A stretch of 64,000 nucleotides of DNA, from assembly GCA_022606425.2 (NCBI GenBank), contig JAHDVF020000240.1:2356001-2420000 (forward strand), written 5' to 3'. The translations under genes and the position numbers were made by a program. The DNA comes from Lepidostoma basale (lineage: Eukaryota > Arthropoda > Insecta > Trichoptera > Lepidostomatidae). Position 1 is the first letter of the stretch, and each line of letters starts with the position of its first letter. The notes under the pieces were generated by a model. The model ran no database searches. It was not told where the DNA came from and saw nothing but the letters and a program-made list of their open reading frames with translations. Below, piece by piece: positions 1 through 64,000 of this stretch.

Positions 1-569
1 TGGGTATTTTCATGTTTGAATACGAAATATAATTGCAATGTTTTTTTTTGCTTTTTCTATTCATAAAAAATAAAATAATAACAGCTTTAATTTATTTTTT
101 TTGCAAATGCACTGTCATACACACTACTGGAAACAATCTACCTGAATTAAACGGATTCTAAACGGTTATGAATATCCTTTTAGCAGACAATGTGATAATA
201 TGGAATTATATACAGATGGTAAAGCTACAATATTAATGAGTATTTTATGACTTTGTTTTGTATCACAATGATTCCAGCGAATATGCTTAATCCAAGGTAC
301 TAAATTAATAATAAGCATTCCCCATCATTAGCCATGCGATATCCAGGCCCTCAGATAGAGCAGCGGTATTTTTATTAAACAGATTGATAGCATCCTGCTA
401 ACAATTGCTAGGGACAATACAATACATAGGTATCCTTGGTCGCCTTTCGCTAGTACATTGTCATAGCGACGCAAACGATCATTCAACATGTAACTGATGC
501 TCGTACGGTGTGCCCAATTTGGAAGATTAAAAATATCAGAATTGCAACTATTTATAAAACTATCTAACG
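1..569. other. AT-rich stretch, no gene recognised
   Basis: There is only low-complexity AT-rich DNA, plus an open minus-strand frame at 328-636 that I cannot assign to any family. The frame has no recognisable motif and may be chance. It directly abuts the RTE-A tail beginning near 570. Confidence 0.5.
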
Positions 570-848
570 AACTAACAATCGCGCCGTCTACCCGAAGGGG
601 TTGGCAAAAATAATGGATTGCCACACTTCCTGACATACTTCTCTCGATTCCTCTACATTCATAAATCGTGTCATATACGCACGTTGATTTCTCCGATTCC
701 TCACGTGATCAACATTTAATATTTGATTGATTTAATCGTGCCACGTTTACTTCTGTCTTCTTCTATTTCTAGCTCCATTCACGTCGTTTATATATACCTT
801 ATTTATCATTATGTTTTCACTTATTCTTTCAATGCGTCCAAACCAAGT
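570..848 (-). mobile_element. 5'-truncated RTE-A LINE 3' end
   Basis: Minus-strand sequence corresponds to the last 90 or so codons of the full-length RTE at 25631-28924: the GRPRKTW/DQIN region, VRSRRNR-like segment, the EVCQD segment and the YP..GE.A terminus, followed by a short remnant of the TTAG tail at its 3' end near 570. It carries several stops and indels, so it is a dead 5'-truncated insertion. The break near 848 is its 5' truncation point. Confidence 0.8.
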
Positions 849-917
849 GGTAGTCCACGTAAATGGGAAGAAGGCGGGCATGCGACCAACTTGTTCGGAG
901 TGTTGGCCACTAAAAAA

Positions 918-1461
918 ACTACTTACTTACTTTACTAAGACAGCCGTTGTTGTCCATTGCTGGACAAAGGCCTCCCCCATACTTCTCCACGTATCCCTAT
1001 CTTGTGCCTTTTGCATCCAATCGCCAGCAATTCTTCTAATGTCATCGTACCATCGTGTGGGGTTCTCCCTCTGTTTCTTTTGTCTTCGCGGGGTCTCCAC
1101 TCCACCACCCTTCTGGTCCATCTATCGTCTGCCAATCTGGCAACATGTCCCGCAAATGACCATTTAAGCTTCGCTACCCTTGCGACGACATCTGTTACTC
1201 CCGACCTTCTACGTATTTCAGTATTTCTTATCCGGTCTGAGAGTTTTACGTATAGCATAGCTCTTTCGTATTTCCTCTGTGCTACATGGAGTTTCCTTAT
1301 GGTCGACTTGGTGAGGGTTAGTGTTTCTGTTCCATATGTCAGTACTGGAAGTAGGCATTGACCATACATTTTGCGTTGACACTGGGGAATCTTACAATTA
1401 AAGAACTTCTTCAGATTGCCATATGCCGCCCGCCCAAGACCGATTCTTTTCTGAATAAAGA
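918..1461 (-). mobile_element. 5'-truncated LINE-D (RTE-like) 3' end
   Basis: Minus-strand translation runs from RIGLGRAAYGNLKKFF through LTYGTETLTLTK, RNTEIRRRSGVTD and KLKWSFAGHVARLADDRWTRR to a terminus like MQKAQDRDTWRSMGEAFVQQW. This is the typical region downstream of the reverse transcriptase in insect RTE-like LINEs. Two frames are needed (about 1369-1121, then 1121-927), so there is at least one frameshift. A tail of imperfect AGTA repeats sits at 918-935. It belongs to the same lineage as the copies at 34196 and 42784 but is more diverged. Confidence 0.8.
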
Positions 1462-2202
1462 TTTAACCCCTTCAGACCCCCTGTGCATAATTATGCACAT
1501 AACATTTAAAACCCTATAAAATAATTATTTGAAATAATTTGCCCTTCAGACATCATTCTGCGCAAGAATCAAATTGTTATGATAAAGATTTTATAATTAA
1601 TAATATATTATTTTCTATTAATCAACAATCAAATCTATTATCAGTTTTGTAGTGACAGTTGTCGAAGTTAAGAAAATACCATTAACAATAATTCATGTCT
1701 GAATGAGTTAAAAAATATATATTTATATATTTATTTTCATTATTTACTATGATCTTTTACCAAGATATTTCAAATAACAATATAAATTAATTAAATGTCA
1801 TTTTTTAATGGAACGAGGTTAGGACGAAGAAGGTGTTGAAACCAATCATTATATTTATATAACTAGTAAACAGCAGCTTTATTTTTATTATAAATATTTA
1901 TAATATTTCTGCTAAATATAAATCCTGTTAAATGCATTCGATAAATATATAAATAACTTGTTATGATATTCACAATATATTAGGTGTGATAAATTATGTT
2001 TTTAGGGTATTCTACCAATATGCTACCCGTTCTACGAAAGATTTGAAATTTGCATACTCGCCAGATGTCATTTTATAGCTTGAAACACGTTTGAGACATC
2101 TACACCAACACACATAAGATATTCACCCATTAATAATACACATTAAACGATATTTAAGCGCCACACTTGATTTACGAGGTAGATTTCTCACAACGAAATT
2201 AT
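1462..2202. other. AT-rich stretch, no gene
   Basis: Nothing is recognisable apart from a short palindrome around TGCATAATTATGCA near 1482-1498. There is no long open frame and no terminal repeats. Confidence 0.5.
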
Positions 2203-2438
2203 AACTAACTAACTAACTAACCATCACGCCTTTTACCCGAAGAAGTAGGAAGAAAGAATGGACCGCCACTTTCTTTTCTGACATATTTTTTCGTTTACTT
2301 AACATTTATACTTCGTGTCATGCAAGAATGTCGATTTTACCTACTCTACACATAACAAATATTCAATATTTGATTTGTTTGATCGTGCCACGTTTTCCTC
2401 GGTCTTTGTCTTTTTCTAGTCCCGTTTGCATTAACATT
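2203..2438 (-). mobile_element. 5'-truncated RTE-A 3' end
   Basis: It begins with an AACTAACTAACTAACTAA tail (the reverse complement of TTAG repeats). Degenerate sequence matching the last 75 or so codons of RTE-A follows, truncated near 2438. It is heavily mutated and non-coding. Confidence 0.75.
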
Positions 2439-2550
2439 TAAAAATTTTAACCATCTTTTCTTTATTATGCTCTAATACTGCAAAAATAATTTAAAATGCT
2501 AAAAATATGAATAATTAAAATTGTTAAATATTAATTATTAATAAAATATA

Positions 2551-2945
2551 TCAGCATTTAGACCTGTGTGCGACCAGTCTTTACATATGGCATTGAATCG
2601 AGGGCAAACACTGTCAAGACAAAGAGCATGCTCAGGACAACCAAGATGAAAACACTCCGCTGGCAAAACCCTACGTGATCGAGTTAGGAATACAGCAATC
2701 CGAGAAATCTGCGAGGTCGAAGATGTGGTCAGATAGGGACGTCAAAGACGGTGATACTGGCATCAACATGTAGAAAGAATGAGCTCAAATAGGATACCAT
2801 AATTAGCTCTCCATGGAACGCCAAGCGGACAATGCGGACCAGGAAGACCCCCGAAACGGTGGAGAGAAAGCTGAAGTTCAGCGTCTCAAGAGGACCCGCC
2901 TGAAATAACAGACTCCTGAGTCGATCAAAAGTGAAGAAGAATAAT
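2551..2945 (+). mobile_element. 5'-truncated LINE-E with 11-bp target duplication
   Basis: Plus-strand translation shows degenerate C-terminal LINE sequence: a TYGIESRA segment, KTKSMLRTTKMKTLR, a CEVEDVV segment and a GRPPKRW motif. It ends with a GAAGAAGAATAATAATA-type tail. The 11-mer AATAAAATATA is found at 2540-2550 and again at 2946-2956, consistent with a target-site duplication. Copies at 10072 and 31634 are the same lineage. Frameshifts are present. Confidence 0.7.
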
Positions 2946-2956
2946 AATAAAATATA

Positions 2957-3600
2957 TATTTTATTGCTGAAAACATTATGTTTCTATATTAATTATATTA
3001 ATTTGTAATCTTGAAAAATATATTATTATTCCTATATACAATCCTGCTTAAATTAGTATATATTTTAATTTAAAATATTAGCAAAAAATAATAATTAAAA
3101 AATATATCTAATAGAGCCAAATATATTTAAGGATAAAGTGCAAAGTCATTTGTGTCAAATGCATTATTTACATCTTTATCGTTTGAATTCAATAACTGCA
3201 TATTTCTGTATTATTATAATGGATTTCGTACAGAATTTTAAATAATTTAGCATTGTAGACGACATAATGCTGCATTTCAACAATTTACTCCCGTAAACCT
3301 CTATCGGCACATGAATAATTCAACAAACTCCTGCCAAATGATTAAATTTAAATAGTCACATTTATTAAATAACATGTACGGGAATCCAATGCACAAAGCT
3401 GAAATCAAAACCCATAAAATGCGATAACATCATTAAAATTATGTTTAACATAACGGTTAAACGTAAAACACTTTGTAATCAAACTGTAGCTCTCTCGGAA
3501 CAGGGTAATCGGAAAACATAACATAAAATCTATATGTTAAATAATTAATAAGAATATTATTATTTAAATATTTTTTGTATAGAATGTTGTTTACCACCCC
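2957..3600. other. AT-rich stretch, no gene
   Basis: Low-complexity AT-rich DNA with no repeats or frames that I can assign. Confidence 0.5.
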
Positions 3601-3608
3601 TGATCTGT

Positions 3609-3861
3609 ATATACGAGGGTAAAGTAAGGTTCCCTATGCTGTCAATAAAGATAGCGGCGCGCTGGAAGAAATCTGGCAACACTGACTGACTCATCAACTC
3701 CTCCACTCTCTATCCCTGCCGCTCCCACCACGCTTCACCCCTCAGTGTCGGCCTGGCAGCCATCGAAGATGGAGCTTCCTATCGCTGTTTCCGCCAGATG
3801 CGAACTTGAGAGTATAATGCTTGAGGATCGGAGGATTACCATAAACGAACTTTTATTTTAA
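3609..3861 (+). pseudogene. Possible mariner-like transposon fragment
   Basis: A GC-richer patch starts at TATACGAGGG, which resembles the TA target plus terminal repeat of some mariner elements. A 30-codon frame at 3769-3861 contains LEDRRITINEL, similar to the second helix-turn-helix segment of mariner transposases, and then stops. No DD(34)D catalytic core, second terminal repeat or longer frame follows, so at most a deleted 5' remnant is present. It could equally be an unrelated exon-like patch. Confidence 0.3.
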
Positions 3862-3928
3862 TTCGTTATTGGTGGCGTTGATTGTGATAGTTGTTTATAA
3901 ACCATTAAACTAGATTTTCATTTAATAT

Positions 3929-4128
3929 TCCATTGTTTTGGCCGAAACACTATGACACCTTAACATTTTATACTGTTAAATGAAATAACTTTGTTTTTTG
4001 TATTACAATTTATTTTATTTTAAGCGACAGCTGTTTAGTCATGACATCATCAGGTGTTACAATACTATAAATTGTGATACATAATCAAAGTTATTTAATT
4101 TAACAGTTTAGATTTTTACTATTTGTTG
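3929..4128. repeat. Foldback unit, family alpha
   Basis: It opens with TTGTTTTGGCCGAAACACTATGA. The left arm contains CGACAGCTGTTT and CATCATCAGGTGTTAC, the minus-strand version of the shared CTGATGA / GAA / ACAGCTGT core, with one arm mutated. The opposite flank TTATTTAATTTAACAGTTT at 4108-4128 pairs with the left outer arm. The right copy of the core is missing, so this is an internally deleted unit. Confidence 0.7.
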
Positions 4129-4230
4129 TTTATTGTATCAGCTGCGCCTTTTTAAATATACTAAACATAAAACTAGAGAGACAATCCAGCTAATCTAGTA
4201 AGAATAATATAAAATATTGTGAATAATCAT

Positions 4231-4466
4231 TAAATAAAACGCTGTTTTTTAGCTACTTCCACTTTTGGCTTTATTTCGACAGCGACTGGTTTCGCCAGGT
4301 TCGCTGGCATCGACAGACTGGTCTGTCTGTCTGTCGATGCCGGCGAGCCTGGCAAAACCGGTCGAAATAAAGTCAAAAGTGGAAGTACTTTAAAATCATC
4401 CTTTTATTTCATTATTATTTAAAATGAACTTCCATCGAGAGATTTCAGTAAAATCATTTGATTATT
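4231..4466. repeat. Foldback unit, family beta
   Basis: The arms mirror each other around about 4324: CACTTTTGGCTTTATTTCGACAG on the left and GAAATAAAGTCAAAAGTGG on the right. Both arms have the core: a CTGTCGA box, a GCCAG/CTGGC-type stem, GAA, then ACCGGT (ACCAGT in the left copy). The centre has a small CTGT repeat. Outside the right arm is a one-sided segment ending in TTTCAGTAAAATCATTTGATT. The fixed A-to-T change in the box would disable a hammerhead. Confidence 0.75.
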
Positions 4467-4529
4467 TTAAAATATTGTGTGTAAAAGAAAATTTACACAT
4501 GCAACGTATGAACATACGTCTTGCCCGCG

Positions 4530-4930
4530 CGACAGTATTGAGCTAGCGCATCACTGTTCACTATAATATATCACCGTGAGGCGAGTATTAATAACGCTAT
4601 TCAAGAAGACGTATGATTTTAAAGTTTTACATTAATTGCGTGGCCACAAAAACCAGGTATATTCGACGTTTGGCTCGTAGTTTTCAAGTGTTCTGCTTAA
4701 AGTTAGTCCTCTCACAATTTCCCTCGTGACGGTAGCAACAGGAACGAGCTAGAGCATCACTGGTCATTCAGTAAACATCGCCGTGGGGCGAGTGTTAATA
4801 AAATGTGCTATTCAAGAAGACGTATGATTCTTATAATACAGACTTACATTAATTACGTGGCCACAATAACCAGGTATATTCGACGTTTAGCTCACAACTT
4901 CCAAGTATTTCTACAGTTAGTCCTCTCACA
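4530..4930. repeat. Diverged tandem duplication, about 200-bp unit
   Basis: Two direct copies (about 4530-4715 and 4737-4930) share long blocks: GAGCTAG.GCATCACTG, ATTCAAGAAGACGTATGATT, CAGGTATATTCGACGTTT and AGTTAGTCCTCTCACA. Spacing is constant, with scattered substitutions and small indels. No coding signal is conserved between copies. The unit is not seen elsewhere in the window, so it looks like an old local duplication rather than a dispersed repeat. Confidence 0.8.
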
Positions 4931-5165
4931 GTACAAACAAGTCAAGATTCTCCATCCCAATGGTCGGCTTTGTTATTATTTCTGAGAATTAATTTATGAA
5001 TAACAATTCACACAAATGGAGAGGTTCTTTATACGTAAGTGTGAAAACGGGGAATCAATTCTTCTTTGGTACTCTATCTATGGTACATATAAAGTTCATT
5101 GAAACATTAATCAAATATATGCGGCGCAATAATATAGAAGAACTTTGAAATTGTCGAACAATTAG

Positions 5166-5733
5166 AGCTTTAAAAGTAGTTTTTGGAAACAAGAATTTAT
5201 CAATGAAAGCGAAAATGGCCGTTCACAATGGAGTTCTGGTCCCAACCCTTATGTATGGAAGCGAATCATGGAACTGGCAGAAGAAAGATGAGAGCAGAAT
5301 AAATGCGGTAGAGATTAGGTCCCTAAGACGTATGTGTGGTAGAATGATGTACGACAGAATCTCAAATGCTGATATTAGGAAATAATGTAGAGCGAAAGAA
5401 GGTATTATGAACAAAATTATAAAAGGTTCGCTTCGTTGGTTCGGACATATGGAGCGCATGGGTGAAGAAATAGTGGTTTAAAAAGTATACATTAACGATT
5501 TAAATGGAGTAAGGAGTCGAGGTAGACCGAGAAAAACATGGCATGACCAAATTAATCATATATTTAAGGTTGGTCATGTCAGAAGCCGGACGAATCGACG
5601 GGGGTGTAAGACTCGATGTATGAATGGGGAGGAATCTAGAGAGGTGTGCCAGGATAGAGTGGTGTGGCGGTCCATTCTCTCTGCCTACCCCTGCGGGGAA
5701 ACGGCGTGAAGGTTTGTTGTTGTTGTTGTTGTC
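5166..5733 (+). mobile_element. 5'-truncated RTE-B LINE copy
   Basis: Translation gives KAKMAVHNGVLVPTLMYGSE, the NWQKKDESRINAVE segment, RRMCGRMMYDRISNADIRK, a stop, then GIMNKIIKGSLRWFGHMERM and GRPRKTWHDQIN, ending at YPCGETA. The 3' tail is (GTT)n, unlike the TTAG tail of RTE-A. Nonsense codons (for example TAA at the end of the 60-codon frame near 5385) show that it is dead. The last part of the reverse transcriptase ORF is all that was copied. Confidence 0.9.
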
Positions 5734-6007
5734 GAACATCATGGAGTGACAAAATAAACTCTTCACCCGCTACGACTCGGTGCATTATTTTAAACTGGGA
5801 GAGGACGAGTGTAGTCCGAAACATGTTTGTGAAAAAGTAAAGAAAACGTGTAATAAATAATTATATAAATTTAATAATATGTATTATGTAAATTGTAATA
5901 CATATTTGATGAAAACTTGATTGTGGTTAATTAATACATCTATCTCTATTTTCGATATAGAATTCAATGTTTTAGTTTATGATTAAAATATTTATAATAT
6001 AATATTA

Positions 6008-6465
6008 AAACTAACTAACCATCACGCCGTCTCGCCGAAAGGGTAGGCAGAAAAACTGGACTGCCACACTTTTCTTTCCTGACGTATTTCTCTCGCTTCC
6101 TCAACATTCTTACGTCATATCATGCACGCGCGTCGATTTCTCTGACATTCAATATTTGATTTATTTAATCGTGCCACGTTTTGCTCGGTCTTCCTCTATT
6201 TCTGGTTCCATTTACATCATTAACATATTTTTTTGCATTCTTTATTCATTCATTCTTTCCATTTGTCCAAACCATCTTAATGATCCTTTCATTATTTTGT
6301 TCATAACACCATAATTTGCACCGTATTCACTTCTTATATTTTCATTCGACGCTTTATCATACACAGAGTATCTACATATTCGTCTAAGAGATCTCATTTC
6401 TACTGCATTTATTCTACTTTCATCCGTATTTTGCCAGTTCCATGCTTCGCTTACATACATTTAAA
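6008..6465 (-). mobile_element. 5'-truncated RTE-A 3' end
   Basis: It starts with the AACTAACTAACC tail and CATCACGCCGTCT, then reads on the minus strand through the RTE-A C-terminus up to a MYVSEAWNWQNTDESRINAVE segment at its 5' end. Indels and substitutions interrupt the frame. The 5' truncation falls close to that of several other copies, in the LMYGSEAWNW region. Confidence 0.85.
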
Positions 6466-6625
6466 ATATACATTTTCAAAAGGTTCATTATTTGTTCATT
6501 ATTTAAAACGTGTTTTGATCCATTTAATAATTGTCTTATTGAAGGATTAATGCCATAAGTTAGCGTAAAATTAATATTACCTACTCTGAAAAATGACGTT
6601 ACCTTTGATTTTAATTATGGAGGAT

Positions 6626-6882
6626 AATTGAAGACTACAGGGGAAAAACAAGGAATGTCAGTAGAAGGTTAATTTGAATAAATTGAGAATAAAGCTAAAC
6701 AAAGTCTATATATTTCTTAGCAATTAGCAATCGATTATCTGGCAATAGTCGATGACACACGTGATTTTTTAATATAAAAATTTTACTGTGGATAGATACG
6801 TACAAATGCCGCTAGATGGCATTATTACATTTATTTTAAATTTTAACTGACATTCCTTGTTTTTCCCCTGTAGTCTTCAATT
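6626..6882. mobile_element. MITE with perfect 37-bp terminal inverted repeats
   Basis: 6626-6662 (AATTGAAGACTACAGGGG...) and 6846-6882 (...CCCCTGTAGTCTTCAATT) are exact reverse complements over 37 bp. The 257-bp unit has no ORF. CAGGGG near the ends recalls hAT-type terminal repeats, but the inverted repeat extends further outwards and no clear 8-bp direct duplication is visible. The superfamily therefore stays open. Confidence 0.8.
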
Positions 6883-7359
6883 GAGCTTTTAATACTGTAT
6901 TGGCTCACACTTAGGAATAAATAACCCTATATCCTATAATTTATGAAAAAAATATCACTTGAATCAGGCATGCAAATTTATGAATTATATCTTGTATGAT
7001 ATCCAATTAAACGAGGAATACGATTTTAATGCGCGATATTTAAAAAAAGAACATCCTCCGAGATAACTCGTTCTCCGGATGCAATCCTGTTATAGCGGTG
7101 GAAATTTTCAAAGGATTACGTCCCTTGTCACAGAATCAACGTAACGAGCGATAGTTGTCACAAAAGTGATGCGCAGACTCACTGATTATGAGTAAGTCCA
7201 GTTATTCGCGCAGTATCAGACCAAACGAAAACGAATTACGGGCTCAAGTACCTACATGTAATAAGATAAATACACGTTTTTAAGAATATGTTTGTAGTGG
7301 AAATACAAGCTTTTTTTTTCTTGTATACCACAGGTCGTTTGAACCAAATTACTGTGTAC

Positions 7360-7549
7360 AATTTATTTAAGCTATTACATTGATTCTCATGACATGTGAT
7401 AGGTAGCCAATCTATCGCCATTTTTATTGTCACGTGAATTCTTCATCAGACCAAAGACAGTGTGACAATCTCACTGCCATCGCCGGGAATCGAACCCGGG
7501 ACCTTAGGTATACAAGTCAGAGCTCTTACCACTCTGCCACGAAGCTTAT
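7360..7549 (-). mobile_element. tRNA-derived SINE, copy 1
   Basis: On the minus strand the head has an A box (TGGCAGAGTGG) and a B box (GGTTCGATTCC) at tRNA-like spacing. The family body follows, with GTCACACTGTCTTTGGTCTG, AATTCACGTGACAAT, ATGGCGATAGATTGG and CTACCTATCACATGTCA. Four more copies share body and head. It is not a functional tRNA gene, as the acceptor stem is not complementary and the body continues well past the B box. Confidence 0.85.
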
Positions 7550-7561
7550 TTATTGCGCACT

Positions 7562-8135
7562 TATTGTTTCTTGAACAATGATGTAAGACTCCATATTAAA
7601 TAATTTACTAACTAACTAGTTAGGGGCTAGGCAGAGAGGATGGATCGCCACAATGCTCTGTCCTGGCATACCTCTCGGGCTTTCTCTACATTCATTCATC
7701 GTACCATGCACGCACGTCGATTATTCCCACTTCAAATGTGACCGACTTTTAGTAATTGATTAATTTGGTCATACCATGTTTTCCTCGGTCGTCCTCGGCT
7801 TCTTTTCCCACTCACGCTGCTTGTGTACAACTTTTTAACCATTCTGCTCTCATCCATTCGTTCCATATGTCCAAGCCATCCCAGGGATCCGTTTTTAATT
7901 TTATCCATGATGCAGTCATCTGCCTTACATTTCTTTCTTATTTCATCGTTCGGTTTTCTATCGTACAACGTTTTCCCGCACATTATTCTTAGTGATATCA
8001 TTAAATAATTAATTCGAACGAAAACACGTGTTTTCTAAAAGTTTCATAATAGTTTATGGGAAACACATATTTCGCCATTCTATGTATATCATGACATTTG
8101 GAATTTCATTAGAAAGGCGAAACATTTATTTATTT
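7562..8135. repeat. Foldback unit gamma, split by an RTE-C insertion
   Basis: The gamma left end (ATTGTTTCTTGAACAATGATG) lies at 7563-7605. Its continuation (ATTAATTCGAACGAAAACA, TTTTCTAAAAGTTTCATAA, ATATTTCGCC and an inverted GGCGAAACATTTATT) resumes at 8000. The interruption is the RTE-C copy at 7606-7999, with ATTAAATAATT duplicated on both sides (7595-7605 and 8000-8010). The unit was therefore present first. Confidence 0.75.
7606..7999 (-). mobile_element. 5'-truncated RTE-C LINE with 11-bp target duplication
   Basis: The minus-strand frame reads SLRIMCGKTLYDRKPNDEIRK, then a CKADDCIMDKIKNGSL segment, GRPRKTWYDQINQLLKVGH and the C-terminus, with an ACTAACTAACTA tail. TSSVSGKRSRGRPRK is diagnostic of subfamily C, against NGVNGARNRGRPRK in A. 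It is flanked by the 11-bp direct repeat ATTAAATAATT. The 89-codon frame at 7732-8001 is unusually intact but is only the end of the ORF. Confidence 0.85.
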
Positions 8136-9287
8136 ATTATCTTATACACAAATAAGACATTATAAACAAAAAATATTAAGGCGACTCAATTGAATATAAA
8201 CCACAATATCAATAACAAACTAAGAGATAACATACGAGAATTTCAGAAGGATCCTAAATATGCCGACGTCAATGAGGCAGTACTCTTTCCAGTATCGGTA
8301 ATATATTTTTTATGAACACTGCCTCACTGACACTAAAAATGTGAAAATCCCAGACGATTAAATTCAACGTCCGATTTGCTCTTCCTACTGGCATTACCAA
8401 AGGCAGGTTGGTTCTTCGTGACGGAGAAAAGAGCAATTAATGTCGGCGCTTTCGCAGGTAACAACTATCAAGAACAAAAATACCCGTTTGTTCCAGAACA
8501 TATGGGTTTCTTGGAACAGCTCGTCATTCCCATAAACAATAATTGTCTACGCAGGATCCAAAATGTGTAAATTGTGTAAATATTGAAGTGTGATTTTAAA
8601 CACTTATATTTTCACTTTTGAGATATTTATCTCCATATATTTTGAGGGTATTACAACTTCGTTATCGAGAAGACGAAATTATTAATACATCATATTATTT
8701 ATAAATAAGGTGGTGTAAAAACAAAGTATTGAAGTATTTTTTTTAATAATGCCACACCATAATTATTAAAATAAAAAAATATTCGATTTTTTTATCTTCT
8801 TCTACATTTTCTTATTCTTTTAATAGATCTGACGATCTGTGGCACAGAAAACATGTCTCCTGGGATGAAGAGGTCCGGACGGTCTCTTAGGCGGTCTTCC
8901 AGGTGAGCGGCCTCCGAAGGAGATTTCGTAAGTTTTTTTTATCATTAAATTAATTCATAATAATATCGTCATCATGGAATTACTCAGCGTTAACGACTTT
9001 GGTCTATCAAAATACATTTGTGATAGGTATTTTTAGTTGAAGCCTATCGGTTTAACTATCGACCGGTTTCGATAAATTATTTCAAAACATTTATCAATAT
9101 AGATTAAATGAGTAAAGTTTATTGTATTACAATTAATTATACATTCTCATCAGTTTTTCGCTTTAATAGAGACCGCCATGTTTTTAATTATTATCAACCT
9201 AATTAAATTACATATGCACACATCTTTAAAAAAAAAACAATATTTTAGGAGTTTTGGAAAACAATTTCATTAATTTGAAATATTTGT
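8136..9287. other. No gene recognised
   Basis: This is AT-rich DNA. A 64-codon plus frame at 8376-8570 has no recognisable domain and no support. Around 8831-8868 a CTGACGA box, a CTGTG/CACAG stem and GAAAACATGTC loosely imitate the foldback core, but with no partner arm. A CG-richer patch at 8860-8935 is unassigned. Confidence 0.4.
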
Positions 9288-9620
9288 TCTCATTGAACAA
9301 TGTTTATTTATTTTTAAACAACCCTAACATTATTTTTTTTAAATCAAACATGTTTCAGACATAGAAGCCCTTCATCAGTGTTGTTATTTTTTTGAATAAT
9401 ATACGTATGCAAAATAAATATTTAAATATGTTTTCATGAATGTGGTAAGTTTTAAAAGAGATTATAAAATAATTATATTTTAAAATATGAAATTAATAAA
9501 AATATTATTTTATATATACAAAAAAATAACAACGCTGATGAAGGGCTTCTGTGTCCGAAACATGTTTATCAAGTTAGTTTTGTTTACAAAGAAATAAACA
9601 TTGTTCAATGAATCCTCAAC
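9288..9620. repeat. Foldback unit, family theta
   Basis: The left arm (9292-9408, starting TCATTGAACAATGTTTATTT) and right arm (9510-9613, ending AAATAAACATTGTTCAATGA) are inverted copies about 100 bp long around an AT-rich centre. Each arm holds the shared core: CTGATGA, a GGGC/GTCC stem, GAA, ACATGT. The right-arm (plus-strand) core near 9535-9565 is better preserved; the left has TTTCAGACA in place of TTTCGGACA. Confidence 0.75.
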
Positions 9621-10071
9621 ACAAATAGAAGAAATCTAATCTCGGGTGTAAGAAAGAATAAATGTTAAATATGTATTTTTACAGTGTACTTACGAACATG
9701 CAGATAACTGATTGATTATTCTATGATTGAAGCCAATGGCTTGGTGGCTGGTTAGCTATCATTTAAAAAATATTGCAATAACGGATTCACCATTTAAGGT
9801 AAAATATGCACGAGTAAGTTACGATCTTGTTTCTAAGCATGGCAATTAAGAAACGTACATCAAAACTATATACTTTTAACGTGATAGTTTCTTATATATT
9901 ATACGATATGACTCATTGATTATTGTGAAAACTAGGTTTTACTTATTACCTTCTATTGCACGATTAATTTTTAATTTTAACAAAAACAATATTTTTAATT
10001 AAACAATTTGAAAATTTGTTTTTGTTTATTTGTATACCTATATCAATAAAAATTTAAATGTAGCAAATTTA

Positions 10072-10383
10072 CTTGAAACTGAGGACGATAGCAGGCAAGA
10101 AACTGAGAGATCGCGTGAGGAACACGAGAATAATAGAGATATGTGAGGTTGAGGATATTATAAGATGAAGCAGACAGCGAAAAAAGGACTGATACGGTCA
10201 TGTTCAAATAATGGACACCACCAGGCTCCCCTATATTGCATTGCATAATCAGCCTCATTGGACTCGTCCTCGTGGAAGACCTCCTAAAAGATGGAAGGAC
10301 AGCTGAGAATCTATCTCACAGGAGGAGTAACACTCTGGAGAACAGACCACATAGGTCTTCAACAAGGAAGAAGAAGAAGAAAT
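10072..10383 (+). mobile_element. 5'-truncated LINE-E 3' end
   Basis: The sequence aligns by eye with the reverse complement of the copy at 31634-32163: CTGAGGACGATAGCAGGCAAG, GATCGCGTGAGGAACAC, ATAAGATG.AGCAGACAG, ATGTTCAA..AATGGACACCACC, and CAACAAGGAAGAAGAAGAAG at the 3' end. The frame is broken. The 75-codon frame at 10236-10463 is a by-product that runs past the GAA tail. Confidence 0.75.
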
Positions 10384-11235
10384 TTACTAGAAAGCAAAAT
10401 TTGATAATATTTTATAACACGTTTTATTATTTCACACGCAAAAAATTATTGAACATGATATGAATATTCAAATAGCAACCTAGTTTTTATTTATTTATTT
10501 AAAACGAACTTTTTTTACTCAAAATGTGTCTAATAAAATGGCAGTAAGTGAAACAGGTCAACCGTCCACCAAATATCAAAGTAGAATTTATTTTTATTAT
10601 AAACTAGCGTCACTAGTAATGGCTTGCATACGTAAATAGGTAGATGGGAATTTAGAGTGTAGGGTACATTAATAATATGTATGAAATTGAAATATTATAA
10701 AAAAGTGATATATATTTTCGGTTTGTACCAAATTTGGCACAACATGCAATTATAGGGTTAAGAACGAACAAATTAAATAACCAAAATTCATTCAATGAGA
10801 CTGAAATAAATCGAAGCTAATTGATATTCTTATAAAACATACACATATAAAAAAATATACATAATTTAATAATTTACTTACATGATCCAATGAGTTTCTG
10901 GCACAGTAAATCTTTCACCTTTTTCTGTTCACTATTTTGGCACTATTTTTTCAAATTTTCAATTTTAAATCAGTTGTAGTTTACTAGTATTTATGCACAT
11001 TATTATTTTTATTACATTCTTTCACTTCACTTTGTGTTATTCAATAATTATTAAGTCACTTGTCATAGTTTTATTGCGTACCTAAAAAATAGATAAAATA
11101 GATTTCATTAAATGAAAAAAAAATGCCAGATTATTTTTTAATTAAAAACAGTAGTTTGAAATATGAATACAAATGGTTGTACGAGTATAAGAAGTTTTAA
11201 AATATATTTTACACGTTTGCGCTTTACAATACGTT
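10384..11235. other. AT-rich stretch, no gene
   Basis: No open frame, terminal repeat or recurrent motif could be identified. The sequence is dominated by short A/T runs. Confidence 0.5.
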
Positions 11236-11468
11236 AAATATATATTTTTTTGATGATGCAATGCTTTCCTTGGTCTTCCACGGCTTTTCTTTGAACTCAC
11301 ACTGCTTGTATACAACCTTTTAACAATTCTTTTCTCGTCCATTCGTTCCATATGTCCAAACCATCTAAGGGATATTTTTTGATTTTATTTATAATGCAAT
11401 CATCTGCTCTACATTTCTTCCTTTTATCGTGGTTCGGTATTCTATCATACATATATCGTTTTCCCATT
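11236..11468 (-). mobile_element. RTE-C internal fragment
   Basis: The minus strand reads an RTE-C segment: ICMIEYR-like, the KCRADDCI region, MERMDEKRIVKRLYTSSVS and SKKSRGRPRKALHHQ. It lacks the usual 3' end and tail, so it has lost both ends (3' deletion or recombination in addition to 5' truncation). It lies in AT-rich DNA without visible target duplications. Confidence 0.7.
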
Positions 11469-11938
11469 TATTCAAATATATTTTAATTTCATAAATTATT
11501 TTAATATAATACTATTAAATAATTTAAAACATTTTTTTAAGATTTCTTGTTACTATAACATCTAGTAATGTTCATCATACGAGTACGTTTACGTATCATA
11601 GGTTAATTTATCCAATACTTAATTCTAAGAACGGCACTCAGAAATTGTATAGCCGTAATGGGTACAAAAATGCAATCATTATTAAAACATCAAGTGTTTG
11701 AATAACGTTATATAAAACTTAACCATTTGTGAAGAAGTGATGGAGTACTTATCTACTTGGTGGGTACCTACCTACTTTCTCCAATTAACGGAAGTTGCAT
11801 ATGATAATAAAAATAATGAATTAGGCTGAATTATAAGGCACAGTTTTTAAGAGAGAAAAAAAATTAACGCCCGCTGTTGACGCATGTTTAATGTTACATT
11901 TTAACAAAAAACGAGTTTATAATAAATTGTATGTTTTT

Positions 11939-12610
11939 AACTAATTAACTAACTATCACACCGTCTCTCCGGAGGAGTAGGCAGAAAGAATGGACCGCCA
12001 CATTGCTCTATCTTGACATACTTCTCTCGATTCCTGTATATTCATACATCGTGTCATGCACGTAAGTCGATTTCTCCGACTCTTTATATTTTCTTGTCAA
12101 GTTTTCCTCGGTCTTCCCATATTTCTAGTTCGTTTACATATGTACTCGTACTTTCTTCACCATTCTGTTTTCATTTATTCTTTCTATGTGTCCAAACCAT
12201 CTTAACGACCCTTTCATTATTTTGTTCAAAACACTTTCGTTCGTACCGCATTCACTTTTTATATTCACATTTGATACTCTATCATGTACAGATTTGCCGC
12301 ATATTCGTCTTAGAGATCTTATTTTTACTGCATTTCTTTTACTTTTATCCTTCTTTTGCCAATTCCATACAATAAGGTCGGCATAAGAACATAATTATGC
12401 ACTGATATTTCGAAATGGCTTTTTTGCGGTGGCAACTTTAAGTGCACCATTTATTCTGTTGCCTGCCTCAACCCTTATTTCAGTATCCTTGTCATCTCTC
12501 CCATCCTCTGCAAACATACTTTCTAAATAAACGAATTCATCCACTTGTTCCAGATTTTCACCGTTCACGCTAATGTTGCACACTATCACGCTTTCTTCTT
12601 TTTCAGGGGA
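11939..12610 (-). mobile_element. 5'-truncated RTE-A copy
   Basis: Starting from the AACTAATTAACTAAC tail, minus-strand sequence covers the RTE-A C-terminus, the NWQKKD region and, after a small deletion near 12372-12380, LMPTLL and the upstream segment ENLEQVDEFVYLESMF with GNRINGALKVATA. It is thus one of the longer RTE-A relics. The 120-codon plus-strand frame opposite it is a shadow. Confidence 0.85.
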
Positions 12611-12685
12611 TATATTTATATAATGAAATATTTAAAAATATAATTTAATTATAATCTAATTATAAACTTATTAAAAAATATATAA

Positions 12686-12739
12686 TTCCAATCGTCAATG
12701 TTTTGAATATTTACATATTCAAAACATTGACGATTGGAA
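12686..12739. repeat. Perfect 25-bp hairpin
   Basis: TTCCAATCGTCAATG... and its exact reverse complement are separated by only four bases (TTAC). Arms are 25 bp with no mismatch, which is unusual for old AT-rich DNA. It carries none of the hammerhead-like core of the larger foldbacks. It may be a recent palindromic duplication or the core of a tiny MITE. Confidence 0.85.
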
Positions 12740-12839
12740 GAAAAAAAAACTTTATTAAAACGAAACAAAAAATCTACACGCATTACCACTATATTTACTA
12801 AGCAAACAAAATGAATCGAAAAAATTGAATTTAGAATAA

Positions 12840-13130
12840 CAATGCTGTTTTCCGCATTCGCCGCTAGGCGCGCGTTTTGTTTTGCACGTTCGAAGTTTGA
12901 ATTGACACAGCTTTCCGCCGCACATGCGCAAACCATCCCATTGTGTCCTGATGCCGAGTTTGCTCTTCTATTATACGGAGCAGACATTTATCGCCTACCC
13001 GTCTATTGTCGCAGCAATTATCACCCATTGTGTGGAGTGCGATTCGGTAAAATAAATACAGTTTCAAATTTTATTATTTTCAGGGACGTACGAGAATTGT
13101 ACGCACATGTATAATGGACTACAAAATGTC
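12840..13130. other. GC-richer unique patch
   Basis: The patch is GC-richer than its surroundings and contains CGCACATGCGCA, one mismatch from the palindromic NRF-1/Ewg-type site. Short frames exist on both strands without recognisable domains. It could be a diverged exon or a regulatory patch; nothing stronger can be said. Confidence 0.25.
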
Positions 13131-13285
13131 GCGTGAGAAGTCCTATTACCTGCAGACAATTTACTTAAAAAAATTAATGAAAAAATGTGTCAAAGTTAAC
13201 ACATGATCGATAGTTTTGATTAAGGTTTATATTTTGATGACACTCGAATGTAATAAGCTTACCAGTTATTTATTATTTTATATTT

Positions 13286-13490
13286 GTATTTTATATAAAA
13301 AAAAATTGTGGACTTTAGACGGTCGAAGTGTGCGCGGGAGATGCCTATTGGTGGCGATGAAGTTCGCAACCCATCACACTGCGTCTTTAACGGGGGCGAA
13401 AAGAGAAGGGTGGAGTGCCGCATCATTTAAAGTGTGACAGTCCATTCTTTCTACCTACCCTTTCGGGGAGACTGCGTGATGGTTAGTTAG
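13286..13490 (+). mobile_element. Mini-RTE: internally deleted RTE-A with 13-bp target duplication
   Basis: 13318-13424 matches the 5' UTR end and first codons of the full-length RTE (GTGTGCG.GGGAGAT.., DEVRNPS, then RRVECRI). Seven bases later, 13432-13490 matches its last codons and tail (CATTCTTTCT.CCTACCC, CGGGGAGAC, GATGGTTAGTTAG). About 2.9 kb of endonuclease and reverse transcriptase is absent. TTATTTTATATTT is duplicated at 13273-13285 and 13491-13503. The remnant is non-autonomous and keeps both element ends. Deletion either before or after insertion would explain it. Confidence 0.85.
13341..13430 (+). pseudogene. 29-codon leader ORF of the mini-RTE
   Basis: ATG at 13341 begins MPIGGDEVRNPS and ends ...RRVECRII before TAA at 13428-13430. 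It matches the N-terminus of the full-length RTE ORF (MPTGVDEVRNPS... at 25854), which supports that start codon. It is a truncated leader, not a functional protein. Confidence 0.75.
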
Positions 13491-13570
13491 TTATTTTATA
13501 TTTTGATTGACTTTTTTTTTGTTAATTGAGCAGTACACAATTGAGTTCTAGTGCCAATCATTATGTGTGA

Positions 13571-13895
13571 AAATTAAGCTTGGAGCTGCAAAAGTAGGAT
13601 AAATGATGTAGAAATGAGATAACTGAGAAGAATGTGTAAACGGGAAACGATATATGATAGAATCACGAACGACGAAATAAAGAAGAAATGTAAGGTAAAT
13701 GATTGCATCATAAGTAAAATTAAAAAAGGAAGGTGTATTGAACGAATGGATGAGAGAAGAATGGTTAAAATATTGTATACAAGTAGTGTGAGTCAAAAGA
13801 GAAGCCTTGGCGACCACATTCGAAGTCGGAAAAATCGACGAGCGTATATGTTACGATCTATGAATGCATAGGGAACTTGAGAGAGACAGTTGTAT
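13571..13895 (+). mobile_element. RTE-C 3' fragment, decayed
   Basis: Plus-strand sequence reads RTE-C: KLGAAKVG, RRMCKRETIYDRITNDEIKKK, a CKVNDCIISK segment, IERMDERRMVKILYTSSVSQ and RSRKNRRAYMLRSMN. There is an internal deletion between the TSSVS segment and RSRKNRR. The expected C-terminus and tail are missing after about 13895. Confidence 0.75.
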
Positions 13896-14379
13896 ATATA
13901 CGAGTACATGTATCCTTATCCTTCTACGATATATAAATAAAAACCATCGGTTTTAAAATTTGAACACCGAAGAAGGATGAAATCCATCTGATACGTGTCT
14001 ATAAATTGCTGTGAAAACATGTTTTTTGAGTATTTTATTTCAAATATTTATCTTCTCTACAAAAAGGTGAAGCTCTCATTTGTGTATATTAATCTTAGAA
14101 AATCATTTGAAAACAATTAGTAAAAAAAATATTTTTTTATTAGAGACACTTCATTTCGTCCTACCTCAAATTACTTATTTTTAATTTATATAATATCATT
14201 TAGCATCCTCTAAATACGTTATCATTGTCCTAAATTTCTTAACGAGTTCCAAGTAACACTTTCCAATATTTCAAGACCTACCCAAATGTATAAAGTCACA
14301 TCAATTTTCGTTAATTACCATATTCTGCTCCATTTACTAGTGTATATAAACTGCAACGAGTTGAAATTTCGTCACATTT

Positions 14380-14475
14380 GATAATGCCTCAGAATGGCGA
14401 AACATGTTATTCCCATAAAATACAATAAAACTTCTAGAAAACTGACGTTTTCATTCGTATGAATTATAAAATAAT
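14380..14475 (+). repeat. Foldback gamma half-unit
   Basis: TGATAATGCC, GGCGAAACATGTTATTCCCAT, AATAAAACTTCTAGAAAACTG and GTTTTCATTCGTATGAATTA are all gamma-family right-arm elements. No matching left arm is within reach, so this is a half-unit or one arm of a decayed unit. Confidence 0.7.
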
Positions 14476-14903
14476 GTTCATTATAAAATTATTACTTATT
14501 TTAAGTAATAATTCATCAGTATTCCATTATTTTTTTCTACTTCTAGTTAAAGGCATCTGTGTTATCTCTCGTTTATTACTTTATGCACATCCGCTCTTTT
14601 AATCTTCTCTGCTATCTGAGAAATGATCCTACGTTTCATCTCGTCGGCTAAATAAATCTTAGATTATCAGATAAACACAACACTAATGAGTCCACATAAA
14701 TTTTTCGTTTGAGGTACGAGGAGTACAATATAAATAAACGTATGCTATTTTGGATAATGTGCAATTATTTCTTCATTGTACTAAAGTTTCATACGAACAA
14801 CAGTTATTTTTATTCAGCTAAATCTGACAATACTAAATCAGCAAATAACATGCGTTACCAGTTTTTTTTTATAAATTGGGTTTTTACTCAAATGCTAATA
14901 TAA

Positions 14904-15246
14904 GAAAAGGAATGTAGAGCGCCAGAAGGTTTTATGAACAAAATTATGAAAGGATCGCTGCGTTGGTTCGAACATATGGAGCGCATGGATGAAGCAAGAA
15001 TGGTTATGAAAGTATACGTTAATGATGTAAATGGAGTACGGAGTCGAGGCAGACCGAGGAAAACATGGCATGACCAAATTAATCAAATTTTAAAGGTTGG
15101 TCATGTTAGAAGTCGGAAGAATCGACGTGCGTGTATGACTCGCTGTATAAATGTGGAGGAAGCTAGAGAGGTGTGCCAGGATAGAGTAGTGTGGCGGTCC
15201 ATTGTCTCTGCCTACCCGAAACGGCGTGATGGTTTGTTGTTGTTGC
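14904..15246 (+). mobile_element. 5'-truncated RTE-B copy
   Basis: It reads ECRAPEGFMNKIMKGSLRWF, EHMERMDEARMVMKVYVND, GVRSRGRPRKTWHDQINQIL, then KVGHVRSRKNRRACMTRCIN and EEAREVCQDRVVWRSIVSAYP. It ends with the TGTTGTTGTTG tail. The frame from 14934 to the end is nearly clean, suggesting relative youth. Only about the last 110 codons were inserted. Confidence 0.88.
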
Positions 15247-15334
15247 TGGGTTTTTTACGCTAATTATTATAATATTGTATTTTTTTAAAATTAAACAACA
15301 ATTAAAACACCAGTAATTCAACTTATATTATTTA

Positions 15335-15745
15335 TGAATTGTTTTTTTTTCACTTTTGAGTTTATTTTTCGAAGGTTAACACCTTCATCATCGGAAGATC
15401 AATATAAACTAACTAATAATATTTTAAACAAAATAAGAAAGAAGTATGTCACATGTGCGAATAAAAATTAGACAAATTGCCTGGGGCAGAATTAACAAGG
15501 GGTTAATGGGTCAATTTTTGATATTTTGAGAATGTTTTTTTGCAAGAAAGTTGTTGAGGGTGATTAATTACTCTAAAAATATTATAAATTTACCAAAGTT
15601 TTTTGCATTCATTATTGTTGTCGAATATTTAACAAAATTTTAAACTAGGTTATATCGCTCTCTCGATGATGAAGGTGTAAAGCCTTCGAAATGGTACAAA
15701 TAAACTCAAAAGTGGAAAAAACTGTGTTTTAATTCATAAAAAATT
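15335..15745. repeat. Foldback unit, family iota
   Basis: Left CACTTTTGAGTTTATTT..CGAAGG (15351-15376) and right CCTTCGAAATGGTACAAATAAACTCAAAAGTG (15682-15713) are inverted. Inside each is a GATGATGAAGGTGTAAAG-like box, the family's version of the core, with C3 and other core bases altered. The centre is about 250 bp of AT-rich DNA. Confidence 0.65.
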
Positions 15746-15749
15746 TGTC

Positions 15750-16700
15750 ATTTTGAAATTCCACAGTATTAACGCCTTAAGTTTATCTAAAATTATTTTT
15801 TTTGTTACCAACCCAGCCTAATAAAAAATAATATGAATGAAGATGTTTGTATTCTAGTTGTAAAATTAAATTAATTTATTAGAAAAACTTGTATCGTTTT
15901 TCTAAGTATTATCAATGGTAGCGAGATTCAAACTAGCAGCTGTTTTTATGCCCGAGTTAATGGTGCAGAATAAGTACTTAAAGTAATTATTGTGGATTAA
16001 TATTATACATTGTTAACAATAATTAACAGCTAAGTGATATAAAATTATACTGTTCCTAACACTAACTTCCTCTCTGCATTATCTTCTTCAGACTATCAGA
16101 GTTTATTATAATATTTTATTAATATTTAGTTCCTTTCCATAAATTCAAAAATATTATTTTGTCTGTAAAAAATTTGTTTAAATATATTATTTAAACATTT
16201 TATTATACAGTTCAAAGTGAACTTCAAACAGGAGATTCAGAAAAAAAAACATTGGATATTCAATATTCTATCCATAATTAACTCCCGTTTTTTTTATATG
16301 TTCTATAGTAGTCACAAGATTCGCCATGCTTGTATATTATACAAAATATGCTAGAGCTCCATTATATGTCTTGTATAAGCGGATTATTTTTGGAATTAGA
16401 TAGATCCTTAATTCTAAAGCTGATAAACGCTTACTACCTTCAAAACATATTAAGACAACCATTATATAATTCATAAAAATGAACAAATAAGTGTTTTTAG
16501 TTTATATTGATATTAAAAACCGTTTTATAGAAATTGTTTTATATTTTATATGAGTGCCATAGCATTTTCAAACTGCTACTTACATTTTTACAAATTTAAT
16601 GTTGAGTTTAACATCGTTGTTCAAGAAACAAAAAACTTTTCACATTAGATTTATCACACGATATTGAACGACAAATTTCACTCAGTTAATAAAAATGTAT
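15750..16700. other. AT-rich stretch, no gene
   Basis: No supported frames or repeats. Short A/T-rich runs only. Confidence 0.45.
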
Positions 16701-16960
16701 AGTTAATAAAATGATATATTTTAACTATTCCCACTTTTGTCTTTATTTCAACAGCGACCGGTTTCCCCAGCCTCGCTGGCTTCGGCAGACTGATTTGGTC
16801 AGACCAGTATGTCGATGCCAGTGAGCCTGGCGAAACCGGTCGCTGTCGAAATAAAAACAAAAGTGAAAATAGTTTAAAAAAAAACATCGTTTTATTTAAC
16901 TATTATTTTAAATGAACTTCCAACAATAGATTTCAGTGAAATCATTAGATTATCTTTAAA
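16700..16960. repeat. Foldback unit, family beta
   Basis: Inverted arms CCCACTTTTGTCTTTATTTC and GAAATAAAAACAAAAGTGAA enclose two cores: ACCGGTTTC with a CTGGC/GCCAG stem and a TGTCGA box, on each strand. The right-hand (plus) core at about 16809-16845 is the better one. The one-sided outer tail (ATTTCAGTGAAATCATTAGATT) is as in the 4231 copy. Confidence 0.75.
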
Positions 16961-17079
16961 ATGTTAACAGTATTTAAACTTTTTTATCTAACAAATGCCA
17001 GATTCAATTATCTCTACGATAAATAGGACTGGGCTTGAGGAAACTTTGTTTTGCTCTGCCGTTTTAGTTTATTAAAATA

Positions 17080-17235
17080 TTATTTATTTTTTTTTTTATA
17101 TACTTTATTTACAACAAATTTTTTTTTTTAAATAAATTAAATTAAATATAACACATGTTTCGGACAATTCTGTGCTCCCTCAGCGATATTATAAAGATAT
17201 TCATGATATTATAAAATTAGTATTTTTCTTTTTTA
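17080..17235. repeat. Foldback delta half-unit
   Basis: TTTTTTTATATACTTTATTTACAAC, ACACATGTTTCGGACAATTC, CTCCCTCAGCGATATTATAAAG is the delta left arm, carrying the core on the minus strand. It is immediately followed by a second delta left arm at 17236, so two delta units lie in tandem with the first missing its right arm. Confidence 0.7.
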
Positions 17236-17540
17236 TATACTTTGTATATACAGCACTAACTTTTTTTTAAATTTTAATTAAATATCAGATATGTTTCGGA
17301 CAATACGGTTCTTCCCCGGTGATATTAGAAAGATATTTAAAATATTATAAAATTGTTTACAAATATGATCATTTTTATCTTTATAATATAACTGAGGAAG
17401 GACCGGGTTGTCCGAAACATTTTGATATTTGATTTTTTTAAATATTAGTGTTGTATATACAAAGTACGTAAAAAATAAAAAGACAAGTAAAAAATCTACA
17501 ATATAGAGTATGGCGAACATAGAAGAAATATTCAAATATT
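17236..17540. repeat. Foldback unit, family delta
   Basis: The left arm has TACTTTGTATATACAGCACT and ATATGTTTCGGACAATACGG. The inverted right arm has ACTGAGGAAGGACCGGGTTG, TCCGAAACATTTTG and TTGTATATACAAAGTA. The plus-strand core reads a CTGAGGA box, a GGAC stem arm, GTCC, GAA, ACATT. The one-sided tail ends GTATGGCGAACATAGAAGA, which is also seen at 18530 and 53690. Confidence 0.75.
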
Positions 17541-17965
17541 ATTTTATTTCCAATAGGTATGATTTACATCATGGTTTTAGCAACCCTGTGCCATCTTAAT
17601 TTAAAAGCAATATTTTCGTATAGAATGTCTATTGATAATAATAATTTGTTGAGTATACGTATGATATTCTTTTGTGTGTCTTGCCGATTCAACAATAGCA
17701 AAAACACATTATTCACTAAACGAGCTAATGGACGAAGTTCTTTACATAACAATGTTGCTGGGTATCTATAAAATAAATAATACGTATTGTTCCAAAATAC
17801 ATTTTGCTCAACCGTTTCATACTAATGCATAGTTATAAAGAGAATACTTATGTTTTATTTATCTTTTTTTTTATATAATTTGTATTTACAACTCTTAAAT
17901 TAAAAAGAAAAATTACATAGACTTGTTTCGGACAAACAGTTCTTTTTCAGTGATACATATCGCAC

Positions 17966-18220
17966 GTTGAAAACAAAAGTGACACTATACAAAAATCTCA
18001 ATTTTTCAGTACGGTCATTTAAAGTTCTTGTGAGGTCAATAACTTGACTGTGAGTAGAAATATATCTAATGTTGTTGTTTTATATATTAGTTTAGATATT
18101 ATTCTATCAGAATCTAGTTGATTTTAATTAGGTTAATAAGCAGACAAAACTTTAAATGACCGTACTGAAAAATTTAAATTTTTGTATAGTGTCACTTTAG
18201 TTTTCAACGTGCGATATTAT
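17966..18220. mobile_element. MITE with about 70-bp terminal inverted repeats, nested in delta
   Basis: ATCGCACGTTGAAAAC... GACACTATACAAAAAT... TTTCAGTACGGTCATTTAAAG at 17968-18032 is repeated inverted at 18155-18219 (CTTTAAATGACCGTACTGAAA ... GTTTTCAACGTGCGAT), near perfect. The centre of about 120 bp has no ORF. Flanks suggest a very short duplication (AT or ATA), which is too AT-rich to be sure of. Confidence 0.75.
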
Positions 18221-18410
18221 AAAGATATGTTTTTTTAAATATTATAAAAAATTTTACAAGATCTGACAGATGTTATAAAGATTTATTTTGGAAAGTTTAT
18301 TCAAACTAAATACTTATGATTAAATAATGTTTATTTAAACTTTATAACATCTGTCAGATCATGTTAACAATTTTATGATATTTTTTAAAAATGTATCTTT
18401 ATAATATGTA

Positions 18411-18445
18411 TCACTGAAGAAGGACTGTTTGTCCGAAACATGCCT
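18411..18445 (+). ncRNA. Hammerhead-like motif, delta right arm
   Basis: A CTGAAGA box at 18414-18420 is followed by one extra A, a GGAC/GTCC stem with a five-base loop, GAA at 18435-18437 and ACATG. Core boxes match the hammerhead consensus (CTGANGA and GAA), but the extra base before stem II departs from it. Stem III is imperfect (ACATGC) and stem I is weak, so catalysis is doubtful in this copy. Confidence 0.4.
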
Positions 18446-18599
18446 ATGTAATTTTATTTTTTTAATGTAAGTATTATATATACAAAGTTTATAAAAAGTA
18501 AAAAAAGAAACAAACCTACATAACAACACAAAGTATGGCGTATATAAAAGAAAAAAATTCTTATGCATATAAATATTTTACAAACATGACAAATAATGA

Positions 18600-19904
18600 G
18601 ATATTTTTTTATAAATTAAATATTTTGAACGAGCCTATTGAGAAAATGACTCTTTGCTGCTCACATTTTCATAAAATTAAAATAATTTTAATTTCAAATC
18701 GCATCTAATCAGTTTATTTTCTCAAAAAACATTACAAATATACTTATCGTTTGAGGCATATATTTGAGAACAGGTAATATAGCAGGAACGCATGATTGTT
18801 GGTATGACATTAGAAAGACAAGATTCTCTATAAAGTCAGACTAAATATAGATTTTTTAAATTAAAAAATCCAATTGAAACAAGACGAATAATTTATATAT
18901 TGGTAATATTAAATGTGGAACTGATTTGTTGTTGCTTGGACAACAGTACCATTATTAACCATATTGTACGTAACTAATGGTGAAAACTAATAATTTATAT
19001 ATATTATATAATGGATGCAACCGATAAAGCCTTGTAAGGGTATTACAGATATCTGGCATAATTGTTATGTAATACCTAAGCATGATTAAATATGTCATCT
19101 CTTGTTCTTCTTATATAATCCCCATCACTTTGTGCTAGATCAATATTTTTAGATAGAGTTTAATCTACCCTTTTTGCTTAGTACATAAACAACGATACTG
19201 CATTATTGCTATTTTTTTACACCGAGGAAGGACATGCACGGATCTAATCATCATTGAAAAAATATTTTAATTTAAGAAATTATCAAACATCAGAACTCTT
19301 GATTTTGTCTAAAACGGAGCTTGTCTTAAATATGAATAATAATAAATACGAATAAAAACGACATATATTATAATAAAACATCTAGAAAACTATATATTAG
19401 AAAGTTTATTATTTATAGAGACTTATATCATTGCTCAAAAATAAATAATACGTATATTAATGTTAAATAAATAAATTATTGTGATGAACGCTAGCTCAAA
19501 TTTTTTAAGTTTTTAATTTGAAATTCATACGAGTAGATTATATTGTATTGATTTTGTGATAAATATAGATACATTATGCCACACATATTTGTGTAGGTTT
19601 GTTTTACTACGTATTATCAGGATTTGGTCTTAAGATGACAATGTATTACATATTATGAAACTTTCTCTATCTCAGATACTAAACTCAGTGAATGTAAACT
19701 TATAACATCTACCAGTTAAATTCTAACATGATTTCCCTATAAAACGTCTTACTTATTTGTTAGACAATACAAAGGAATCCAGACACTTTGAAACACTGCT
19801 TAATTTAATGCTAAAATATTTTCTGGCAATTAGATAAAAACATTAGAAATCATAATAATTTTACTAAGTTTAAACTACATCTATATGTTATAATAATCTT
19901 TATT
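18600..19904. other. AT-rich stretch, no gene
   Basis: This is the longest quiet stretch of the first third. I see no supported open frame, no long inverted or direct repeat and no LINE or SINE signature. Confidence 0.45.
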
Positions 19905-20462
19905 AGTCACGCTATTTCACCGAAGAGGTAAGCAGAGAGAATAGACCACCACACTACTTGATCCCGACACACGTCTCTAGCTTCCTCCACATTCATACAG
20001 CGAACCATACAGGCACATTGATTCATCCGACTTCCAACATGGTCGACTTTTAAAATTTGATTAATATGGTACTGGCAAGTTTTTCTCGATCTCCCACGAC
20101 TCAATATTCCATTCACATAGTTAACGTTTACATTCTCAACCATTCTTCTTTCATCCATGCGTTCTATAAGTTCAAACCTTTCATATTTTTATTGATAAGA
20201 CTTTCTTCTGCTCTACATTCTTCTTTTTATCAGCATTTGAAATTCTGTCATACATCGTTTTATCATACATCGTCTTAAGAATCTCTTAACCGCATTTATT
20301 CTGCTCAGGTTCTTCTTCTGCCAGTTCCATGCTTCACTTCCATTCATCAGGGTTGGTACTTAAACTCTATCGTGAAGGGCTATTTTTGCTTTCATTGATT
20401 AATTTTTAAATCCAATAACAGTTTTCAACGCTCCGTTAACTTTGTTATCCGCACCAACCCTT
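19905..20462 (-). mobile_element. 5'-truncated RTE-B copy
   Basis: On the minus strand: MDERRMVENVNVNYVNGI, a SRGRSRKTCQYHINQIL segment, EEARDVCRDQVVW, and further upstream MYDRISNAD-, ESRINAVK- and KVNGALKTVIGFKN-like segments ending at the GADNKVNG region near 20460. Several frameshifts (for example near 20160-20280) break it. The 3' tail is not obvious. Confidence 0.8.
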
Positions 20463-21235
20463 CAATGCATTTTTATAAAAAATAAAGTAAAGTTAATTAA
20501 TTGTTTAAACACTTTTTTTGTAAACATGAAATATTTTTTAAATAACTCGTTATTCCTCAAAACAATGCAAAATTATTTTCAAGAAACAGTAATATAGGAT
20601 TAAATGTACCTACGATCGGAATCATATATCCCAAATTATATCAATGCAGTTTTTTTTATTTTAACATTTCTTTATTGTAAGTTTAATGTGTTTTAAAATT
20701 GCAAAAGTGTAAAAAAAAACATTAATAAAATTTTATACGATCAAATTATAGCCTCATAAGAATCCAATTAGAACGTGAAATTAAAAGTGATCTCGTAAAT
20801 ATAGAAAAGAGGTTCAAATCGTTTTTATGTTCTAAAGTGAAACAGGAAATAAATACTAAAATCTAATTCTCGAATGTGTTTTGTTAAAAAAAAATAGCAT
20901 CTCACTTTAATAGGTACTTATGCATTTTTAATTATTAATCAAATGTTTTAAATACGATAACAAAATCTTTAAAAGTTCATAAAGATACAGAAAATGTGAT
21001 GTATTTTTTTAAATAAAAGTACTTGATTTTGGATCATTGTGATAACTGAATTCTGTTTTTTTCATTTTAGTATTCAGATATTTTGCCTTTCTGGGGCATT
21101 ATCAAATTGTAATTTTTAAGACGATACTGACTGTAAACACTAGAATACAATTGTTTTAAACGTCAATCTTAGGTTTAAAGAAAGTGTTCTGACGTTAATA
21201 TGTCTGGATTAATTATACAATTATGACATATTTTT
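20463..21235. other. No gene; one gamma half-arm
   Basis: AT-rich DNA. At 21050-21120 the run TTTTGCCTTTCTGGGGCATTATCAAATT resembles the gamma left arm (TTTCGCCCTTCTAAGGCATT), so a decayed gamma half is likely there. Nothing else is recognised. Confidence 0.45.
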
Positions 21236-21239
21236 AATC

Positions 21240-21475
21240 TCCGAAGTATTTATAGTTTCTTGAACAATGATGTAAAACTCCTTAATAAATTATTAATACC
21301 AATGAAAACGTCAGTTTGTAGAAATTTTATTATATTTTATGGGAATGGCATGTTTCGTCTAACTGAGGTATTAATAAATGTCATTTTATAATGCCTTAGT
21401 CAGGCGAAATATATAATGCCCGTGAAATATCTGTTTCTAGAAAACTACATTTTCAATGTGCATAGAAACAACCAA
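21240..21475. repeat. Foldback unit, family gamma
   Basis: Left end GTTTCTTGAACAATGATGTA, then ACCAATGAAAACGTCAGTTT, TATTATATTTTATGGGAATG, GGCATGTTTCGTC. After a short centre comes the inverted arm TATAATGCCTTAGTCAGGCG. This is the complete long-left gamma form, mutated in the right-hand ACATGT palindrome. Confidence 0.72.
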
Positions 21476-21732
21476 TAAAACGAAAGCTTCTTAAAGCTAT
21501 ATTATATTTGTAATAAATAACTAATCACATACTCGTATAGTCTTATTAGGGCAAATGTGGCTTATTAGGGCAGTACACTTTTTTAGCAAAAATCTTAAAT
21601 TGTCAATTAGCTAAAAAATATCAAACATTAATCTTTCAATAAATATGCGTTTTTATTAAAACATTATGAATGTTTGCAAATAATTAAACCAATTGTTCAT
21701 GTTTGTCAATATAACTATGGTTTTAAAGATAG

Positions 21733-22005
21733 CCCACTGTTTTGGCCGAAACACTGTGATACTTTAATATTATTTGTTTAAATTTTAAACTCTATTATTT
21801 TACATATCACAATTTATTTATATGAATTTGTCGCAAAAGCTGTTTTACAGCTATGTTGTCATCATTAGGTTTTTACCTACAACCAACCTTCCAACAAACA
21901 ACTCAGCTGTAAGTTGGTAGGTAGGCGAAACAGCTGTCACGACAAACTCTTAAAAATAAATTATGATACGTACAATCACCGTTTCAAATTTAAATATTTG
22001 AAATG
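21733..22005. repeat. Foldback unit, family alpha
   Basis: TGTTTTGGCCGAAACACTGTGA opens the unit. The left core is decayed (GCTGTTTTACAGCTATGTTGT, CATCATTAGG) and the right core reads GGCGAAACAGCTGTCACGACA at 21931-21951. Between the arms lies an extra small repeat with AACTCAGCTGTAAGTTGGTAGG. The right outer arm is AAATAAATTATGATACGTACA. Confidence 0.65.
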
Positions 22006-22504
22006 TTTTTTTGGTATTGATTGTGATAATATAGGCTACTGTTGACCCGTGTGAAAAATCCCTAATATCCTCTAAACGAAATAACTCATTTAAACATGTG
22101 AGACCAACGCCAAAAGATTTATACACATCCAACCCCCGATGACTCTAAACGCTAACAAAAGGTATAATAATAAAAAAGCAGCGCGTTCACCCGTGGCGAT
22201 AAAAGGGTTAAAAAAGGATCAAAAAGGAGCAAAGTGCGGGCAGAGAATTCGGACCGACAGGTTGTTGGTCCCGCCTGAGGTCCAGATAAAAAAAACACAA
22301 GTCAAGGGCCTCAAAAAATTTACGAGGACATTTCTACAACGCGCTCAATGAAAGAACAGATGAACTTATGAATATATAATTTTTTTTTTAATACACGTTT
22401 TTATGGTTATTGCGATATTAATAAATGGAACCAGGCAATGAATGAACTAATCTTTTCACGTTAAATATCATAACAAACCAATCAAACCTAACTTTTACAC
22501 TGGT
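22006..22504. other. No gene recognised
   Basis: A 70-codon plus frame at 22139-22351 is lysine-rich, low-complexity and without a domain, so I do not call it. The remainder is AT-rich. Confidence 0.4.
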
Positions 22505-23110
22505 TTTCAGGAGAGGTAAGCAGAAAGGATGGACCGCCAAACTGTTCTATCCTGACACAGCCCTCGCACCTTTTCTACATTCACACACCATAATTATTAT
22601 TTTTATTATTATTATTTTGTTAAATCGCTCTTCACATCATTACATCGCAAGCCAAATCGAGTTATCATATTGATTCTCGTGACATGTGTTAGGTAAGCTA
22701 ATCTATCGCCATTTTATTGTCACGTGAATTTTGCACCAGACTAAAGACCGTGTGACAATCACACTGCCATCGCCGGGAATCGAACCCGGAACCTTCGGGG
22801 TGGCCGTCAAAGCACTTACCACTCGGCCACAAAGGTTGTACATATATCAGTTCCTATATTCAGTAATATATTCCGCCCATTGTTCCTACTTCGAACATGG
22901 CCGCCTTCAGTCAGTATTTGGTTAATTTGATCATGCCATGATTTTCTTGGCCTTCCTCGACTTATTTTCATTTACACTACTTGTAAATATATTTTTATCC
23001 ATTCATCTTCGATCCATTTGTTAACCATCTTAGTTAACCATTCTTAATTGTATTCAGGACACATTTATCCGCCTTACATACATTTCTAACTTCTTTATAG
23101 GGTATTAAAT
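22505..23110 (-). mobile_element. RTE-C 3' end, split by a SINE
   Basis: The C-terminal part (GGAGAGGTAAGCAGAAAGGA ...) lies at 22505-22593. The upstream part (TTCGAACATGGCCGCC, TTTGATCATGCCATGATTTTC, CATTTATCCGCC) lies at 22860-23110. Together they reconstruct one subfamily-C minus-strand copy. The tRNA-derived SINE at 22595-22840 occupies the gap, so the SINE arrived later. Confidence 0.75.
22595..22840 (-). mobile_element. tRNA-derived SINE, copy 2 (inside RTE-C)
   Basis: The minus-strand head has TGGCCGAGTGG (A box), AAGTGCTTTGACGGCCACCC and GGTTCGATTCC (B box). The body has GATTGTCACACGGTC, ATGGCGATAGATTAGC and a 3' tail of ATT/AAT repeats at 22595-22618. This is the longest, best-preserved SINE head in the window. 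The 64-codon frame across it is incidental. Confidence 0.88.
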
Positions 23111-23519
23111 ATCATATTTTGTTTATATATTCTTTTTTTGGGTTATAAATTTTATAATTGTGACAAGTAGAAAACGAATCTATCAGCTTATATCATTTAA
23201 TATAAATTTTAAAAAGATTTCTTAATAGCTTTAAAAGTTTGATTCGTATAAAAGTATAAATTATAAACGTGTAAAAGTTTAAATATTGAACTACTAAACA
23301 TAGTTATGCAAAAATAAAACTGGTATAAAATTAAATAATTAGTGTTTAAATCTTCAAACATTGGTTTTAGAATTTTGCATATTAAATATCTTTGTTTATT
23401 AATTTTAACAACTTTGTTTTAACAAGTAGTTTTATTTATTATATTTAGTCTTTAAAAAGGGCTGACACCGGGGATTTAAATCAATTATATTAGAAATTAT
23501 TGTGCAAAGGGAAGAAACA
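23111..23519. other. AT-rich stretch, no gene
   Basis: No frames or repeats could be assigned. Confidence 0.45.
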
Positions 23520-23630
23520 ATATATATTTTGACTTGAACAATGGTGTATGAAAACGTCTTTTTTCTTGAAGTTTTATTATATTTTATGTGAATGACATGT
23601 TTTGCCTGTCTACGGCATTATCTAGTGAGG
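23520..23630. repeat. Foldback gamma, left half
   Basis: ACTTGAACAATGGTGTATG, AAACGTC, TTGAAGTTTTATTATATTTTA, GTGAATGACATGTTTTGCCTG and ACGGCATTAT follow the gamma left-arm order. The right arm is absent. Confidence 0.65.
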
Positions 23631-23789
23631 GAGAAAAAATGGTTCAATATTTAATAAATTCGTTTTAGAATTTCGCGTCTTAAATGCCGTAAGTGTATTA
23701 AGAAACCAATATATTGATTTATAACCTGTGATTTTAATTAAATCGTGATTTAAAAAATATGTCATTTTGTTTTTATTATATTAAATTAT

Positions 23790-24110
23790 GAATCACGCCG
23801 TTGTGAAGTTTTCAGGGTATTCCGTGGGGTGCAGGATTCATTCGAAGTAAAAACATCTGTCACATTCGCGCGAATCCTGTGGCTCATCTCTCAATCAATG
23901 CCACATATCCTGACCGTCCGCGATACAGGACTCGACCGCTATTTTTAAAAGATTTTTTGTCAATTCCTCAAGGATCGATCCAACACAAACAAAGTTACGA
24001 GGAATTCATTGATATACGAATTCATTCATCAATCTTCAGGACGCGCTAGTGGAGGGTTTCTGTCTTAAATAAATTTACGCGCGTTGATATCTTTTCCCTT
24101 CAAAAATAAT
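23790..24110. other. GC-richer unique patch, no gene recognised
   Basis: Base composition rises (for example GTTTTCAGGGTATTCCGTGG, CACATTCGCGCGAATCC). The sequence occurs once in the window and has no long frame or terminal repeats. It may be a remnant of non-repetitive host DNA. Confidence 0.3.
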
Positions 24111-24303
24111 TATCACAAATAATAACTTATATAATCGACTAATGTTCTCATATTCTGGAGCCTAGTACATTTTTTTCTGATATTTTTAGATATTTGTGAG
24201 ACTTTTTGTATTTTGCAATGAAAATATTAATACTGTAGAAATATGTTATACCTAAATATAGCTTATTTCATTACATTGTATAATAATAAAAACAAGCACA
24301 TGT

Positions 24304-24540
24304 ATTGTTTCTTGCACATAGATGCAAAATTAGGTTCATAATAATTTAATATGAAGGAAATATCAATTTTCTAGAAATTTTATTACATTTTATGATATTG
24401 ACATATTTTGCAAGAGGTAAAGTAAAATGCTTTTATCAATCATTTTATAATACCTTTGTAGGGCGAACTCGTCATTTCCAAAATAAAATACAATTTCTTG
24501 AAAACAAATATTTTCATTCATATTAAATATAAATAATACA
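24304..24540. repeat. Foldback unit, family gamma, decayed
   Basis: Left: ATTGTTTCTTGCACATAGATG and TTTTCTAGAAATTTTATTACA, with GACATATTTTGC. Right: TATAATACCTTTGTAGGGCG, AACTCGTCATTTCC, AAATACAATTTCTTGAAAAC. Order and spacing are those of gamma, but the palindrome after GAA is destroyed on both sides. Confidence 0.65.
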
Positions 24541-25149
24541 ATTAACTTTGCTTTTATTATTTTTCTGTGTCAATAATAAAATATAGTAATATAATGTTTA
24601 AATAATCAATTCAGTCCAATGTTTATTATTGTAATAAATTATAATATGACATTACCATAATATCATATGTCATACAATAAAGTTAGTTACTTTTGTTTTT
24701 TATTTATAAGCAATGCAATTTTAGATATAAAATAGTATTTGAATTTAACTATTGCAAAATACCTAGCAAACGTGCAAAGGAAAAAATTCGCATGTCGTTC
24801 ATTTCATGTCAACTTAAATAGTTTATGATTTCAACAGTTATAACGTAATATTGTTATTTTATTTATCTTATATTTTCGGGTTTATCATATTTTTCACTAC
24901 CTTTCTGTAAGTTCACAACACTTTCCTTTTTTAAATATTCGTAACACAAATTATGATAAAATTTGTTTCACACAACGGTTTTTCACAAAATCAAAACGTC
25001 ATCACAGATTTCTTTTAAAACAAATCCACATACACCATATGTCACAACAACAAAATGACACTTCAATAGTTCAAAAAAATCCCTTTCAATTTCACCGAAC
25101 AATTGAACGAAATGTGAAATTTCGCCAATTAAAAATTTTCAATGAAACA

Positions 25150-25480
25150 GTCCACGTTCGGAATAATTCGAAACGCGCGCGCGGGAAACCCGTGAAAATT
25201 CGGCAACGTTCTCGGGAAATTCCGGCGACGTTCGGTTTTCCGATCGGCAATTACTCCGCCGCGCATGCGCAGTCCGTGCAAGCTGAGCGGCCTCAGCTGG
25301 AATACTGAAATCACCTTGCAAGGCCTGCTGTCGCCGTCCCGCTCGCACGCGTGCGAGTCCCGCTGGCGAGCGAGAGAGAGGGAAGACCCAATGACCGCTC
25401 GAGAAGACCCGCGGACAAATGTTTATCACCTGATATTTTTGATGAGCCGAAAAGATGGACCGAGCGGCGCGGTTTTTTAA
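25150..25480. promoter_or_regulatory. CpG-rich promoter-like island
   Basis: Within very AT-rich DNA, about 330 bp are strongly GC- and CpG-rich (GAAACGCGCGCGCGGGAAAC, CGCTCGCACGCGTGCGAG). The island includes an exact 12-bp NRF-1/Ewg-type site. Overlapping short frames exist on both strands, as expected by chance in GC-rich DNA. Such islands often mark a promoter or 5' UTR of a housekeeping gene; no exon or start site can be fixed here. The full-length RTE begins 150 bp downstream. Confidence 0.4.
25260..25271. promoter_or_regulatory. NRF-1/Ewg-type palindromic site
   Basis: CGCGCATGCGCA matches YGCGCAYGCGCR at all positions. It lies in the middle of the CpG-rich island, as is typical for this factor's sites near promoters. 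Occupancy is inferred, not seen. Confidence 0.4.
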
Positions 25481-25630
25481 ATGGAGGCGTTTTGCTTCCG
25501 TTATTTTTATGTCCCATTGTGTTCAAATAGATAATCATCGGGGTAATTGCAGTATCAACGTGACTGCATCTCATTGGTGGATGTAAAACGTATGTAAAAC
25601 ATATACTTTTTAATGATCTATGGAATTTTA

Positions 25631-28600
25631 GCAGCGCGCTACCTCAACAGCCAGCAACATAGGACAACTCCGCACCCTGCCCACTTGGACTCGGACCCCG
25701 CCAACAAACAATCTATGTTGTATTTGTGTATTTGTGATGTGTTAGTCTTAAGTTTGGAACCCCAGTGCTAGTTTATATAAAATTGTATTTTTTAGTTTAA
25801 TGTGTAATTATATAGAAAAGTAATGTCGTAGATAGTAAGTGTGTGCGGGAGATATGCCGACAGGTGTCGATGAGGTCCGCAACCCATCACGCCGCGTCTC
25901 CCGCGGAGGCGAACAGAGGAGAGTGGAATGCCGCATTGGAACGTTAAATATTAGAGGGGGTATGAAAGAAAAGATGAATGAGATGTGTGTAGAGATAGAA
26001 AATAAGAGTTAGATATTTTATGTGTGACTGAATGCATGATGAAAGAGTGTGGATCCAAGGAGCATGCAGATAAGCTTGTTCTGTGGTCGGGAGTACCTAA
26101 AGACCACAGAGCATGTCAGGGCGTGGCGGCGGTGCTAGCTCCAAGGATGATAGAATGTATGAAAGGGTATGAATGTGTTAGTTCAAGACTCATGTGGATT
26201 CGCTTCAAGATCGGGTTAACGAGAGTATTCCTGTTAATTGGTTATGCTCCCGTCAACAACGAAAATGAGGCGATTAAGGATGAGTTTTGGGATAAGGTGA
26301 GCGAGACATTGATGTGCAAGAAAGACAATGAAAAATTAATAATTGCAGGTGATATGAATGGTTGGGTGGGAATTCGAAGGAGTGGATATGAGGATTGCCT
26401 GGGAAGGTTTGGAGATAGAAGAATAAATGACAATGGAAGGAGACTGCTTGGAGTATGCATGGAATGGAGTCTCTTTGTGTCGAACTCCTTTTTCGATCAT
26501 AAGAGAATCCATCAATATACTTGGGAAAGAGGAAACGAAAGGTCTATTATAGATTACGTCATTGTAGACTCTAGATTGCGGGCGGATACTGTGGATACGA
26601 GGGTTTTCAGGGGAGCCGAAATGGAAACGGATCACTTTTTAGTGGTGGCAAAAGTGATCTTATTCCGGGGATGGCGAACCAGAAGAAGCAAAACAGTGAC
26701 CGCACCAACTCGAGTCAAAGTTGAAAAACTACAAAACAATGACGTAAGAGATAATTTCGTGAGAAAAGTGAACGAAAGATTGAGTGAGCGTGATGTAAGT
26801 GTGTTGAATGTTGACGATACCTGGAAGTATTTAAAGGGAAGTTTGTGTGAAGCAGCGAAAGAATCGTGTGGTGTATGTGTACAAGGAAGAAGGAAAGGGG
26901 ATGCGTGGTGGAATAATGACGTAAAGAGTGCAGTTAAAGAGAAGAAGGATGCTTGGTTGAATATGCTTTCGATAAATAAGAATGACAAAGGTAAGTATGA
27001 AAGTGCAAAAAATTCGTATAAGGCATGCAAGAAGAGAGTGAAGTCGGTAGTGAAAGCGCGAAAAGAAAAGCTGAAGGAGGAAGAAGGGCTCAAAATGACA
27101 AACAACTTCCAGGACAATATAAAAATGTTTTGGAAGGAAGTGAAGAAAGCCCGAAATCCTCCTGAAAGCGGATGTGTGAAAGCAATTTTGGATAGTGAGG
27201 GAAGAATGTTAACGGAAAGTAAGATCGTACAAGAAAGATGGATGGAGTATTTTAAGGAAATGTATGGTGGTGATATAAGTGTTGACGAAAGCATTAGAAC
27301 TGGTGTAATCGCGATTGGTATAAATGACAATACAGAAAAAATAAGTATGAATGAGATTAAAAGATCTGTGAAAGCAATGAAAAGTGGAAAAGCTGTAGGG
27401 TATGACTGCATCGCTATAGAATTTATCAAAAACGGTGGCGAAGTAGTTTCCGCATGGATATGTAAACTGTTCAACCAATGCTTGGAGGAGGGATATACCC
27501 CACTTGACTGGAGGAGAGCAGTTATCTTGCCTCTGTACAAAGGAAAAGGATCCCATATGGATTGTGGAAACTACAGAGCTATTAGTATTTTGAGTGTTGT
27601 TGGTAAAATCTATGGCAGAATTTTAATAGAAAGAGTAAGAAAGACGACGAGTGATAGAGTTTGGGATGTGCAAGGCGCTTTTATGAATGGCAGAGGATGC
27701 ATGGATCAAATTTTTGCACTTCGTACAGTGACAGAGAAGTTTATGGCCAAAAACCGTAAACTCTTCTGTGCGTTTGTCGATTTGCAAAAAGCATATGATC
27801 GCGTAGATAGAGGTAAACTATGGGAAATATTGTCGGAATATGGAATAAACACAAAACTGATCACGGCAATTACATCGCTGTACACAGAAAGCACTGCTAG
27901 TGTCAGAGTAAATGGGGATCTTACAGCCTGGTTTGATATCAATAAAGGTGTCAAACAGGGGTGTGTAATGTCTCCATGGTTGTTTAATCTATATATGGAC
28001 AAGTGTATGAAAGAGCTGAAAGGGTTGGAAGCAGGTGCAAAAATGGAAGGTGTTTCAGTAAGCTGTTTGTTGTATGCGGACGACGCTGTGCTACTTGCAG
28101 ACAACGAGCACGAACTGCAAGCCCTGGTGTCTAGTATGTATGAGGTATGCAAGCGATACGATTTGATGATGAATGTGAATAAGTCTAAGGTAATGATTTT
28201 CGAAAAAGAAGGAAGCATGACAGTCTGCAACATTAGTGTAAACGGTGAAAATCTGGAACAAGTGGATGAATTTGTTTATTTAGGAAGTATGTTTACAAAG
28301 GATGGGAGGGTGGAGAAGGATATTGAAAGAAGGGTTGGGGCAGGCAACAGAATAAATGGTGCACTTAAAGTTGTCATCGCAAACAAAAGCCTATCCAAAA
28401 AAGCTAAGATGGCAGTGCACAATGGTGTTCTTGTGCCGACCCTTATGTATGGAAGTGAAGCATGGAACTGGCAAAAGAAGGATGAAAGTAGAATAAATGC
28501 AGTAGAAATGAGATCTCTCAGACGAATGTGTGCAAATCTGTATTTGATAGAGTGACAAATGCAAGTATAAGAAGTGAATGTGGTGCGAATGAAAGTGTTA

Positions 28601-28924
28601 TGAACAAAATAAGGAAAGGGTCATTAAGATGGTTTGGACACATGGAAAGAATGAATGAAGACAGAATGGTAAAGAAGGTATATGTAAACGGCGTGAACGG
28701 AGCTAGAAATAGAGGAAGGCCGAGGAAAACGTGGCACGATCAAATCAATCAAATATTGAATGTCGGACACGTGAGGAGTCGGAGAAATCGACGTGCGTGC
28801 ATGACAAGATGTATGAATGTAGAGGAAGCGAGAGAAGTATGTCAAGACAGAACAGTGTGGCGTTCCATTCTTTCTGCCTACCCCTCCGGGGAGACGGCGT
28901 GATGGTTAGTTAGTTAGTTAGTTA
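25631..28924 (+). mobile_element. Full-length RTE-A non-LTR retrotransposon with 11-bp target duplication
   Basis: ATGGAATTTTA occurs at 25620-25630 and again at 28925-28935, fixing an element of 3294 bp, the size expected of RTE-clade LINEs. Order: 223-bp 5' UTR, one ORF (25854-28902) with AP endonuclease then reverse transcriptase, and a 22-bp 3' end of TTAG repeats. There is no second ORF, RNase H or poly(A) tail, all consistent with RTE. It is the only complete RTE here and the apparent reference for the RTE-A fragments. Confidence 0.93.
25854..28902 (+). pseudogene. RTE endonuclease-reverse transcriptase ORF, two frameshifts
   Basis: The start is ATG at 25854 (MPTGVDEVRN...). Endonuclease motifs: TLNIRGG, VTECM (catalytic E), LLIGYAP, IIAGDMNGW, SIIDYVIVD and ETDHFLVV. 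Reverse transcriptase motifs: LPLYKGKGS, NYRAISILSVVGKIYGRIL, QGAFMNGRG, FVDLQKAYDRV (D at 27779), VKQGCVMSPWLFN, YADD at 28073-28084, MMNVNKSKV and VYLGSMF. The C-terminal region has GRPRKTWHDQIN and ends YPSGETA. A missing base near 26007 leaves a stop in each frame, and a missing G near 28531 shifts the last 124 codons. The central 26006-28555 frame (about 850 codons) is uninterrupted, so the copy is young but not intact. The protein would prime reverse transcription at a nicked target in the nucleus. Confidence 0.92.
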
Positions 28925-28959
28925 ATGGAATTTTATGTACATCCTATATCTTTGTATCC

Positions 28960-29145
28960 TATTCGACTGACGTTTCGGAGATCGTTGCTGTCTCCATTTT
29001 CCGTAGTATTTGCAGGAATCTGCATCGATCTATGAAATATCGGTGGATGATAATACCTACCTACCAATTGGAATATATCCAAGATCCCAGAGAACACATT
29101 TATACGAACGGTGAAAATCATCGAAAACTCTTTATTTCATCCAAT
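28960..29145. repeat. Foldback zeta, left half
   Basis: ACGTTTCGGAGATCGTTGCTGTCTCCAT at 28971 matches the zeta left arm at 61994 (ACGTTTCCGAGATCGTTGCAGTCTCCAT). The expected inverted partner is not found downstream; the sequence runs on into unrelated DNA with TCTGCATCGATCTATG. Confidence 0.6.
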
Positions 29146-29249
29146 ACAAAATCATCATCTTAGTATAGTTTTGCTACGAAAAATAATATAAATTAATTAT
29201 TCTTAGTATATTCATATGTGCGTAGCTTAGCCGACAAATAGCAGAATAT

Positions 29250-29405
29250 TTTAATAACACACTTTTACAAGTTTATTTTTTAAAACCAACCGGTTTCGCT
29301 CCTGCCGGAGCTTCGTCAGGGTTACAAAATAAAGTTTATTTTGTAAACCTGACGAAACTCCGGGGGTTGGATTTAACAAACAAAAAAATGGTGAAGTGTA
29401 ACAAC
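29250..29405. repeat. Foldback unit, family kappa
   Basis: Inverted arms CACTTTTACAAGTTTATTTTTTAA and AAACAAAAAAATGGTGAAGTG flank a centre with TTACAAAATAAAGTTTATTTTGTAA. The left arm holds a fully paired hammerhead-like core (29284-29323, minus). The right arm has CCTGACGAAACTCCGGGGGTTGG, in which the GAA box is deleted. Confidence 0.75.
29284..29323 (-). ncRNA. Hammerhead-like motif, kappa
   Basis: Read on the minus strand: stem I strand AACC, box CTGACGA, one extra A, stem II GCTCC/GGAGC closed by GGCA, GAA, stem III palindrome ACCGGT, T at the cleavage position, then GGTT, which pairs fully with AACC. All invariant hammerhead bases are in place except for the inserted base ahead of stem II. 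Stem III has no loop, so folding would need a dimer, as proposed for PLE hammerheads. Confidence 0.55.
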
Positions 29406-30039
29406 TATTAAAATTGTATTAACATTAATTATGTAATACCACAAATCAAGTGCTTTATACGAAAGAATATTTTATAAATAATTTACGAAGTTTTGATTCG
29501 TTATCATAATTTCTCATATGCGTCACTTAAATTTAAAATATTTTATTACAACACAACTTAATTTTAATTTACACTTCTAACTGGTTTCGTTCCATGACCA
29601 AGAGTTAAGTAGGTACCTTAGTTTGTTTGTTCCGTTTTTAATGAAACCGGGTAACGGTGATAAAAACGAAATCAAGATGTGTCAAATCAAAATAATTAAA
29701 TGTATCAGTTATTTGTATGAACTATTTTAATCTTATTAAAATAACACTTAATTGAATAGTAAAAATTGAAAAACTTGGTCATTTGATAAAACGCTAAGAC
29801 CGACCACAACGGATCTGGGAGATTGACACATTTTTTTAGTGGAACTGCACACATGTGGTATTGTCTGTCAAAAACAGGTACCTACGCTGACTCTCTAATG
29901 TTGTGTCTCGTTGAATGCACTATGGCGCGACTCAGAAGCAAAATACATCCGAGCAAACTTCAGTTGATTGATACGTAGGTACAAGGATATAAAGACTGTA
30001 TTCATTTAATAACATAACCAATCAACAGTAGTAATTCAA
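29406..30039. other. No gene recognised
   Basis: Unassigned AT-rich DNA. TTTCGTTCCATGACC near 29586 and AAACCGGGTAACGG near 29644 vaguely recall foldback arms, but without a full core. Confidence 0.35.
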
Positions 30040-30260
30040 ACTTCGTAGCTGAGTGGTAAGTGCTTTGACTGCCACATCGAAGGTTCCGAGTTCGATTTCC
30101 GGTGATGGCAGTGTGATTGTCACACTGTGTTTAGTCTGGTGAAGAATTAACCTAAAAATAAAACGACGATAGATAAGCTACCTATCAAATGTCAAGAGTA
30201 TCAATATGATAGCTATCAATTTGGTTGGCAATTCAGAAAAATAATAATATTATTATTTTT
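30040..30260 (+). mobile_element. tRNA-derived SINE, copy 3
   Basis: Plus orientation: CGTAGCTGAGTGGTAAGTGC (A box), GAGTTCGATTTCC (B box), then GTGTGATTGTCACACTGTG, TTAGTCTGGTGAAGAATT, ACGATAGATAAGCTACCTATC and a 3' AATAATAATATTATTATTTTT tail. It directly abuts the RTE-A tail at 30261. Confidence 0.85.
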
Positions 30261-30540
30261 TACCATCACTCCGTCTCCCCGAAGGTGTAGGCAGAAATAA
30301 TGGAAAGCCACGTTGTTCTGTATTAACATATTTATCTTGCTTACTCTACATTTATACATCGTGTCATGCACGCACGTCGATTTCTCCGACTCCTCACGTA
30401 ACCGACCTTTAGTATTTGATTATATTGATCGTGCTCCGTTTACATAGTTTACGTATTTATTATTTTCATGTCCAAACCATCTTAACGACCCTTTCAGTAT
30501 TTTGTTTATAACACTTTCATTTGCACCGCATTCATTTATA
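30261..30540 (-). mobile_element. 5'-truncated RTE-A 3' end
   Basis: TACCATCACTCCGTCTCCCC starts the copy. It continues on the minus strand to the ESVMNKILKGSLRWFG-like segment near 30480-30530. A deletion removes part of the GRPRKTW to MVKKVYVN region (30430-30460). The TTAG tail itself has been lost at the SINE junction. Confidence 0.75.
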
Positions 30541-30776
30541 TATTTTATTAAAATTTTGTTTTTACTAAAAGAGAAATTTGTCATATTAAACTCTTTAGAA
30601 TTGTATACATTAAATATGATATAAAAATATATACCTAACGAACATAATTAAAAATGAACACTGATTTTTATTACATGTGACACATACCATATTTAACATT
30701 TACTTTCATAATGAAAAATGAATAAATATACCCAAAAAAAATATATATATACAAATATAAAACACCATTATTACGT
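30541..30776. other. AT-rich spacer
   Basis: No gene or repeat identified. Confidence 0.4.
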
Positions 30777-30990
30777 CTCAAGATTTATTTAATTGAATTT
30801 GTCACGACAGCTGTTTTGCCAACCTATGTTGGCATCATCAGGTGTTACAAACAATTTGTTTGTAAAACCTGATGATGTCAACAGAGCTGTCGTAATAAAC
30901 TCGTTTAAATAAATTGATTCGTAAAATCAGTGTTTTAAATATAAACATTCTAAAATGTTGAAGTATCATAGTGTTTTGGTCAAAATTATG
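30777..30990. repeat. Foldback unit, family alpha
   Basis: Left core: ACGACAGCTGTTTTGCC, TTGGCATCATCAGGTGTTAC. Centre: AACAATTTGTTTGT. Right: AACCTGATGATGTCAAC, then GAGCTGTCGTAATAAAC, where the GAA box and much of stem II are lost. The tail AATGTTGAAGTATCATAGTG, TTTTGGTCAAAATTATG is one-sided, as in other alpha units. Confidence 0.75.
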
Positions 30991-31060
30991 TTAAGTTTTT
31001 TCCACATGTTCGCGACCGGTTTCGACAGCTCGGCGGCATCTTCTGGTGGAATTTATTACT
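30991..31060 (-). repeat. Foldback-like half-unit with ACCGGT core
   Basis: Minus strand: CCACCAGAAGATGCCGCCG, then CTGTCGAAACCGGTCGCG. The box has one change (CAGAAGA for CTGAAGA) and stem II is poor. This appears to be a further family, seen once and without its partner arm. Confidence 0.5.
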
Positions 31061-31565
31061 TATAAAAAACTTATATCAAGAAATTCAAATTAACTACAAT
31101 GTTTGATCCTTAAATGGTTTGTAATCATCGTCTCATGTATATAACTTCGTATCCATAATATAACCCATATTATTGAGATCGAGAATTAAACGTTTTGTTC
31201 TCTAAACTAGTTATTGTCAAACTTTTTTAAAACGTACTCAATCAAATCACCAAAAAACATAAGTACGAATTATCACAGAGTGTGCCGTCGATGAGTCAAT
31301 TGATGTGTGAGTAGGAGTAATTTAAATGAAAATAAAAAAAACACATAATATTTATAAATCTATGTCAACATTTATAGTTTTATCTGGACTTTAAAAAATA
31401 CATGTATCAAGTGAACAACGAGGTTGTGTTTACGTGATTCGCGCTTGTTTGTTTTCTTCGAAGGTAAAGACGTATGTACAATATTCAAAAATGATGCCAT
31501 TATCACTTAGCACCCCACTTTGATGACCGCTGTTATTTATTACAATTTCATGCTGATTGTCTTGA
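31061..31565. other. No gene recognised
   Basis: Unassigned AT-rich DNA with no terminal repeats. Confidence 0.4.
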
Positions 31566-32214
31566 GTTTAGGTTACATTTATTGTAAATAAACTTATTAT
31601 TTGTATTGTATATTTAACTTTAGTTTATGTTACTTCTTCTTCTTCCTTGTTGTAGACCTATGTGGTCTGTTCTCCAGAGTGTTGCTCCTCCTGTGAAGTA
31701 GACTCCCAGCTGTCCTTCCATCTTTTAGGAGCTCTTCAGGAGGACGAGTCCTATGCTGATTATGAAATGAAATATAGGGGAGTCTGGTGGTGTCCATTCT
31801 TTGAACATGACCGTACCAGTCCCTTTTTCACTGTCTGCTCCATCTTATAGTATCACTTATTCTGGTGTTCCTCACGTGATCTCTCAGTGTCTTGCCTGCT
31901 ATCGTCCTCAGTGTCTTCATCTCGGAAGTCTTCAAAATTTGTTTGGTCCTTACTGTGTCTGCCCTTGCTTTGTCGACGCCATATGTATGTATCTTAAGTA
32001 TGTTTTATAGATTCTCATCTTACTCTTAATGGCCATGTCTTTGTTTTTCCATATTGTGGATTATAGAGCGCCAGAAATTGCAGCTGCCTTGTTTACTTGG
32101 GCTTGTATTTCTTTCCGCAGATCAGCTTCTCCCACCAGGTCTATGCCTAGATACTTGAAGGTCAGTTTATATTACGTAGATTGTAAATAAACTTATTATT
32201 TGTATTGTATATTT
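31566..32214. repeat. 50-bp direct repeat flanking LINE-E
   Basis: 31566-31615 and 32165-32214 are direct copies: the last 35 bp (ATTGTAAATAAACTTATTAT...) are identical, and the first 15 differ slightly. LINE-E sits at a further partial repeat of GTTTATGTTAC, so a local tandem duplication of about 56 bp probably predates the insertion. Confidence 0.75.
31634..32163 (-). mobile_element. 5'-truncated LINE-E copy in a duplicated target
   Basis: The minus strand starts at FKYLGIDLVGEADLRKEIQA, then QVNKAAAISGAL, WKNKDMAIKSKMRIYKTYL, and ends with a GGAAGAAGAAGAAG tail. This is the post-reverse-transcriptase region of a LINE. AGTTTATGTTAC (31622-31633) and AGTTTATATTAC (32164-32175) look like a 12-bp target duplication with one mismatch. 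Multiple stops show that it is old. Confidence 0.8.
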
Positions 32215-33290
32215 GATAATTAATAATATAAGTATGTTTCTAACAAAAGCAAAATTATTAAAAACGGATATCAAAATAAGGAGAGAGTTATACAGTAGAC
32301 ATGTGTTGACTTATACTTACGTATGTGAATGAAATGGATAGTGACTTTTTTATTAAGAATTCTGTCACACGCGCATGCGTTAGATTAAATTTATATTTCA
32401 TTTCAGAAAAACGGTAATTAACAATCATTTAAAAAATGCAACATTTATTGCTGTAACGTGACCAATGTACTGTAATTAAATTTTAATTTTCTCAAAGACT
32501 CACAAATGGCAACATGTTTTATATGAAACAATCGAACAAGTACTAACTTATAATAAGTTGATGCTACTGAGCTGCTACCAAACGATACTATATGTTTTGT
32601 GATATCGTTCACACGTCTCGAAATCTTAGATCTATAACATCTCTCCTCCTTTGGTATCTCTTCGTATTATTTCCCATACAAACAGTAAGACTGGTTGATA
32701 TTTACTGATATCCTTTTGTTAAATGTTGTATTATGAAATGAATCAAAATTTTTAATTTTTACAATACCTACATAATTGAGAGGGAACTATCTTCAAGAAA
32801 AGTTATTTAAACAACTAGGAGATATATAATATTGTATAATATCAGAAAACGATATACATTGTTTTCATTTATATTATTTTAAAATGGAATTACAGATTTT
32901 TGGTAAAAAAATGGGAATACAGTTTGCGCCTATTTAACCGAAAATGTAAAAAAAAAAATAAGGAAAGGAATTAGTGAAGGAATCCACAAGTGAAAATGTA
33001 TTAAATATATATTTTTTTAAATGATTTAAAAACAAAATCATATTTCTAATACGTTTTGAGTAAATTGAAATGTTTAGTATTTAAAGGGGGTATCAACACA
33101 AAAAACCTTTTTAATGAATTTTACACTCAAAACAATTTTTAGCGAGATTAAAAAACGTATGTCAAAAATTGAAAACTTAGAAACTCATTTATCGCTTTTA
33201 CACACTAAAAAATAATAAATGTTTACTTGAGGTTTTTTTTAAATCAAATACTTAAGTTTTCAAATTTCTTCGCCTTTGTAACCACTTTTA
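32215..33290. other. AT-rich stretch, no gene
   Basis: Nothing assigned. CACGCGCATGCGTT at 32369-32382 partly resembles the NRF-1-type palindrome but without CpG-rich surroundings. Confidence 0.4.
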
Positions 33291-33292
33291 TT

Positions 33293-33410
33293 TATTGTTT
33301 CTTGAAGAGCGATGTAAAACGTCATATTTAATAATTTATTTAAACGAAAATTCTATTTATCATACAACAATATAATAAAACTTCTAGAAAACAAATGTTT
33401 TTATTAAATT
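33293..33410. repeat. Foldback unit gamma, internally deleted
   Basis: TATTGTTTCTTGAAGAGCGATG, TTAATAATTTATTTAAACG on the left and ATATAATAAAACTTCTAGAAAAC on the right, with the whole core region replaced by about 20 bp. The outer segments are typical gamma. Confidence 0.6.
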
Positions 33411-33639
33411 TCCATATACAATTACTCGAATATGCAACGCTCTTCTTACTAATTATCAATTTATTTTATCTTCATTCATTCCACACATTTTATTAAATCA
33501 GTTATTACACTTAATATCAAGTAACCAGATGGGTAGGCAGATAATGGATAATAAAGTTTCTCCCGAGATCACACGCGAGATCTCCAATACCTCTCATTAA
33601 TTCCAATATGGAATCAATGGCTATAGACAACAATTCGAA

Positions 33640-33800
33640 ATTTGAATCCCGCGGCCATCTTGGAGCTAACGTGCTTTGGCCGCTTCCGTCCAAAACGCAT
33701 GCGCCGGAGGGCGAAGATGATTGGTAAGATAATGTTCTCCTTTGCTCGAGATGCTTCTGTCTTGGGCTTTTCGCTACTTGAGCTTTCGAGAGACGGGAGT
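33640..33800. promoter_or_regulatory. GC-rich patch with YY1/Pho- and NRF-1-like motifs
   Basis: CGCGGCCATCTTGGAG contains the GCCAT core of YY1/Pho sites, and AACGCATGCGCC is close to the NRF-1 palindrome. Frames on both strands here (33614-33910 minus, 33642-33830 plus) lack domains. This might be a short promoter-like remnant; the evidence is compositional only. Confidence 0.25.
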
Positions 33801-34195
33801 TTGCGAAAAAGGTTTTTAATCGGTTTATAAAAAATAGTATTTGAGAAATCTATCTCGGTATTATAAGACTTCATTATTGTTGCTACTAGTGTTATGACTC
33901 TCGTCAACATTTTAATATTTAATGTATAATTAAATCGATTAAAACATTTAGTAACATATAATCATTTAAAAAAATATATTCAGTCAAAAAAATATACCTA
34001 GTATGGAGTGCCACAAGGGTCAATTCTGGTTCCACTGCTTCATTTTGCATTATTCATTAAAGTCTTTGAATTTTCTTTACAAATATCTTCTAAAATGAAA
34101 CTAGGTATATTAAATCAACTGTGTCAATAGCTTTGATGGAGATCATCCATACCGAAAACATCAAAAATCATTTTATTTTAACTAATTTAAAATCT

Positions 34196-34577
34196 TCTTC
34201 TTCTTCTTCTTCCTCAGCCCATTCCCGTCCACTCCTGGACAAAGGCCTCCTCCATTCGCTTCCATGTCACTCTGTCTTGTGCAGACTGCATCCAGGTTAT
34301 TCCGACGTGTCTATTCAGATCATCCTTCCACCGTAGTTGCGGTCGCCCTGCACTTCTCTTCGCCGTCCACGGTCTCCAAGTCAGCAGTCTTCTTGTCCAC
34401 TTTTCATCTGAGCTTCTGGCCGCGTGACCTGCCCATTGCCATTTTAGAGTCGCCACCCGGTGGATGATGTCAGTGACCTTTGTTTTTTCTCTCACCGTAT
34501 CGTTTCTGACTCTGTATTTTAGGCTTATTCCTAACATGGCTCTTTTCACGGGTCCAAACAAAGTGCCGAGAAACTAA
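34196..34577 (-). mobile_element. 5'-truncated LINE-D 3' end
   Basis: Minus-strand frame: KRAMLGISLKYRVRND, REKTKVTDIIHRVATLKWQW, AGHAARSSDEKWTRRLLTWR, a GRPQLRWKDDLNRH segment and WMQSAQDRVTWKRMEEAFVQ, ending before a GAAGAAGAAGAAG tail. It is almost clean over 115 codons and closely related to 42784-43208. Confidence 0.85.
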
Positions 34578-34954
34578 TGTAAAATAGGTAATGTCAAATT
34601 ATTATTGTGAAATATCATAGATTTTTTTCAATAAAGCGATGATGACGTCATAGTTACCGCTGTTATCAGCTACTATGTACATGCCTTATCATTCTAATTG
34701 ATTTTGTGTTATTTTTACAAACATATTTCGTCATTTAATATACCCATGTAAACATTGTATTCATAAATTTAGCTGATTCCAGGTAATGCTTTCCTGTATT
34801 CTGGGATTTATCCCTTAATTCGTTACAATTACCCTAATATCATATTCCTTTAACTCGTGTATATAAATAGCAAAGCGTTTGATTTTTCGCTACATTTGAT
34901 ACCCTTTACATCGATTTGGCTCGCGCTCTAATGATGTAAGGAGTTTTTTCAACA

Positions 34955-35078
34955 AAATAATAATAATTATAATAATAATGTTTTAGACAGGCGAAACATG
35001 GCATTTACATAAATTATTAAAAAACTTATAGAAAACAAATATTTTTTTACGTTTTTTTACACAACGTTTTTCTACTCA
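34955..35078 (+). repeat. Foldback gamma, right half
   Basis: ATAATGTTTTAGACAGGCG, GAAACATGGCATTTACATAAA, AAACTTATAGAAAACAAATA: a gamma right arm. A weaker left trace (CGCTACATTTGATACC near 34888) may be its partner. Confidence 0.55.
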
Positions 35079-35114
35079 ACATTTATAATTTTAATAATGT
35101 ACTTAACTATTTAA

Positions 35115-35400
35115 ATAAAATATTTTATTTTGTCGTGATAGCTGTTTCGCTAACCGACGTTAGCATCGTCAGGTCTTACAATCAACTTGTCGGTTACATC
35201 TACAGTTATCAGTTATCAACAGTTATCAATCTTACATCAAAAGTTAATTGTAAGACCTGACGATGCTAACATTGGTTAGCGAAACCGTTGTCACGACAAA
35301 ATATAATCAATTGTTATATTTATAACAAAGCCTTTTTATTTTAAAAGTTAATAATGTAGAAAAATTAAAGTTTTTTGACCAAAACAATAGATTTTTAATA
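35115..35400. repeat. Foldback unit, family alpha, long centre
   Basis: Left: TTTTGTCGTGATAGCTGTTTCG, CGTTAGCATCGTCAGG. Right: CCTGACGATGCTAACATTGG, TTAGCGAAACCGTTGTCACGAC. Stem II pairs GCTAAC with GTTAGC. The centre holds a small repeat of CAGTTATCA. The tail TTTTTTGACCAAAACAATAG is the decayed one-sided end. Confidence 0.75.
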
Positions 35401-35955
35401 ATATTCTATGATTTTTTTATTGACTTGGACTTAGATTAGGATTTTCTAGCATTCGTTCAACTGTAATAGTTATTTATCTTACATATAATAAAGACATTGT
35501 TGGAGATATGATTTTAATCGTCAATGGGAAAAATGGGGTTTAATTTGTCTCTGACGTTCATAAAATATATTTATTTAAAATGTTTAAAAGAGCGTTAATT
35601 AAGGAAATTATTTTTTTCCTTAATCATTCTTGGTAGAAGAAAAATGCATTTTTAATATTTCTTAGTGATAATAAAATATATAAAAATCCAAGTTAATTAA
35701 CAAATATTCTGTTTTCACTCATTTATGTATGTAGAGACTTCAAAGTGACCAGTTCGCGCGGACAATGATCTCTGCGTGTGTTAGTGAACCCACACACGTA
35801 CAGGTGTATGCATGTGTGCGGTGCGAGAGTGGTGGTAGCCGACAGCAACAGGTTCATTTGTTCTCACCGACGGGAGATGCATTAGTGTGAAGGGGTTACT
35901 TTAACAGCGTAAAGCCCGGCTTACACTCTCTTTTAATAACAATACTATAATTTAT
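35401..35955. other. No gene recognised
   Basis: Mostly AT-rich. A GC-richer piece at 35745-35930 (for example GTGTGTTAGTGAACCCACACACG, CACCGACGGGAGATGC) occurs once and has no frame or domain. Confidence 0.35.
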
Positions 35956-36083
35956 TAGGAAATTGAAAATAACTTTATAACTGTTAAAGCAAAAACTTTG
36001 TTTTATATCATAATTGTATTTATTTTACGACAGCTGTTTCATCAACCAATGTTGACATCATCAGATGTTACAAAATTGTATAT
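35956..36083. repeat. Foldback alpha, left half
   Basis: TAACTGTTAAAGCAAAAACTTTG, TTTTACGACAGCTGTTTCATCAACC, TTGACATCATCAGATGTTAC. The core is on the minus strand with a GTTGATGAAACAGCTGTCG arrangement. The right arm is replaced by the tandem array that follows. Confidence 0.7.
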
Positions 36084-36370
36084 CAAAATAACTTTGTTTA
36101 ATCCACTCATTATTCAAAAACTTTGTTTAATCCACTATAACTTTGTTTAATCCACTCATTATTAAAACTTTGTCATAACTTTGTTTAATCATAACTTTGT
36201 TTAATCCACTCATTATTTAAGTCATAACTTAAGTCATATTATTATAACTTAAGTCATTATATTAACTTAAGTCATTGTTAAAGCCATAACTTAAATCATT
36301 ATTAAAGTCATAACTTAAGTCATAATAATACAGTCATTAATTAAGTCATAACTTTGTTTGATCCACTCAT
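36084..36370. repeat. Irregular tandem array
   Basis: Repeated blocks of ATAACTTTGTTTAATCCACTCATTATT shrink into TAACTTAAGTCATTATT-type units and then return to ATAACTTTGTTTGATCCACTCATTATT. The founding block ACTTTGTTTAATCCAC is also the outer end of the eta foldback (60660). The array therefore seems to have grown from a foldback end, with eta's core directly following at 36390. Confidence 0.8.
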
Positions 36371-36520
36371 TATTAAAAAAATATTAAAAACACGACATGT
36401 TTTGGAGGATACCCCCATCTTCAAGTGTAAAAATATGCTAAAAACTAAACAAAGAAAGTTTAATATAAAAACGCATAAATTCGATACAATAATACAAATT
36501 TAAAATTATCTGGGCTGTTT
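36371..36520. repeat. Foldback eta, left half
   Basis: CACGACATGTTTTGGAGGAT, ACCCCCATCTTCAAGTGTAAAAA, CTAAAAACTAAACAAAGAAAG is the eta left arm of 60660-60760 with substitutions in the core. No right arm is present. Confidence 0.7.
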
Positions 36521-36639
36521 GTTATAAGTACTAATTATTATTTTTACTGTAAGAACTAATAAGTAATATCAAATAATAATAATACATAATGATTATATAA
36601 AATAATAAATAAATAATGAAGTGTTTAGCCAGAAGCCAA

Positions 36640-36870
36640 ATGTATTTTAATTTTCATGTTATTTTCAGGCCCAATGTCAGGTCTCCCAGACCAGTGGATG
36701 CTATCTCGTTGCCGTGATTTTCTGGAACTTCTAACTGGAGTGGTTTCCCGTTGCCTTCCCCAGGAATTTTCTGTAGGGGTTACCTTCCCTTAGCAGGTGG
36801 GTCTCAGTTTCGTGGCGCCGAGTATACGTGTAACGCCCTACCCTTTCTGCTAATACCCTGATGGTAAGGT
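36640..36870. other. Unassigned GC-richer repeat-like fragment
   Basis: TTTCAGGCCCAATGTCAGGT, CTGGAGTGGTTTCCCGTTGCC, GTGGCGCCGAGTATACGTG, then a GGTAAGGTAAG end. The wording is typical of dispersed repeats but only one copy is in the window. I cannot name a family or frame. Confidence 0.3.
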
Positions 36871-37010
36871 AAGTGTTCACTTTAAAGAAATACTCCAGAA
36901 TACCAAGGAGTCGAACTTCCTGGAATCATGGCGTAGTGTGGATACATATCTTCCAGCAGGGTAAATCTTACCGTGGCACTTCTAGTCATTCGAATATGTT
37001 TCAAGTTATA

Positions 37011-37705
37011 AACAAACAAACCATCATGCAGTTTCTCCGAAGGGGTAGGCAGAGAGAATGGACCGCCACATTACTCTATTCTGACATACCTCTCTAGCTT
37101 CCTCCACATTCATACAACGAATTATACACGCACGTCGATTATTCTGACTTCTAACATGACCAACTTTTAAAATTTGATTAATTTTGTCATGGCATGTTTT
37201 CCTCGGTCTACCTCGACTACGTACTCCATTTACAAAATTAACGTAAACGTCTCAATCCATGAGCTCCATATGTCCGAACCAACGCAGCGATTCTTACATT
37301 ATTTTGTTCATAATACCTTCTTCTTACATTATAAACATTTGAAATTCTGTCGTACATCGTTCTACCACACATACGTTTTAGGGACCTCATCTCTACTGCA
37401 TTTATTCTGCTATCATCCTTCTTCTGCCAGTTCCATGCTTCGCTTCCATACATAAGGGTTGGGACTAGAACTTTATTGTGAATGGCCATTTTCGTTTTCA
37501 TTGATAAATTCTTGTTTCCAATAACTATTTTTAAAACTCCGTTCATTTTGTTACCCGCACCAACCCTTCTTTCGACGTCACTATCCGTTCGGACATGCGC
37601 TGTGAACATGCTACCTAAATTCACAAATTCACTCACCTGCTCCAAGTTCTCTTCGTTCACACTCATGTTACATGTTATGACATTCATCATTAAATCATTT
37701 GACTT
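37011..37705 (-). mobile_element. 5'-truncated RTE-B copy
   Basis: From a tail of AAAC repeats, the minus strand reads RTE-B through to TCNMSVNEENLEQVSEFVNL, GSMFTAHVRTDSDVERRVGA and LKIVIGNKNLSMKTKMAIHN. The 150-codon frame at 37238-37690 covers the C-terminal half. Deletions near 37235-37330 (loss of part of RMDGERMVKK and of IMNKIMKG) and a frameshift disrupt the rest. Confidence 0.85.
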
Positions 37706-38865
37706 GCATACCTAACAAACAAATTATGAAATATGTTCGTATGCAGTGTAATATTGCCTTTACATTGTTAATTCCTCGTACAAACAACATATACGCGCAG
37801 CATCCATTCTTTCTCGGCGATTAATCCTACATTCACACACACTCACACATCTCACTGTGTGTGAGATGTGCTTACACACACGCACACAATCATCAACGAT
37901 CTGAACCAAAACATTTGCATACAAATAAGAACACAGTGGACATCGCGCGTTCAAATATGATTTTACGACCTCTTGAATAAGAACAATACATAAAAAAGTA
38001 GAAGAGAACGAGTAAAAAATAATTCACTTTAAAAAAACGTGTGAAATCGGCAATTAAACCTTTTTGTAAAATGGTGAAATTTAATCTCTTAAAAATATGT
38101 TCTCATTAATTCAGAGCCTTCTTCAAAAAACTCAATCGATAAGGATTTCGCACACAAAGTAAAAAATATTTTTGCATAAAATTGATTGCAAAAACATTGC
38201 TACACTTAAATATAAACCTTTTTATATTGTGGCTCAAATTATTTTCTCTATTTTTTATAGTATACCGTCCATTATCTTTCTATTATTGTGAAGGCTGTTT
38301 TAAACTATGACTATACTGAGATAAAACTCGTGACGAGTATGTAATTAGATTTGAAAAGTTGTTGCATCAGTCGTATGTGGGTTTTGTTTGTTAATATGTT
38401 TGTTCTGTATTTTTTTGTAATGTGGTGAGTTTTGCTGTTTGTAATATTAACTTTTTGCTGTTCGGAGACGTTCAAGAATCTTGATCGCAGCGAGAAGAAC
38501 AGGTGTGTGAATGGTCATTATTTTCAAAGATTTTTTATCATACATAATGAAAGTAATGCTTAGAATATTTAAATATTTACTAACACGTTTGATTAATAAT
38601 TTAACGATACATTTAACAAAATCATCATAGTGGAATCTTGGAAATATTTTATTATTATTAATAAATAATATTTAAGCATAATTTTGTCGATCGTAAACTT
38701 TAAAAAGCACAATGATAAGTATGCAAATCTCCATAGTTTATGTATAATCCTCTTGGTCAGCTTTTTCAATATGAATCTCTCTTTATTCTTCCTAATCTTG
38801 TTTAAGCAAGTTTGCAAACTTCATGTCATATACCTATATATATATTTTTAATAAATAAGATATTT
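37706..38865. other. No gene recognised
   Basis: It contains a CA-rich patch and a hairpin CACATCTCA/TGAGATGTG at 37847-37871. Other frames (37760-37954, 38593-38817, both minus) show no domain. Unassigned. Confidence 0.4.
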
Positions 38866-38869
38866 TCAT

Positions 38870-39005
38870 AATAGTATTTTACATTGTGGAATTTCAAAAT
38901 AAAAATTATTTTAATGAAATAAAACAATATTTTTTCCTCGTTTTCAAATTATTTTTTTTTTATTATATTTAGAAGCTTTTACATCTTCATCATCAAATAA
39001 TACAG
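38870..39005. repeat. Foldback iota, left half
   Basis: TTGTGGAATTTCAAAATAAAAA and TTAGAAGCTTTTACATCTTCATCATC resemble the iota left arm at 15350-15395. The minus-strand core reads GATGATGAAGATG, GCTTCTAAA. The 3' end-less RTE-A fragment begins immediately after. Confidence 0.5.
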
Positions 39006-39007
39006 AA

Positions 39008-39435
39008 AAAAATGACTGCCACACATTTCTTAACCAGCATATTTCTCTCGCTTCCTTTTTCATACATAGTGTCATACACGCGCGTCGATTTCTCTGACTG
39101 ACATTCAATATTTGATTTATTTGATCGTGCCACGTTTTCCTCGATCTTCCTATAGTTCTAGTTCAATTCACTTCGTTAACCAATATTTTTTTACCATTCT
39201 TTCTTCATTCATTATTTTCATGTGTCCAAACCATCTTAATGATCCTTTCATTATTTTGTTCATAACACCATCATTGGCACCGCATTCACTTATCATATAT
39301 CATTCGACACTCTATCATACAGAGTATCCACACATTCGTCTAAGAGATCTCATTTCTACTGCATTTATTCTACTTTCATCCTTATTTTGCCAGTTCCATG
39401 CTTCGCTTCCATACAAAAGGGTCGGTAGAAGAACA
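39008..39435 (-). mobile_element. RTE-A fragment without its 3' tip
   Basis: Minus strand: RMCG-like, ILFYRPF.., NWQNKDESRINAVEMRSLRR, SECGANDGVMNKIMKGSLRW, ending near the VCQ/CLRNVW region at 39008. The last 15 or so codons and the tail are missing, unlike most copies. Clear plus-strand shadow frames lie opposite. Confidence 0.8.
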
Positions 39436-40052
39436 CCACTGCCATTCTAGATTTTGTTAAATAAAAAATAAGTTAAATAATTGATAAAAAATTAGGTTAA
39501 ATAAAAGTGTTGTATACGAATACGTATACAAAGTGTATAAAAAAGAAAAATATTATAAATAAAAATTTAAAAATTAAAAATCCCTGTTTTTATATTTAGA
39601 CCACAATTGAGAAACCATCCCATAAATAGTTTGGAAAACAGGAGATATCAACCTGTTTCTCGCGAATTAGCATAAATATATATTTAATGGGTTGTCGTAA
39701 ATAAGGCGAACCTTTGGTGGCGGCGCCGTTATATGACGGAGGAATGCTCTTACGTAAAGATCCAGGTTAATTTTCTAAAGATATTCTCTCATATTTATTA
39801 CAACAATTTGATCGCTTTTTTATTCCTGCGGTCATTTCACTTCGGCCGTATTATCATCCCGCTGCCAAGGACCGCGTCTTCGCAGCCGCCGCGCAGATCT
39901 GCCCAGCCGTAAAGAGCCCAAGATATTGGCAAAAGCCGGCGAAAATGGCCAAGTAAAAGCATTTAATGTTTTCATATTAATTTTACCGCTTTTGTATTAT
40001 AATCATTTTTAAAAACTATATAAAAAGTTATTAACTTAAGGGGTTAAATAAT
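39436..40052. other. Unique patch, no gene recognised
   Basis: 39700-39960 is GC-richer (GGTGGCGGCGCCGTTATATG, CGCGTCTTCGCAGCCGCCGC) with no frame of note. It may be non-repetitive host DNA. The remainder is AT-rich. Confidence 0.35.
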
Positions 40053-41502
40053 ATTTATTGTTCACCATATTAAATAATTAATACGAATGAAAACCTCAGT
40101 TTTCTAGAAGATTAATTATAACAACAACAACAACAAACCATCACGCCGTTTCCCCGCAGGGGTAGGCAGAGAGAATGGACCGCTACACTACTCTATCCTG
40201 GCAAACCTCTCTAGCTTCCTCCACATTCATATAACGAGTCATACACGCACGTCGATTCCTCCGACTTCTAACATGACCAACCTTTAAAATTTGATTAATT
40301 TGGTCATGCCATGTTTTCCTCGGTCTGCCTCGACTTCGTACCCCATTTAAATCATTGACGTATACTTTCTTAACCATTCTTTCTCCATCCATGCGTTCCA
40401 TATGTCCGAACCAACGCAGCGATCCTTTCATAATTTTGTTCATTATACCTTCTTCCGCTCTACATTCCTTTCTTATATCAGCATTTGAGATTCTGTCGTA
40501 TATCGTTCTACCACACATACGTCTTAGGGACCTCATCTCTACCGCATTTATTCTACTCTCATCCTTCTTCTGCCAGTTCCATGCTTCGTTTCCATACATT
40601 AGGGTTGGGACCAGAACTCCATTGTGAACGGCCGTTTTCGCTTTCATTGATAAATTCTTGTTTCCAATAACTATTTTTAAAGCTCCATTTACTTTGTTAC
40701 CCGCACCAACCCTTCTTTCGACGTCACTATCCGTTCGGGCATCTGCTGTGAACATGCTACCTAAATACACAAATTCCCTCACCTGTTCCAAGTTCTCTTC
40801 GTTCACACTTGTATTACAAACTGTCATTTGCTCTTCCCTTTCGAAAACGATCATCTTTGACTTTCCGACATTCATCATTAAATCATTTGACTTGCATACC
40901 TCATACATTCTCGACACCAAGACTTGTAATTCTTCCGCACTATCCGCAACGAGAACGGCATCGTCCGCGTAAAGCAGACAGTTTACAGACAGATCACTCA
41001 TCTTAGCACCAGCATTTATACCTTTAAGTTATTTCATACACTTGTCCATATACAGATTGAACAACCATGGAGACATCACGCAGCCCTGCTTAACACCCTT
41101 CGTGATATCAAACCATGGCGTGATGTCTCCATTTACCCTAACACTGGCAGTGCTCCCTTCGTAGAGAGAAGCAACCGCCTGTATCAGTTTTGTGCTCACT
41201 CCGTATTCGGACAAGATTGACCACAGTTTATCTCTGTTCACTCGATCATAGGCTTTTTGCAAATCGACAAACGCACAGAAAAGCTAACGGTTTTTGGCCA
41301 TAAACTTCATTTAATTATATTTTATGGAAATAACATGTTTCACCCTTCTAAGGCATTATCATTATCATTAGAAAATGCCTTAGAAGGGCGAAACATGTCA
41401 TTCCCATAAAATATAATAAAACTTCTAGAAAACTGACATTTTCATTCGTATTAATTATATAATATGGAGTTTTACACCATTGTTCAAGAAACAATAAATA
41501 CA
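40053..41502. repeat. Foldback unit gamma, split by RTE-B
   Basis: Gamma left arm at 40053-40120 (ATTAATACGAATGAAAACCTC, TTTTCTAGAAG) is continued at 41311 (ATTATATTTTATGGAAATAACATG, TTTCACCCTTCTAAGGCATT) with its inverted right arm (TGCCTTAGAAGGGCG, GAAACATGTCATTCCCATAAA, CTTCTAGAAAACTGACATTT) and the tail ending TTCAAGAAACAATAAATA. The RTE-B copy occupies the gap. This is the best-preserved gamma right arm. Confidence 0.8.
40121..41310 (-). mobile_element. RTE-B copy, 1.19 kb, with 9-bp target duplication
   Basis: TTAATTATA flanks it at 40112-40120 and 41311-41319. The minus strand encodes the reverse transcriptase from FCAFVDL-QKAYDRVNRDKLW through VKQGCVMSPWLFNLYMDKCMK, LLYADDAVLVAD, MMNVGKSKMIVF and VYLGSMFTAD to YPCGETA and a TTG-type tail. 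It is the longest RTE-B here. Three nonsense codons are seen: before LFCAFV, after DKCMK, and TGG to TAG near 40183. It is therefore dead but otherwise in one frame (40183-41001). Confidence 0.9.
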
Positions 41503-41612
41503 CGATATTAAACAATCTATTCAAATGAAACATATGTTTTCTAGAAGTTTTATTATATTTTATGTGATTGACATATTTCGCCTGTCTTAAAGATTGGTAC
41601 ATTTGATAATGC
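41503..41612. repeat. Foldback gamma, left half
   Basis: TTCTAGAAGTTTTATTATATT, TTATGTGATTGACATATTTCGCC, TGTCTTAAAGATTGG, ATTTGATAATGC. It runs head to tail with the preceding gamma unit and stops where an RTE-B fragment begins. Confidence 0.65.
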
Positions 41613-41614
41613 TT

Positions 41615-42108
41615 TCTTAACCATTATTTCTTCTTCCATGCGTTCTATATAACCAAATCAGCAATGTGATATTTTTGTAATTTTATTATTAATATTTTCG
41701 TCTGCTTTACATTCCTTCCTAATATCGGCATTTGAAATTCTGTCGTACATTGTTTTACCACTCACACATCTAAGGTATTTCATCTCTATCGCATTTATTC
41801 TGCTCTCATCCTTCTTCTGCCAGTTCCATGCTTCAGCTCTATACATAAAGGTTGGAACTTGAACTCGATCTTGAATGGCCATTTTTCCTTTCATTAATAA
41901 ATTGTTGTAACCAATAACAGCCTGAAAGCTCTACTCACTTTGTTATCCGCACCTACCCTTCTTTCGACGCTACTGTCAGTGCGGCCATCCGCTGTGAATA
42001 TGCTACCTTAATACACAAACTCAGATACCTGCTCAAGGTTCTCCTCATTCACACTTATGTTACAAACACTCATTTCCTCTTCCCTTTCAAAAATCATCAC
42101 CTTGTAAT
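41615..42108 (-). mobile_element. RTE-B internal fragment
   Basis: Minus strand from FEREEEMSVCNISVNEENL, EQVSEFVY.., GSIFTADGRTDSSVERRVGA, through MKGKMAIQDRVQVPTFMYRA, NWQKKDESRINAIEM, RCVSGKTMYDRISNADIRKE, to the ITKISHC-like end at 41615. It lacks the final 80 codons and the tail; the gamma half abuts it. Confidence 0.8.
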
Positions 42109-42500
42109 CAAAATCAAGTATATATCCATGTACCTATATCGAAATATATATAATTTTATGTCGAGCTTTCTGAAGCTGCATATTCCTTCAGAATCTATCA
42201 AGCTACGCTGGATTGACCGACTATCTTTACATAATTATATACGAATCTCTAGGTAACGTTGATTTATTCGATCCAATGGACTAATCTGAAATATTTGTAT
42301 AGGCCGGTAAATAATTTATAACCCGATTTACACCTACGTATCAAATACTTTCATACGAAACATTCAGAAAATTCTATCGACAGGTGAGTATCTATTATAA
42401 TAATTCACTTCTCCTACAAAAGTATGCGACTGTTAAAAATAAAACTTGTGTTAAAAATATAAATTACGTTATTAACTGTTAAAATATAAAACGCAGTTTG
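42109..42500. other. No gene recognised
   Basis: TTTTATGTCGAGCTTTCTGAAGCTGC near 42156-42181 might be a decayed foldback core. Otherwise unassigned AT-rich DNA. Confidence 0.35.
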
Positions 42501-42524
42501 TGGTATCATATTTTTTTTATTTTT

Positions 42525-42566
42525 CGCGACAGCTGTTTCGTCAACCGATGTTGACATCATCAGGTG
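42525..42566 (-). ncRNA. Hammerhead-like motif, alpha left arm
   Basis: Minus strand: a CAC flank, box CTGATGA, one extra T, stem II GTCAAC/GTTGAC with a four-base ATCG loop, GAA, palindrome ACAGCTGT, then C, giving the classic GTC cleavage triplet, then GCG. Stem I pairs two of three positions here; the right arm has GTG, which pairs all three. Core bases are intact apart from the extra base before stem II. Confidence 0.5.
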
Positions 42567-42783
42567 TTACTATTATATATTTTTTTCAAATGTAAAAATA
42601 ATGTTAACTATTGAGAAAAAAAAATTATAAAACGATAATTAATTTTCACATTTGAAAAAAATATTGTCACACCTGATGATTTCATCATCGGTTGACGAAA
42701 CAGCTGTCGTGAAAAATATAAAAATAATTAAAAATTGTTATTCAATGCACATCGTTTTATAATTTGGCACTTATTAATGTTGA

Positions 42784-43208
42784 CTTGAAATTGTACGGTC
42801 TTGATGCTGTAACATTGTCCAAACAAAGTGCCGAGACACTACGAGTGACCCAAAGAGCCATGGTAAGAGCCATGTTAGGAATAAGCCTAAGAAACAGAGA
42901 CAGAAACGATACAGTGAGAGAAAAAACAAAGGTCACTGACATCATCCACCGGGTGGCGACTCTAAAATGGCAATGGGCAGGTCACGTAGCCAGAAGCTCA
43001 GACGAAAAGTGGACAAGAAGACTGCTGACTTGGAGACCTTGAAGACTTGAAGTGAGGGGCGACCGCAACTACGGAGGAAGGATGATCTGAACAGATACGT
43101 CGGAATAACCTGGATGCAGTCTGCACAAGACAGAATGACATGGAAGTGAATGGAGGAGGCCTTTGTCCAGGAGTGGACGGGAATAGGCTGAGGAAGAAAC
43201 AGAAGAAG
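42784..43208 (+). mobile_element. 5'-truncated LINE-D with 8-bp target duplication in alpha
   Basis: AATGTTGA occurs at 42776-42783 and 43209-43216. The element reads LSKQSAETLRVTQRAMVR, AMLGISLRNRDRNDTVREKT, KVTDIIHRVATLKWQW, AGHVARSSDEKWTRRLLTWR, then a frameshift, and ends with a GAAGAAGAA-type tail. Near-identical codons to 34196-34577 suggest related source copies. Confidence 0.85.
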
Positions 43209-43308
43209 AATGTTGAAATATCATAGTGTTTCGGCCAAAACAATGGACTATTTATTAAATAAGTATTTACATATTCAAGTGCTTATTCGTGATGACCATA
43301 CAAATATG

Positions 43309-43485
43309 ACGACCTTCATGGCAGAGTGCCAAGAGCTATGTCTCCCACACCGAAGGTTCCATGTTCGATTCCCGGCAATGGCATCTAATTATCACACTGT
43401 CTTTGGTCAAGTGTAGAATTCACGTGATAATTAAAGGGCGATAGATTAGCTACCTATCACATGTCATAAAAATCAATCGCTGAAA
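43309..43485 (+). mobile_element. tRNA-derived SINE, copy 4
   Basis: Plus: TTCATGGCAGAGTGCCAAGAG (degraded A box), CATGTTCGATTCCCGG (B box), TATCACACTGTCTTTGGTC, GAATTCACGTGATAATTAAAG, GCGATAGATTAGCTACCTATC, ACATGTCATAAAAATCAATC. It lies between two alpha foldbacks. Confidence 0.85.
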
Positions 43486-43671
43486 GCATGGAGGCCAATA
43501 ACTTTCTCGCAAATAACCTGTTTATTTCTCTTTTTTTGGTTGACTCGTGAATATTGAATTCCTGTTACAGAACTAAATATTTTTTCCCATCTTAATTATA
43601 ATTGTTTACAATATTGTGTGTGGTTTCTTCCCCTCCTAATTATTTTTTACATAAACAAAGACTTTTTGTTA

Positions 43672-43815
43672 TATTTTTTAGTTGATTGACCTTACGATGA
43701 CGATGACGAAACAGCTGTTGCGACAATATATAATAAATTGTGATATTTATAGTTTAATTTAAACAGTGAATAATGTTGAAATATCAAAGTGTTTCCACTA
43801 AAACAATGGATTGTC
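43672..43815. repeat. Foldback alpha, right half
   Basis: GATGACGATGACGAAACAGCTG, TTGCGACAATATATAATAAATTG, then AATGTTGAAATATCAAAGTG, ACTAAAACAATGGATTG. A right arm and one-sided tail without a left arm; the stem II strand is damaged. Confidence 0.7.
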
Positions 43816-43837
43816 TAATAAATAATATAATATTTGA

Positions 43838-44245
43838 TTTATTTAATTTAACTACGTCTTCTTCAATTTCTTGTACCATTCACTATGTTAACTTACACCT
43901 ATTTATTGTTTCTTGAACAATGATGTAAAACTTCATATTAAATAATTAATACGAATGAAAACGGCAGATGTCTAGAAGTTTTATAATGCCTTAGAAGGGC
44001 GAAACATGTCATTCCCATAAAAATAATAAAACTTCTAGAAAACTGACGTTTTCATTCGTATTAACTTATACCTTTTTCGATAGTTTCTTAATTTATTCTT
44101 TCCATCTGTCCAAACCATTTCAATGAACATTTCATTATCTTTTGTTCACAACGCTTTTATTTGCACTATTTTCTCTTATTACATTCATATTTGGCACTCC
44201 TTCGTTCACTTATTAATCACACATTCGTCTAAAAAAATCTCAATT
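43838..44245 (-). mobile_element. RTE-A fragment split by a gamma foldback
   Basis: 43838-43900 and 44061-44245 are consecutive pieces of one minus-strand RTE-A copy. The first covers a DIV.NGTRN-like and KVD-like region (TTCTTGTACCATTCACTATGT); the second covers ERMDK-like, MFIEMVWTDGK-like and MSEYEC-like segments. Both are highly decayed. The gamma unit sits exactly between, with TTAACTTACACCT / TTAACTTATACCT at its edges. Confidence 0.65.
43901..44060. repeat. Foldback unit gamma with target duplication
   Basis: The complete short form: ATTTATTGTTTCTTGAACAATG tail, AATTAATACGAATGAAAACGG, left arm shortened by a deletion of its core, then TAATGCCTTAGAAGGGCG, GAAACATGTCATTCCC, CTTCTAGAAAACTGACG, TTTTCATTCGTATTAA. 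It is flanked by a 9-13 bp duplication in the host RTE-A. Confidence 0.8.
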
Positions 44246-44249
44246 CCTA

Positions 44250-44352
44250 ACTTCGATTGAGGGACAACATTAAAGAGACCGCCGATACGACATGGATGCG
44301 TGATCGAAAGACATGGAGGTAGATGGAGGATGTCTAGGAGGAGTGGACGGAT
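44250..44352 (+). mobile_element. LINE-D-like 3' tip
   Basis: Plus: GACATGGATGCGTGATCG, AAGACATGGAGGTAGATGGAG, GAGGAGTGGACGGATTTAGGCTG resembles the TWMQSAQDR.TWK.MEEAFVQEWT terminus of LINE-D. It ends where the GAA tail of LINE-F begins in the opposite orientation. Confidence 0.5.
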
Positions 44353-44361
44353 TTAGGCTGA

Positions 44362-44865
44362 TGTTGATTCTTCTTCTTCTTCAAGTGCCCAATCACCTCG
44401 GCGAACTTGTCCCTGTCCTGCGCCGCTCGGAACAGCTCGTACACACTTCGGATGCCGGTCCACTCCCTCACGTTTTCCTGGACAATTGTCTCCTACCGGG
44501 CCCTCGGCGTCCCTTAATTTTTCCTCCAATATCAGTTGGAGAATGTGGTACTTGTCCCCACACAGTACACGACCCAGATAAGAAATCATCCGAACCTTGA
44601 ACCTTGATAGTTGTCTCAACATGTCTGTCCAGGGAATTTTGAGCATTCGTTGATGGAGCTACATTTCAAATGCTTCCAGTCTTTTCATCTAGTTGACTTT
44701 CAAAGTCCATGTTTCACACCCATACTATAAAACAGACCACACATAGCATTTGATCATTCTCTGGCGGAGTTTCAAGTTTATGTTATCATCGCATAAGAGT
44801 GATTTTATTTTATTAAACGTAGCTCTTGGTGCCTCAATTCTGCATTTTATCTCTGTATGATATTG
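44362..44865 (-). mobile_element. 5'-truncated LINE-F 3' end
   Basis: Minus strand: INLKLRQRMIK-like, VWSVL.YGCETWTLKVN-like, RLEAFEM..HQRMLKIPW, then KVRMISYLGRVLCGDKYHI, LQLILEEKLRDAEGP, ending with a GAA-type tail. The same wording recurs in 48897-49500. It is a LINE C-terminal region with frameshifts. The GAAGAAGAAGAA tail is in direct contact with the LINE-D-like tip. Confidence 0.75.
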
Positions 44866-44884
44866 ATGATGAATATTTTTTTTT

Positions 44885-45112
44885 AATCACTGTTAATTCA
44901 AAAACTTTGTTTTATATCACAAATTGTATTTATTTTACTTTACGACAGCTGTTTCATCAACCAATGTTGACATCATCAGGTGTTATAAAAATATTTATCA
45001 AATGTCAAATTTTCGTAATTTTTCGAATCTTTGTGTATTTGTAAAATAAAACAAAGTTTTTGAATTAACAGTTATAAAATGTTAAAATATCATAGTGTTT
45101 CTGCCAAAACAA
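44885..45112. repeat. Foldback unit alpha, right core deleted
   Basis: AACTTTGTTTTATATCACAAATTG, TTTACGACAGCTGTTTCATCAACC, TTGACATCATCAGGTGTTAT, then AAACAAAGTTTTTGAATTAACAG and tail AATGTTAAAATATCATAGTG, TTTCTGCCAAAACAAT. Outer arms pair; the right-hand core has been lost. Confidence 0.75.
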
Positions 45113-45589
45113 TAAAATATTTTTTTGTAATTCCATATCGTAATAATTCAGATGAATGACTTAATTGTTGGATCCACGAATGCTCAATTATCTACCTATA
45201 CACCCACACTATAACCCGATTACAACGGCACCTATCAAACAGAAATTTCTCGAAAGTAAGACATCGCCGCATCTATTTTGCGATCGAATAATTAAGTAGC
45301 AATTAATAAGTGTAATTTTCCGCAATCTAACCACTGATAAAGCCCAAATCGTATTACCAATAATGGGGGTTCTCTCCGTGCGATGTACCAACGCGCAGCT
45401 CCAGCCTCCAATCACACAATCAATCAATGATCACTTTTCTTTCTTATTTAATTATTTCGTTTCTACAACTGTGATGTCTTCATCACTCAACGTAGCACCT
45501 TTCGTAACACCGAGACCGACGAATGAAGAATGAAGAGCCGATGACTCATTGATGGATTTATCTTCAAGTCAATTCACTTAAGATTTTTT
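45113..45589. other. Unique patch, no gene recognised
   Basis: AT-rich, then a balanced-composition piece (45230-45420). A 72-codon minus frame at 45209-45427 has no domain. Confidence 0.35.
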
Positions 45590-45659
45590 TTTTTGCCTTC
45601 ACTCATTGTGTTGTGGATTCACATTTGAATAAATTAAATAAATAAAAATTCAAATAGTC

Positions 45660-45920
45660 AATTGTTTTGGCCGAAACACTATGATACTACAACATTATTT
45701 ACTGTTAAAATTTATAACAGTGTTATGTTATCAGAGTTAAATTTATTCACTTTTTGTGTGTCGCGACAGCTGTTTCGCAAACCCGATGTTGGCATCATCA
45801 GGTGTTACTAATAACTGATGATGCCAACATAGTTAAGCGAAACAGCTGTCTGACACTCAAAAAATGAATGATAATTTTTTTAATAATTTGTTAAAAACAG
45901 CTAATAATTTAATTTTTAAA
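45660..45920. repeat. Foldback unit, family alpha
   Basis: TTGTTTTGGCCGAAACACTATGA opens it. Left core GCGACAGCTGTTTCGC, GATGTTGGCATCATCAGGTG; centre about 8 bp (TACTAATA); right core ACTGATGATGCCAACAT, AGCGAAACAGCTGTCTGAC. The cores are nearly back to back. Here the long tail is on the left, so units occur in both orientations. Confidence 0.8.
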
Positions 45921-45953
45921 CATTGAAAAGAAGTTATCACTTGGTGGTTTGAA

Positions 45954-46186
45954 ATATTTAAAATTAGAATTAAACACTTTCATAACGCTGTATAAAACCA
46001 CTTTATTTTGAGTCAGGAGCGCCAACCGGTTTCACTCTGTAACGAGCTTCGTCAGGGCTATACACAAACAGTTTGTGTATAGCCCTGCGAAGCTTGTTAC
46101 AGAGTGAAACCGGTTGGCGCTCCCGACTCAAAATAAAGTGGTTTTATACAACGTTTTCAAAGTGTTTAATTCTAATTTTAAATTTA
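45954..46186. repeat. Foldback unit lambda, near-perfect 230-bp palindrome
   Basis: The arms mirror around 46069/46070 with only a few mismatches (for example ATAACGCTGTATAAAACC against GGTTTTATACAACGTTTTCA). The centre is CTATACACAAACAGTTTGTGTATAG. The cores use ACCGGT. Arms this similar imply recent origin or conversion between the arms. No one-sided tail is obvious. Confidence 0.88.
46021..46058 (-). ncRNA. Hammerhead-like motif, lambda left arm
   Basis: Minus strand: flank GCC, box CTGACGA, one extra A, stem II GCTC/GAGT (one G-T wobble) with a GTTACA loop, GAA, palindrome ACCGGT, T, then GGC, which pairs with GCC. The right arm has lost one base in the box (CTGCGA), so only the left copy keeps the core. 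Confidence 0.5.
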
Positions 46187-46189
46187 ATT

Positions 46190-46956
46190 GATCTTTACGC
46201 AGACATATTAAGGCTGGGACAGGGCCATATTCGACGCACAATGTTTAATAAATTAAATAATCAATGAATTATAATATTTTAAATTAAAGTACAATTGTAT
46301 CCTAGGAAATTCATGCTCTAAATTAAAGCATCTTCAGCATCGCTAATATGAACAAATCGGCAACAAATTATTCCTGTGAGGAAAATTTTCAGATAAATGA
46401 TTTCTTCTTAGATTTTATGAAACCGGTAAGTTTAAAATCAATTTTGTGGAAATTTGCTTATGAATATTTTTATTAAAATTTTTACTAATTTCATCTTTAA
46501 TTTTTTTTATGAAACACGAGAGAACTAGTCATTATTTTTTATGCACTTTTGCCCCAATTCCTCTGGTTTTCATAGCGCATCGCCAGAAACCAATCGTAAT
46601 TACGTACAATAATCTCAGATTAATTGTTTCTCCATAGTAAATCGGACCCGGTATCACTCCGTGGCGGATGCGGGAGATGATAAATGATCCATGCATCAAT
46701 CTTTTGATGACTCGCCGAATAAATGATCACAAAAGAATTTGGCACAATGAATATCGGAGATCGATAAAAAAGATCATTATAATTGGCACCTAGCGAGGAA
46801 TTACTATAAATTAATCAAAATGGCTCTAAATAACTGGTCGTTATTTGAGAGAACAATTAGATAAGTGTTTGGTGGATGCTGTGCCGCTATCCCACGGCTT
46901 TCGTCGTGCGCATACTGAGAACAGATATATTACAACAAAAAAATGTTCATATACTC
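46190..46956. other. Unique sequence, no gene recognised
   Basis: Mixed composition with no LINE, SINE or foldback signature. 46560-46920 is GC-richer and single-copy here. No frame of note. Confidence 0.35.
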
Positions 46957-47994
46957 TGTAACGTAACAATTACTATTTCTTGTTTATTTTCGGTTATCTC
47001 AATATTCAGCGTTTAGCTTTCGACTGCATTCAAACCCCTAGTTCCCGTTTTTACCACCAGAGTGCTACTTTAGACTCTTGTTCGCGCGCTTCGCGGATTT
47101 GGCGCTAAATTCACCCCGATGTGTGCGCCCTCTGCAGTTGACTCTCAGCCCCTTCTGCGCAACCCCTTCTGCGCAGCCCATACGGCCCCACTTCACTTCG
47201 CTTTGAGCTGTCAACTTCGCGGCATCGATTGGAGGATCGCCGTTTCGACCCGCGATTTTCCCGATGGGATAATCCGCTTTCATCTAGCCTCATCCGCCAT
47301 GGAACAACTTCGAGCAAGGTATTTGAGGTACTTGCCATCGTGCCCTTAAAATCTGTGGCATTATTTCAGGTTTTCCGCCAACTTGTCCTGCACTATGGCG
47401 ATGCCAAAAGTGCATATCCGCTCCCAGGCCGTTTGTCAAGCCCGACCTTGCTGCGGTTGATTCCCTCCGCCACGGTCCGAGCCATCCTCTTCTCCCGAAA
47501 TTGCCGCCCACGTGTTGTCGCACATCATGTCTCGACAACGTGGTAGACCTCACCACCATGCGGAACTGCGAGGACCACTTCTTCACGCCGCTTCAGACAG
47601 CACCAACAGGTTAGGGAACCTCGTGTCTGCCAGGTGACGCTCTGAATATTGATTTGCTGACCCACCATCTTCTGGTCAGCGTCGCTGATAACGTCTACGG
47701 ACGACGTCGCCGGTCGATGTCCTGATGAGCACGCCGTCGAGGAATCGCCTCAAACAGCCTCTTCATTATTTCATCATGTGCCTTTTTTTATGTATTCGTA
47801 CGACATCTCTAGCCCCTAGATAATATTTTTAACTATTTTATGTGTTACAATAAACCCTCATGTATTCCGTGATATGTCTTTATTTACACCTTTCCCTATT
47901 CGAATGACAAGCAGCCGGAAAGTATCTCACGAGAAAACCGGAGATCTAAGGGCCCGCTCTCTGCGCTAGCCGAGGTAGGGAGATAGGCATTACA
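46957..47994 (+). mobile_element. Long terminal repeat of a Ty3/gypsy-like element
   Basis: It begins TGTAACG and ends GGCATTACA, so its termini TGTAA...TTACA are inverted. A TGGCGCCC-type primer-binding site follows directly. AATAAA at 47851-47856 lies near TATTTACACC, as expected for polyadenylation within an LTR. The interior is markedly GC-rich. The second LTR is not in the window, so the boundaries rest on termini and primer site only. Short frames inside it have no recognisable domain. Confidence 0.65.
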
Positions 47995-47995
47995 C

Positions 47996-48012
47996 TGGCG
48001 CCCAAACGTGTG
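47996..48012 (+). other. Primer-binding site of the LTR element
   Basis: TGGCGCCCAAACGTG directly follows the LTR end. TGGCGCCCAAC-type sites are standard for insect gypsy-group elements. It supports the LTR boundary and plus-strand orientation. Confidence 0.65.
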
Positions 48013-48102
48013 GCGTTCTGGCGTTGTCATTCGATGAAGGACTTGTGTAAGCTAAACATATGTCGTATATTGATTGTTAACTGTTTATTGTCAAATTGGT
48101 AG

Positions 48103-48573
48103 TTTGTAATTAATATTGTTTATAATGAAATCCCCCATGTTATATCTGACTTTCATAACAACTTCTGTCATCCCGGGATTGAAAAAACATTTAGAACCCT
48201 CTCGCAAACATTTTATTGGAGCAATATGCGTCGCACTATCAAACAATTCATAAAAACTTGCGACACCTGCAAGGCCTATAAGCATAGCACGCAGTCCCCT
48301 TTAGGTTTAATGACGGTGCCTAAACGCCTTTCTAAACCCCTCGTCTCCTTGTCTGCAGACCTCGTAGGGCCACTCCCGATGTCCAATCATCGCTTCTGTC
48401 ACATTCTGACAGTAGTAGACAACTTTTCAAAATTTGTTTGGGCATTTCCCCTTAGGACAGCCAACTCCAAAACTGTAATTAAATTACTCGAGGAGAAAAT
48501 ATTTCTGCCTTACTCTGTTCCCCGTACGCTTATTATCGACAACGGAAGTCAATTTGTCTCCAAGGAGTTCCGT
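48103..48573 (+). pseudogene. Truncated gypsy integrase
   Basis: The frame has the zinc-binding module HNNFCHPG ... CDTCKAYK (HHCC), then SADLVGPLP (first catalytic D) and IIDNGSQFVSKEF (second D). The third catalytic residue, E, is missing because the sequence leaves the family at about 48573. The region between primer site and integrase is under 110 bp, so gag, protease, reverse transcriptase and RNase H are deleted. It cannot be functional. Confidence 0.85.
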
Positions 48574-48593
48574 AAGTTCACTGAGAGAACCTG

Positions 48594-48714
48594 GAGGATC
48601 TGTTGGTGGACGTGCGCTGCTCATCATATGCAGATTTCAAAAAAGCCGCACAAGACAGGTAAGAATGGAAGAGAAGAATAGAGGAAATTGCTGCAAACTA
48701 ACCCCAGGATTGAA
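48594..48714 (+). mobile_element. Possible LINE C-terminal fragment fused to integrase
   Basis: Directly after the integrase break, one frame reads DLLVDVRCSSYADFKKAAQD, a stop, then EWKRRIEEIAAN. This resembles the AAQDR..WKR end of insect LINEs. It may mark the insertion that truncated the integrase. The match is short. Confidence 0.35.
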
Positions 48715-48896
48715 ACCAGAGAAAGAGAGAACCATAGGACATAGGACATAAAGGATTCCCACCCAAAGCTGTTATAGGCTAACGGCACCTTTCGTCAGCT
48801 TCGCTCATTCAATCTCTTGGCTCGACCCTCATTCATGCGGGACTTACATTAGAAAAATTATAAGAAATCACGGGGGATCCAGGATACATATCTTAT

Positions 48897-49500
48897 TCTT
48901 CTTCTTCGAGTGCCCTGTCGGGTCCTCCAACTTTGGCGATCACCTTGGCGAACCTGTCCTTGTCCTGCACCGCTCAAATCAGCTCCTCCACACTTCGGAT
49001 GCTAGTTCACTTCTTCACGTTTCGCAGCCAGAATATCTGTCTCCTACCGGGCCCTCAATTTTCCCCTCCAATATCAGTCGGAGAAGGTGGTACTTTTCCC
49101 TACGCAGTACATTACCCAGATGAGAAATCTTCCGAACCTTGATAGTTGATAACTTCGGTATTGATAACCATGTCTGAAATGCTTCCAATCTGTTCATTTA
49201 GTTGACTTTTAAGGTTCACATTTTACATCCATACAATAAAACAGACCACACATAGCATTTAATCATTCTTTGGCGGAGTTTCAAATTTATGTTACCATTG
49301 CAGAAGAATGAGAAGAATGATTTCATTTTATTAAATGTAGCTCTTGCTGCTTCAATTCTGATTGTATTTCTACATCTCGGTCAAGATATTGTGTTAGTAT
49401 GCTGCCGAGGTATTAAAATTTCTCCACCCTTTCAACGTTACGGCCGTTCAAATGCAATACTGACCCACTGTAGTCAAGCCGTCCGAATGTCGAGATCTAC
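48897..49500 (-). mobile_element. 5'-truncated LINE-F copy
   Basis: Minus strand: LNGRNVERVEKF-like, Y.GSILTQYLDRDVEIQ-like, FNKMKSFFCNGNINLKLRQ-like, MIKCYVWSV, KVRKISHLGNVLRREKYHLL, RLILEGKIEGPVGDRYSG, with a GAA-type tail at 48897. It includes the last reverse transcriptase motif (Y-G-S-I). Frameshifted. Same family as 44362-44865. Confidence 0.75.
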
Positions 49501-49523
49501 GAGAAATATTATTAAATATGAGA

Positions 49524-49768
49524 TTTTTTTTTTGTATCGCTCTTTACATCATGACAGCATGAGCCAAATCTATGTAAAGGGTAGCTGTCTTAGTGATTCC
49601 CGTTACATGTGATAGGTAGATAATCTATCGCCATTTTATTGTCACGTAAATTCTACACCAGACCAAAGACAGTGTGACAATCACACTGCCCTCGCCGGGA
49701 ATCGAACCCTTAACTTTCGGGGTGGCGGTCAATGCAGTTACCACTCGGCCACGAAGGTCGTCAAATAT
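49524..49768 (-). mobile_element. tRNA-derived SINE, copy 5
   Basis: Minus: CGTGGCCGAGTGGTAACTGC (A box), AAGGGTTCGATTCCCGGCG (B box), GTGTGATTGTCACACTGTC, GGTCTGGTGTAGAATTTACG, ATGGCGATAGATTATCTACC, then ATGATGTAAAGAGCGATAC and an A-rich 3' end. It joins LINE-F on one side and LINE-G on the other. TCAAATATGG against TTAAATATGA may be its target duplication. Confidence 0.87.
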
Positions 49769-50020
49769 GGCGTATTTGAGGCACATTCTCCGCAATGAAA
49801 AATACGGTCTATTGCACCTCATCATGAAAGGGATGATTAAGCGTAGGCACGATGTGGGAAGGTCCCAGATGTCCTGGCTGGAAAATATCAAAGAGTAGAT
49901 CGGAATTAGGAGGGTGGAGGAGATATTCCATATAGCACAGGACAGAGAAGTCTACGCCAGAGTAATTGCTGACGTCTGGGCATGGCACTTTAAGAAGAAT
50001 AACCGATGTGAGACATGAAA
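49769..50020 (+). mobile_element. 5'-truncated LINE-G 3' end
   Basis: Reads MAYLRHILRNEKYGLLHLIM, KGMIKRRHDVGRSQMSWLEN, a stop, then a RVEEIFHIAQDREVYARVIA segment. This is the post-reverse-transcriptase tail of an insect LINE. There is only one stop in about 80 codons. The lineage of 51600-52018 is similar. Confidence 0.75.
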
Positions 50021-50711
50021 TCAAGAAAATAAAAATAAAAACACGACTAAATCAATCAACCTTTCATTTATCTCAACACAATATTTCGGTGAAATGGCAT
50101 AGTTGTTAGTTAGTAAGTTAAAAATAAATATAGCATTAAGAGTGCTTACTGATTATTAATCTCTATTGCAAAAGATGCATAAATATTTATGACCAAACTT
50201 TATAGTTAATGGATTTTTTTTATTATATTACTTGCAACACGTATTGAAATCTTCTATTTCTCATTACGCATGACTGGTGTTATAACTACGCTCAAATTGT
50301 GTTACCGGACTGTGCTAATATATTAAAATTACCATATAATAATGATTGCTTGTGATCAGATCATAAATAATACCCACTGCGAATAGCGTTATTTGAATAT
50401 GCATACCCATTTTGTTTAGTCACTAAAACTGAATTACATATCAAAATTTCTTTATTTCGTCATACCCATGAAATCTAACACATTTTAGTGTGTCTGCTTC
50501 AGTACGTAATAATTGCTGTGTTATTATTTTTCATTGGTTCAAAACCGGGTGCTGGTCTAGGGTACAGAAAGCTTAGCTCATATACCAGATGATTTGAACA
50601 CGAACATATTCCTTATTTAGTATAATGCCCTATTTTTTTTTCTCATATTGGAGATTGTATAATAAATTCTAATACTATTAACAACTCGAGTAATAAATAC
50701 AACAAATAGAG
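50021..50711. other. AT-rich stretch, no gene
   Basis: A short TTAGTTAGTAAGTTA run at 50105-50119 may be a lone RTE tail. Nothing else assigned. Confidence 0.4.
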
Positions 50712-50962
50712 TTCATTCATTTATTCATTTCTCGGGGCTACATCTCGGTGTGGGACTTGGCCTCCTCCACAACGGTCCTCCACTGACTTCTGTCTCTGGC
50801 CCTCTCTCTCCATTCCCCAGCTCCTTCCATTTTCTCCCAATCTTCTTCCACGCAATGAGACCATATTTTCATTGGTCTGCCTCTTGGTCTCTTTTCGTGG
50901 GGCACCCAAATGGATATAATTTGTAGTGTTCTACCCTCTGGCATTCTTTCCACATGACAACA
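50712..50962 (-). mobile_element. 5'-truncated LINE-I 3' end
   Basis: The minus frame reads VERMPEGRTLQIISIWVPHE, KRPRGRPMKIWSHCVEEDWE, and RARDRSQWRTVVEEAKSHTE before the stop, then a tail of AATGAATAAATGAATG. G-RGRP-K-W and DR-QW motifs are standard for LINE C-termini. The 71-codon frame is intact. Confidence 0.75.
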
Positions 50963-51144
50963 AATAGATTAAAGAACCATAATAAATTTAGTGCCCCAAA
51001 TTGCAGCACCAAAGCACTTCAAATCTGCTGAGCTGAAGGGATGTCGTCTACTCGACGAGTTGTTATAGCGAATATTTTTTTATTTATAAATATTGTATTA
51101 TTTTACAATTAGTATTAGAATTTATTTAATAATCTTTAATAGAA

Positions 51145-51278
51145 CAGAAAATAGCTCATAATCATGAAAAATTAATTATGAATCTCATGTTAGATTAATC
51201 ATGTTAGATTAATCAAGATGAAATTAATCATGAAAGAACAAAAAAAAAGCTCATAATCATGAAAAAAAAAAAAAAAAA
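51145..51278. repeat. Short degenerate tandem repeat
   Basis: Blocks such as CATGTTAGATTAATCATG and AGCTCATAATCATGAAAA repeat two to three times each, followed by a poly(A) run of about 18. Confidence 0.7.
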
Positions 51279-51324
51279 TAAGCTCGAACCCATTTTCCCT
51301 GGATCAAGTTTCTACTTATGTGCT

Positions 51325-51432
51325 TTTATATTGCCCTGATGAAGCTTTGGGTCTAAGCGAAACTAGTTTGCGTCAAATACTCGTTTAATATAAATACCAC
51401 GATTAAAATTAAAAGTGTTTGTTTTATTTAAT
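51325..51432 (+). repeat. Foldback mu, right half with hammerhead-like core
   Basis: Plus: box CTGATGA, one extra A, stem II GCTT/AAGC, GAA, palindrome ACTAGT, T. The flanking stem I is only partly paired. The arm continues GCGTCAAATACTCG. No left arm. It is a distinct family because stem III is ACTAGT. Confidence 0.55.
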
Positions 51433-51599
51433 ATATTATTAATGTTCCCTTTGATTTGTTCATTCTAAATTCATTATTATTTTGCCAGGATTAATGTGGG
51501 GTAAATACAAAATAAATCTCTTAAGCTTATGTGTGCAAAATCTCTATATCTTTGAGAGCCAACGTTACTATATGTAAAATTTCATTTTTAATTCACAAT

Positions 51600-52018
51600 T
51601 TACTATTTTATACTGGAAGAAGCCATGCGACAGATAAGACGATACAATCATTTGAACTCTGAATATATGAAAAATACTTACAATAACTTGGAGAGAAAAA
51701 GTTCGCAGATAGATTGTTCTCCAACGGATAAAAAAGCATCTGGAGTTGCTCGACAGTGTAAAAACAAGAATACCTGTAATACTTTGATCACGTAATGAGA
51801 GAGAAAAATACGAACTGCTACAACAAGGAAAATTCAGGGAAAAATACTCCTAAATTCAGGAATAAATACCAGGAAGAAGAGGTCCTGGTCGGAGAAGAAT
51901 CTTTTGGCGGCACAATTTAAGACAATGGTTCAGAAGTAGCACGACATCTCTGTTTTAGCCTTGATGATCGCCAACCCTCGCGGAGGAGACGTTGCCGGCG
52001 CTTAGAGAAGAAGAATAC
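51600..52018 (+). mobile_element. 5'-truncated LINE-G-like 3' end
   Basis: Plus-strand pieces: KHLELLDSVKTRIPVIL, YELLQQGKFREKYS-like, IPGRRGPGRRRIFWRHNLRQ, WFRSSTTSLF and ANPRGGDVAGA before a GAAGAAGAAT tail. Several stops. Same general tail type as 49769-50020. Confidence 0.7.
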
Positions 52019-52059
52019 TGTAAGAAGTTAATGATTTTTCTTCGAAATTTTCAGTCATC

Positions 52060-52515
52060 AAATGATTTTACTGAAATCTCTTGATGGAAGTCCATTTTAA
52101 ATAACAATTAAATAAAACGATTAATACGAATTAAAACGTTAGTTTTCAATTGGTTTTATTATATTGATTGGGAATGGCATATTTCGCTCTTCTAAGGCAT
52201 TATCAAATGTATTTGTATTAATTATTATTTGATAATGCCTTAGAAGGGCGAAACATGTCATTTCCATCAAATATAATAAAACTTCTAGAAAACTAACGAC
52301 TTCATTCGTACTAATTATTTAATATGGAGTTTCACATCATTGTTCAACAAACAATAAATAAATAAAACGATTTTTTTACCTACTTCCAATTTGGTATTTA
52401 TTTTGACAACTACCAGTTTCGCTAGGCTCGCTGTTGAAATAAAGACGAACGTGAAAGTAGTTAAAAAACATCGATTTATTTATAATAATTATTATTTAAA
52501 TTTTAGTCGACTTTT
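52060..52515. repeat. Foldback unit beta, split by a gamma unit
   Basis: TGATTTTACTGAAATCTCTTGATGG at 52064 (beta outer tail) and the beta arm at 52370-52510 (TTTGACAACTACCAGTTTCGC, GAAATAAAGACGAACGTG) are separated by gamma (52121-52358). TAAATAAAACGA is at both junctions. The beta core is itself internally deleted. Confidence 0.78.
52121..52358. repeat. Foldback unit gamma with 12-bp target duplication
   Basis: TAAATAAAACGA at 52109-52120 and 52359-52370 delimits the unit at 238 bp. The short end starts TTAATACGAATTAAAACG; the long end finishes CATTGTTCAACAAACAATAAA. The right core is TGATAATGCCTTAGAAGGGC, GAAACATGTC. This copy best defines gamma termini: one end stops at the arm, the other carries a 45-bp extra tail. 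Confidence 0.85.
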
Positions 52516-52808
52516 TTAGGTATAATTATCGTATATGTACAATATTTCTCACCGTTAAAGTATTTGTAGAACAACAAAATAAAAAAAGAAACAAAATAAT
52601 CAAACCATTTATTAAATAGGTGCTAGATAACCTTTCTATCTTACAGCCTATAACACTAACATCTCAATAATCAATAATTTCTCAATCGTTTACATTAAGA
52701 ATCATTGTCGGGAGTCTACAATCAATCCAGAGGCGTAACGCATCAGGCACTTACACTGCTTAATTTAAAAATTCCAGCTTTTCATGAATCAAAACGGTAT
52801 TTTTCATG
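52516..52808. other. AT-rich spacer
   Basis: No gene or repeat recognised. Confidence 0.4.
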
Positions 52809-52950
52809 ATTAATTCCAATGAAAACGTCTGTTTTCTAGAAATTTTATTTTGTTTTATGGGAATGACTTTTTATATGCTTTGGCTTGCTAAGTTATTATC
52901 AAATGTCACATTTGATAATACCCTAGCAAGGCGGAAATCATTACGGGTTC
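52809..52950. repeat. Foldback gamma, decayed
   Basis: CCAATGAAAACGTCTGTTTTC, TAGAAATTTTATTTTG, GGGAATGACTTTTTATATGC, then back-to-back ATCAAATGTCACATTTGATAA and GCAAGGCGGAAATCATTACG. Both cores are altered. Confidence 0.65.
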
Positions 52951-53059
52951 TTCAAAGAGTTTTAGATGGTCACCTAGGGTAGAAGGGTTTTATGTATTGT
53001 TGAAAGTAAAAAACCTTAAACTGTCAAAAAAAAACAATCTTAAAAGCGGGAAACATTCT

Positions 53060-53690
53060 TTTTTTTTTAAATATGTATATTATATATTTGTTTTTTACTT
53101 TTTTATATACTTTGTTTACAACACGAACTTAAAAAATAAATAATAAAATTAAATATCAGACATGTTTTGGACAACCCGGTCCTTCCTCAGTGATATTATA
53201 AAGATATTTAATGTATTATAAAATTAAAACTGTTAATAAATAAACGTTTTTTGTATCACAATTGTATTTTATTTTACGCGCCAGCTGTTTCATCGACCAA
53301 TGTTGACATCATCAGGTGTTACAATAATATTATTGTAACACCTGATGATGTCAATATTGGTTGATGAAACAGCTGTCGCGTAAAATAAAATACAAAAAAC
53401 AAAGTTTATTCATTAAAAAATTTTAAATGTTAAGGTATCATAGTGTTTCGGCCAAAACAATGGACTATTTTATTATATTATAAAATTGTTTACAAAAATG
53501 ATCAGTTTTGACAGATGTCATAAAGATTTATTAATAACATCTGTCAAAACTGATCATATTTGTAAACAATTTTATAATATCTTTATTACATCACTGAGGA
53601 AGGACCGAGTTCTCCGAAACATGTCAAGTTAGTGTTGTAAACAAAGTATATAAAAAGGAAAACGACAAATAAAACATCTAGAACACAAAG
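53060..53690. repeat. Foldback unit delta, split by an alpha unit
   Basis: Delta left arm at 53060-53225 (TTTTTATATACTTTGTTTACAAC, AGACATGTTTTGGACAACCC, CTTCCTCAGTGATATT). Right arm at 53476-53650 (ATCACTGAGGAAGGACCGAG, TTCTCCGAAACATGTCAAG), with the central pair GATCAGTTTTGACAGATGTC and its inverse. Alpha occupies 53226-53475. The tail ends AAGGATGGCGAACATAGAATA. Confidence 0.8.
53226..53475. repeat. Foldback unit alpha with 12-bp target duplication
   Basis: TATTATAAAATT lies at 53214-53225 and 53476-53487, delimiting 250 bp. Short end: AAAACTGTTAATAAATAAACG. Long end: AATGTTAAGGTATCATAGTG, TTTCGGCCAAAACAATGG. The cores are TTGATGAAACAGCTGTCGCG (right) and GCGCCAGCTGTTTCATCGACC (left) around TGTTACAATAATATTATTGTAACA. 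This copy defines the alpha unit: an inverted pair plus a one-sided 50-bp tail. Confidence 0.87.
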
Positions 53691-54424
53691 GATGGCGAAC
53701 ATAGAATAAATATATCATACCATTTTTCTTTTCCTGAAACTACATTTAACGAAATACTATTGAAATCATAATTTCATGTTTTTTTTTTATTGTTAAGAAC
53801 GCTTATAATTCCACTTTTTATTTCATGCCTTGAAGTTTTTATCTCTGTAAAAATACAAAACGATTGTTTCTTAGTAGGTGATATCATGACGAAACTCGAA
53901 GTCATTCAAAAATAATAAATAATAATTATGGTTTTTTTTTTTTAATAAATTTCCTAACAGTAATAAATTATTAGTATCAAAAATTATTGTATTTTTATTC
54001 ATTTGAGTTACGACTTTGAATGGCGGCATGCAACATTTCGTATGGGAATTTTTGTATGACTATGTTCTAAGAAAGAGTTATCATCCATCACCCACAGACA
54101 GCCTTAGACGAAGTAGGTGAGCGCACTCGCGTAAACAGCGAGTTAACACTTCTAATAAAATAAATGAAGGTAAAAAAAAATCTAAAAACGCATTGATAAC
54201 TTTTTTTTTCATAAAAAGTACGCAGACATACTGTTAAAATATTTATTGCTGATATCCGAGCTAATTTCTTCTTAACCTTTCCCCTGTAGTTTTACATAGT
54301 TTCCTTAACTATATGGCGAATTTTGGAACATAAATACGAGTAGATGGACCACAGAGCTTGACTGTCAGTCAACTCTATAGACTTTAAATTAAATATAAAA
54401 AACAGATATTTTTTATGAATAAAA
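53691..54424. other. No gene recognised
   Basis: Single-copy AT-rich DNA. CTTTCCCCTGTAGTTTTACAT near 54277-54297 partly matches the end of the 6626 MITE, but no partner was found. Confidence 0.4.
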
Positions 54425-54666
54425 AGATATTCAATAATTAATACGAATAAAAACGGCTGTTTTCTAGTTTTATCATATTTTAAGTGAATGACTTGTTTGG
54501 CATGTCTTAAGCATTATCAAATGTCTGTCATTTTATAATGCCTAGACAGGCCAAACATGTTATTCACATAAAATATGATTAAACTTCTAGAAAACAGACG
54601 TTTTCATTCGTATTTATTATTGAATATGGAGTTTCACATCATTATTCAAGAACAAATTAACAGAGA
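54425..54666. repeat. Foldback unit, family gamma
   Basis: TTAATACGAATAAAAACGGC, GTTTTCTAGTTTTATCATA, GACTTGTTTGGCATGTC, TTATCAAATGTCTGTCATTTTATAA, TGCCTAGACAGGCCAAACATG, CTTCTAGAAAACAGACG, TTTCATTCGTATTTATTATTG, tail GGAGTTTCACATCATTATTC. The GAA box has become CAA in both arms (GGCCAAACATG), so the putative catalytic box is lost while the stem still pairs. Confidence 0.82.
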
Positions 54667-54954
54667 AAGTAGAAATAATATTTTTATCCCATTACAATTA
54701 TCAAAAATATTTAATATTGATCGAAAAATCGGTCAAGGAAAATGCATTGTCAAGTGAAAAAAAAAATATTTAAACATACCTTTGCTTACGGCTTATATCG
54801 AATGCGTAAAGTATCATAAAAAATTTACTCGAAATGAAAGCTCACTCTTTTCGTTTTAACTACACTTTAAAAATATACACATTTATATGAAAATATAGGG
54901 TATTTCATACTTAATTACGTTTCGAAAAAAAAGGGTTTTCTTCTATATTCACAT

Positions 54955-55083
54955 TCACTTTGCGTTGTGAATTCTCATTTGAATAAATGTTAATTACACT
55001 CAGTATTACAATACTTTATTTCACTAAACACAGACATGTTTCGCTTAAAACGTTACCTCTATCAATGTACTCGTATACATTTT
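54955..55083. repeat. Foldback nu, left half
   Basis: TTCACTTTGCGTTGTGAATTC, ACAGACATGTTTCGCTTAAAAC, TTACCTCTATCAATG. The start resembles 63150 (CACTTTGTGTTGTGGATTG) and 45595, so a nu-type arm is repeated at least three times. The core is decayed. Confidence 0.55.
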
Positions 55084-55084
55084 T

Positions 55085-55285
55085 GAGATAATCAAATGAT
55101 TTTACTGAAATCTCTTGATGGAAGTTCATTTTAAATAATAATTAAATAACAGACTGGTTCTTACTAAGTACCGATACATAATACATATATGTCGATGCCA
55201 GCGAGCCTGGCGAAACCGGTCGCTGTCGAAATAAAGACAAAAGTGGAAGTAGTTAAAAAACATCGTTTTATTTAATTATTATTTA
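55085..55285. repeat. Foldback unit beta, left core deleted
   Basis: ATCAAATGATTTTACTGAAATC, TGATGGAAGTTCATTTTAAA tail, then ATATGTCGATGCCAGCGAGCC, TGGCGAAACCGGTCGC, TGTCGAAATAAAGACAAAAGTGG. The right-hand core is perfect apart from the beta-typical TGTCGA; the left arm is reduced to CAGACTGG. Confidence 0.75.
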
Positions 55286-55289
55286 CACA

Positions 55290-56002
55290 TTTTTAACTCA
55301 CACTGTGCACAATTTAAGGTATTTAAAACAAATAAATAGAGAGTTTTTATTGTACAATAAAAACTATATAACTATAGAGAATTGCACATTTTACAAAGGT
55401 ATTATAAAATAATAATTGATATTGATCAGGAAAAGACAAACATTATATTTGTTTCGTATAATTTTTTGATTTATGTATTAAATTTACATCATCGTTAATT
55501 TTTTTTTAATAAATTAAATAAAACTTAGAAATAATAACGTACAATCAAAATGAAACTATAATTTCGGAACACAATGTAATTTCTGAGAGTTAAAAAAATT
55601 ACGTTAAGATATAACATAAAGGATTTTGAAGTGTACGAAATTTGTGGTTATTTTATTGAATTGTAACGAATTAACTGTTATTTGAGTGTCTCTTGAGACT
55701 TTCAGAGATTTTTTTATCCCGAGGTCATTCGAAGGTCGAATGGCTTTCGAAATCAGAATGGACGCCTCTCGTCACACAATCTTTATGTCATTTTTATTAG
55801 CAAGCGTTCAGGGAAGGGAAATGTGCTTTCGTAAGCTTTTTCTCTCAAAATGTTCCCACGCGACGAACAATTAAAGATAACCGCTAGTGAACTAAACGGG
55901 AGAACCTGGTAAAAAACAGAAAAAATAATACATACCTGCTTACAAAAAATACCTTACCTGACTTCTCCTTACTAAGGTTTATATGAAATGTGATTCTTTC
56001 AT
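55290..56002. other. No gene recognised
   Basis: AT-rich. A 62-codon plus frame at 55686-55874 (SLETFRDFFIPRSFEGRMAF...) has a slightly less AT-biased composition but no domain that I can name; not called. Confidence 0.35.
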
Positions 56003-56385
56003 AATTCGGTACTTATTTGGCAAAAGGTCCCAACTGCTTTTTTATGAATTTTACAGGAGAGCAAAAATAACATTTTTACATTATTTTTATTATTTATAAA
56101 AATGTTATTTGTGTTCCAAATTGTTTATTTCAAATGTCAATTTACGTAGCATATCGTTTTCTAGAAGATATCAGTAACTCATTTTTTTTTTAAATATATC
56201 TAAATATTTTTAAAAAATAGTATAATAATGCAATTGTACATAAAAAAAAATGTTAAAAAAAAGAACAGCTCTAACGTTTTGTCAAAACATAAAGTGTGCA
56301 AAAATAATACTAATGGTATTATATATTTATTTCAATTTCACAAAAAAAACGCATCTGGGACCTTTTGCCAAATAAGTACCGAATT
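56003..56385. mobile_element. MITE with perfect 30-bp terminal inverted repeats
   Basis: AATTCGGTACTTATTTGGCAA... at 56003-56032 is the exact reverse complement of 56356-56385. The 383-bp unit is AT-rich with no ORF. If AATT is the duplicated target, the element proper starts CGGTACTTATTTGG; as AATT is self-complementary this cannot be settled here. Confidence 0.82.
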
Positions 56386-56454
56386 GTTTATTTTAATATC
56401 ATATTGAGGAAAACTTACACTTTCTTGAAGTTTTATTTCAATTCATTCTTTGTA

Positions 56455-56842
56455 TATTTCCATCCGACTTCGAATGTGGCTGCCTTTCAGTATTAGATTA
56501 ATTTGGTTATGTCATGCTTTCCTTGGTCTTCCACGGCTTCTCTTTCCACTCGCACTATTTATATGCATCACTTTCACTGTTCTTCTCTCGTCCATTTGTT
56601 CCATATGCCCAAACCTTCTCGGGGATCCTTTTTTTAATTTTACTTATGATTCAATCATCTTCATTACATTTCTTAATTATTTCGTCGTTCGGTATTCTAT
56701 AATATATCGTTTTTCCGAAAAAAAAATTCAGTGATCTCATTTCTACGGCATTTATCCTAATTTTATCTTTCTTTTGTCAGCTCCAAGCTTCATTTTCATA
56801 CATAAGGGTTGGCACTATAACTCCATTATGTACTGCTAACAT
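56455..56842 (-). mobile_element. RTE-C fragment without 3' end
   Basis: Minus strand: VHNGVIVPTLMYENEAW, SWQKKDKIRINAVEMRSLNF-like, YDRIPNDEIIKKCNEDDxI, GSPRRFGHMEQMDERRTVK, SASGKRSRGRPRKA. The C-terminal end and tail are missing. Plus-strand frames opposite are shadows. Confidence 0.78.
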
Positions 56843-57239
56843 ATGTAATTACTCCAAGAAACAGAAAACATATGTGATTACTTCTGAGGCTTTTGTCTTT
56901 TATTTAAATTGTTTTAGCTTTTTAGGCATGCTCACCGTGTGATTTCTTCACTGGAGATAACAAGAAGCTTTTATTGTTAACTACAAGGAGGTACTAAGCG
57001 CCTCAGCGGGGTTCTAAACGATGTCAACGAATGGACCGAGCTTCAAATAATTATTGTGATATTTATGACCGGCGTTATAACTTGACTCGGGAATGTTTAA
57101 CTCCCATAAATAATATTGTGATATAAATAATTACGTTAAAAGTTTACCTTAATTTGTCAAAGGACAGAAAGCTAAACGTACTCTTTAAGTACAATACCAC
57201 CATCAAACACATTTAGCTCGTGGTTATGGATGAATTTTT
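56843..57239. other. No gene recognised
   Basis: Single-copy in this window; no repeats or domains. Confidence 0.35.
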
Positions 57240-57645
57240 TTATGTTTTAATCCCTGAGTTTGTTTTGCAGCAAAGTATGATATCTTACGTGGTTGGGCTG
57301 ATGTCCCTTTATTGCTCTCTGTGTGACTCTCAGCTTGTTGGCACTTTTTTGTGACATTGTGACTGTCTCAATACTAGTGGTCGAGGCGTTTACAGGACTT
57401 ATGACCTGTCATTGGTTGGGTGAAGCGATCGCTTTATGTTAATAACATTCTCCATTCCGCCCTTCTTACGACCACCACGTCTAGCAATTTTTTGGATCTA
57501 TATGCTACAATGTTGGGGAACACTTCACATTTTTTAGTTCAATCTACACTAGCGTCACGTATTAAGATTAACCATTTATATGTATTCACTCACAGACTCG
57601 ATGTTGGTATTGTCCAGCACACAATCGTGCTGGTTGTGGAGTGAG
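57240..57645 (-). mobile_element. Old LINE-D-like fragment
   Basis: Minus-strand pieces in shifting frames: LDNTNIESVSEYIY (last reverse transcriptase motif), VVVRRAEWRM-like, TTSIETVTMSQKSANKLRVT and QRAIKGHQPNHVRYHT. This matches the TLTKxSANKLRVTQRAMER region of LINE-D. It is strongly decayed. Confidence 0.5.
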
Positions 57646-58084
57646 GTTCGTTTTTAGCCAAACCTTTTTAGATGCTTCCTTCAACAAATATTCATTAATG
57701 TTATGAAACAAAACAAGTTACCATCAAAGAACAATAAAGAATGATTTTAAAAAGGCTGGCATCAAAGTAACGCCATCTCTGAACAAAACACCGCAATGCC
57801 GGACTGGTGTGACACTTCCCGCTTTACACATTTTGTAGCGCGTTATACGAGAACACCTGTGGCGTGTCTATTGAATGTTTTGTTTAAGTTTTTAATTAAA
57901 TATATAATTTATAGCCACTTGGGCAATTGTGTAGCGGACATTCGCTTCAAGTCGGAATTTTACCTTATTAACTTTGATATAAAAGTCTGTGTTCTAAACC
58001 TAAACCTATTCAAGTCTGTGTTCCTCTTAAAACCTCAAAATACATATTTATAAAATTGTATGCACAATTCCATAATTAAAAAAC
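57646..58084. other. No gene recognised
   Basis: An 85-codon plus frame at 57796-58053 has no identifiable domain. Unassigned. Confidence 0.35.
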
Positions 58085-58640
58085 TAAGTAATTAACCATC
58101 ACGCCGTCTCTGATAGGCAAAAATAATCGACCGCCACATTGTTCGGTCTTGACATACTTCTCTCACTTCCTCAACATTCATACATCGTGTCATGCACGCA
58201 CGTCTATTTCTCCGACTCCTCATTTGACTGATTTGTTCGTATCGCATGTTTTCCGAGATCTTCCTCAATTTTTAGTCTCGGCTTTCTTTACTTATTGTTT
58301 CTTGAATAATGATGCAAAACTCAATATTAAATAATTAATACGAATGAAAACGTCACTTTTCTGGAAGTTTTATTATGTCACGTCACATTTGATAATGCCT
58401 AAAACATAGCATTCTCATAAAATATAATCAAACTTCTAGAAAACTGACTTTTTATTCGTATTGATTACTTTCTTTACCATTATTTCTTTCTTCATTCATT
58501 CTTTCCATATGTCCAAACCATCTTAATGATCCTTTCATTATTTTGTATATTAAACTATCATTCACACTGAATTCACTTAATATATATACATTTGATAATC
58601 TATTATTTACAGATTTACCACATATTCGTCCAAGTAATCT
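58085..58640 (-). mobile_element. RTE-A copy split by a gamma foldback
   Basis: 58085-58291 carries the RTE-A 3' end (TAATTAACCATCACGCCGTC, ACATCGTGTCATGCACGCACG). The upstream region resumes at 58468 (CTTTCTTTACCATTATTTC, CATATGTCCAAACCATCTTA) as far as 58640. Gamma lies between at 58292-58467. Partial deletion near 58230-58270. Confidence 0.78.
58292..58467. repeat. Foldback unit gamma with 10-bp target duplication
   Basis: CTTTCTTTAC at 58282-58291 and 58468-58477 borders the unit. Long end TTATTGTTTCTTGAATAATG on the left, short end TTATTCGTATTGATTA on the right. The core region is internally deleted (TTTTATTATGTCACGTC, TGATAATGCCTAAAACATAG). Orientation is opposite to the 52121 copy. 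Confidence 0.82.
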
Positions 58641-58784
58641 AACTTTTCCTACCTATTCATTTTTAAATTATTTAAATGGGAATTATCAAAATCCTCTAAT
58701 AAGCAGATATTTTATACAAACTGTAAATAATCCACCCAACTATCGTATTGGAATTAGGACTCCTCAATAAACAACGTTATTCGA

Positions 58785-59042
58785 ATTAAGTCAACGAATG
58801 GTAAAAAAAGTATATGTTAACGATGTAAATGGAACTAGAAATAGAGGAAGAACGAGGAAAACGTGGCATGATTAAATAAATCAAATATTGAATGTCGGCC
58901 ACGTGAGGACTCGACGCGTAAATCGACGCGTGCGCATAAATCGACGCGTGTGCATGACACGGTGTATGAATGTTGAGGAAGCGTGAAAAATATGTAAGGA
59001 AAGAAAAGGAAACGGCGTGATGGTTGGTTAGTTAGTTAGTTA
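58785..59042 (+). mobile_element. 5'-truncated RTE-A 3' end with internal micro-duplications
   Basis: Reads MVKKVYVNDVNGTRNRGRT, RKTWHD, a stop, IKSNIECRPREDS-like, then a threefold AATCGACGCGTG/AATCGACGCGT repeat at 58920-58950, HDTVYEC-like and GDGVMVG at the end with a GTTAGTTAGTTAGTTAG tail. The EVCQDR.VWRS segment is deleted (58990-59010). Confidence 0.82.
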
Positions 59043-59587
59043 GTAATATAACTTGAAAGCATAAGTGGGCTAATGTCGTGTATTGTACAGTTATTAAATG
59101 TTTATTGTAACTTAAACAATATGTATAACCATATAATATATATTCTTACTATTGATGGACTCGTCAGTTATCTAGAAGTTTTTTTCTGAGAGTTCTATAA
59201 GGCATTCGATCATTATCAATTCAACATTCCCCATAAGGCGATTCCCTATAAACCACTTCCATAATACCATCGTATAAGAAAAATTATAGGAAAACGGCAA
59301 TTTTCAATATTATTAAATATGTCATTTCGTTATATACACCGATAAAATTACAAATAAATAATTCTACCGTAAAATGACACTAGCGCTCTGCAAAAAAGTT
59401 TTGTTCTGAGCTTTAATTACAACCCTGATTTACTCGTATGTATAGAAATTTAGCATAACACTTTTAAGTATTATGGTATGAAGGTTACATAAATGTTAAG
59501 AGACAAGTTTCCTTTGTCGAATGTGTGATGCTAGATTTTAAATTGCAAGTAAGAAGAAATATAGAACGGAAGAAATTTTTTTTTTTT
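59043..59587. other. No gene; possible decayed gamma traces
   Basis: TTATCTAGAAGTTTTTTTC and TATAAGGCATTCGATC (59168-59212) faintly resemble gamma. Otherwise unassigned. Confidence 0.35.
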
Positions 59588-60062
59588 TTAAATATTAAAG
59601 TATGACTGCACTTGTCATCATCATCGGCTGTCCCTCGTGTCCGAGGAAGACTGTCATCCCTTTTTGTGGGTCCGCATGTGACTAAAGAGACCGATCCTGT
59701 ACCCACGAATTCTGGGACATCTGGGGCAGGGGAAGTCGCTTGTAATGGAGCCGTCACCGTCTCCCAGTGGTCTCTCCTTTCTCCTCCTCCTCTTCTCTGC
59801 GACGTCGTCTTTGCGCTGTGCTTCAAAGTCTTGCGTGCTTTTATGTACTGCTGTTCTCCACCTAGGTCTGTCCTCTGCAGTCTTTTCCCAGCAATCACAG
59901 TCGATGTAAGTCTTTTGTAGGTTTCCTTTAAGGGAGTCCTTAAAGCGTTTCCTCTGACCACCGTGTGAGCGTTTCCCTTGGGTAAGTTGAGAGTACATAA
60001 TCTTTATTGGGAGTCTTGTCTCAGGCATTCTGATGACGTAACCAGCCCAGCGCAGTTATAAG
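59588..60062 (-). mobile_element. 5'-truncated LINE-H with C-terminal C2H2 zinc finger
   Basis: The minus frame reads LRWAGYVIRMPETRLPIKIM, YSQLTQGKRSHGGQRKRFKD, SLKGNLQKTYIDCDCWEKTA, EDRPRWRTAVHKSTQDFEA, then a basic stretch (EKRRRRKER) and FPCPRCPRIRGYRIGLFSHM-RTHKKG. The last part is a C-x2-C-x12-H-x3-H zinc finger. The 124-codon frame (59654-60028) is open to its stop, so decay is modest. The finger probably helps in nucleic-acid binding. Confidence 0.85.
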
Positions 60063-60069
60063 TATAAGT

Positions 60070-60240
60070 AAATATATACCACTTTGTTGCCTGCCCCAAC
60101 CCTTCTTTCATTATCCCCCTCCACTCGCCCATCTTTTGTAAACATACTACCTGAATACACGAACTCATCTACTTGCTCTTAATTTTCACCTTTCACGCTA
60201 ATGTTACAGACTCTTCATCTCTATTATTTTCTCTGTATCC
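60070..60240 (-). mobile_element. RTE-A internal fragment
   Basis: Minus strand: SVTLA.KVKI-like, EQVDEFVYSGSMFTKDGRVE, GDNERRVGAGNKV. It is a reverse-transcriptase-end piece without its 3' part, lying just upstream of LINE-H. Confidence 0.7.
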
Positions 60241-60645
60241 TATTCTCAAATTCAAGCTGCCATCATTGTTCAAGCAACTATATATAATATATACTGAATT
60301 TAATACGTTTAGTATATAAATCATTGTCTCGAACTACAATGTGCCACAAGCTACTCGTATTTTAATGAACCGACGAAATTTTCATACCAATTTTCGAGTT
60401 GCGCAACCCCCGACTTACTTGTTCTGTATGCTGTGTATTAGGTCCGCATCACAGTGTCGAGTATTTTTATCCTGCCTCCGATCTCCGAGAATGGTTAACA
60501 ATAAATTTTAATTGGGGACGATTGTAAGGTAGGCCGTATGTACCTACCCGCCGATGAAGAAATAAATTAGGGGGAAATTGTAGACAATCTAAAAAATCAA
60601 CTCATAGAACGCTTATACTGTAGAATTCCATAGTGATATACTTAG
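60241..60645. other. No gene recognised
   Basis: Single-copy; a short patch (60390-60560) is GC-richer. Nothing assigned. Confidence 0.35.
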
Positions 60646-61010
60646 GAAATGCAAAATAACTTTGTTTAATCCACAAAACACTACATGTTTCGGAGGATAC
60701 CTCCATCTTCAGGTGTAAAAATATAGTAAAAACTAAACATACAAAGACTTATATTAAACTCGCATTTTAAAATAGATACAATAATTTAAATTTAAAAATT
60801 AACCTTGACTATTTGTTATAATTGCCTGCTTATCAATTAATTTCTGTATTTAAATTATTGTATCGAATTTTATATTCGTCTTTCTTTGTTTAGTTTTTAT
60901 TATATTTTTAAACCTAAAGACCGAAATCCTCTATCCTCCGAAACATGTCGTATTTTTTTTTTAATATTTTGTGGATTAAACAAAGTTATTTTCAATTTCC
61001 TAATCTAAAA
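60646..61010. repeat. Foldback unit, family eta
   Basis: Outer ends AAATAACTTTGTTTAATCCAC (60656) and GTGGATTAAACAAAGTTATTTTC (60971) are inverted. Arms carry the core, then AAAACTAAACATACAAAGAC against CTTTCTTTGTTTAGTTTTT. The left core (60678-60716) is perfect; the right is mutated (CTAAAGACC, CTCCGAAACATGTCG). The half-unit at 36371 and the tandem array at 36084 derive from this family. Confidence 0.82.
60678..60716 (-). ncRNA. Best hammerhead-like motif, eta left arm
   Basis: Minus strand: stem I ACAC, box CTGAAGA, one extra T, stem II GGAGG/CCTCC with a TAT loop, GAA, palindrome ACATGT, A at the cleavage position (a GTA triplet), then GTGT, fully pairing with ACAC. Both conserved boxes are exact and all three helices can form in 39 bases. 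The inserted base between box and stem II is the only departure. As stem III has no loop, a dimer would be needed. Confidence 0.6.
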
Positions 61011-61262
61011 AATGCTCTTAAAAATACTATATCTAGATAAAAATGATGTCTTTATTAAATATTCGTCTTCACGCTTTGCTGTAGATTCATATTAAATAAA
61101 AATTTTTTTTTCAACAGTGAATTCCAACAATAATTAATTAAATGTTCAATTAACATAATTATATGTTTGATAATCTTTTCTAAATAATGCAAAAGTTATC
61201 CAATTAAATTTATTACATTCAGTTTAAATTTTACACCAAAAATGGATGAGAACCATCCGAAA

Positions 61263-61806
61263 CATATTTTATTTATTTTTATTTTATTTTATTATTGAGG
61301 GTAACAAACAGCAATTACAGTATATGAATATAAACACACAGAGACAACAAAACAAGGCCAATTACATGCTACCACAAATATTATAAAACAACTGACATAA
61401 GGTTAATATATAAGAAGAATAATTAAAGATGAAATATAATTTTAAAAGGCAAAAAAAAAGAAAAAAATAGAGTAACTAGTTTCATTCGCCCCGAAGGGTT
61501 GCTCCAACCATTTTTTTAAAATCACTTTCATTAAGATAGAACACATCGATGTTATTAAAACACTTATTGTACATGTCGCACGTCCGGTACTCCGCCGCAC
61601 TCTGAGCGTAGTTAGTCCGATAAGCAGGAAGGTGGAATATTTGGTTCGCAGTGTGTCTTGTGCGAAGCATAAGGGTATTCAGTAATAATTTACTAAGAAG
61701 TTCGGAGTTGTCTATTTTGAAGTGAATGATTTTATGAAGCAACATCATATCATTAATTGTTCGCCTATTTTCGAGAGATTCCCAGGAATAAAAATTAAGG
61801 GCAGAA
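61263..61806 (-). mobile_element. 5'-truncated jockey-like LINE-J
   Basis: Minus frame: LNFYSWESLENRRTINDMML, LHKIIHFKIDNSELLSKLLL, RTRHTANQIFHLPAYRTNYA, and FNNIDVFYLNESDFKK to the stop. This LHKII..KID / TR...F..P..RTNY wording is the usual C-terminus of jockey-superfamily proteins. A 3' UTR of about 210 bp ends in (TAAAA)n-type repeats at 61263-61300. It is the only LINE here with an A-rich tail rather than TTAG, TTG or GAA. Confidence 0.78.
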
Positions 61807-61954
61807 TTATAATTTGTAAATTATAATATGTGTGAATAGTATAATAATGTATTTTACATGATTTTCTAGTGTTTTAAATAAATTAATTTCAATTATTAAC
61901 CATGTAAATATTGAATAATTGCGTAAATATTCACGGTTGGCAGCAATATGTTTT

Positions 61955-62160
61955 GTGTGATATTGGGTAACAACGTGTGATTTCTCCATCTAAACCGACG
62001 TTTCCGAGATCGTTGCAGTCTCCATCTTCAAGATAATGTGGTCGTGGTAACTTTTTTTACCACCACCACATTACCCTGAAGATGGAGAATGCAACGATTT
62101 CCGAAACGTTGGTCGAGAAGGAGAAATCACACGTTGTTACCCAAAATCTAATAAAACACA
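61955..62160. repeat. Foldback unit, family zeta
   Basis: The outer ends TTGGGTAACAACGTGTGATT and AATCACACGTTGTTACCCAA are exact inverse copies. The arms carry ACGTTTCCGAGATCGTTGCA and TGCAACGATTTCCGAAACGT cores, and the centre is a TGGTGGTGG/CCACCACCA type. Both cores are largely kept. The 28960 half-unit is a relative. Confidence 0.85.
62073..62113 (+). ncRNA. Hammerhead-like motif, zeta right arm
   Basis: Flank ACC, box CTGAAGA, one extra T, stem II GGAGA/TTTCC with a nine-base loop, GAA at 62103-62105, palindrome ACGT, T, then GGT pairing with ACC. Both conserved boxes are exact; stem III is only four bases. The left arm has AAGATGGAGA preceded by ATCTTG instead of CTGA, so it is damaged. 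Confidence 0.5.
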
Positions 62161-63120
62161 TGTTAATATTGCATTTAACAATTAAAAATTATATAAATAA
62201 ACTTATGGTGCAGATATAATAAAACTCTATCATAGAAAAATTATTTAAAATATTTATTTTTTAATTCATAATTCAGAAAAGCATCGTTTTAAAAATTATA
62301 ATTCCCATAAATATGCATTCTATCACTTATAATTTTTGGGGGAAAAAACTTATTTAATATTCTTATATAATTCATTTTAAAACAAACGGTAAAAATCCTG
62401 TTCATAAAATATACTTTGTATTATTTTTATATGAGTAAATTATAAATCATTATTTTATTTATTTACTTTGTATTTGCGTTTTGGTCATTTCTCCTTTATA
62501 ATTTAGTTTTTGCTACCCACTCATTGGACAAGACAATTACAGGGGCCGACTTGCGCAAGTTGCCTCAGGCTTTATGGCTACCTGGAAATTAATTACTAAC
62601 CACGACGTAGAAAGGCTCAACTAACTAGAATGATTTTTAAACGGATATTTGAATGATTTATCTCTTTTCACAGAGTGCAGCGAAACTGTCATTTTAATGC
62701 TTAATTTTAGAGATTTGTAGTTAATCATGGGATCGGGTGGGTAAAAATGTTACATCAGCATTTTATTTAACGACACTTAGCAATAATAATTCTGTTTATT
62801 GTAGTTTGCATCATTGGCTGACTTTGCTCGACTCGAGCACCATTTGTTTTATTTATCATAATTATTTACAACCGGGCAATTACGAATCAGAAGCAAGCAT
62901 TAATCATTTAATATTTATTTATTTGATTGACTTTTATTATAAAACGGATTCTTTCTATTTTGTATGTTTGTGAAGAAATGCAATGTGGACTAAGAAGGTG
63001 CCTCCATGTTACTAAAACCATAAAATCTGATGCCCCTGGAAACGAAACAATGTCGGACAAACTTTCCACCACATGGCAAGAGATAGAGGAGAGAAAAAAC
63101 TGGAAGCAGTAAGATATTTT
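62161..63120. other. No gene recognised
   Basis: AT-rich, single-copy here. Two plus-strand frames (62737-62973 and 62927-63112) have no domain. The second contains a Lys/Glu-rich end (ATWQEIEERKNWKQ) that does not match the known LINE tails with confidence. Confidence 0.35.
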
Positions 63121-63124
63121 TCAG

Positions 63125-63262
63125 AGCTATCTCTCGTGTAATCGCAGCCACTTTGTGTTGTGGATTGACATTTGAATATATTTTTTAAAATGTTGTATTA
63201 TTACAATATTTTTTCACGAACATGTTTCGGGCTACAGACTTCATTCTTCAGCGTAAAAATTG
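63125..63262 (-). repeat. Foldback nu, left half with hammerhead-like core
   Basis: CACTTTGTGTTGTGGATTGAC starts the arm. The minus-strand core has a TACG flank, box CTGAAGA, one extra A, a poor stem II, GAA, palindrome ACATGT, T, then CGTG, which pairs with TACG through three pairs and a wobble. Stem II is decayed. No right arm. Confidence 0.6.
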
Positions 63263-63507
63263 TTTTACTTATATACTTCATGAAAAATGAAAACGAATTA
63301 AGGTTAATTGTTATTTTTTAGAATTATGGGACAGGGGGAATAAGATAATTATATTTAAAGTTAAGTTTATTTGGTTTTTTATAATATTTTATTTATTTTT
63401 AATGCCTCTTTTGATTTTTAAAGTTTCAAGTAAATTTAATGTTTCATCATGAAAGTGTAAAATTTCAACGTCCTTTTCATTATTAAACAATGGTCTTCTT
63501 AACTTAA
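63263..63507. other. AT-rich spacer
   Basis: Nothing recognised. Confidence 0.4.
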
Positions 63508-63850
63508 AACTAACTAACTTACTATCCATCACGTCATTTCCCCGGAGGGGTAGGCAGAGAGGATGGATCAACACATTGTTCTATCCTGGCGTAATTCTCG
63601 CGCCTCTTCTACGATTGTTCCTACTTTGAATATGGCCGCCTATCATGCCATGTCTTCCTTGACTTTCCTCGACTTCTTTTCCCATTCACACTACTTGCAT
63701 ATATTTTAAACCATTCTTCCCTCATTCATTTGTTCCATATGTCCAAACCATCTTAGTGACTCTTTCTTAATTTTATTTATCACGCATTCATCCGCCTTAC
63801 ATTCCTTTCTCACTTCATCATTAGATATTCTATCATACATTGTTTTATAT
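63508..63850 (-). mobile_element. 5'-truncated RTE-C copy
   Basis: From AACTAACTAACTTAC tail and CATCACGTCATTTCCCC, the minus strand reads to YDRISNDEVRKECKADECVI, KESLRWFGHMEQMNEGRMV. A deletion removes the DQINQLL to NRRACMTR part around 63610-63645. It ends 5' near a YIKTMYDR-like segment at 63850. Confidence 0.82.
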
Positions 63851-64000
63851 ATCTGAACTCTGTATAATGGACAGCCTAAATACAAGGAAATCCACACTTC
63901 GCTCGGCGAACTCCTCGGCAATAGGAAGATTAGTTAAGCCGAAGCGTTGCCCCAGTTCAAATTTCGGGGATCGAGCGTTCGCGGTAGCCGGTCAATCAGC
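63851..64000. other. Unassigned edge sequence
   Basis: GC-richer (TCGCTCGGCGAACTCCTCGGC, GGGGATCGAGCGTTCGCGG) and cut by the window end. It could be part of another element or host sequence. Confidence 0.25.

Follow-up and report, generated by a model that had tools for sequence, protein, structure and literature searches.

Why do foldback sequences with dissimilar arms, found together in one 64,000-nucleotide stretch of Lepidostoma basale DNA (hereafter the window), share a core that resembles a hammerhead ribozyme? The foldbacks are laid out head to head with covarying cores, several have unequal ends and target-site duplications (TSDs), and arms of the same kind lie beside GIY-YIG open reading frames (ORFs) in the same genome. 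We consider it very probable that they are short insertions of Penelope-like elements (PLEs), composed of the 3′ parts of pseudo-LTRs and presumably formed by priming on two strands and head-to-head joining of cDNAs that stopped early.

The shared core and its groups

The pattern CTGANGA-N10..22-GAAAC occurs at 22 sites in the 64 kb, compared with 0.33 expected under an order-1 Markov model (maximum of 3 in 100 runs). When a gap of one base, a 4-bp stem and a palindrome are demanded as well, 11 sites remain, whereas 300 shuffles average 0.007. The preliminary description had each arm reading outward from the foldback centre as a CTGANGA-like box, an extra base, a short stem-loop, GAA and a palindrome, and this order is borne out. 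The palindrome, 4-8 nt long, follows GAA immediately at 16 of the 22 core sites, compared with 42 of all 177 GAAAC sites of the window, the 22 included. Site 10079 on the plus strand, one of the 22, is without the stem and looks like a chance match.

With one base between it and A9, stem II is paired in 75 of 88 cells; at gaps of 0, 2 and 3 the counts are 29, 37 and 22, respectively. The extra base described earlier is therefore real. It is found in 17 of the 18 sites having gaps of 0-2 and marks a departure from the type I hammerhead, in which stem II directly follows A9. Stem I is paired in 37 of 48 cells in the hammerhead register, as opposed to 7-18 in other registers, and the cleavage base H17 is G in none of 20 cores (0/16 in a second count). 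The type I core (C3 U4 G5 A6 N7 G8 A9 ... G12 A13 A14 A15.1-U16.1 H17) is present, at 22 sites that were chosen by the very motif on which they are scored. The exceptions are group F7, where A6 is changed to give CTGTCGA, a box also found on the F7 PLE copies inspected, and L004, a foldback outside the window whose box is CTCGAAGA.

As in type I, stem I is open to both ends and stem III closes the fold; stem III exists only as the palindrome and therefore implies pairing between two molecules. The covariation score is 0.817, compared to 0.249 in shuffled cores. Folding each core, a check proposed beforehand, gave a divided result: the monomer optimum contains stem II in 6 of 10 cores and stem I in only 1 of 10, and six of the ten dimer optima contain stem III. 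All three helices, the rule at H17 and the invariant core bases are consistent with a type I hammerhead whose stem III is a tiny palindrome, which supports the hammerhead-like identity first suggested for the core; catalysis is predicted from these sequence features.

The cores fall into seven groups (F1-F7); site 63251 belongs to none of them, and in two further groups (F8 and F9) the box is decayed. The earlier count of at least ten unrelated families thus reduces to seven groups plus strays and decayed copies; its Greek-letter families lacked coordinates and have no one-to-one mapping onto ours. In a comparison of 11 outward arms, the longest match from one group to another is no more than 11 nt. 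The statement that arms are unrelated outside the core therefore holds for their sequence but not for their anatomy, since they end at near-constant distances from the core. The idea that F9 has U3-A8 in place of C3-G8 was dropped, since this exchange was visible by eye in one copy but absent from the others.

A custom covariance model of the core, also proposed beforehand, was trained on nine cores and succeeded in part: it recovers the held-out groups F4 (E 8e-4) and F6 (E 0.022), whereas F7 (E 9.5) and the 63251 site (E 0.42) score only weakly. The Rfam hammerhead models have no match within the window up to E 5. In the genome, where 73 of 94,533 candidates were scored, they give one match, in L004; its alignment misplaces the 5′ half, with the CUGA part 72 nt from the L004 box, and the L004 core is not recovered by model R1. 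Rfam also reports no hammerhead at phage site L001, although each of the three helices can be made out there by eye, as can the extra base, and the negative result in the window therefore says little. Rfam matches of other kinds, obtained for the window and for a single foldback, were microRNA-like or other chance hits from long hairpins and were discarded.

Pattern scans found no F1-, F2- or F3-type sequences in viral contigs and no F1-type sequence in prokaryote contigs. The F5-type scan returned three contigs, which read as phage or bacterial sequence. By eye, the same one-base insertion is present at phage sites L001-L002.

Foldback ends, tails and target duplications

In 6 of 14 window foldbacks one arm is 36-53 nt longer than the other and a TSD of 9-12 bp lies flush with the ends; under the null, a flush repeat of 11 or more has P 0.005. 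In the other eight, no direct repeat reaches 9 bp. Unequal ends were considered once symmetric arms had been looked at, which gave no flush TSD above 8 bp in the window foldbacks, and the 6/14 result is therefore partly post hoc; L004 and the PLE loci serve as independent checks on it. Arm ends were set by hand for F1 4054, F1 44980, F1 45808, F1 53328 and F2a.

An F1 foldback at 53226..53475 (cores with C3 at 53315, minus, and 53342, plus; 49-nt tail on the right) is inserted in an F3 foldback, which it splits (53154..53630; cores 53154-53195, minus, and 53589-53630, plus). This nesting makes the empty site readable, with the TSD TATTATAAAATT at 53214-53225 and 53476-53487. The F4 foldback at 60598..61001 (core C3 60712, minus; right core decayed) has a 44-nt tail on the left and the TSD AATCTAAAAAAT at 60586-60597 and 61002-61013. 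For the F7 foldback at 4222..4467 (C3 4316, minus, and 4331, plus; core CTGTCGA), whose arm is also on PLE copies, the 42-nt tail is on the right and the TSD TAAAATATTGTG lies at 4210-4221 and 4468-4479. The F3 element at 17086..17533 has two tandem minus cores, one plus core (C3 17392), a tail on the right and the 11-bp TSD AAATATTATTT. An F1 element at 44883..45115, with a core on one arm only (C3 44979, minus), also has a tail on the right and an 11-bp TSD, AATATTTTTTT, and the F2b foldback at 45915..46180 (C3 46055, minus; plus core without A6) has a 41-nt tail on the left and the 9-bp TSD AATTTAATT (P 0.015). A decayed-box F9 foldback at 52122..52358 shows a 35-nt tail on the right and the 13-bp TSD TAAATAAAACGAT.

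Candidate TSDs are shorter at the F1 element 3919..4108 (degenerate core C3 4053, minus; tail left; 8 bp, TAGATTTT, P 0.037), and only 7 bp at the F5 foldback 61946..62161 (C3 62031, minus, and 62076, plus; stem III ACGT) and the F1b foldback 35067..35364 (C3 35172, minus, and 35257, plus). TSDs were sought and not found at the F3a foldback 9290..9611 (C3 9378, minus, and 9535, plus), the F2a foldback 29283..29370 (C3 29319, minus; plus core decayed) and a second F7-like foldback at 16682..16915 (box ATGTCGA). The window also holds F1 foldbacks at 42512..42724 (C3 42563, minus, and 42673, plus) and 45760..45851 (C3 45801, minus, and 45815, plus, merely 14 nt apart), a weak F1 foldback at 30801..30907 (30801-30846, minus, E 0.047; 30864-30907, plus, E 0.24) and an F3c foldback at 17915..18449 (17915-17955, minus, E 0.35; 18409-18449, plus). 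Single cores are of F1 (36024..36069, minus, E 0.11), F4-like and weak (36389..36429, minus, E 0.54) and F6 type (51331..51373, plus, its only copy in the window; stem III ACTAGT). The ungrouped core at 63232..63256 (minus, C3 63251) has a weak stem II, stem III ACATGT and, by eye, an 8-bp stem I.

Measured from A9, the arm ends of the window foldbacks lie at 82-94 and 109-136 nt, distances that F1 42618 (49 and 99 nt) and F1 45808 (62 and 112 nt) do not fit. In L004, which was found through Rfam, the ends lie 100 and 139 nt from A9, with a tail of 38 nt and a TSD of 11 bp. Among 12 foldbacks intended as core-free controls, TSDs of 13 bp (F9), 11 bp (F1 44980 again), 9 and 8 bp were found, the rest having 6 bp or none; this control is not clean because several intervals are F7, F9, F3 or F1 copies.

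Penelope-like arms and the origin of the foldbacks

The preliminary description had suspected a Penelope link, and it is supported by GIY-YIG ORFs (with reverse transcriptase, RT, where checked) that carry the same arms on their 3′ side. Of 30 retrieved loci, 17 have an F7 arm 3′ of the ORF and on its strand, in every case 608-658 nt away from the centre of the locus (L024 has a second arm at 1268), and 7 have an F4 arm on the 3′ side. Twenty wider windows, 14 of which are the same places as narrower loci, contain F4 in ten, F7 in one and F2a in one. At L035 a 758-aa frame with both RVT_1 and GIY-YIG lies between F7 arms, and at L037 F7 arms flank frames with both or one of the RT and GIY-YIG domains. 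The search for PLEs with the same arms thus succeeded for F7, F4 and one F2a locus, while F1, F3, F5 and F6 arms showed no tie to a PLE ORF among the retrieved loci and wider windows; where F1 and F6 arms do lie close to GIY-YIG (L009, L021 and L022), they may have inserted separately. Within the window, a Pfam search of 122 of the 142 frames of at least 72 aa recognised no PLE ORF (RT in 3, integrase in 1, GIY-YIG in 0).

The F7 loci repeat the geometry of the window. All 16 distinct head-to-head F7 pairs combine one long and one short arm, that is, inverted pseudo-LTRs with a tail on one, as in the six window foldbacks with TSD support. Eight of the 16 have TSDs of 11-14 bp, compared to none of 11 or more in 500 random pairs, and four have 7 bp or none; the duplications are thus short and variable in both sets. 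Only 7 of the 17 F7 loci have their long arm 3′ of the ORF, and the two starts are therefore not tied to one side.

On the reading we favour, each arm would represent the 3′ portion of a PLE pseudo-LTR: it would consist of a minimal type I hammerhead and some 80-140 nt beyond it, ending at the point where reverse transcription began. The PLE enzyme presumably primes on both cut target strands, starting at one of two internal positions 3′ of the hammerhead (roughly 82-94 or 109-136 nt from A9) and copying towards the 5′ end of the RNA, after which the two cDNAs would be joined head to head. If both stop early, probably independently, a foldback with outward-reading hammerheads would result; if either or both continue further, the product would be a head-to-head element that carries an ORF. 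The ribozyme would be active and cleave as a dimer through stem III. The diverse hammerhead-derived foldbacks of the preliminary description would keep their hammerhead-like cores but be products of PLE insertion and not families in their own right.

Self-priming within the same PLE origin, where one template or cDNA folds back at a palindrome and is copied into a single-molecule inverted repeat, is possible though unlikely. It has been proposed for Adineta vaga Penelope elements (PMC3846280), and it suits the palindromic centres (e.g. 53328, 46070) and the L037 arms, which are 100% identical over 1136 nt. A copied arm should, however, share its end with its partner, and the F7 pairs and the TSD-flanked window copies are unequal throughout, an effect that later loss of one end could mimic.

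The motif could instead serve PLE RNA as a signal for binding or priming that has the shape of a hammerhead without being a ribozyme, which we regard as doubtful. F7 keeps the shape despite its changed A6, and work with a purified PLE found that hammerhead mutants left in vitro insertion unaffected and that the protein was required for cleavage (PMC11167929); on the other hand, the groups other than F7 preserve exact type I helices, follow the rule at H17 and keep the core invariant.

A third proposal, to which we assign a low probability, extends the favoured origin: the palindromic stem III may pair two template RNAs, and a PLE protein dimer may copy one per cut side, using the short and the long start. 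If true, the hammerhead would be a dimer-linkage signal, serving integration rather than cleavage alone, and would therefore account for head-to-head insertions and for a fold that persists in F7 despite changed core bases. The mutant result in PMC11167929 and the predicted dimer of the PLE protein reported there are compatible with such linkage, though no test of it.

Metazoan retrozymes, small elements spreading through hammerhead-made circular RNAs, are a very unlikely explanation: the type I core and one tandem array of 136-bp period (F3, 17070-17354) recall them, but known retrozymes are direct tandem repeats (PMC7229834), while that array is the only such layout here and the arms, set head to head, belong to PLEs. 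That the foldbacks are MITEs, non-autonomous DNA transposons with the motif by chance in their terminal inverted repeats, is scarcely credible, for despite their small size, inverted repeats and lack of ORFs they have TSDs of varying length (9-14 bp) with a one-sided tail instead of fixed-length TSDs flush with symmetric repeats, their three helices covary, and their arms are common to RT/GIY-YIG elements, a link that rules MITEs out unless it is itself captured flanking DNA.

Comparison with known systems

PLEs are already known to have minimal hammerheads and terminal repeats set head to head, and one review has described the role of the hammerhead there as "still a mystery" (PMC7761336). 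What we add is an end geometry relative to the ribozyme that is common to several lineages in one genome, together with readable TSDs. The role of the PLE hammerhead and the origin of the head-to-head layout hence become problems of counting and assay, namely of end positions, short/long pairing and the importance of the palindrome. Our results also suggest a PLE origin, as short insertions, for some of the numerous minimal hammerheads scattered through animal genomes.

The minimal type I hammerheads of PLE pseudo-LTRs, credited to Cervera and de la Pena 2014 and Lunse et al. 2017 and compared here through the descriptions of citing papers (PMC7761336, PMC7229834, PMC6466107), have little or no helix III and are thought to cleave as dimers. 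They share the core found here, which in our case sits in head-to-head pairs without ORFs. Metazoan retrozymes share type I hammerheads in small non-autonomous elements and differ in layout, tandem there and head to head here. In Aedes aegypti, a palindromic stem III like ours was proposed to pair between two ribozymes, in a passage of PMC3088659 that contains no foldback context.

The Penelope elements of Adineta vaga (PMC3846280) share inverted head-to-head pLTRs, a junction palindrome, a one-sided tail and short TSDs (8-10 bp), and also occur as solo pLTRs. They carry ORFs or captured DNA, whereas arms here can be as short as ribozyme plus tail; the passages of that paper on these elements mention no hammerhead, while here each end carries a hammerhead-like sequence. 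In Poseidon, a PLE of Anolis (PMC11167929), the hammerhead lies at the ORF start, both strands are cut and extended, and the tail falls between two internal RT start sites, the main one 111-118 nt into the ORF. The foldback ends described here differ in lying 82-94 and 109-136 nt from A9, and an ORF-start codon is present in some groups only.

Recurrence and fold of the core

The preliminary description had recognised one core in otherwise unrelated foldbacks (head-to-head arm pairs), consisting of a box followed by one extra base, a stem-loop, GAA and a palindrome. Its recurrence in the window is far above chance: the pattern CTGANGA...GAAAC, with no stem required, is observed at 22 sites against 0.33 expected, one of which (10079, + strand) has a chance-like appearance. 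A palindrome, the predicted stem III, immediately follows GAA in 16 of these 22 sites, compared with 42 of all 177 GAAAC in the window, the 22 included. It reads ACAGCTGT in group F1, ACCGGT in F2, ACATGT in F3 and F4, ACGT in F5, ACTAGT in F6 and ACCGGT in F7, whose core is CTGTCGA; the box is decayed in F8 and F9, and a stray core at 63251 is ungrouped.

Stem II was assessed at sites chosen without regard to its pairing. Pairing reaches 75 of 88 cells when a single base is inserted (permutation mean 45.7, sd 4.9), as opposed to 29, 37 and 22 of 88 with 0, 2 or 3 inserted bases, in agreement with the single extra base described earlier. The second pair of the stem varies (GC in 8, CG in 7, TA in 6). 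Stem I, a feature beyond the earlier claims, shows 37 of 48 cells paired in the hammerhead register at the 16 palindrome sites versus 7–18 in four adjacent registers, and none of 5000 shuffles attained 37. The 20 hand-listed cores give 38 of 60 cells in register versus 13–25 elsewhere, and with each of 11 subgroups represented by a single core P is about 0.005–0.013. In a genomic F2a-like arm (L062) this stem is CATC/GATG, the window copy being AACC/GGTT. The cleavage position H17 is C, T or A, and never G, in both the hand-listed cores and the palindrome sites.

Nine trimmed cores give a structure score of 0.817; shuffling lowers it to 0.249 and sliding to 0.123 or less, the sliding control flattering the score because the structure was derived from such sequences. 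Folding energies are mixed. The custom covariance model, built on the nine cores, recovers held-out F4 and F6 but misses F7 (E 9.5), and its top scores fall at three phage-contig sites, themselves preselected by a similar pattern. Judged from sequence, a hammerhead fold in the window cores is strongly supported, and their ribozyme activity is putative.

This core, extra T included, is shared by the three IMG/VR contigs (L001:11735-11779, L002:3688-3733, L003:2709-2745). Read by eye, the first two appear to be complete type I hammerheads whose stem III is closed; at L001 no Rfam match was obtained up to E 1.

The inserted base is A in F2, F3 and F6 and T in F1, F4, F5 and F7, so that in the latter A9-T-G reads ATG. 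The frame from this ATG extends for 34 codons in F4, covering most of the distance to the end of the tail (the extra length of the longer arm), for 45 codons in one F5 arm and 11 in the other, and for 2–27 codons, with one of 47, in F1 and F1b. AATAAA on the core strand falls between 30 and 120 nt beyond C3 in 14 of 21 window cores. The upstream 90 nt have it in 2 of 21 and random 90-nt windows in 18%, and TTTATT, for comparison, is present in the same downstream stretch of 8 of 21; the AATAAA is possibly a poly(A) signal common to most groups.

Unequal ends and target duplications

No direct repeats longer than 8 bp lie flush with symmetric arms of the window foldbacks. When one arm was permitted to be 28-59 nt longer, repeats of 9–12 bp were found in 6 of 14 foldbacks, five of 11 or 12 bp (400 random draws: P 0.005 for at least 11 bp, 0.015 for at least 9 bp); two others have 8 bp, three 7 bp and three none. 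An F1 copy (53226-53475) is nested within an F3 foldback, and excising it with one repeat copy regains alignment to the intact F3 arm except for a 9-nt gap. Short ends lie 82-94 nt and long ends 109-136 nt from A9 in F1, F2b, F3, F4 and F7; F5 and F1b end within these ranges too, but their target site duplications (TSDs) are weak, and the F1 copies at 42618 (49 and 99 nt) and 45808 (62 and 112 nt) fall outside them.

The F1 tail, around CATAGTGTTTCGGCCAAAACAATGG, is present at 8 places (3930-3966, 21738-21767, 30963-30985, 43219-43246, 43782-43809, 45079-45113, 45661-45687, 53427-53463), outnumbering well-preserved F1 foldbacks. F9 foldbacks (41310-41421, 43946-44064, 52112-52323, 54427-54627) keep the GAAACATGT half, but their CTGANGA box has decayed; a 13-bp TSD with a one-sided tail is present in one of them. 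Units of 12-62 bp form an AT-rich tandem array (36201-36354) next to AACTTTGTTTAATCCAC repeats, a motif present in F4 arms too.

Among the genomic loci analysed, 20 hold F7 head-to-head pairs, representing 16 distinct places (C1139 and C1549 are each present three times; C236 and C742 are possibly still duplicates). One long and one short arm are paired in 16 of 16, using the nearest pair at L011 and L024, which bear extra arms, one L024 combination being long/long. TSDs measure 11-14 bp in 8 of the 16 and 8-9 bp in 3, with a simple TA run in 1 and 7 bp or none in 4, while among 500 random end pairs none reach 11 bp and 1% reach 8 bp.

The Rfam hammerhead model RF00163 gave a single match in the 769-Mb assembly (window at C825:2356001-2420000), among 73 scored of 94,533 candidates. 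It lies inside the foldback L004, which has 172-nt arms, stem III ACACGTGT and an 11-bp TSD; its two ends are 100 and 139 nt from A9, and the tail measures 38 nt. The CUGA part of the Rfam alignment is positioned away from the L004 box, CTCGAAGA. R1, a covariance model from the window cores, did not detect the L004 core. Given this miss, the deviant box and the displaced CUGA, L004 is better support for the end geometry than for the core.

Foldback arms beside Penelope-like ORFs

The anticipated Penelope-like elements (PLEs) with foldback arms are present in the genome. Scoring 150 of 541 candidates yielded 62 GIY-YIG matches at E ≤0.001, of which 30 were taken as loci. An F7 arm lies 3' of GIY-YIG on the same strand in 17 of the 30, always 608-658 nt from the locus centre (two of the 17 are duplicates, C1139 and C1549 having two matches each), and an F4 arm in 7. 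Of 20 wider intervals, 14 cover places already among these loci; an F4 arm is so placed in 10 of the 20, an F7 arm in 1 and an F2a arm in 1. At one locus (L035) a frame of 758 aa, measured from stop to stop, contains RVT_1 and GIY-YIG and is flanked on both sides by F7 arms, of which the one 3' of the ORF is the long arm. At another (L037), two truncated ORFs stand head to head with identical arms of 1136 nt; this is the long version of the window's short foldbacks.

Near a GIY-YIG ORF bearing F4 arms there is an F6 foldback containing three cores of that group (L055:4440-4660): foldbacks of different groups sit close together. The window also holds a long RT frame, whose remnants occur elsewhere, together with a fragment of integrase carrying H2C2 and rve domains (26006-28552 (+), 37241-37711 (-), 40186-41028 (-), 48103-48678 (+)); the best named relatives of the RT frame come from Lepidoptera (Parnassius, Cydia) and a beetle.

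Proposed priming of the two target sides

No description of ORF-less dual-hammerhead PLE foldbacks was found in titles and abstract openings, weak evidence of absence at partial journal coverage. Self-priming of PLE insertions, as put forward for A. vaga elements (PMC3846280), is a proposed explanation that accounts for the palindromic centres but leaves the unequal ends unaccounted for. The end geometry seen here is what the behaviour of a purified PLE, outlined below, would predict if each target side were primed separately and each cDNA stopped independently. One feature is left unexplained: in seven window foldbacks (45808, F7, 53328, 30855, F2a, F2b, F5) no more than about 7-23 nt separate the centre from C3 downstream of it, taking half the spacing between both C3s, compared with 43-100 nt in others.

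A purified PLE is reported to cut and extend both target strands; it begins reverse transcription at two internal positions, chiefly 111-118 nt into the ORF (PMC11167929). Of the 17 F7 loci, 7 have a long arm on the 3' side and 10 a short one, so neither RT start is tied to one side.
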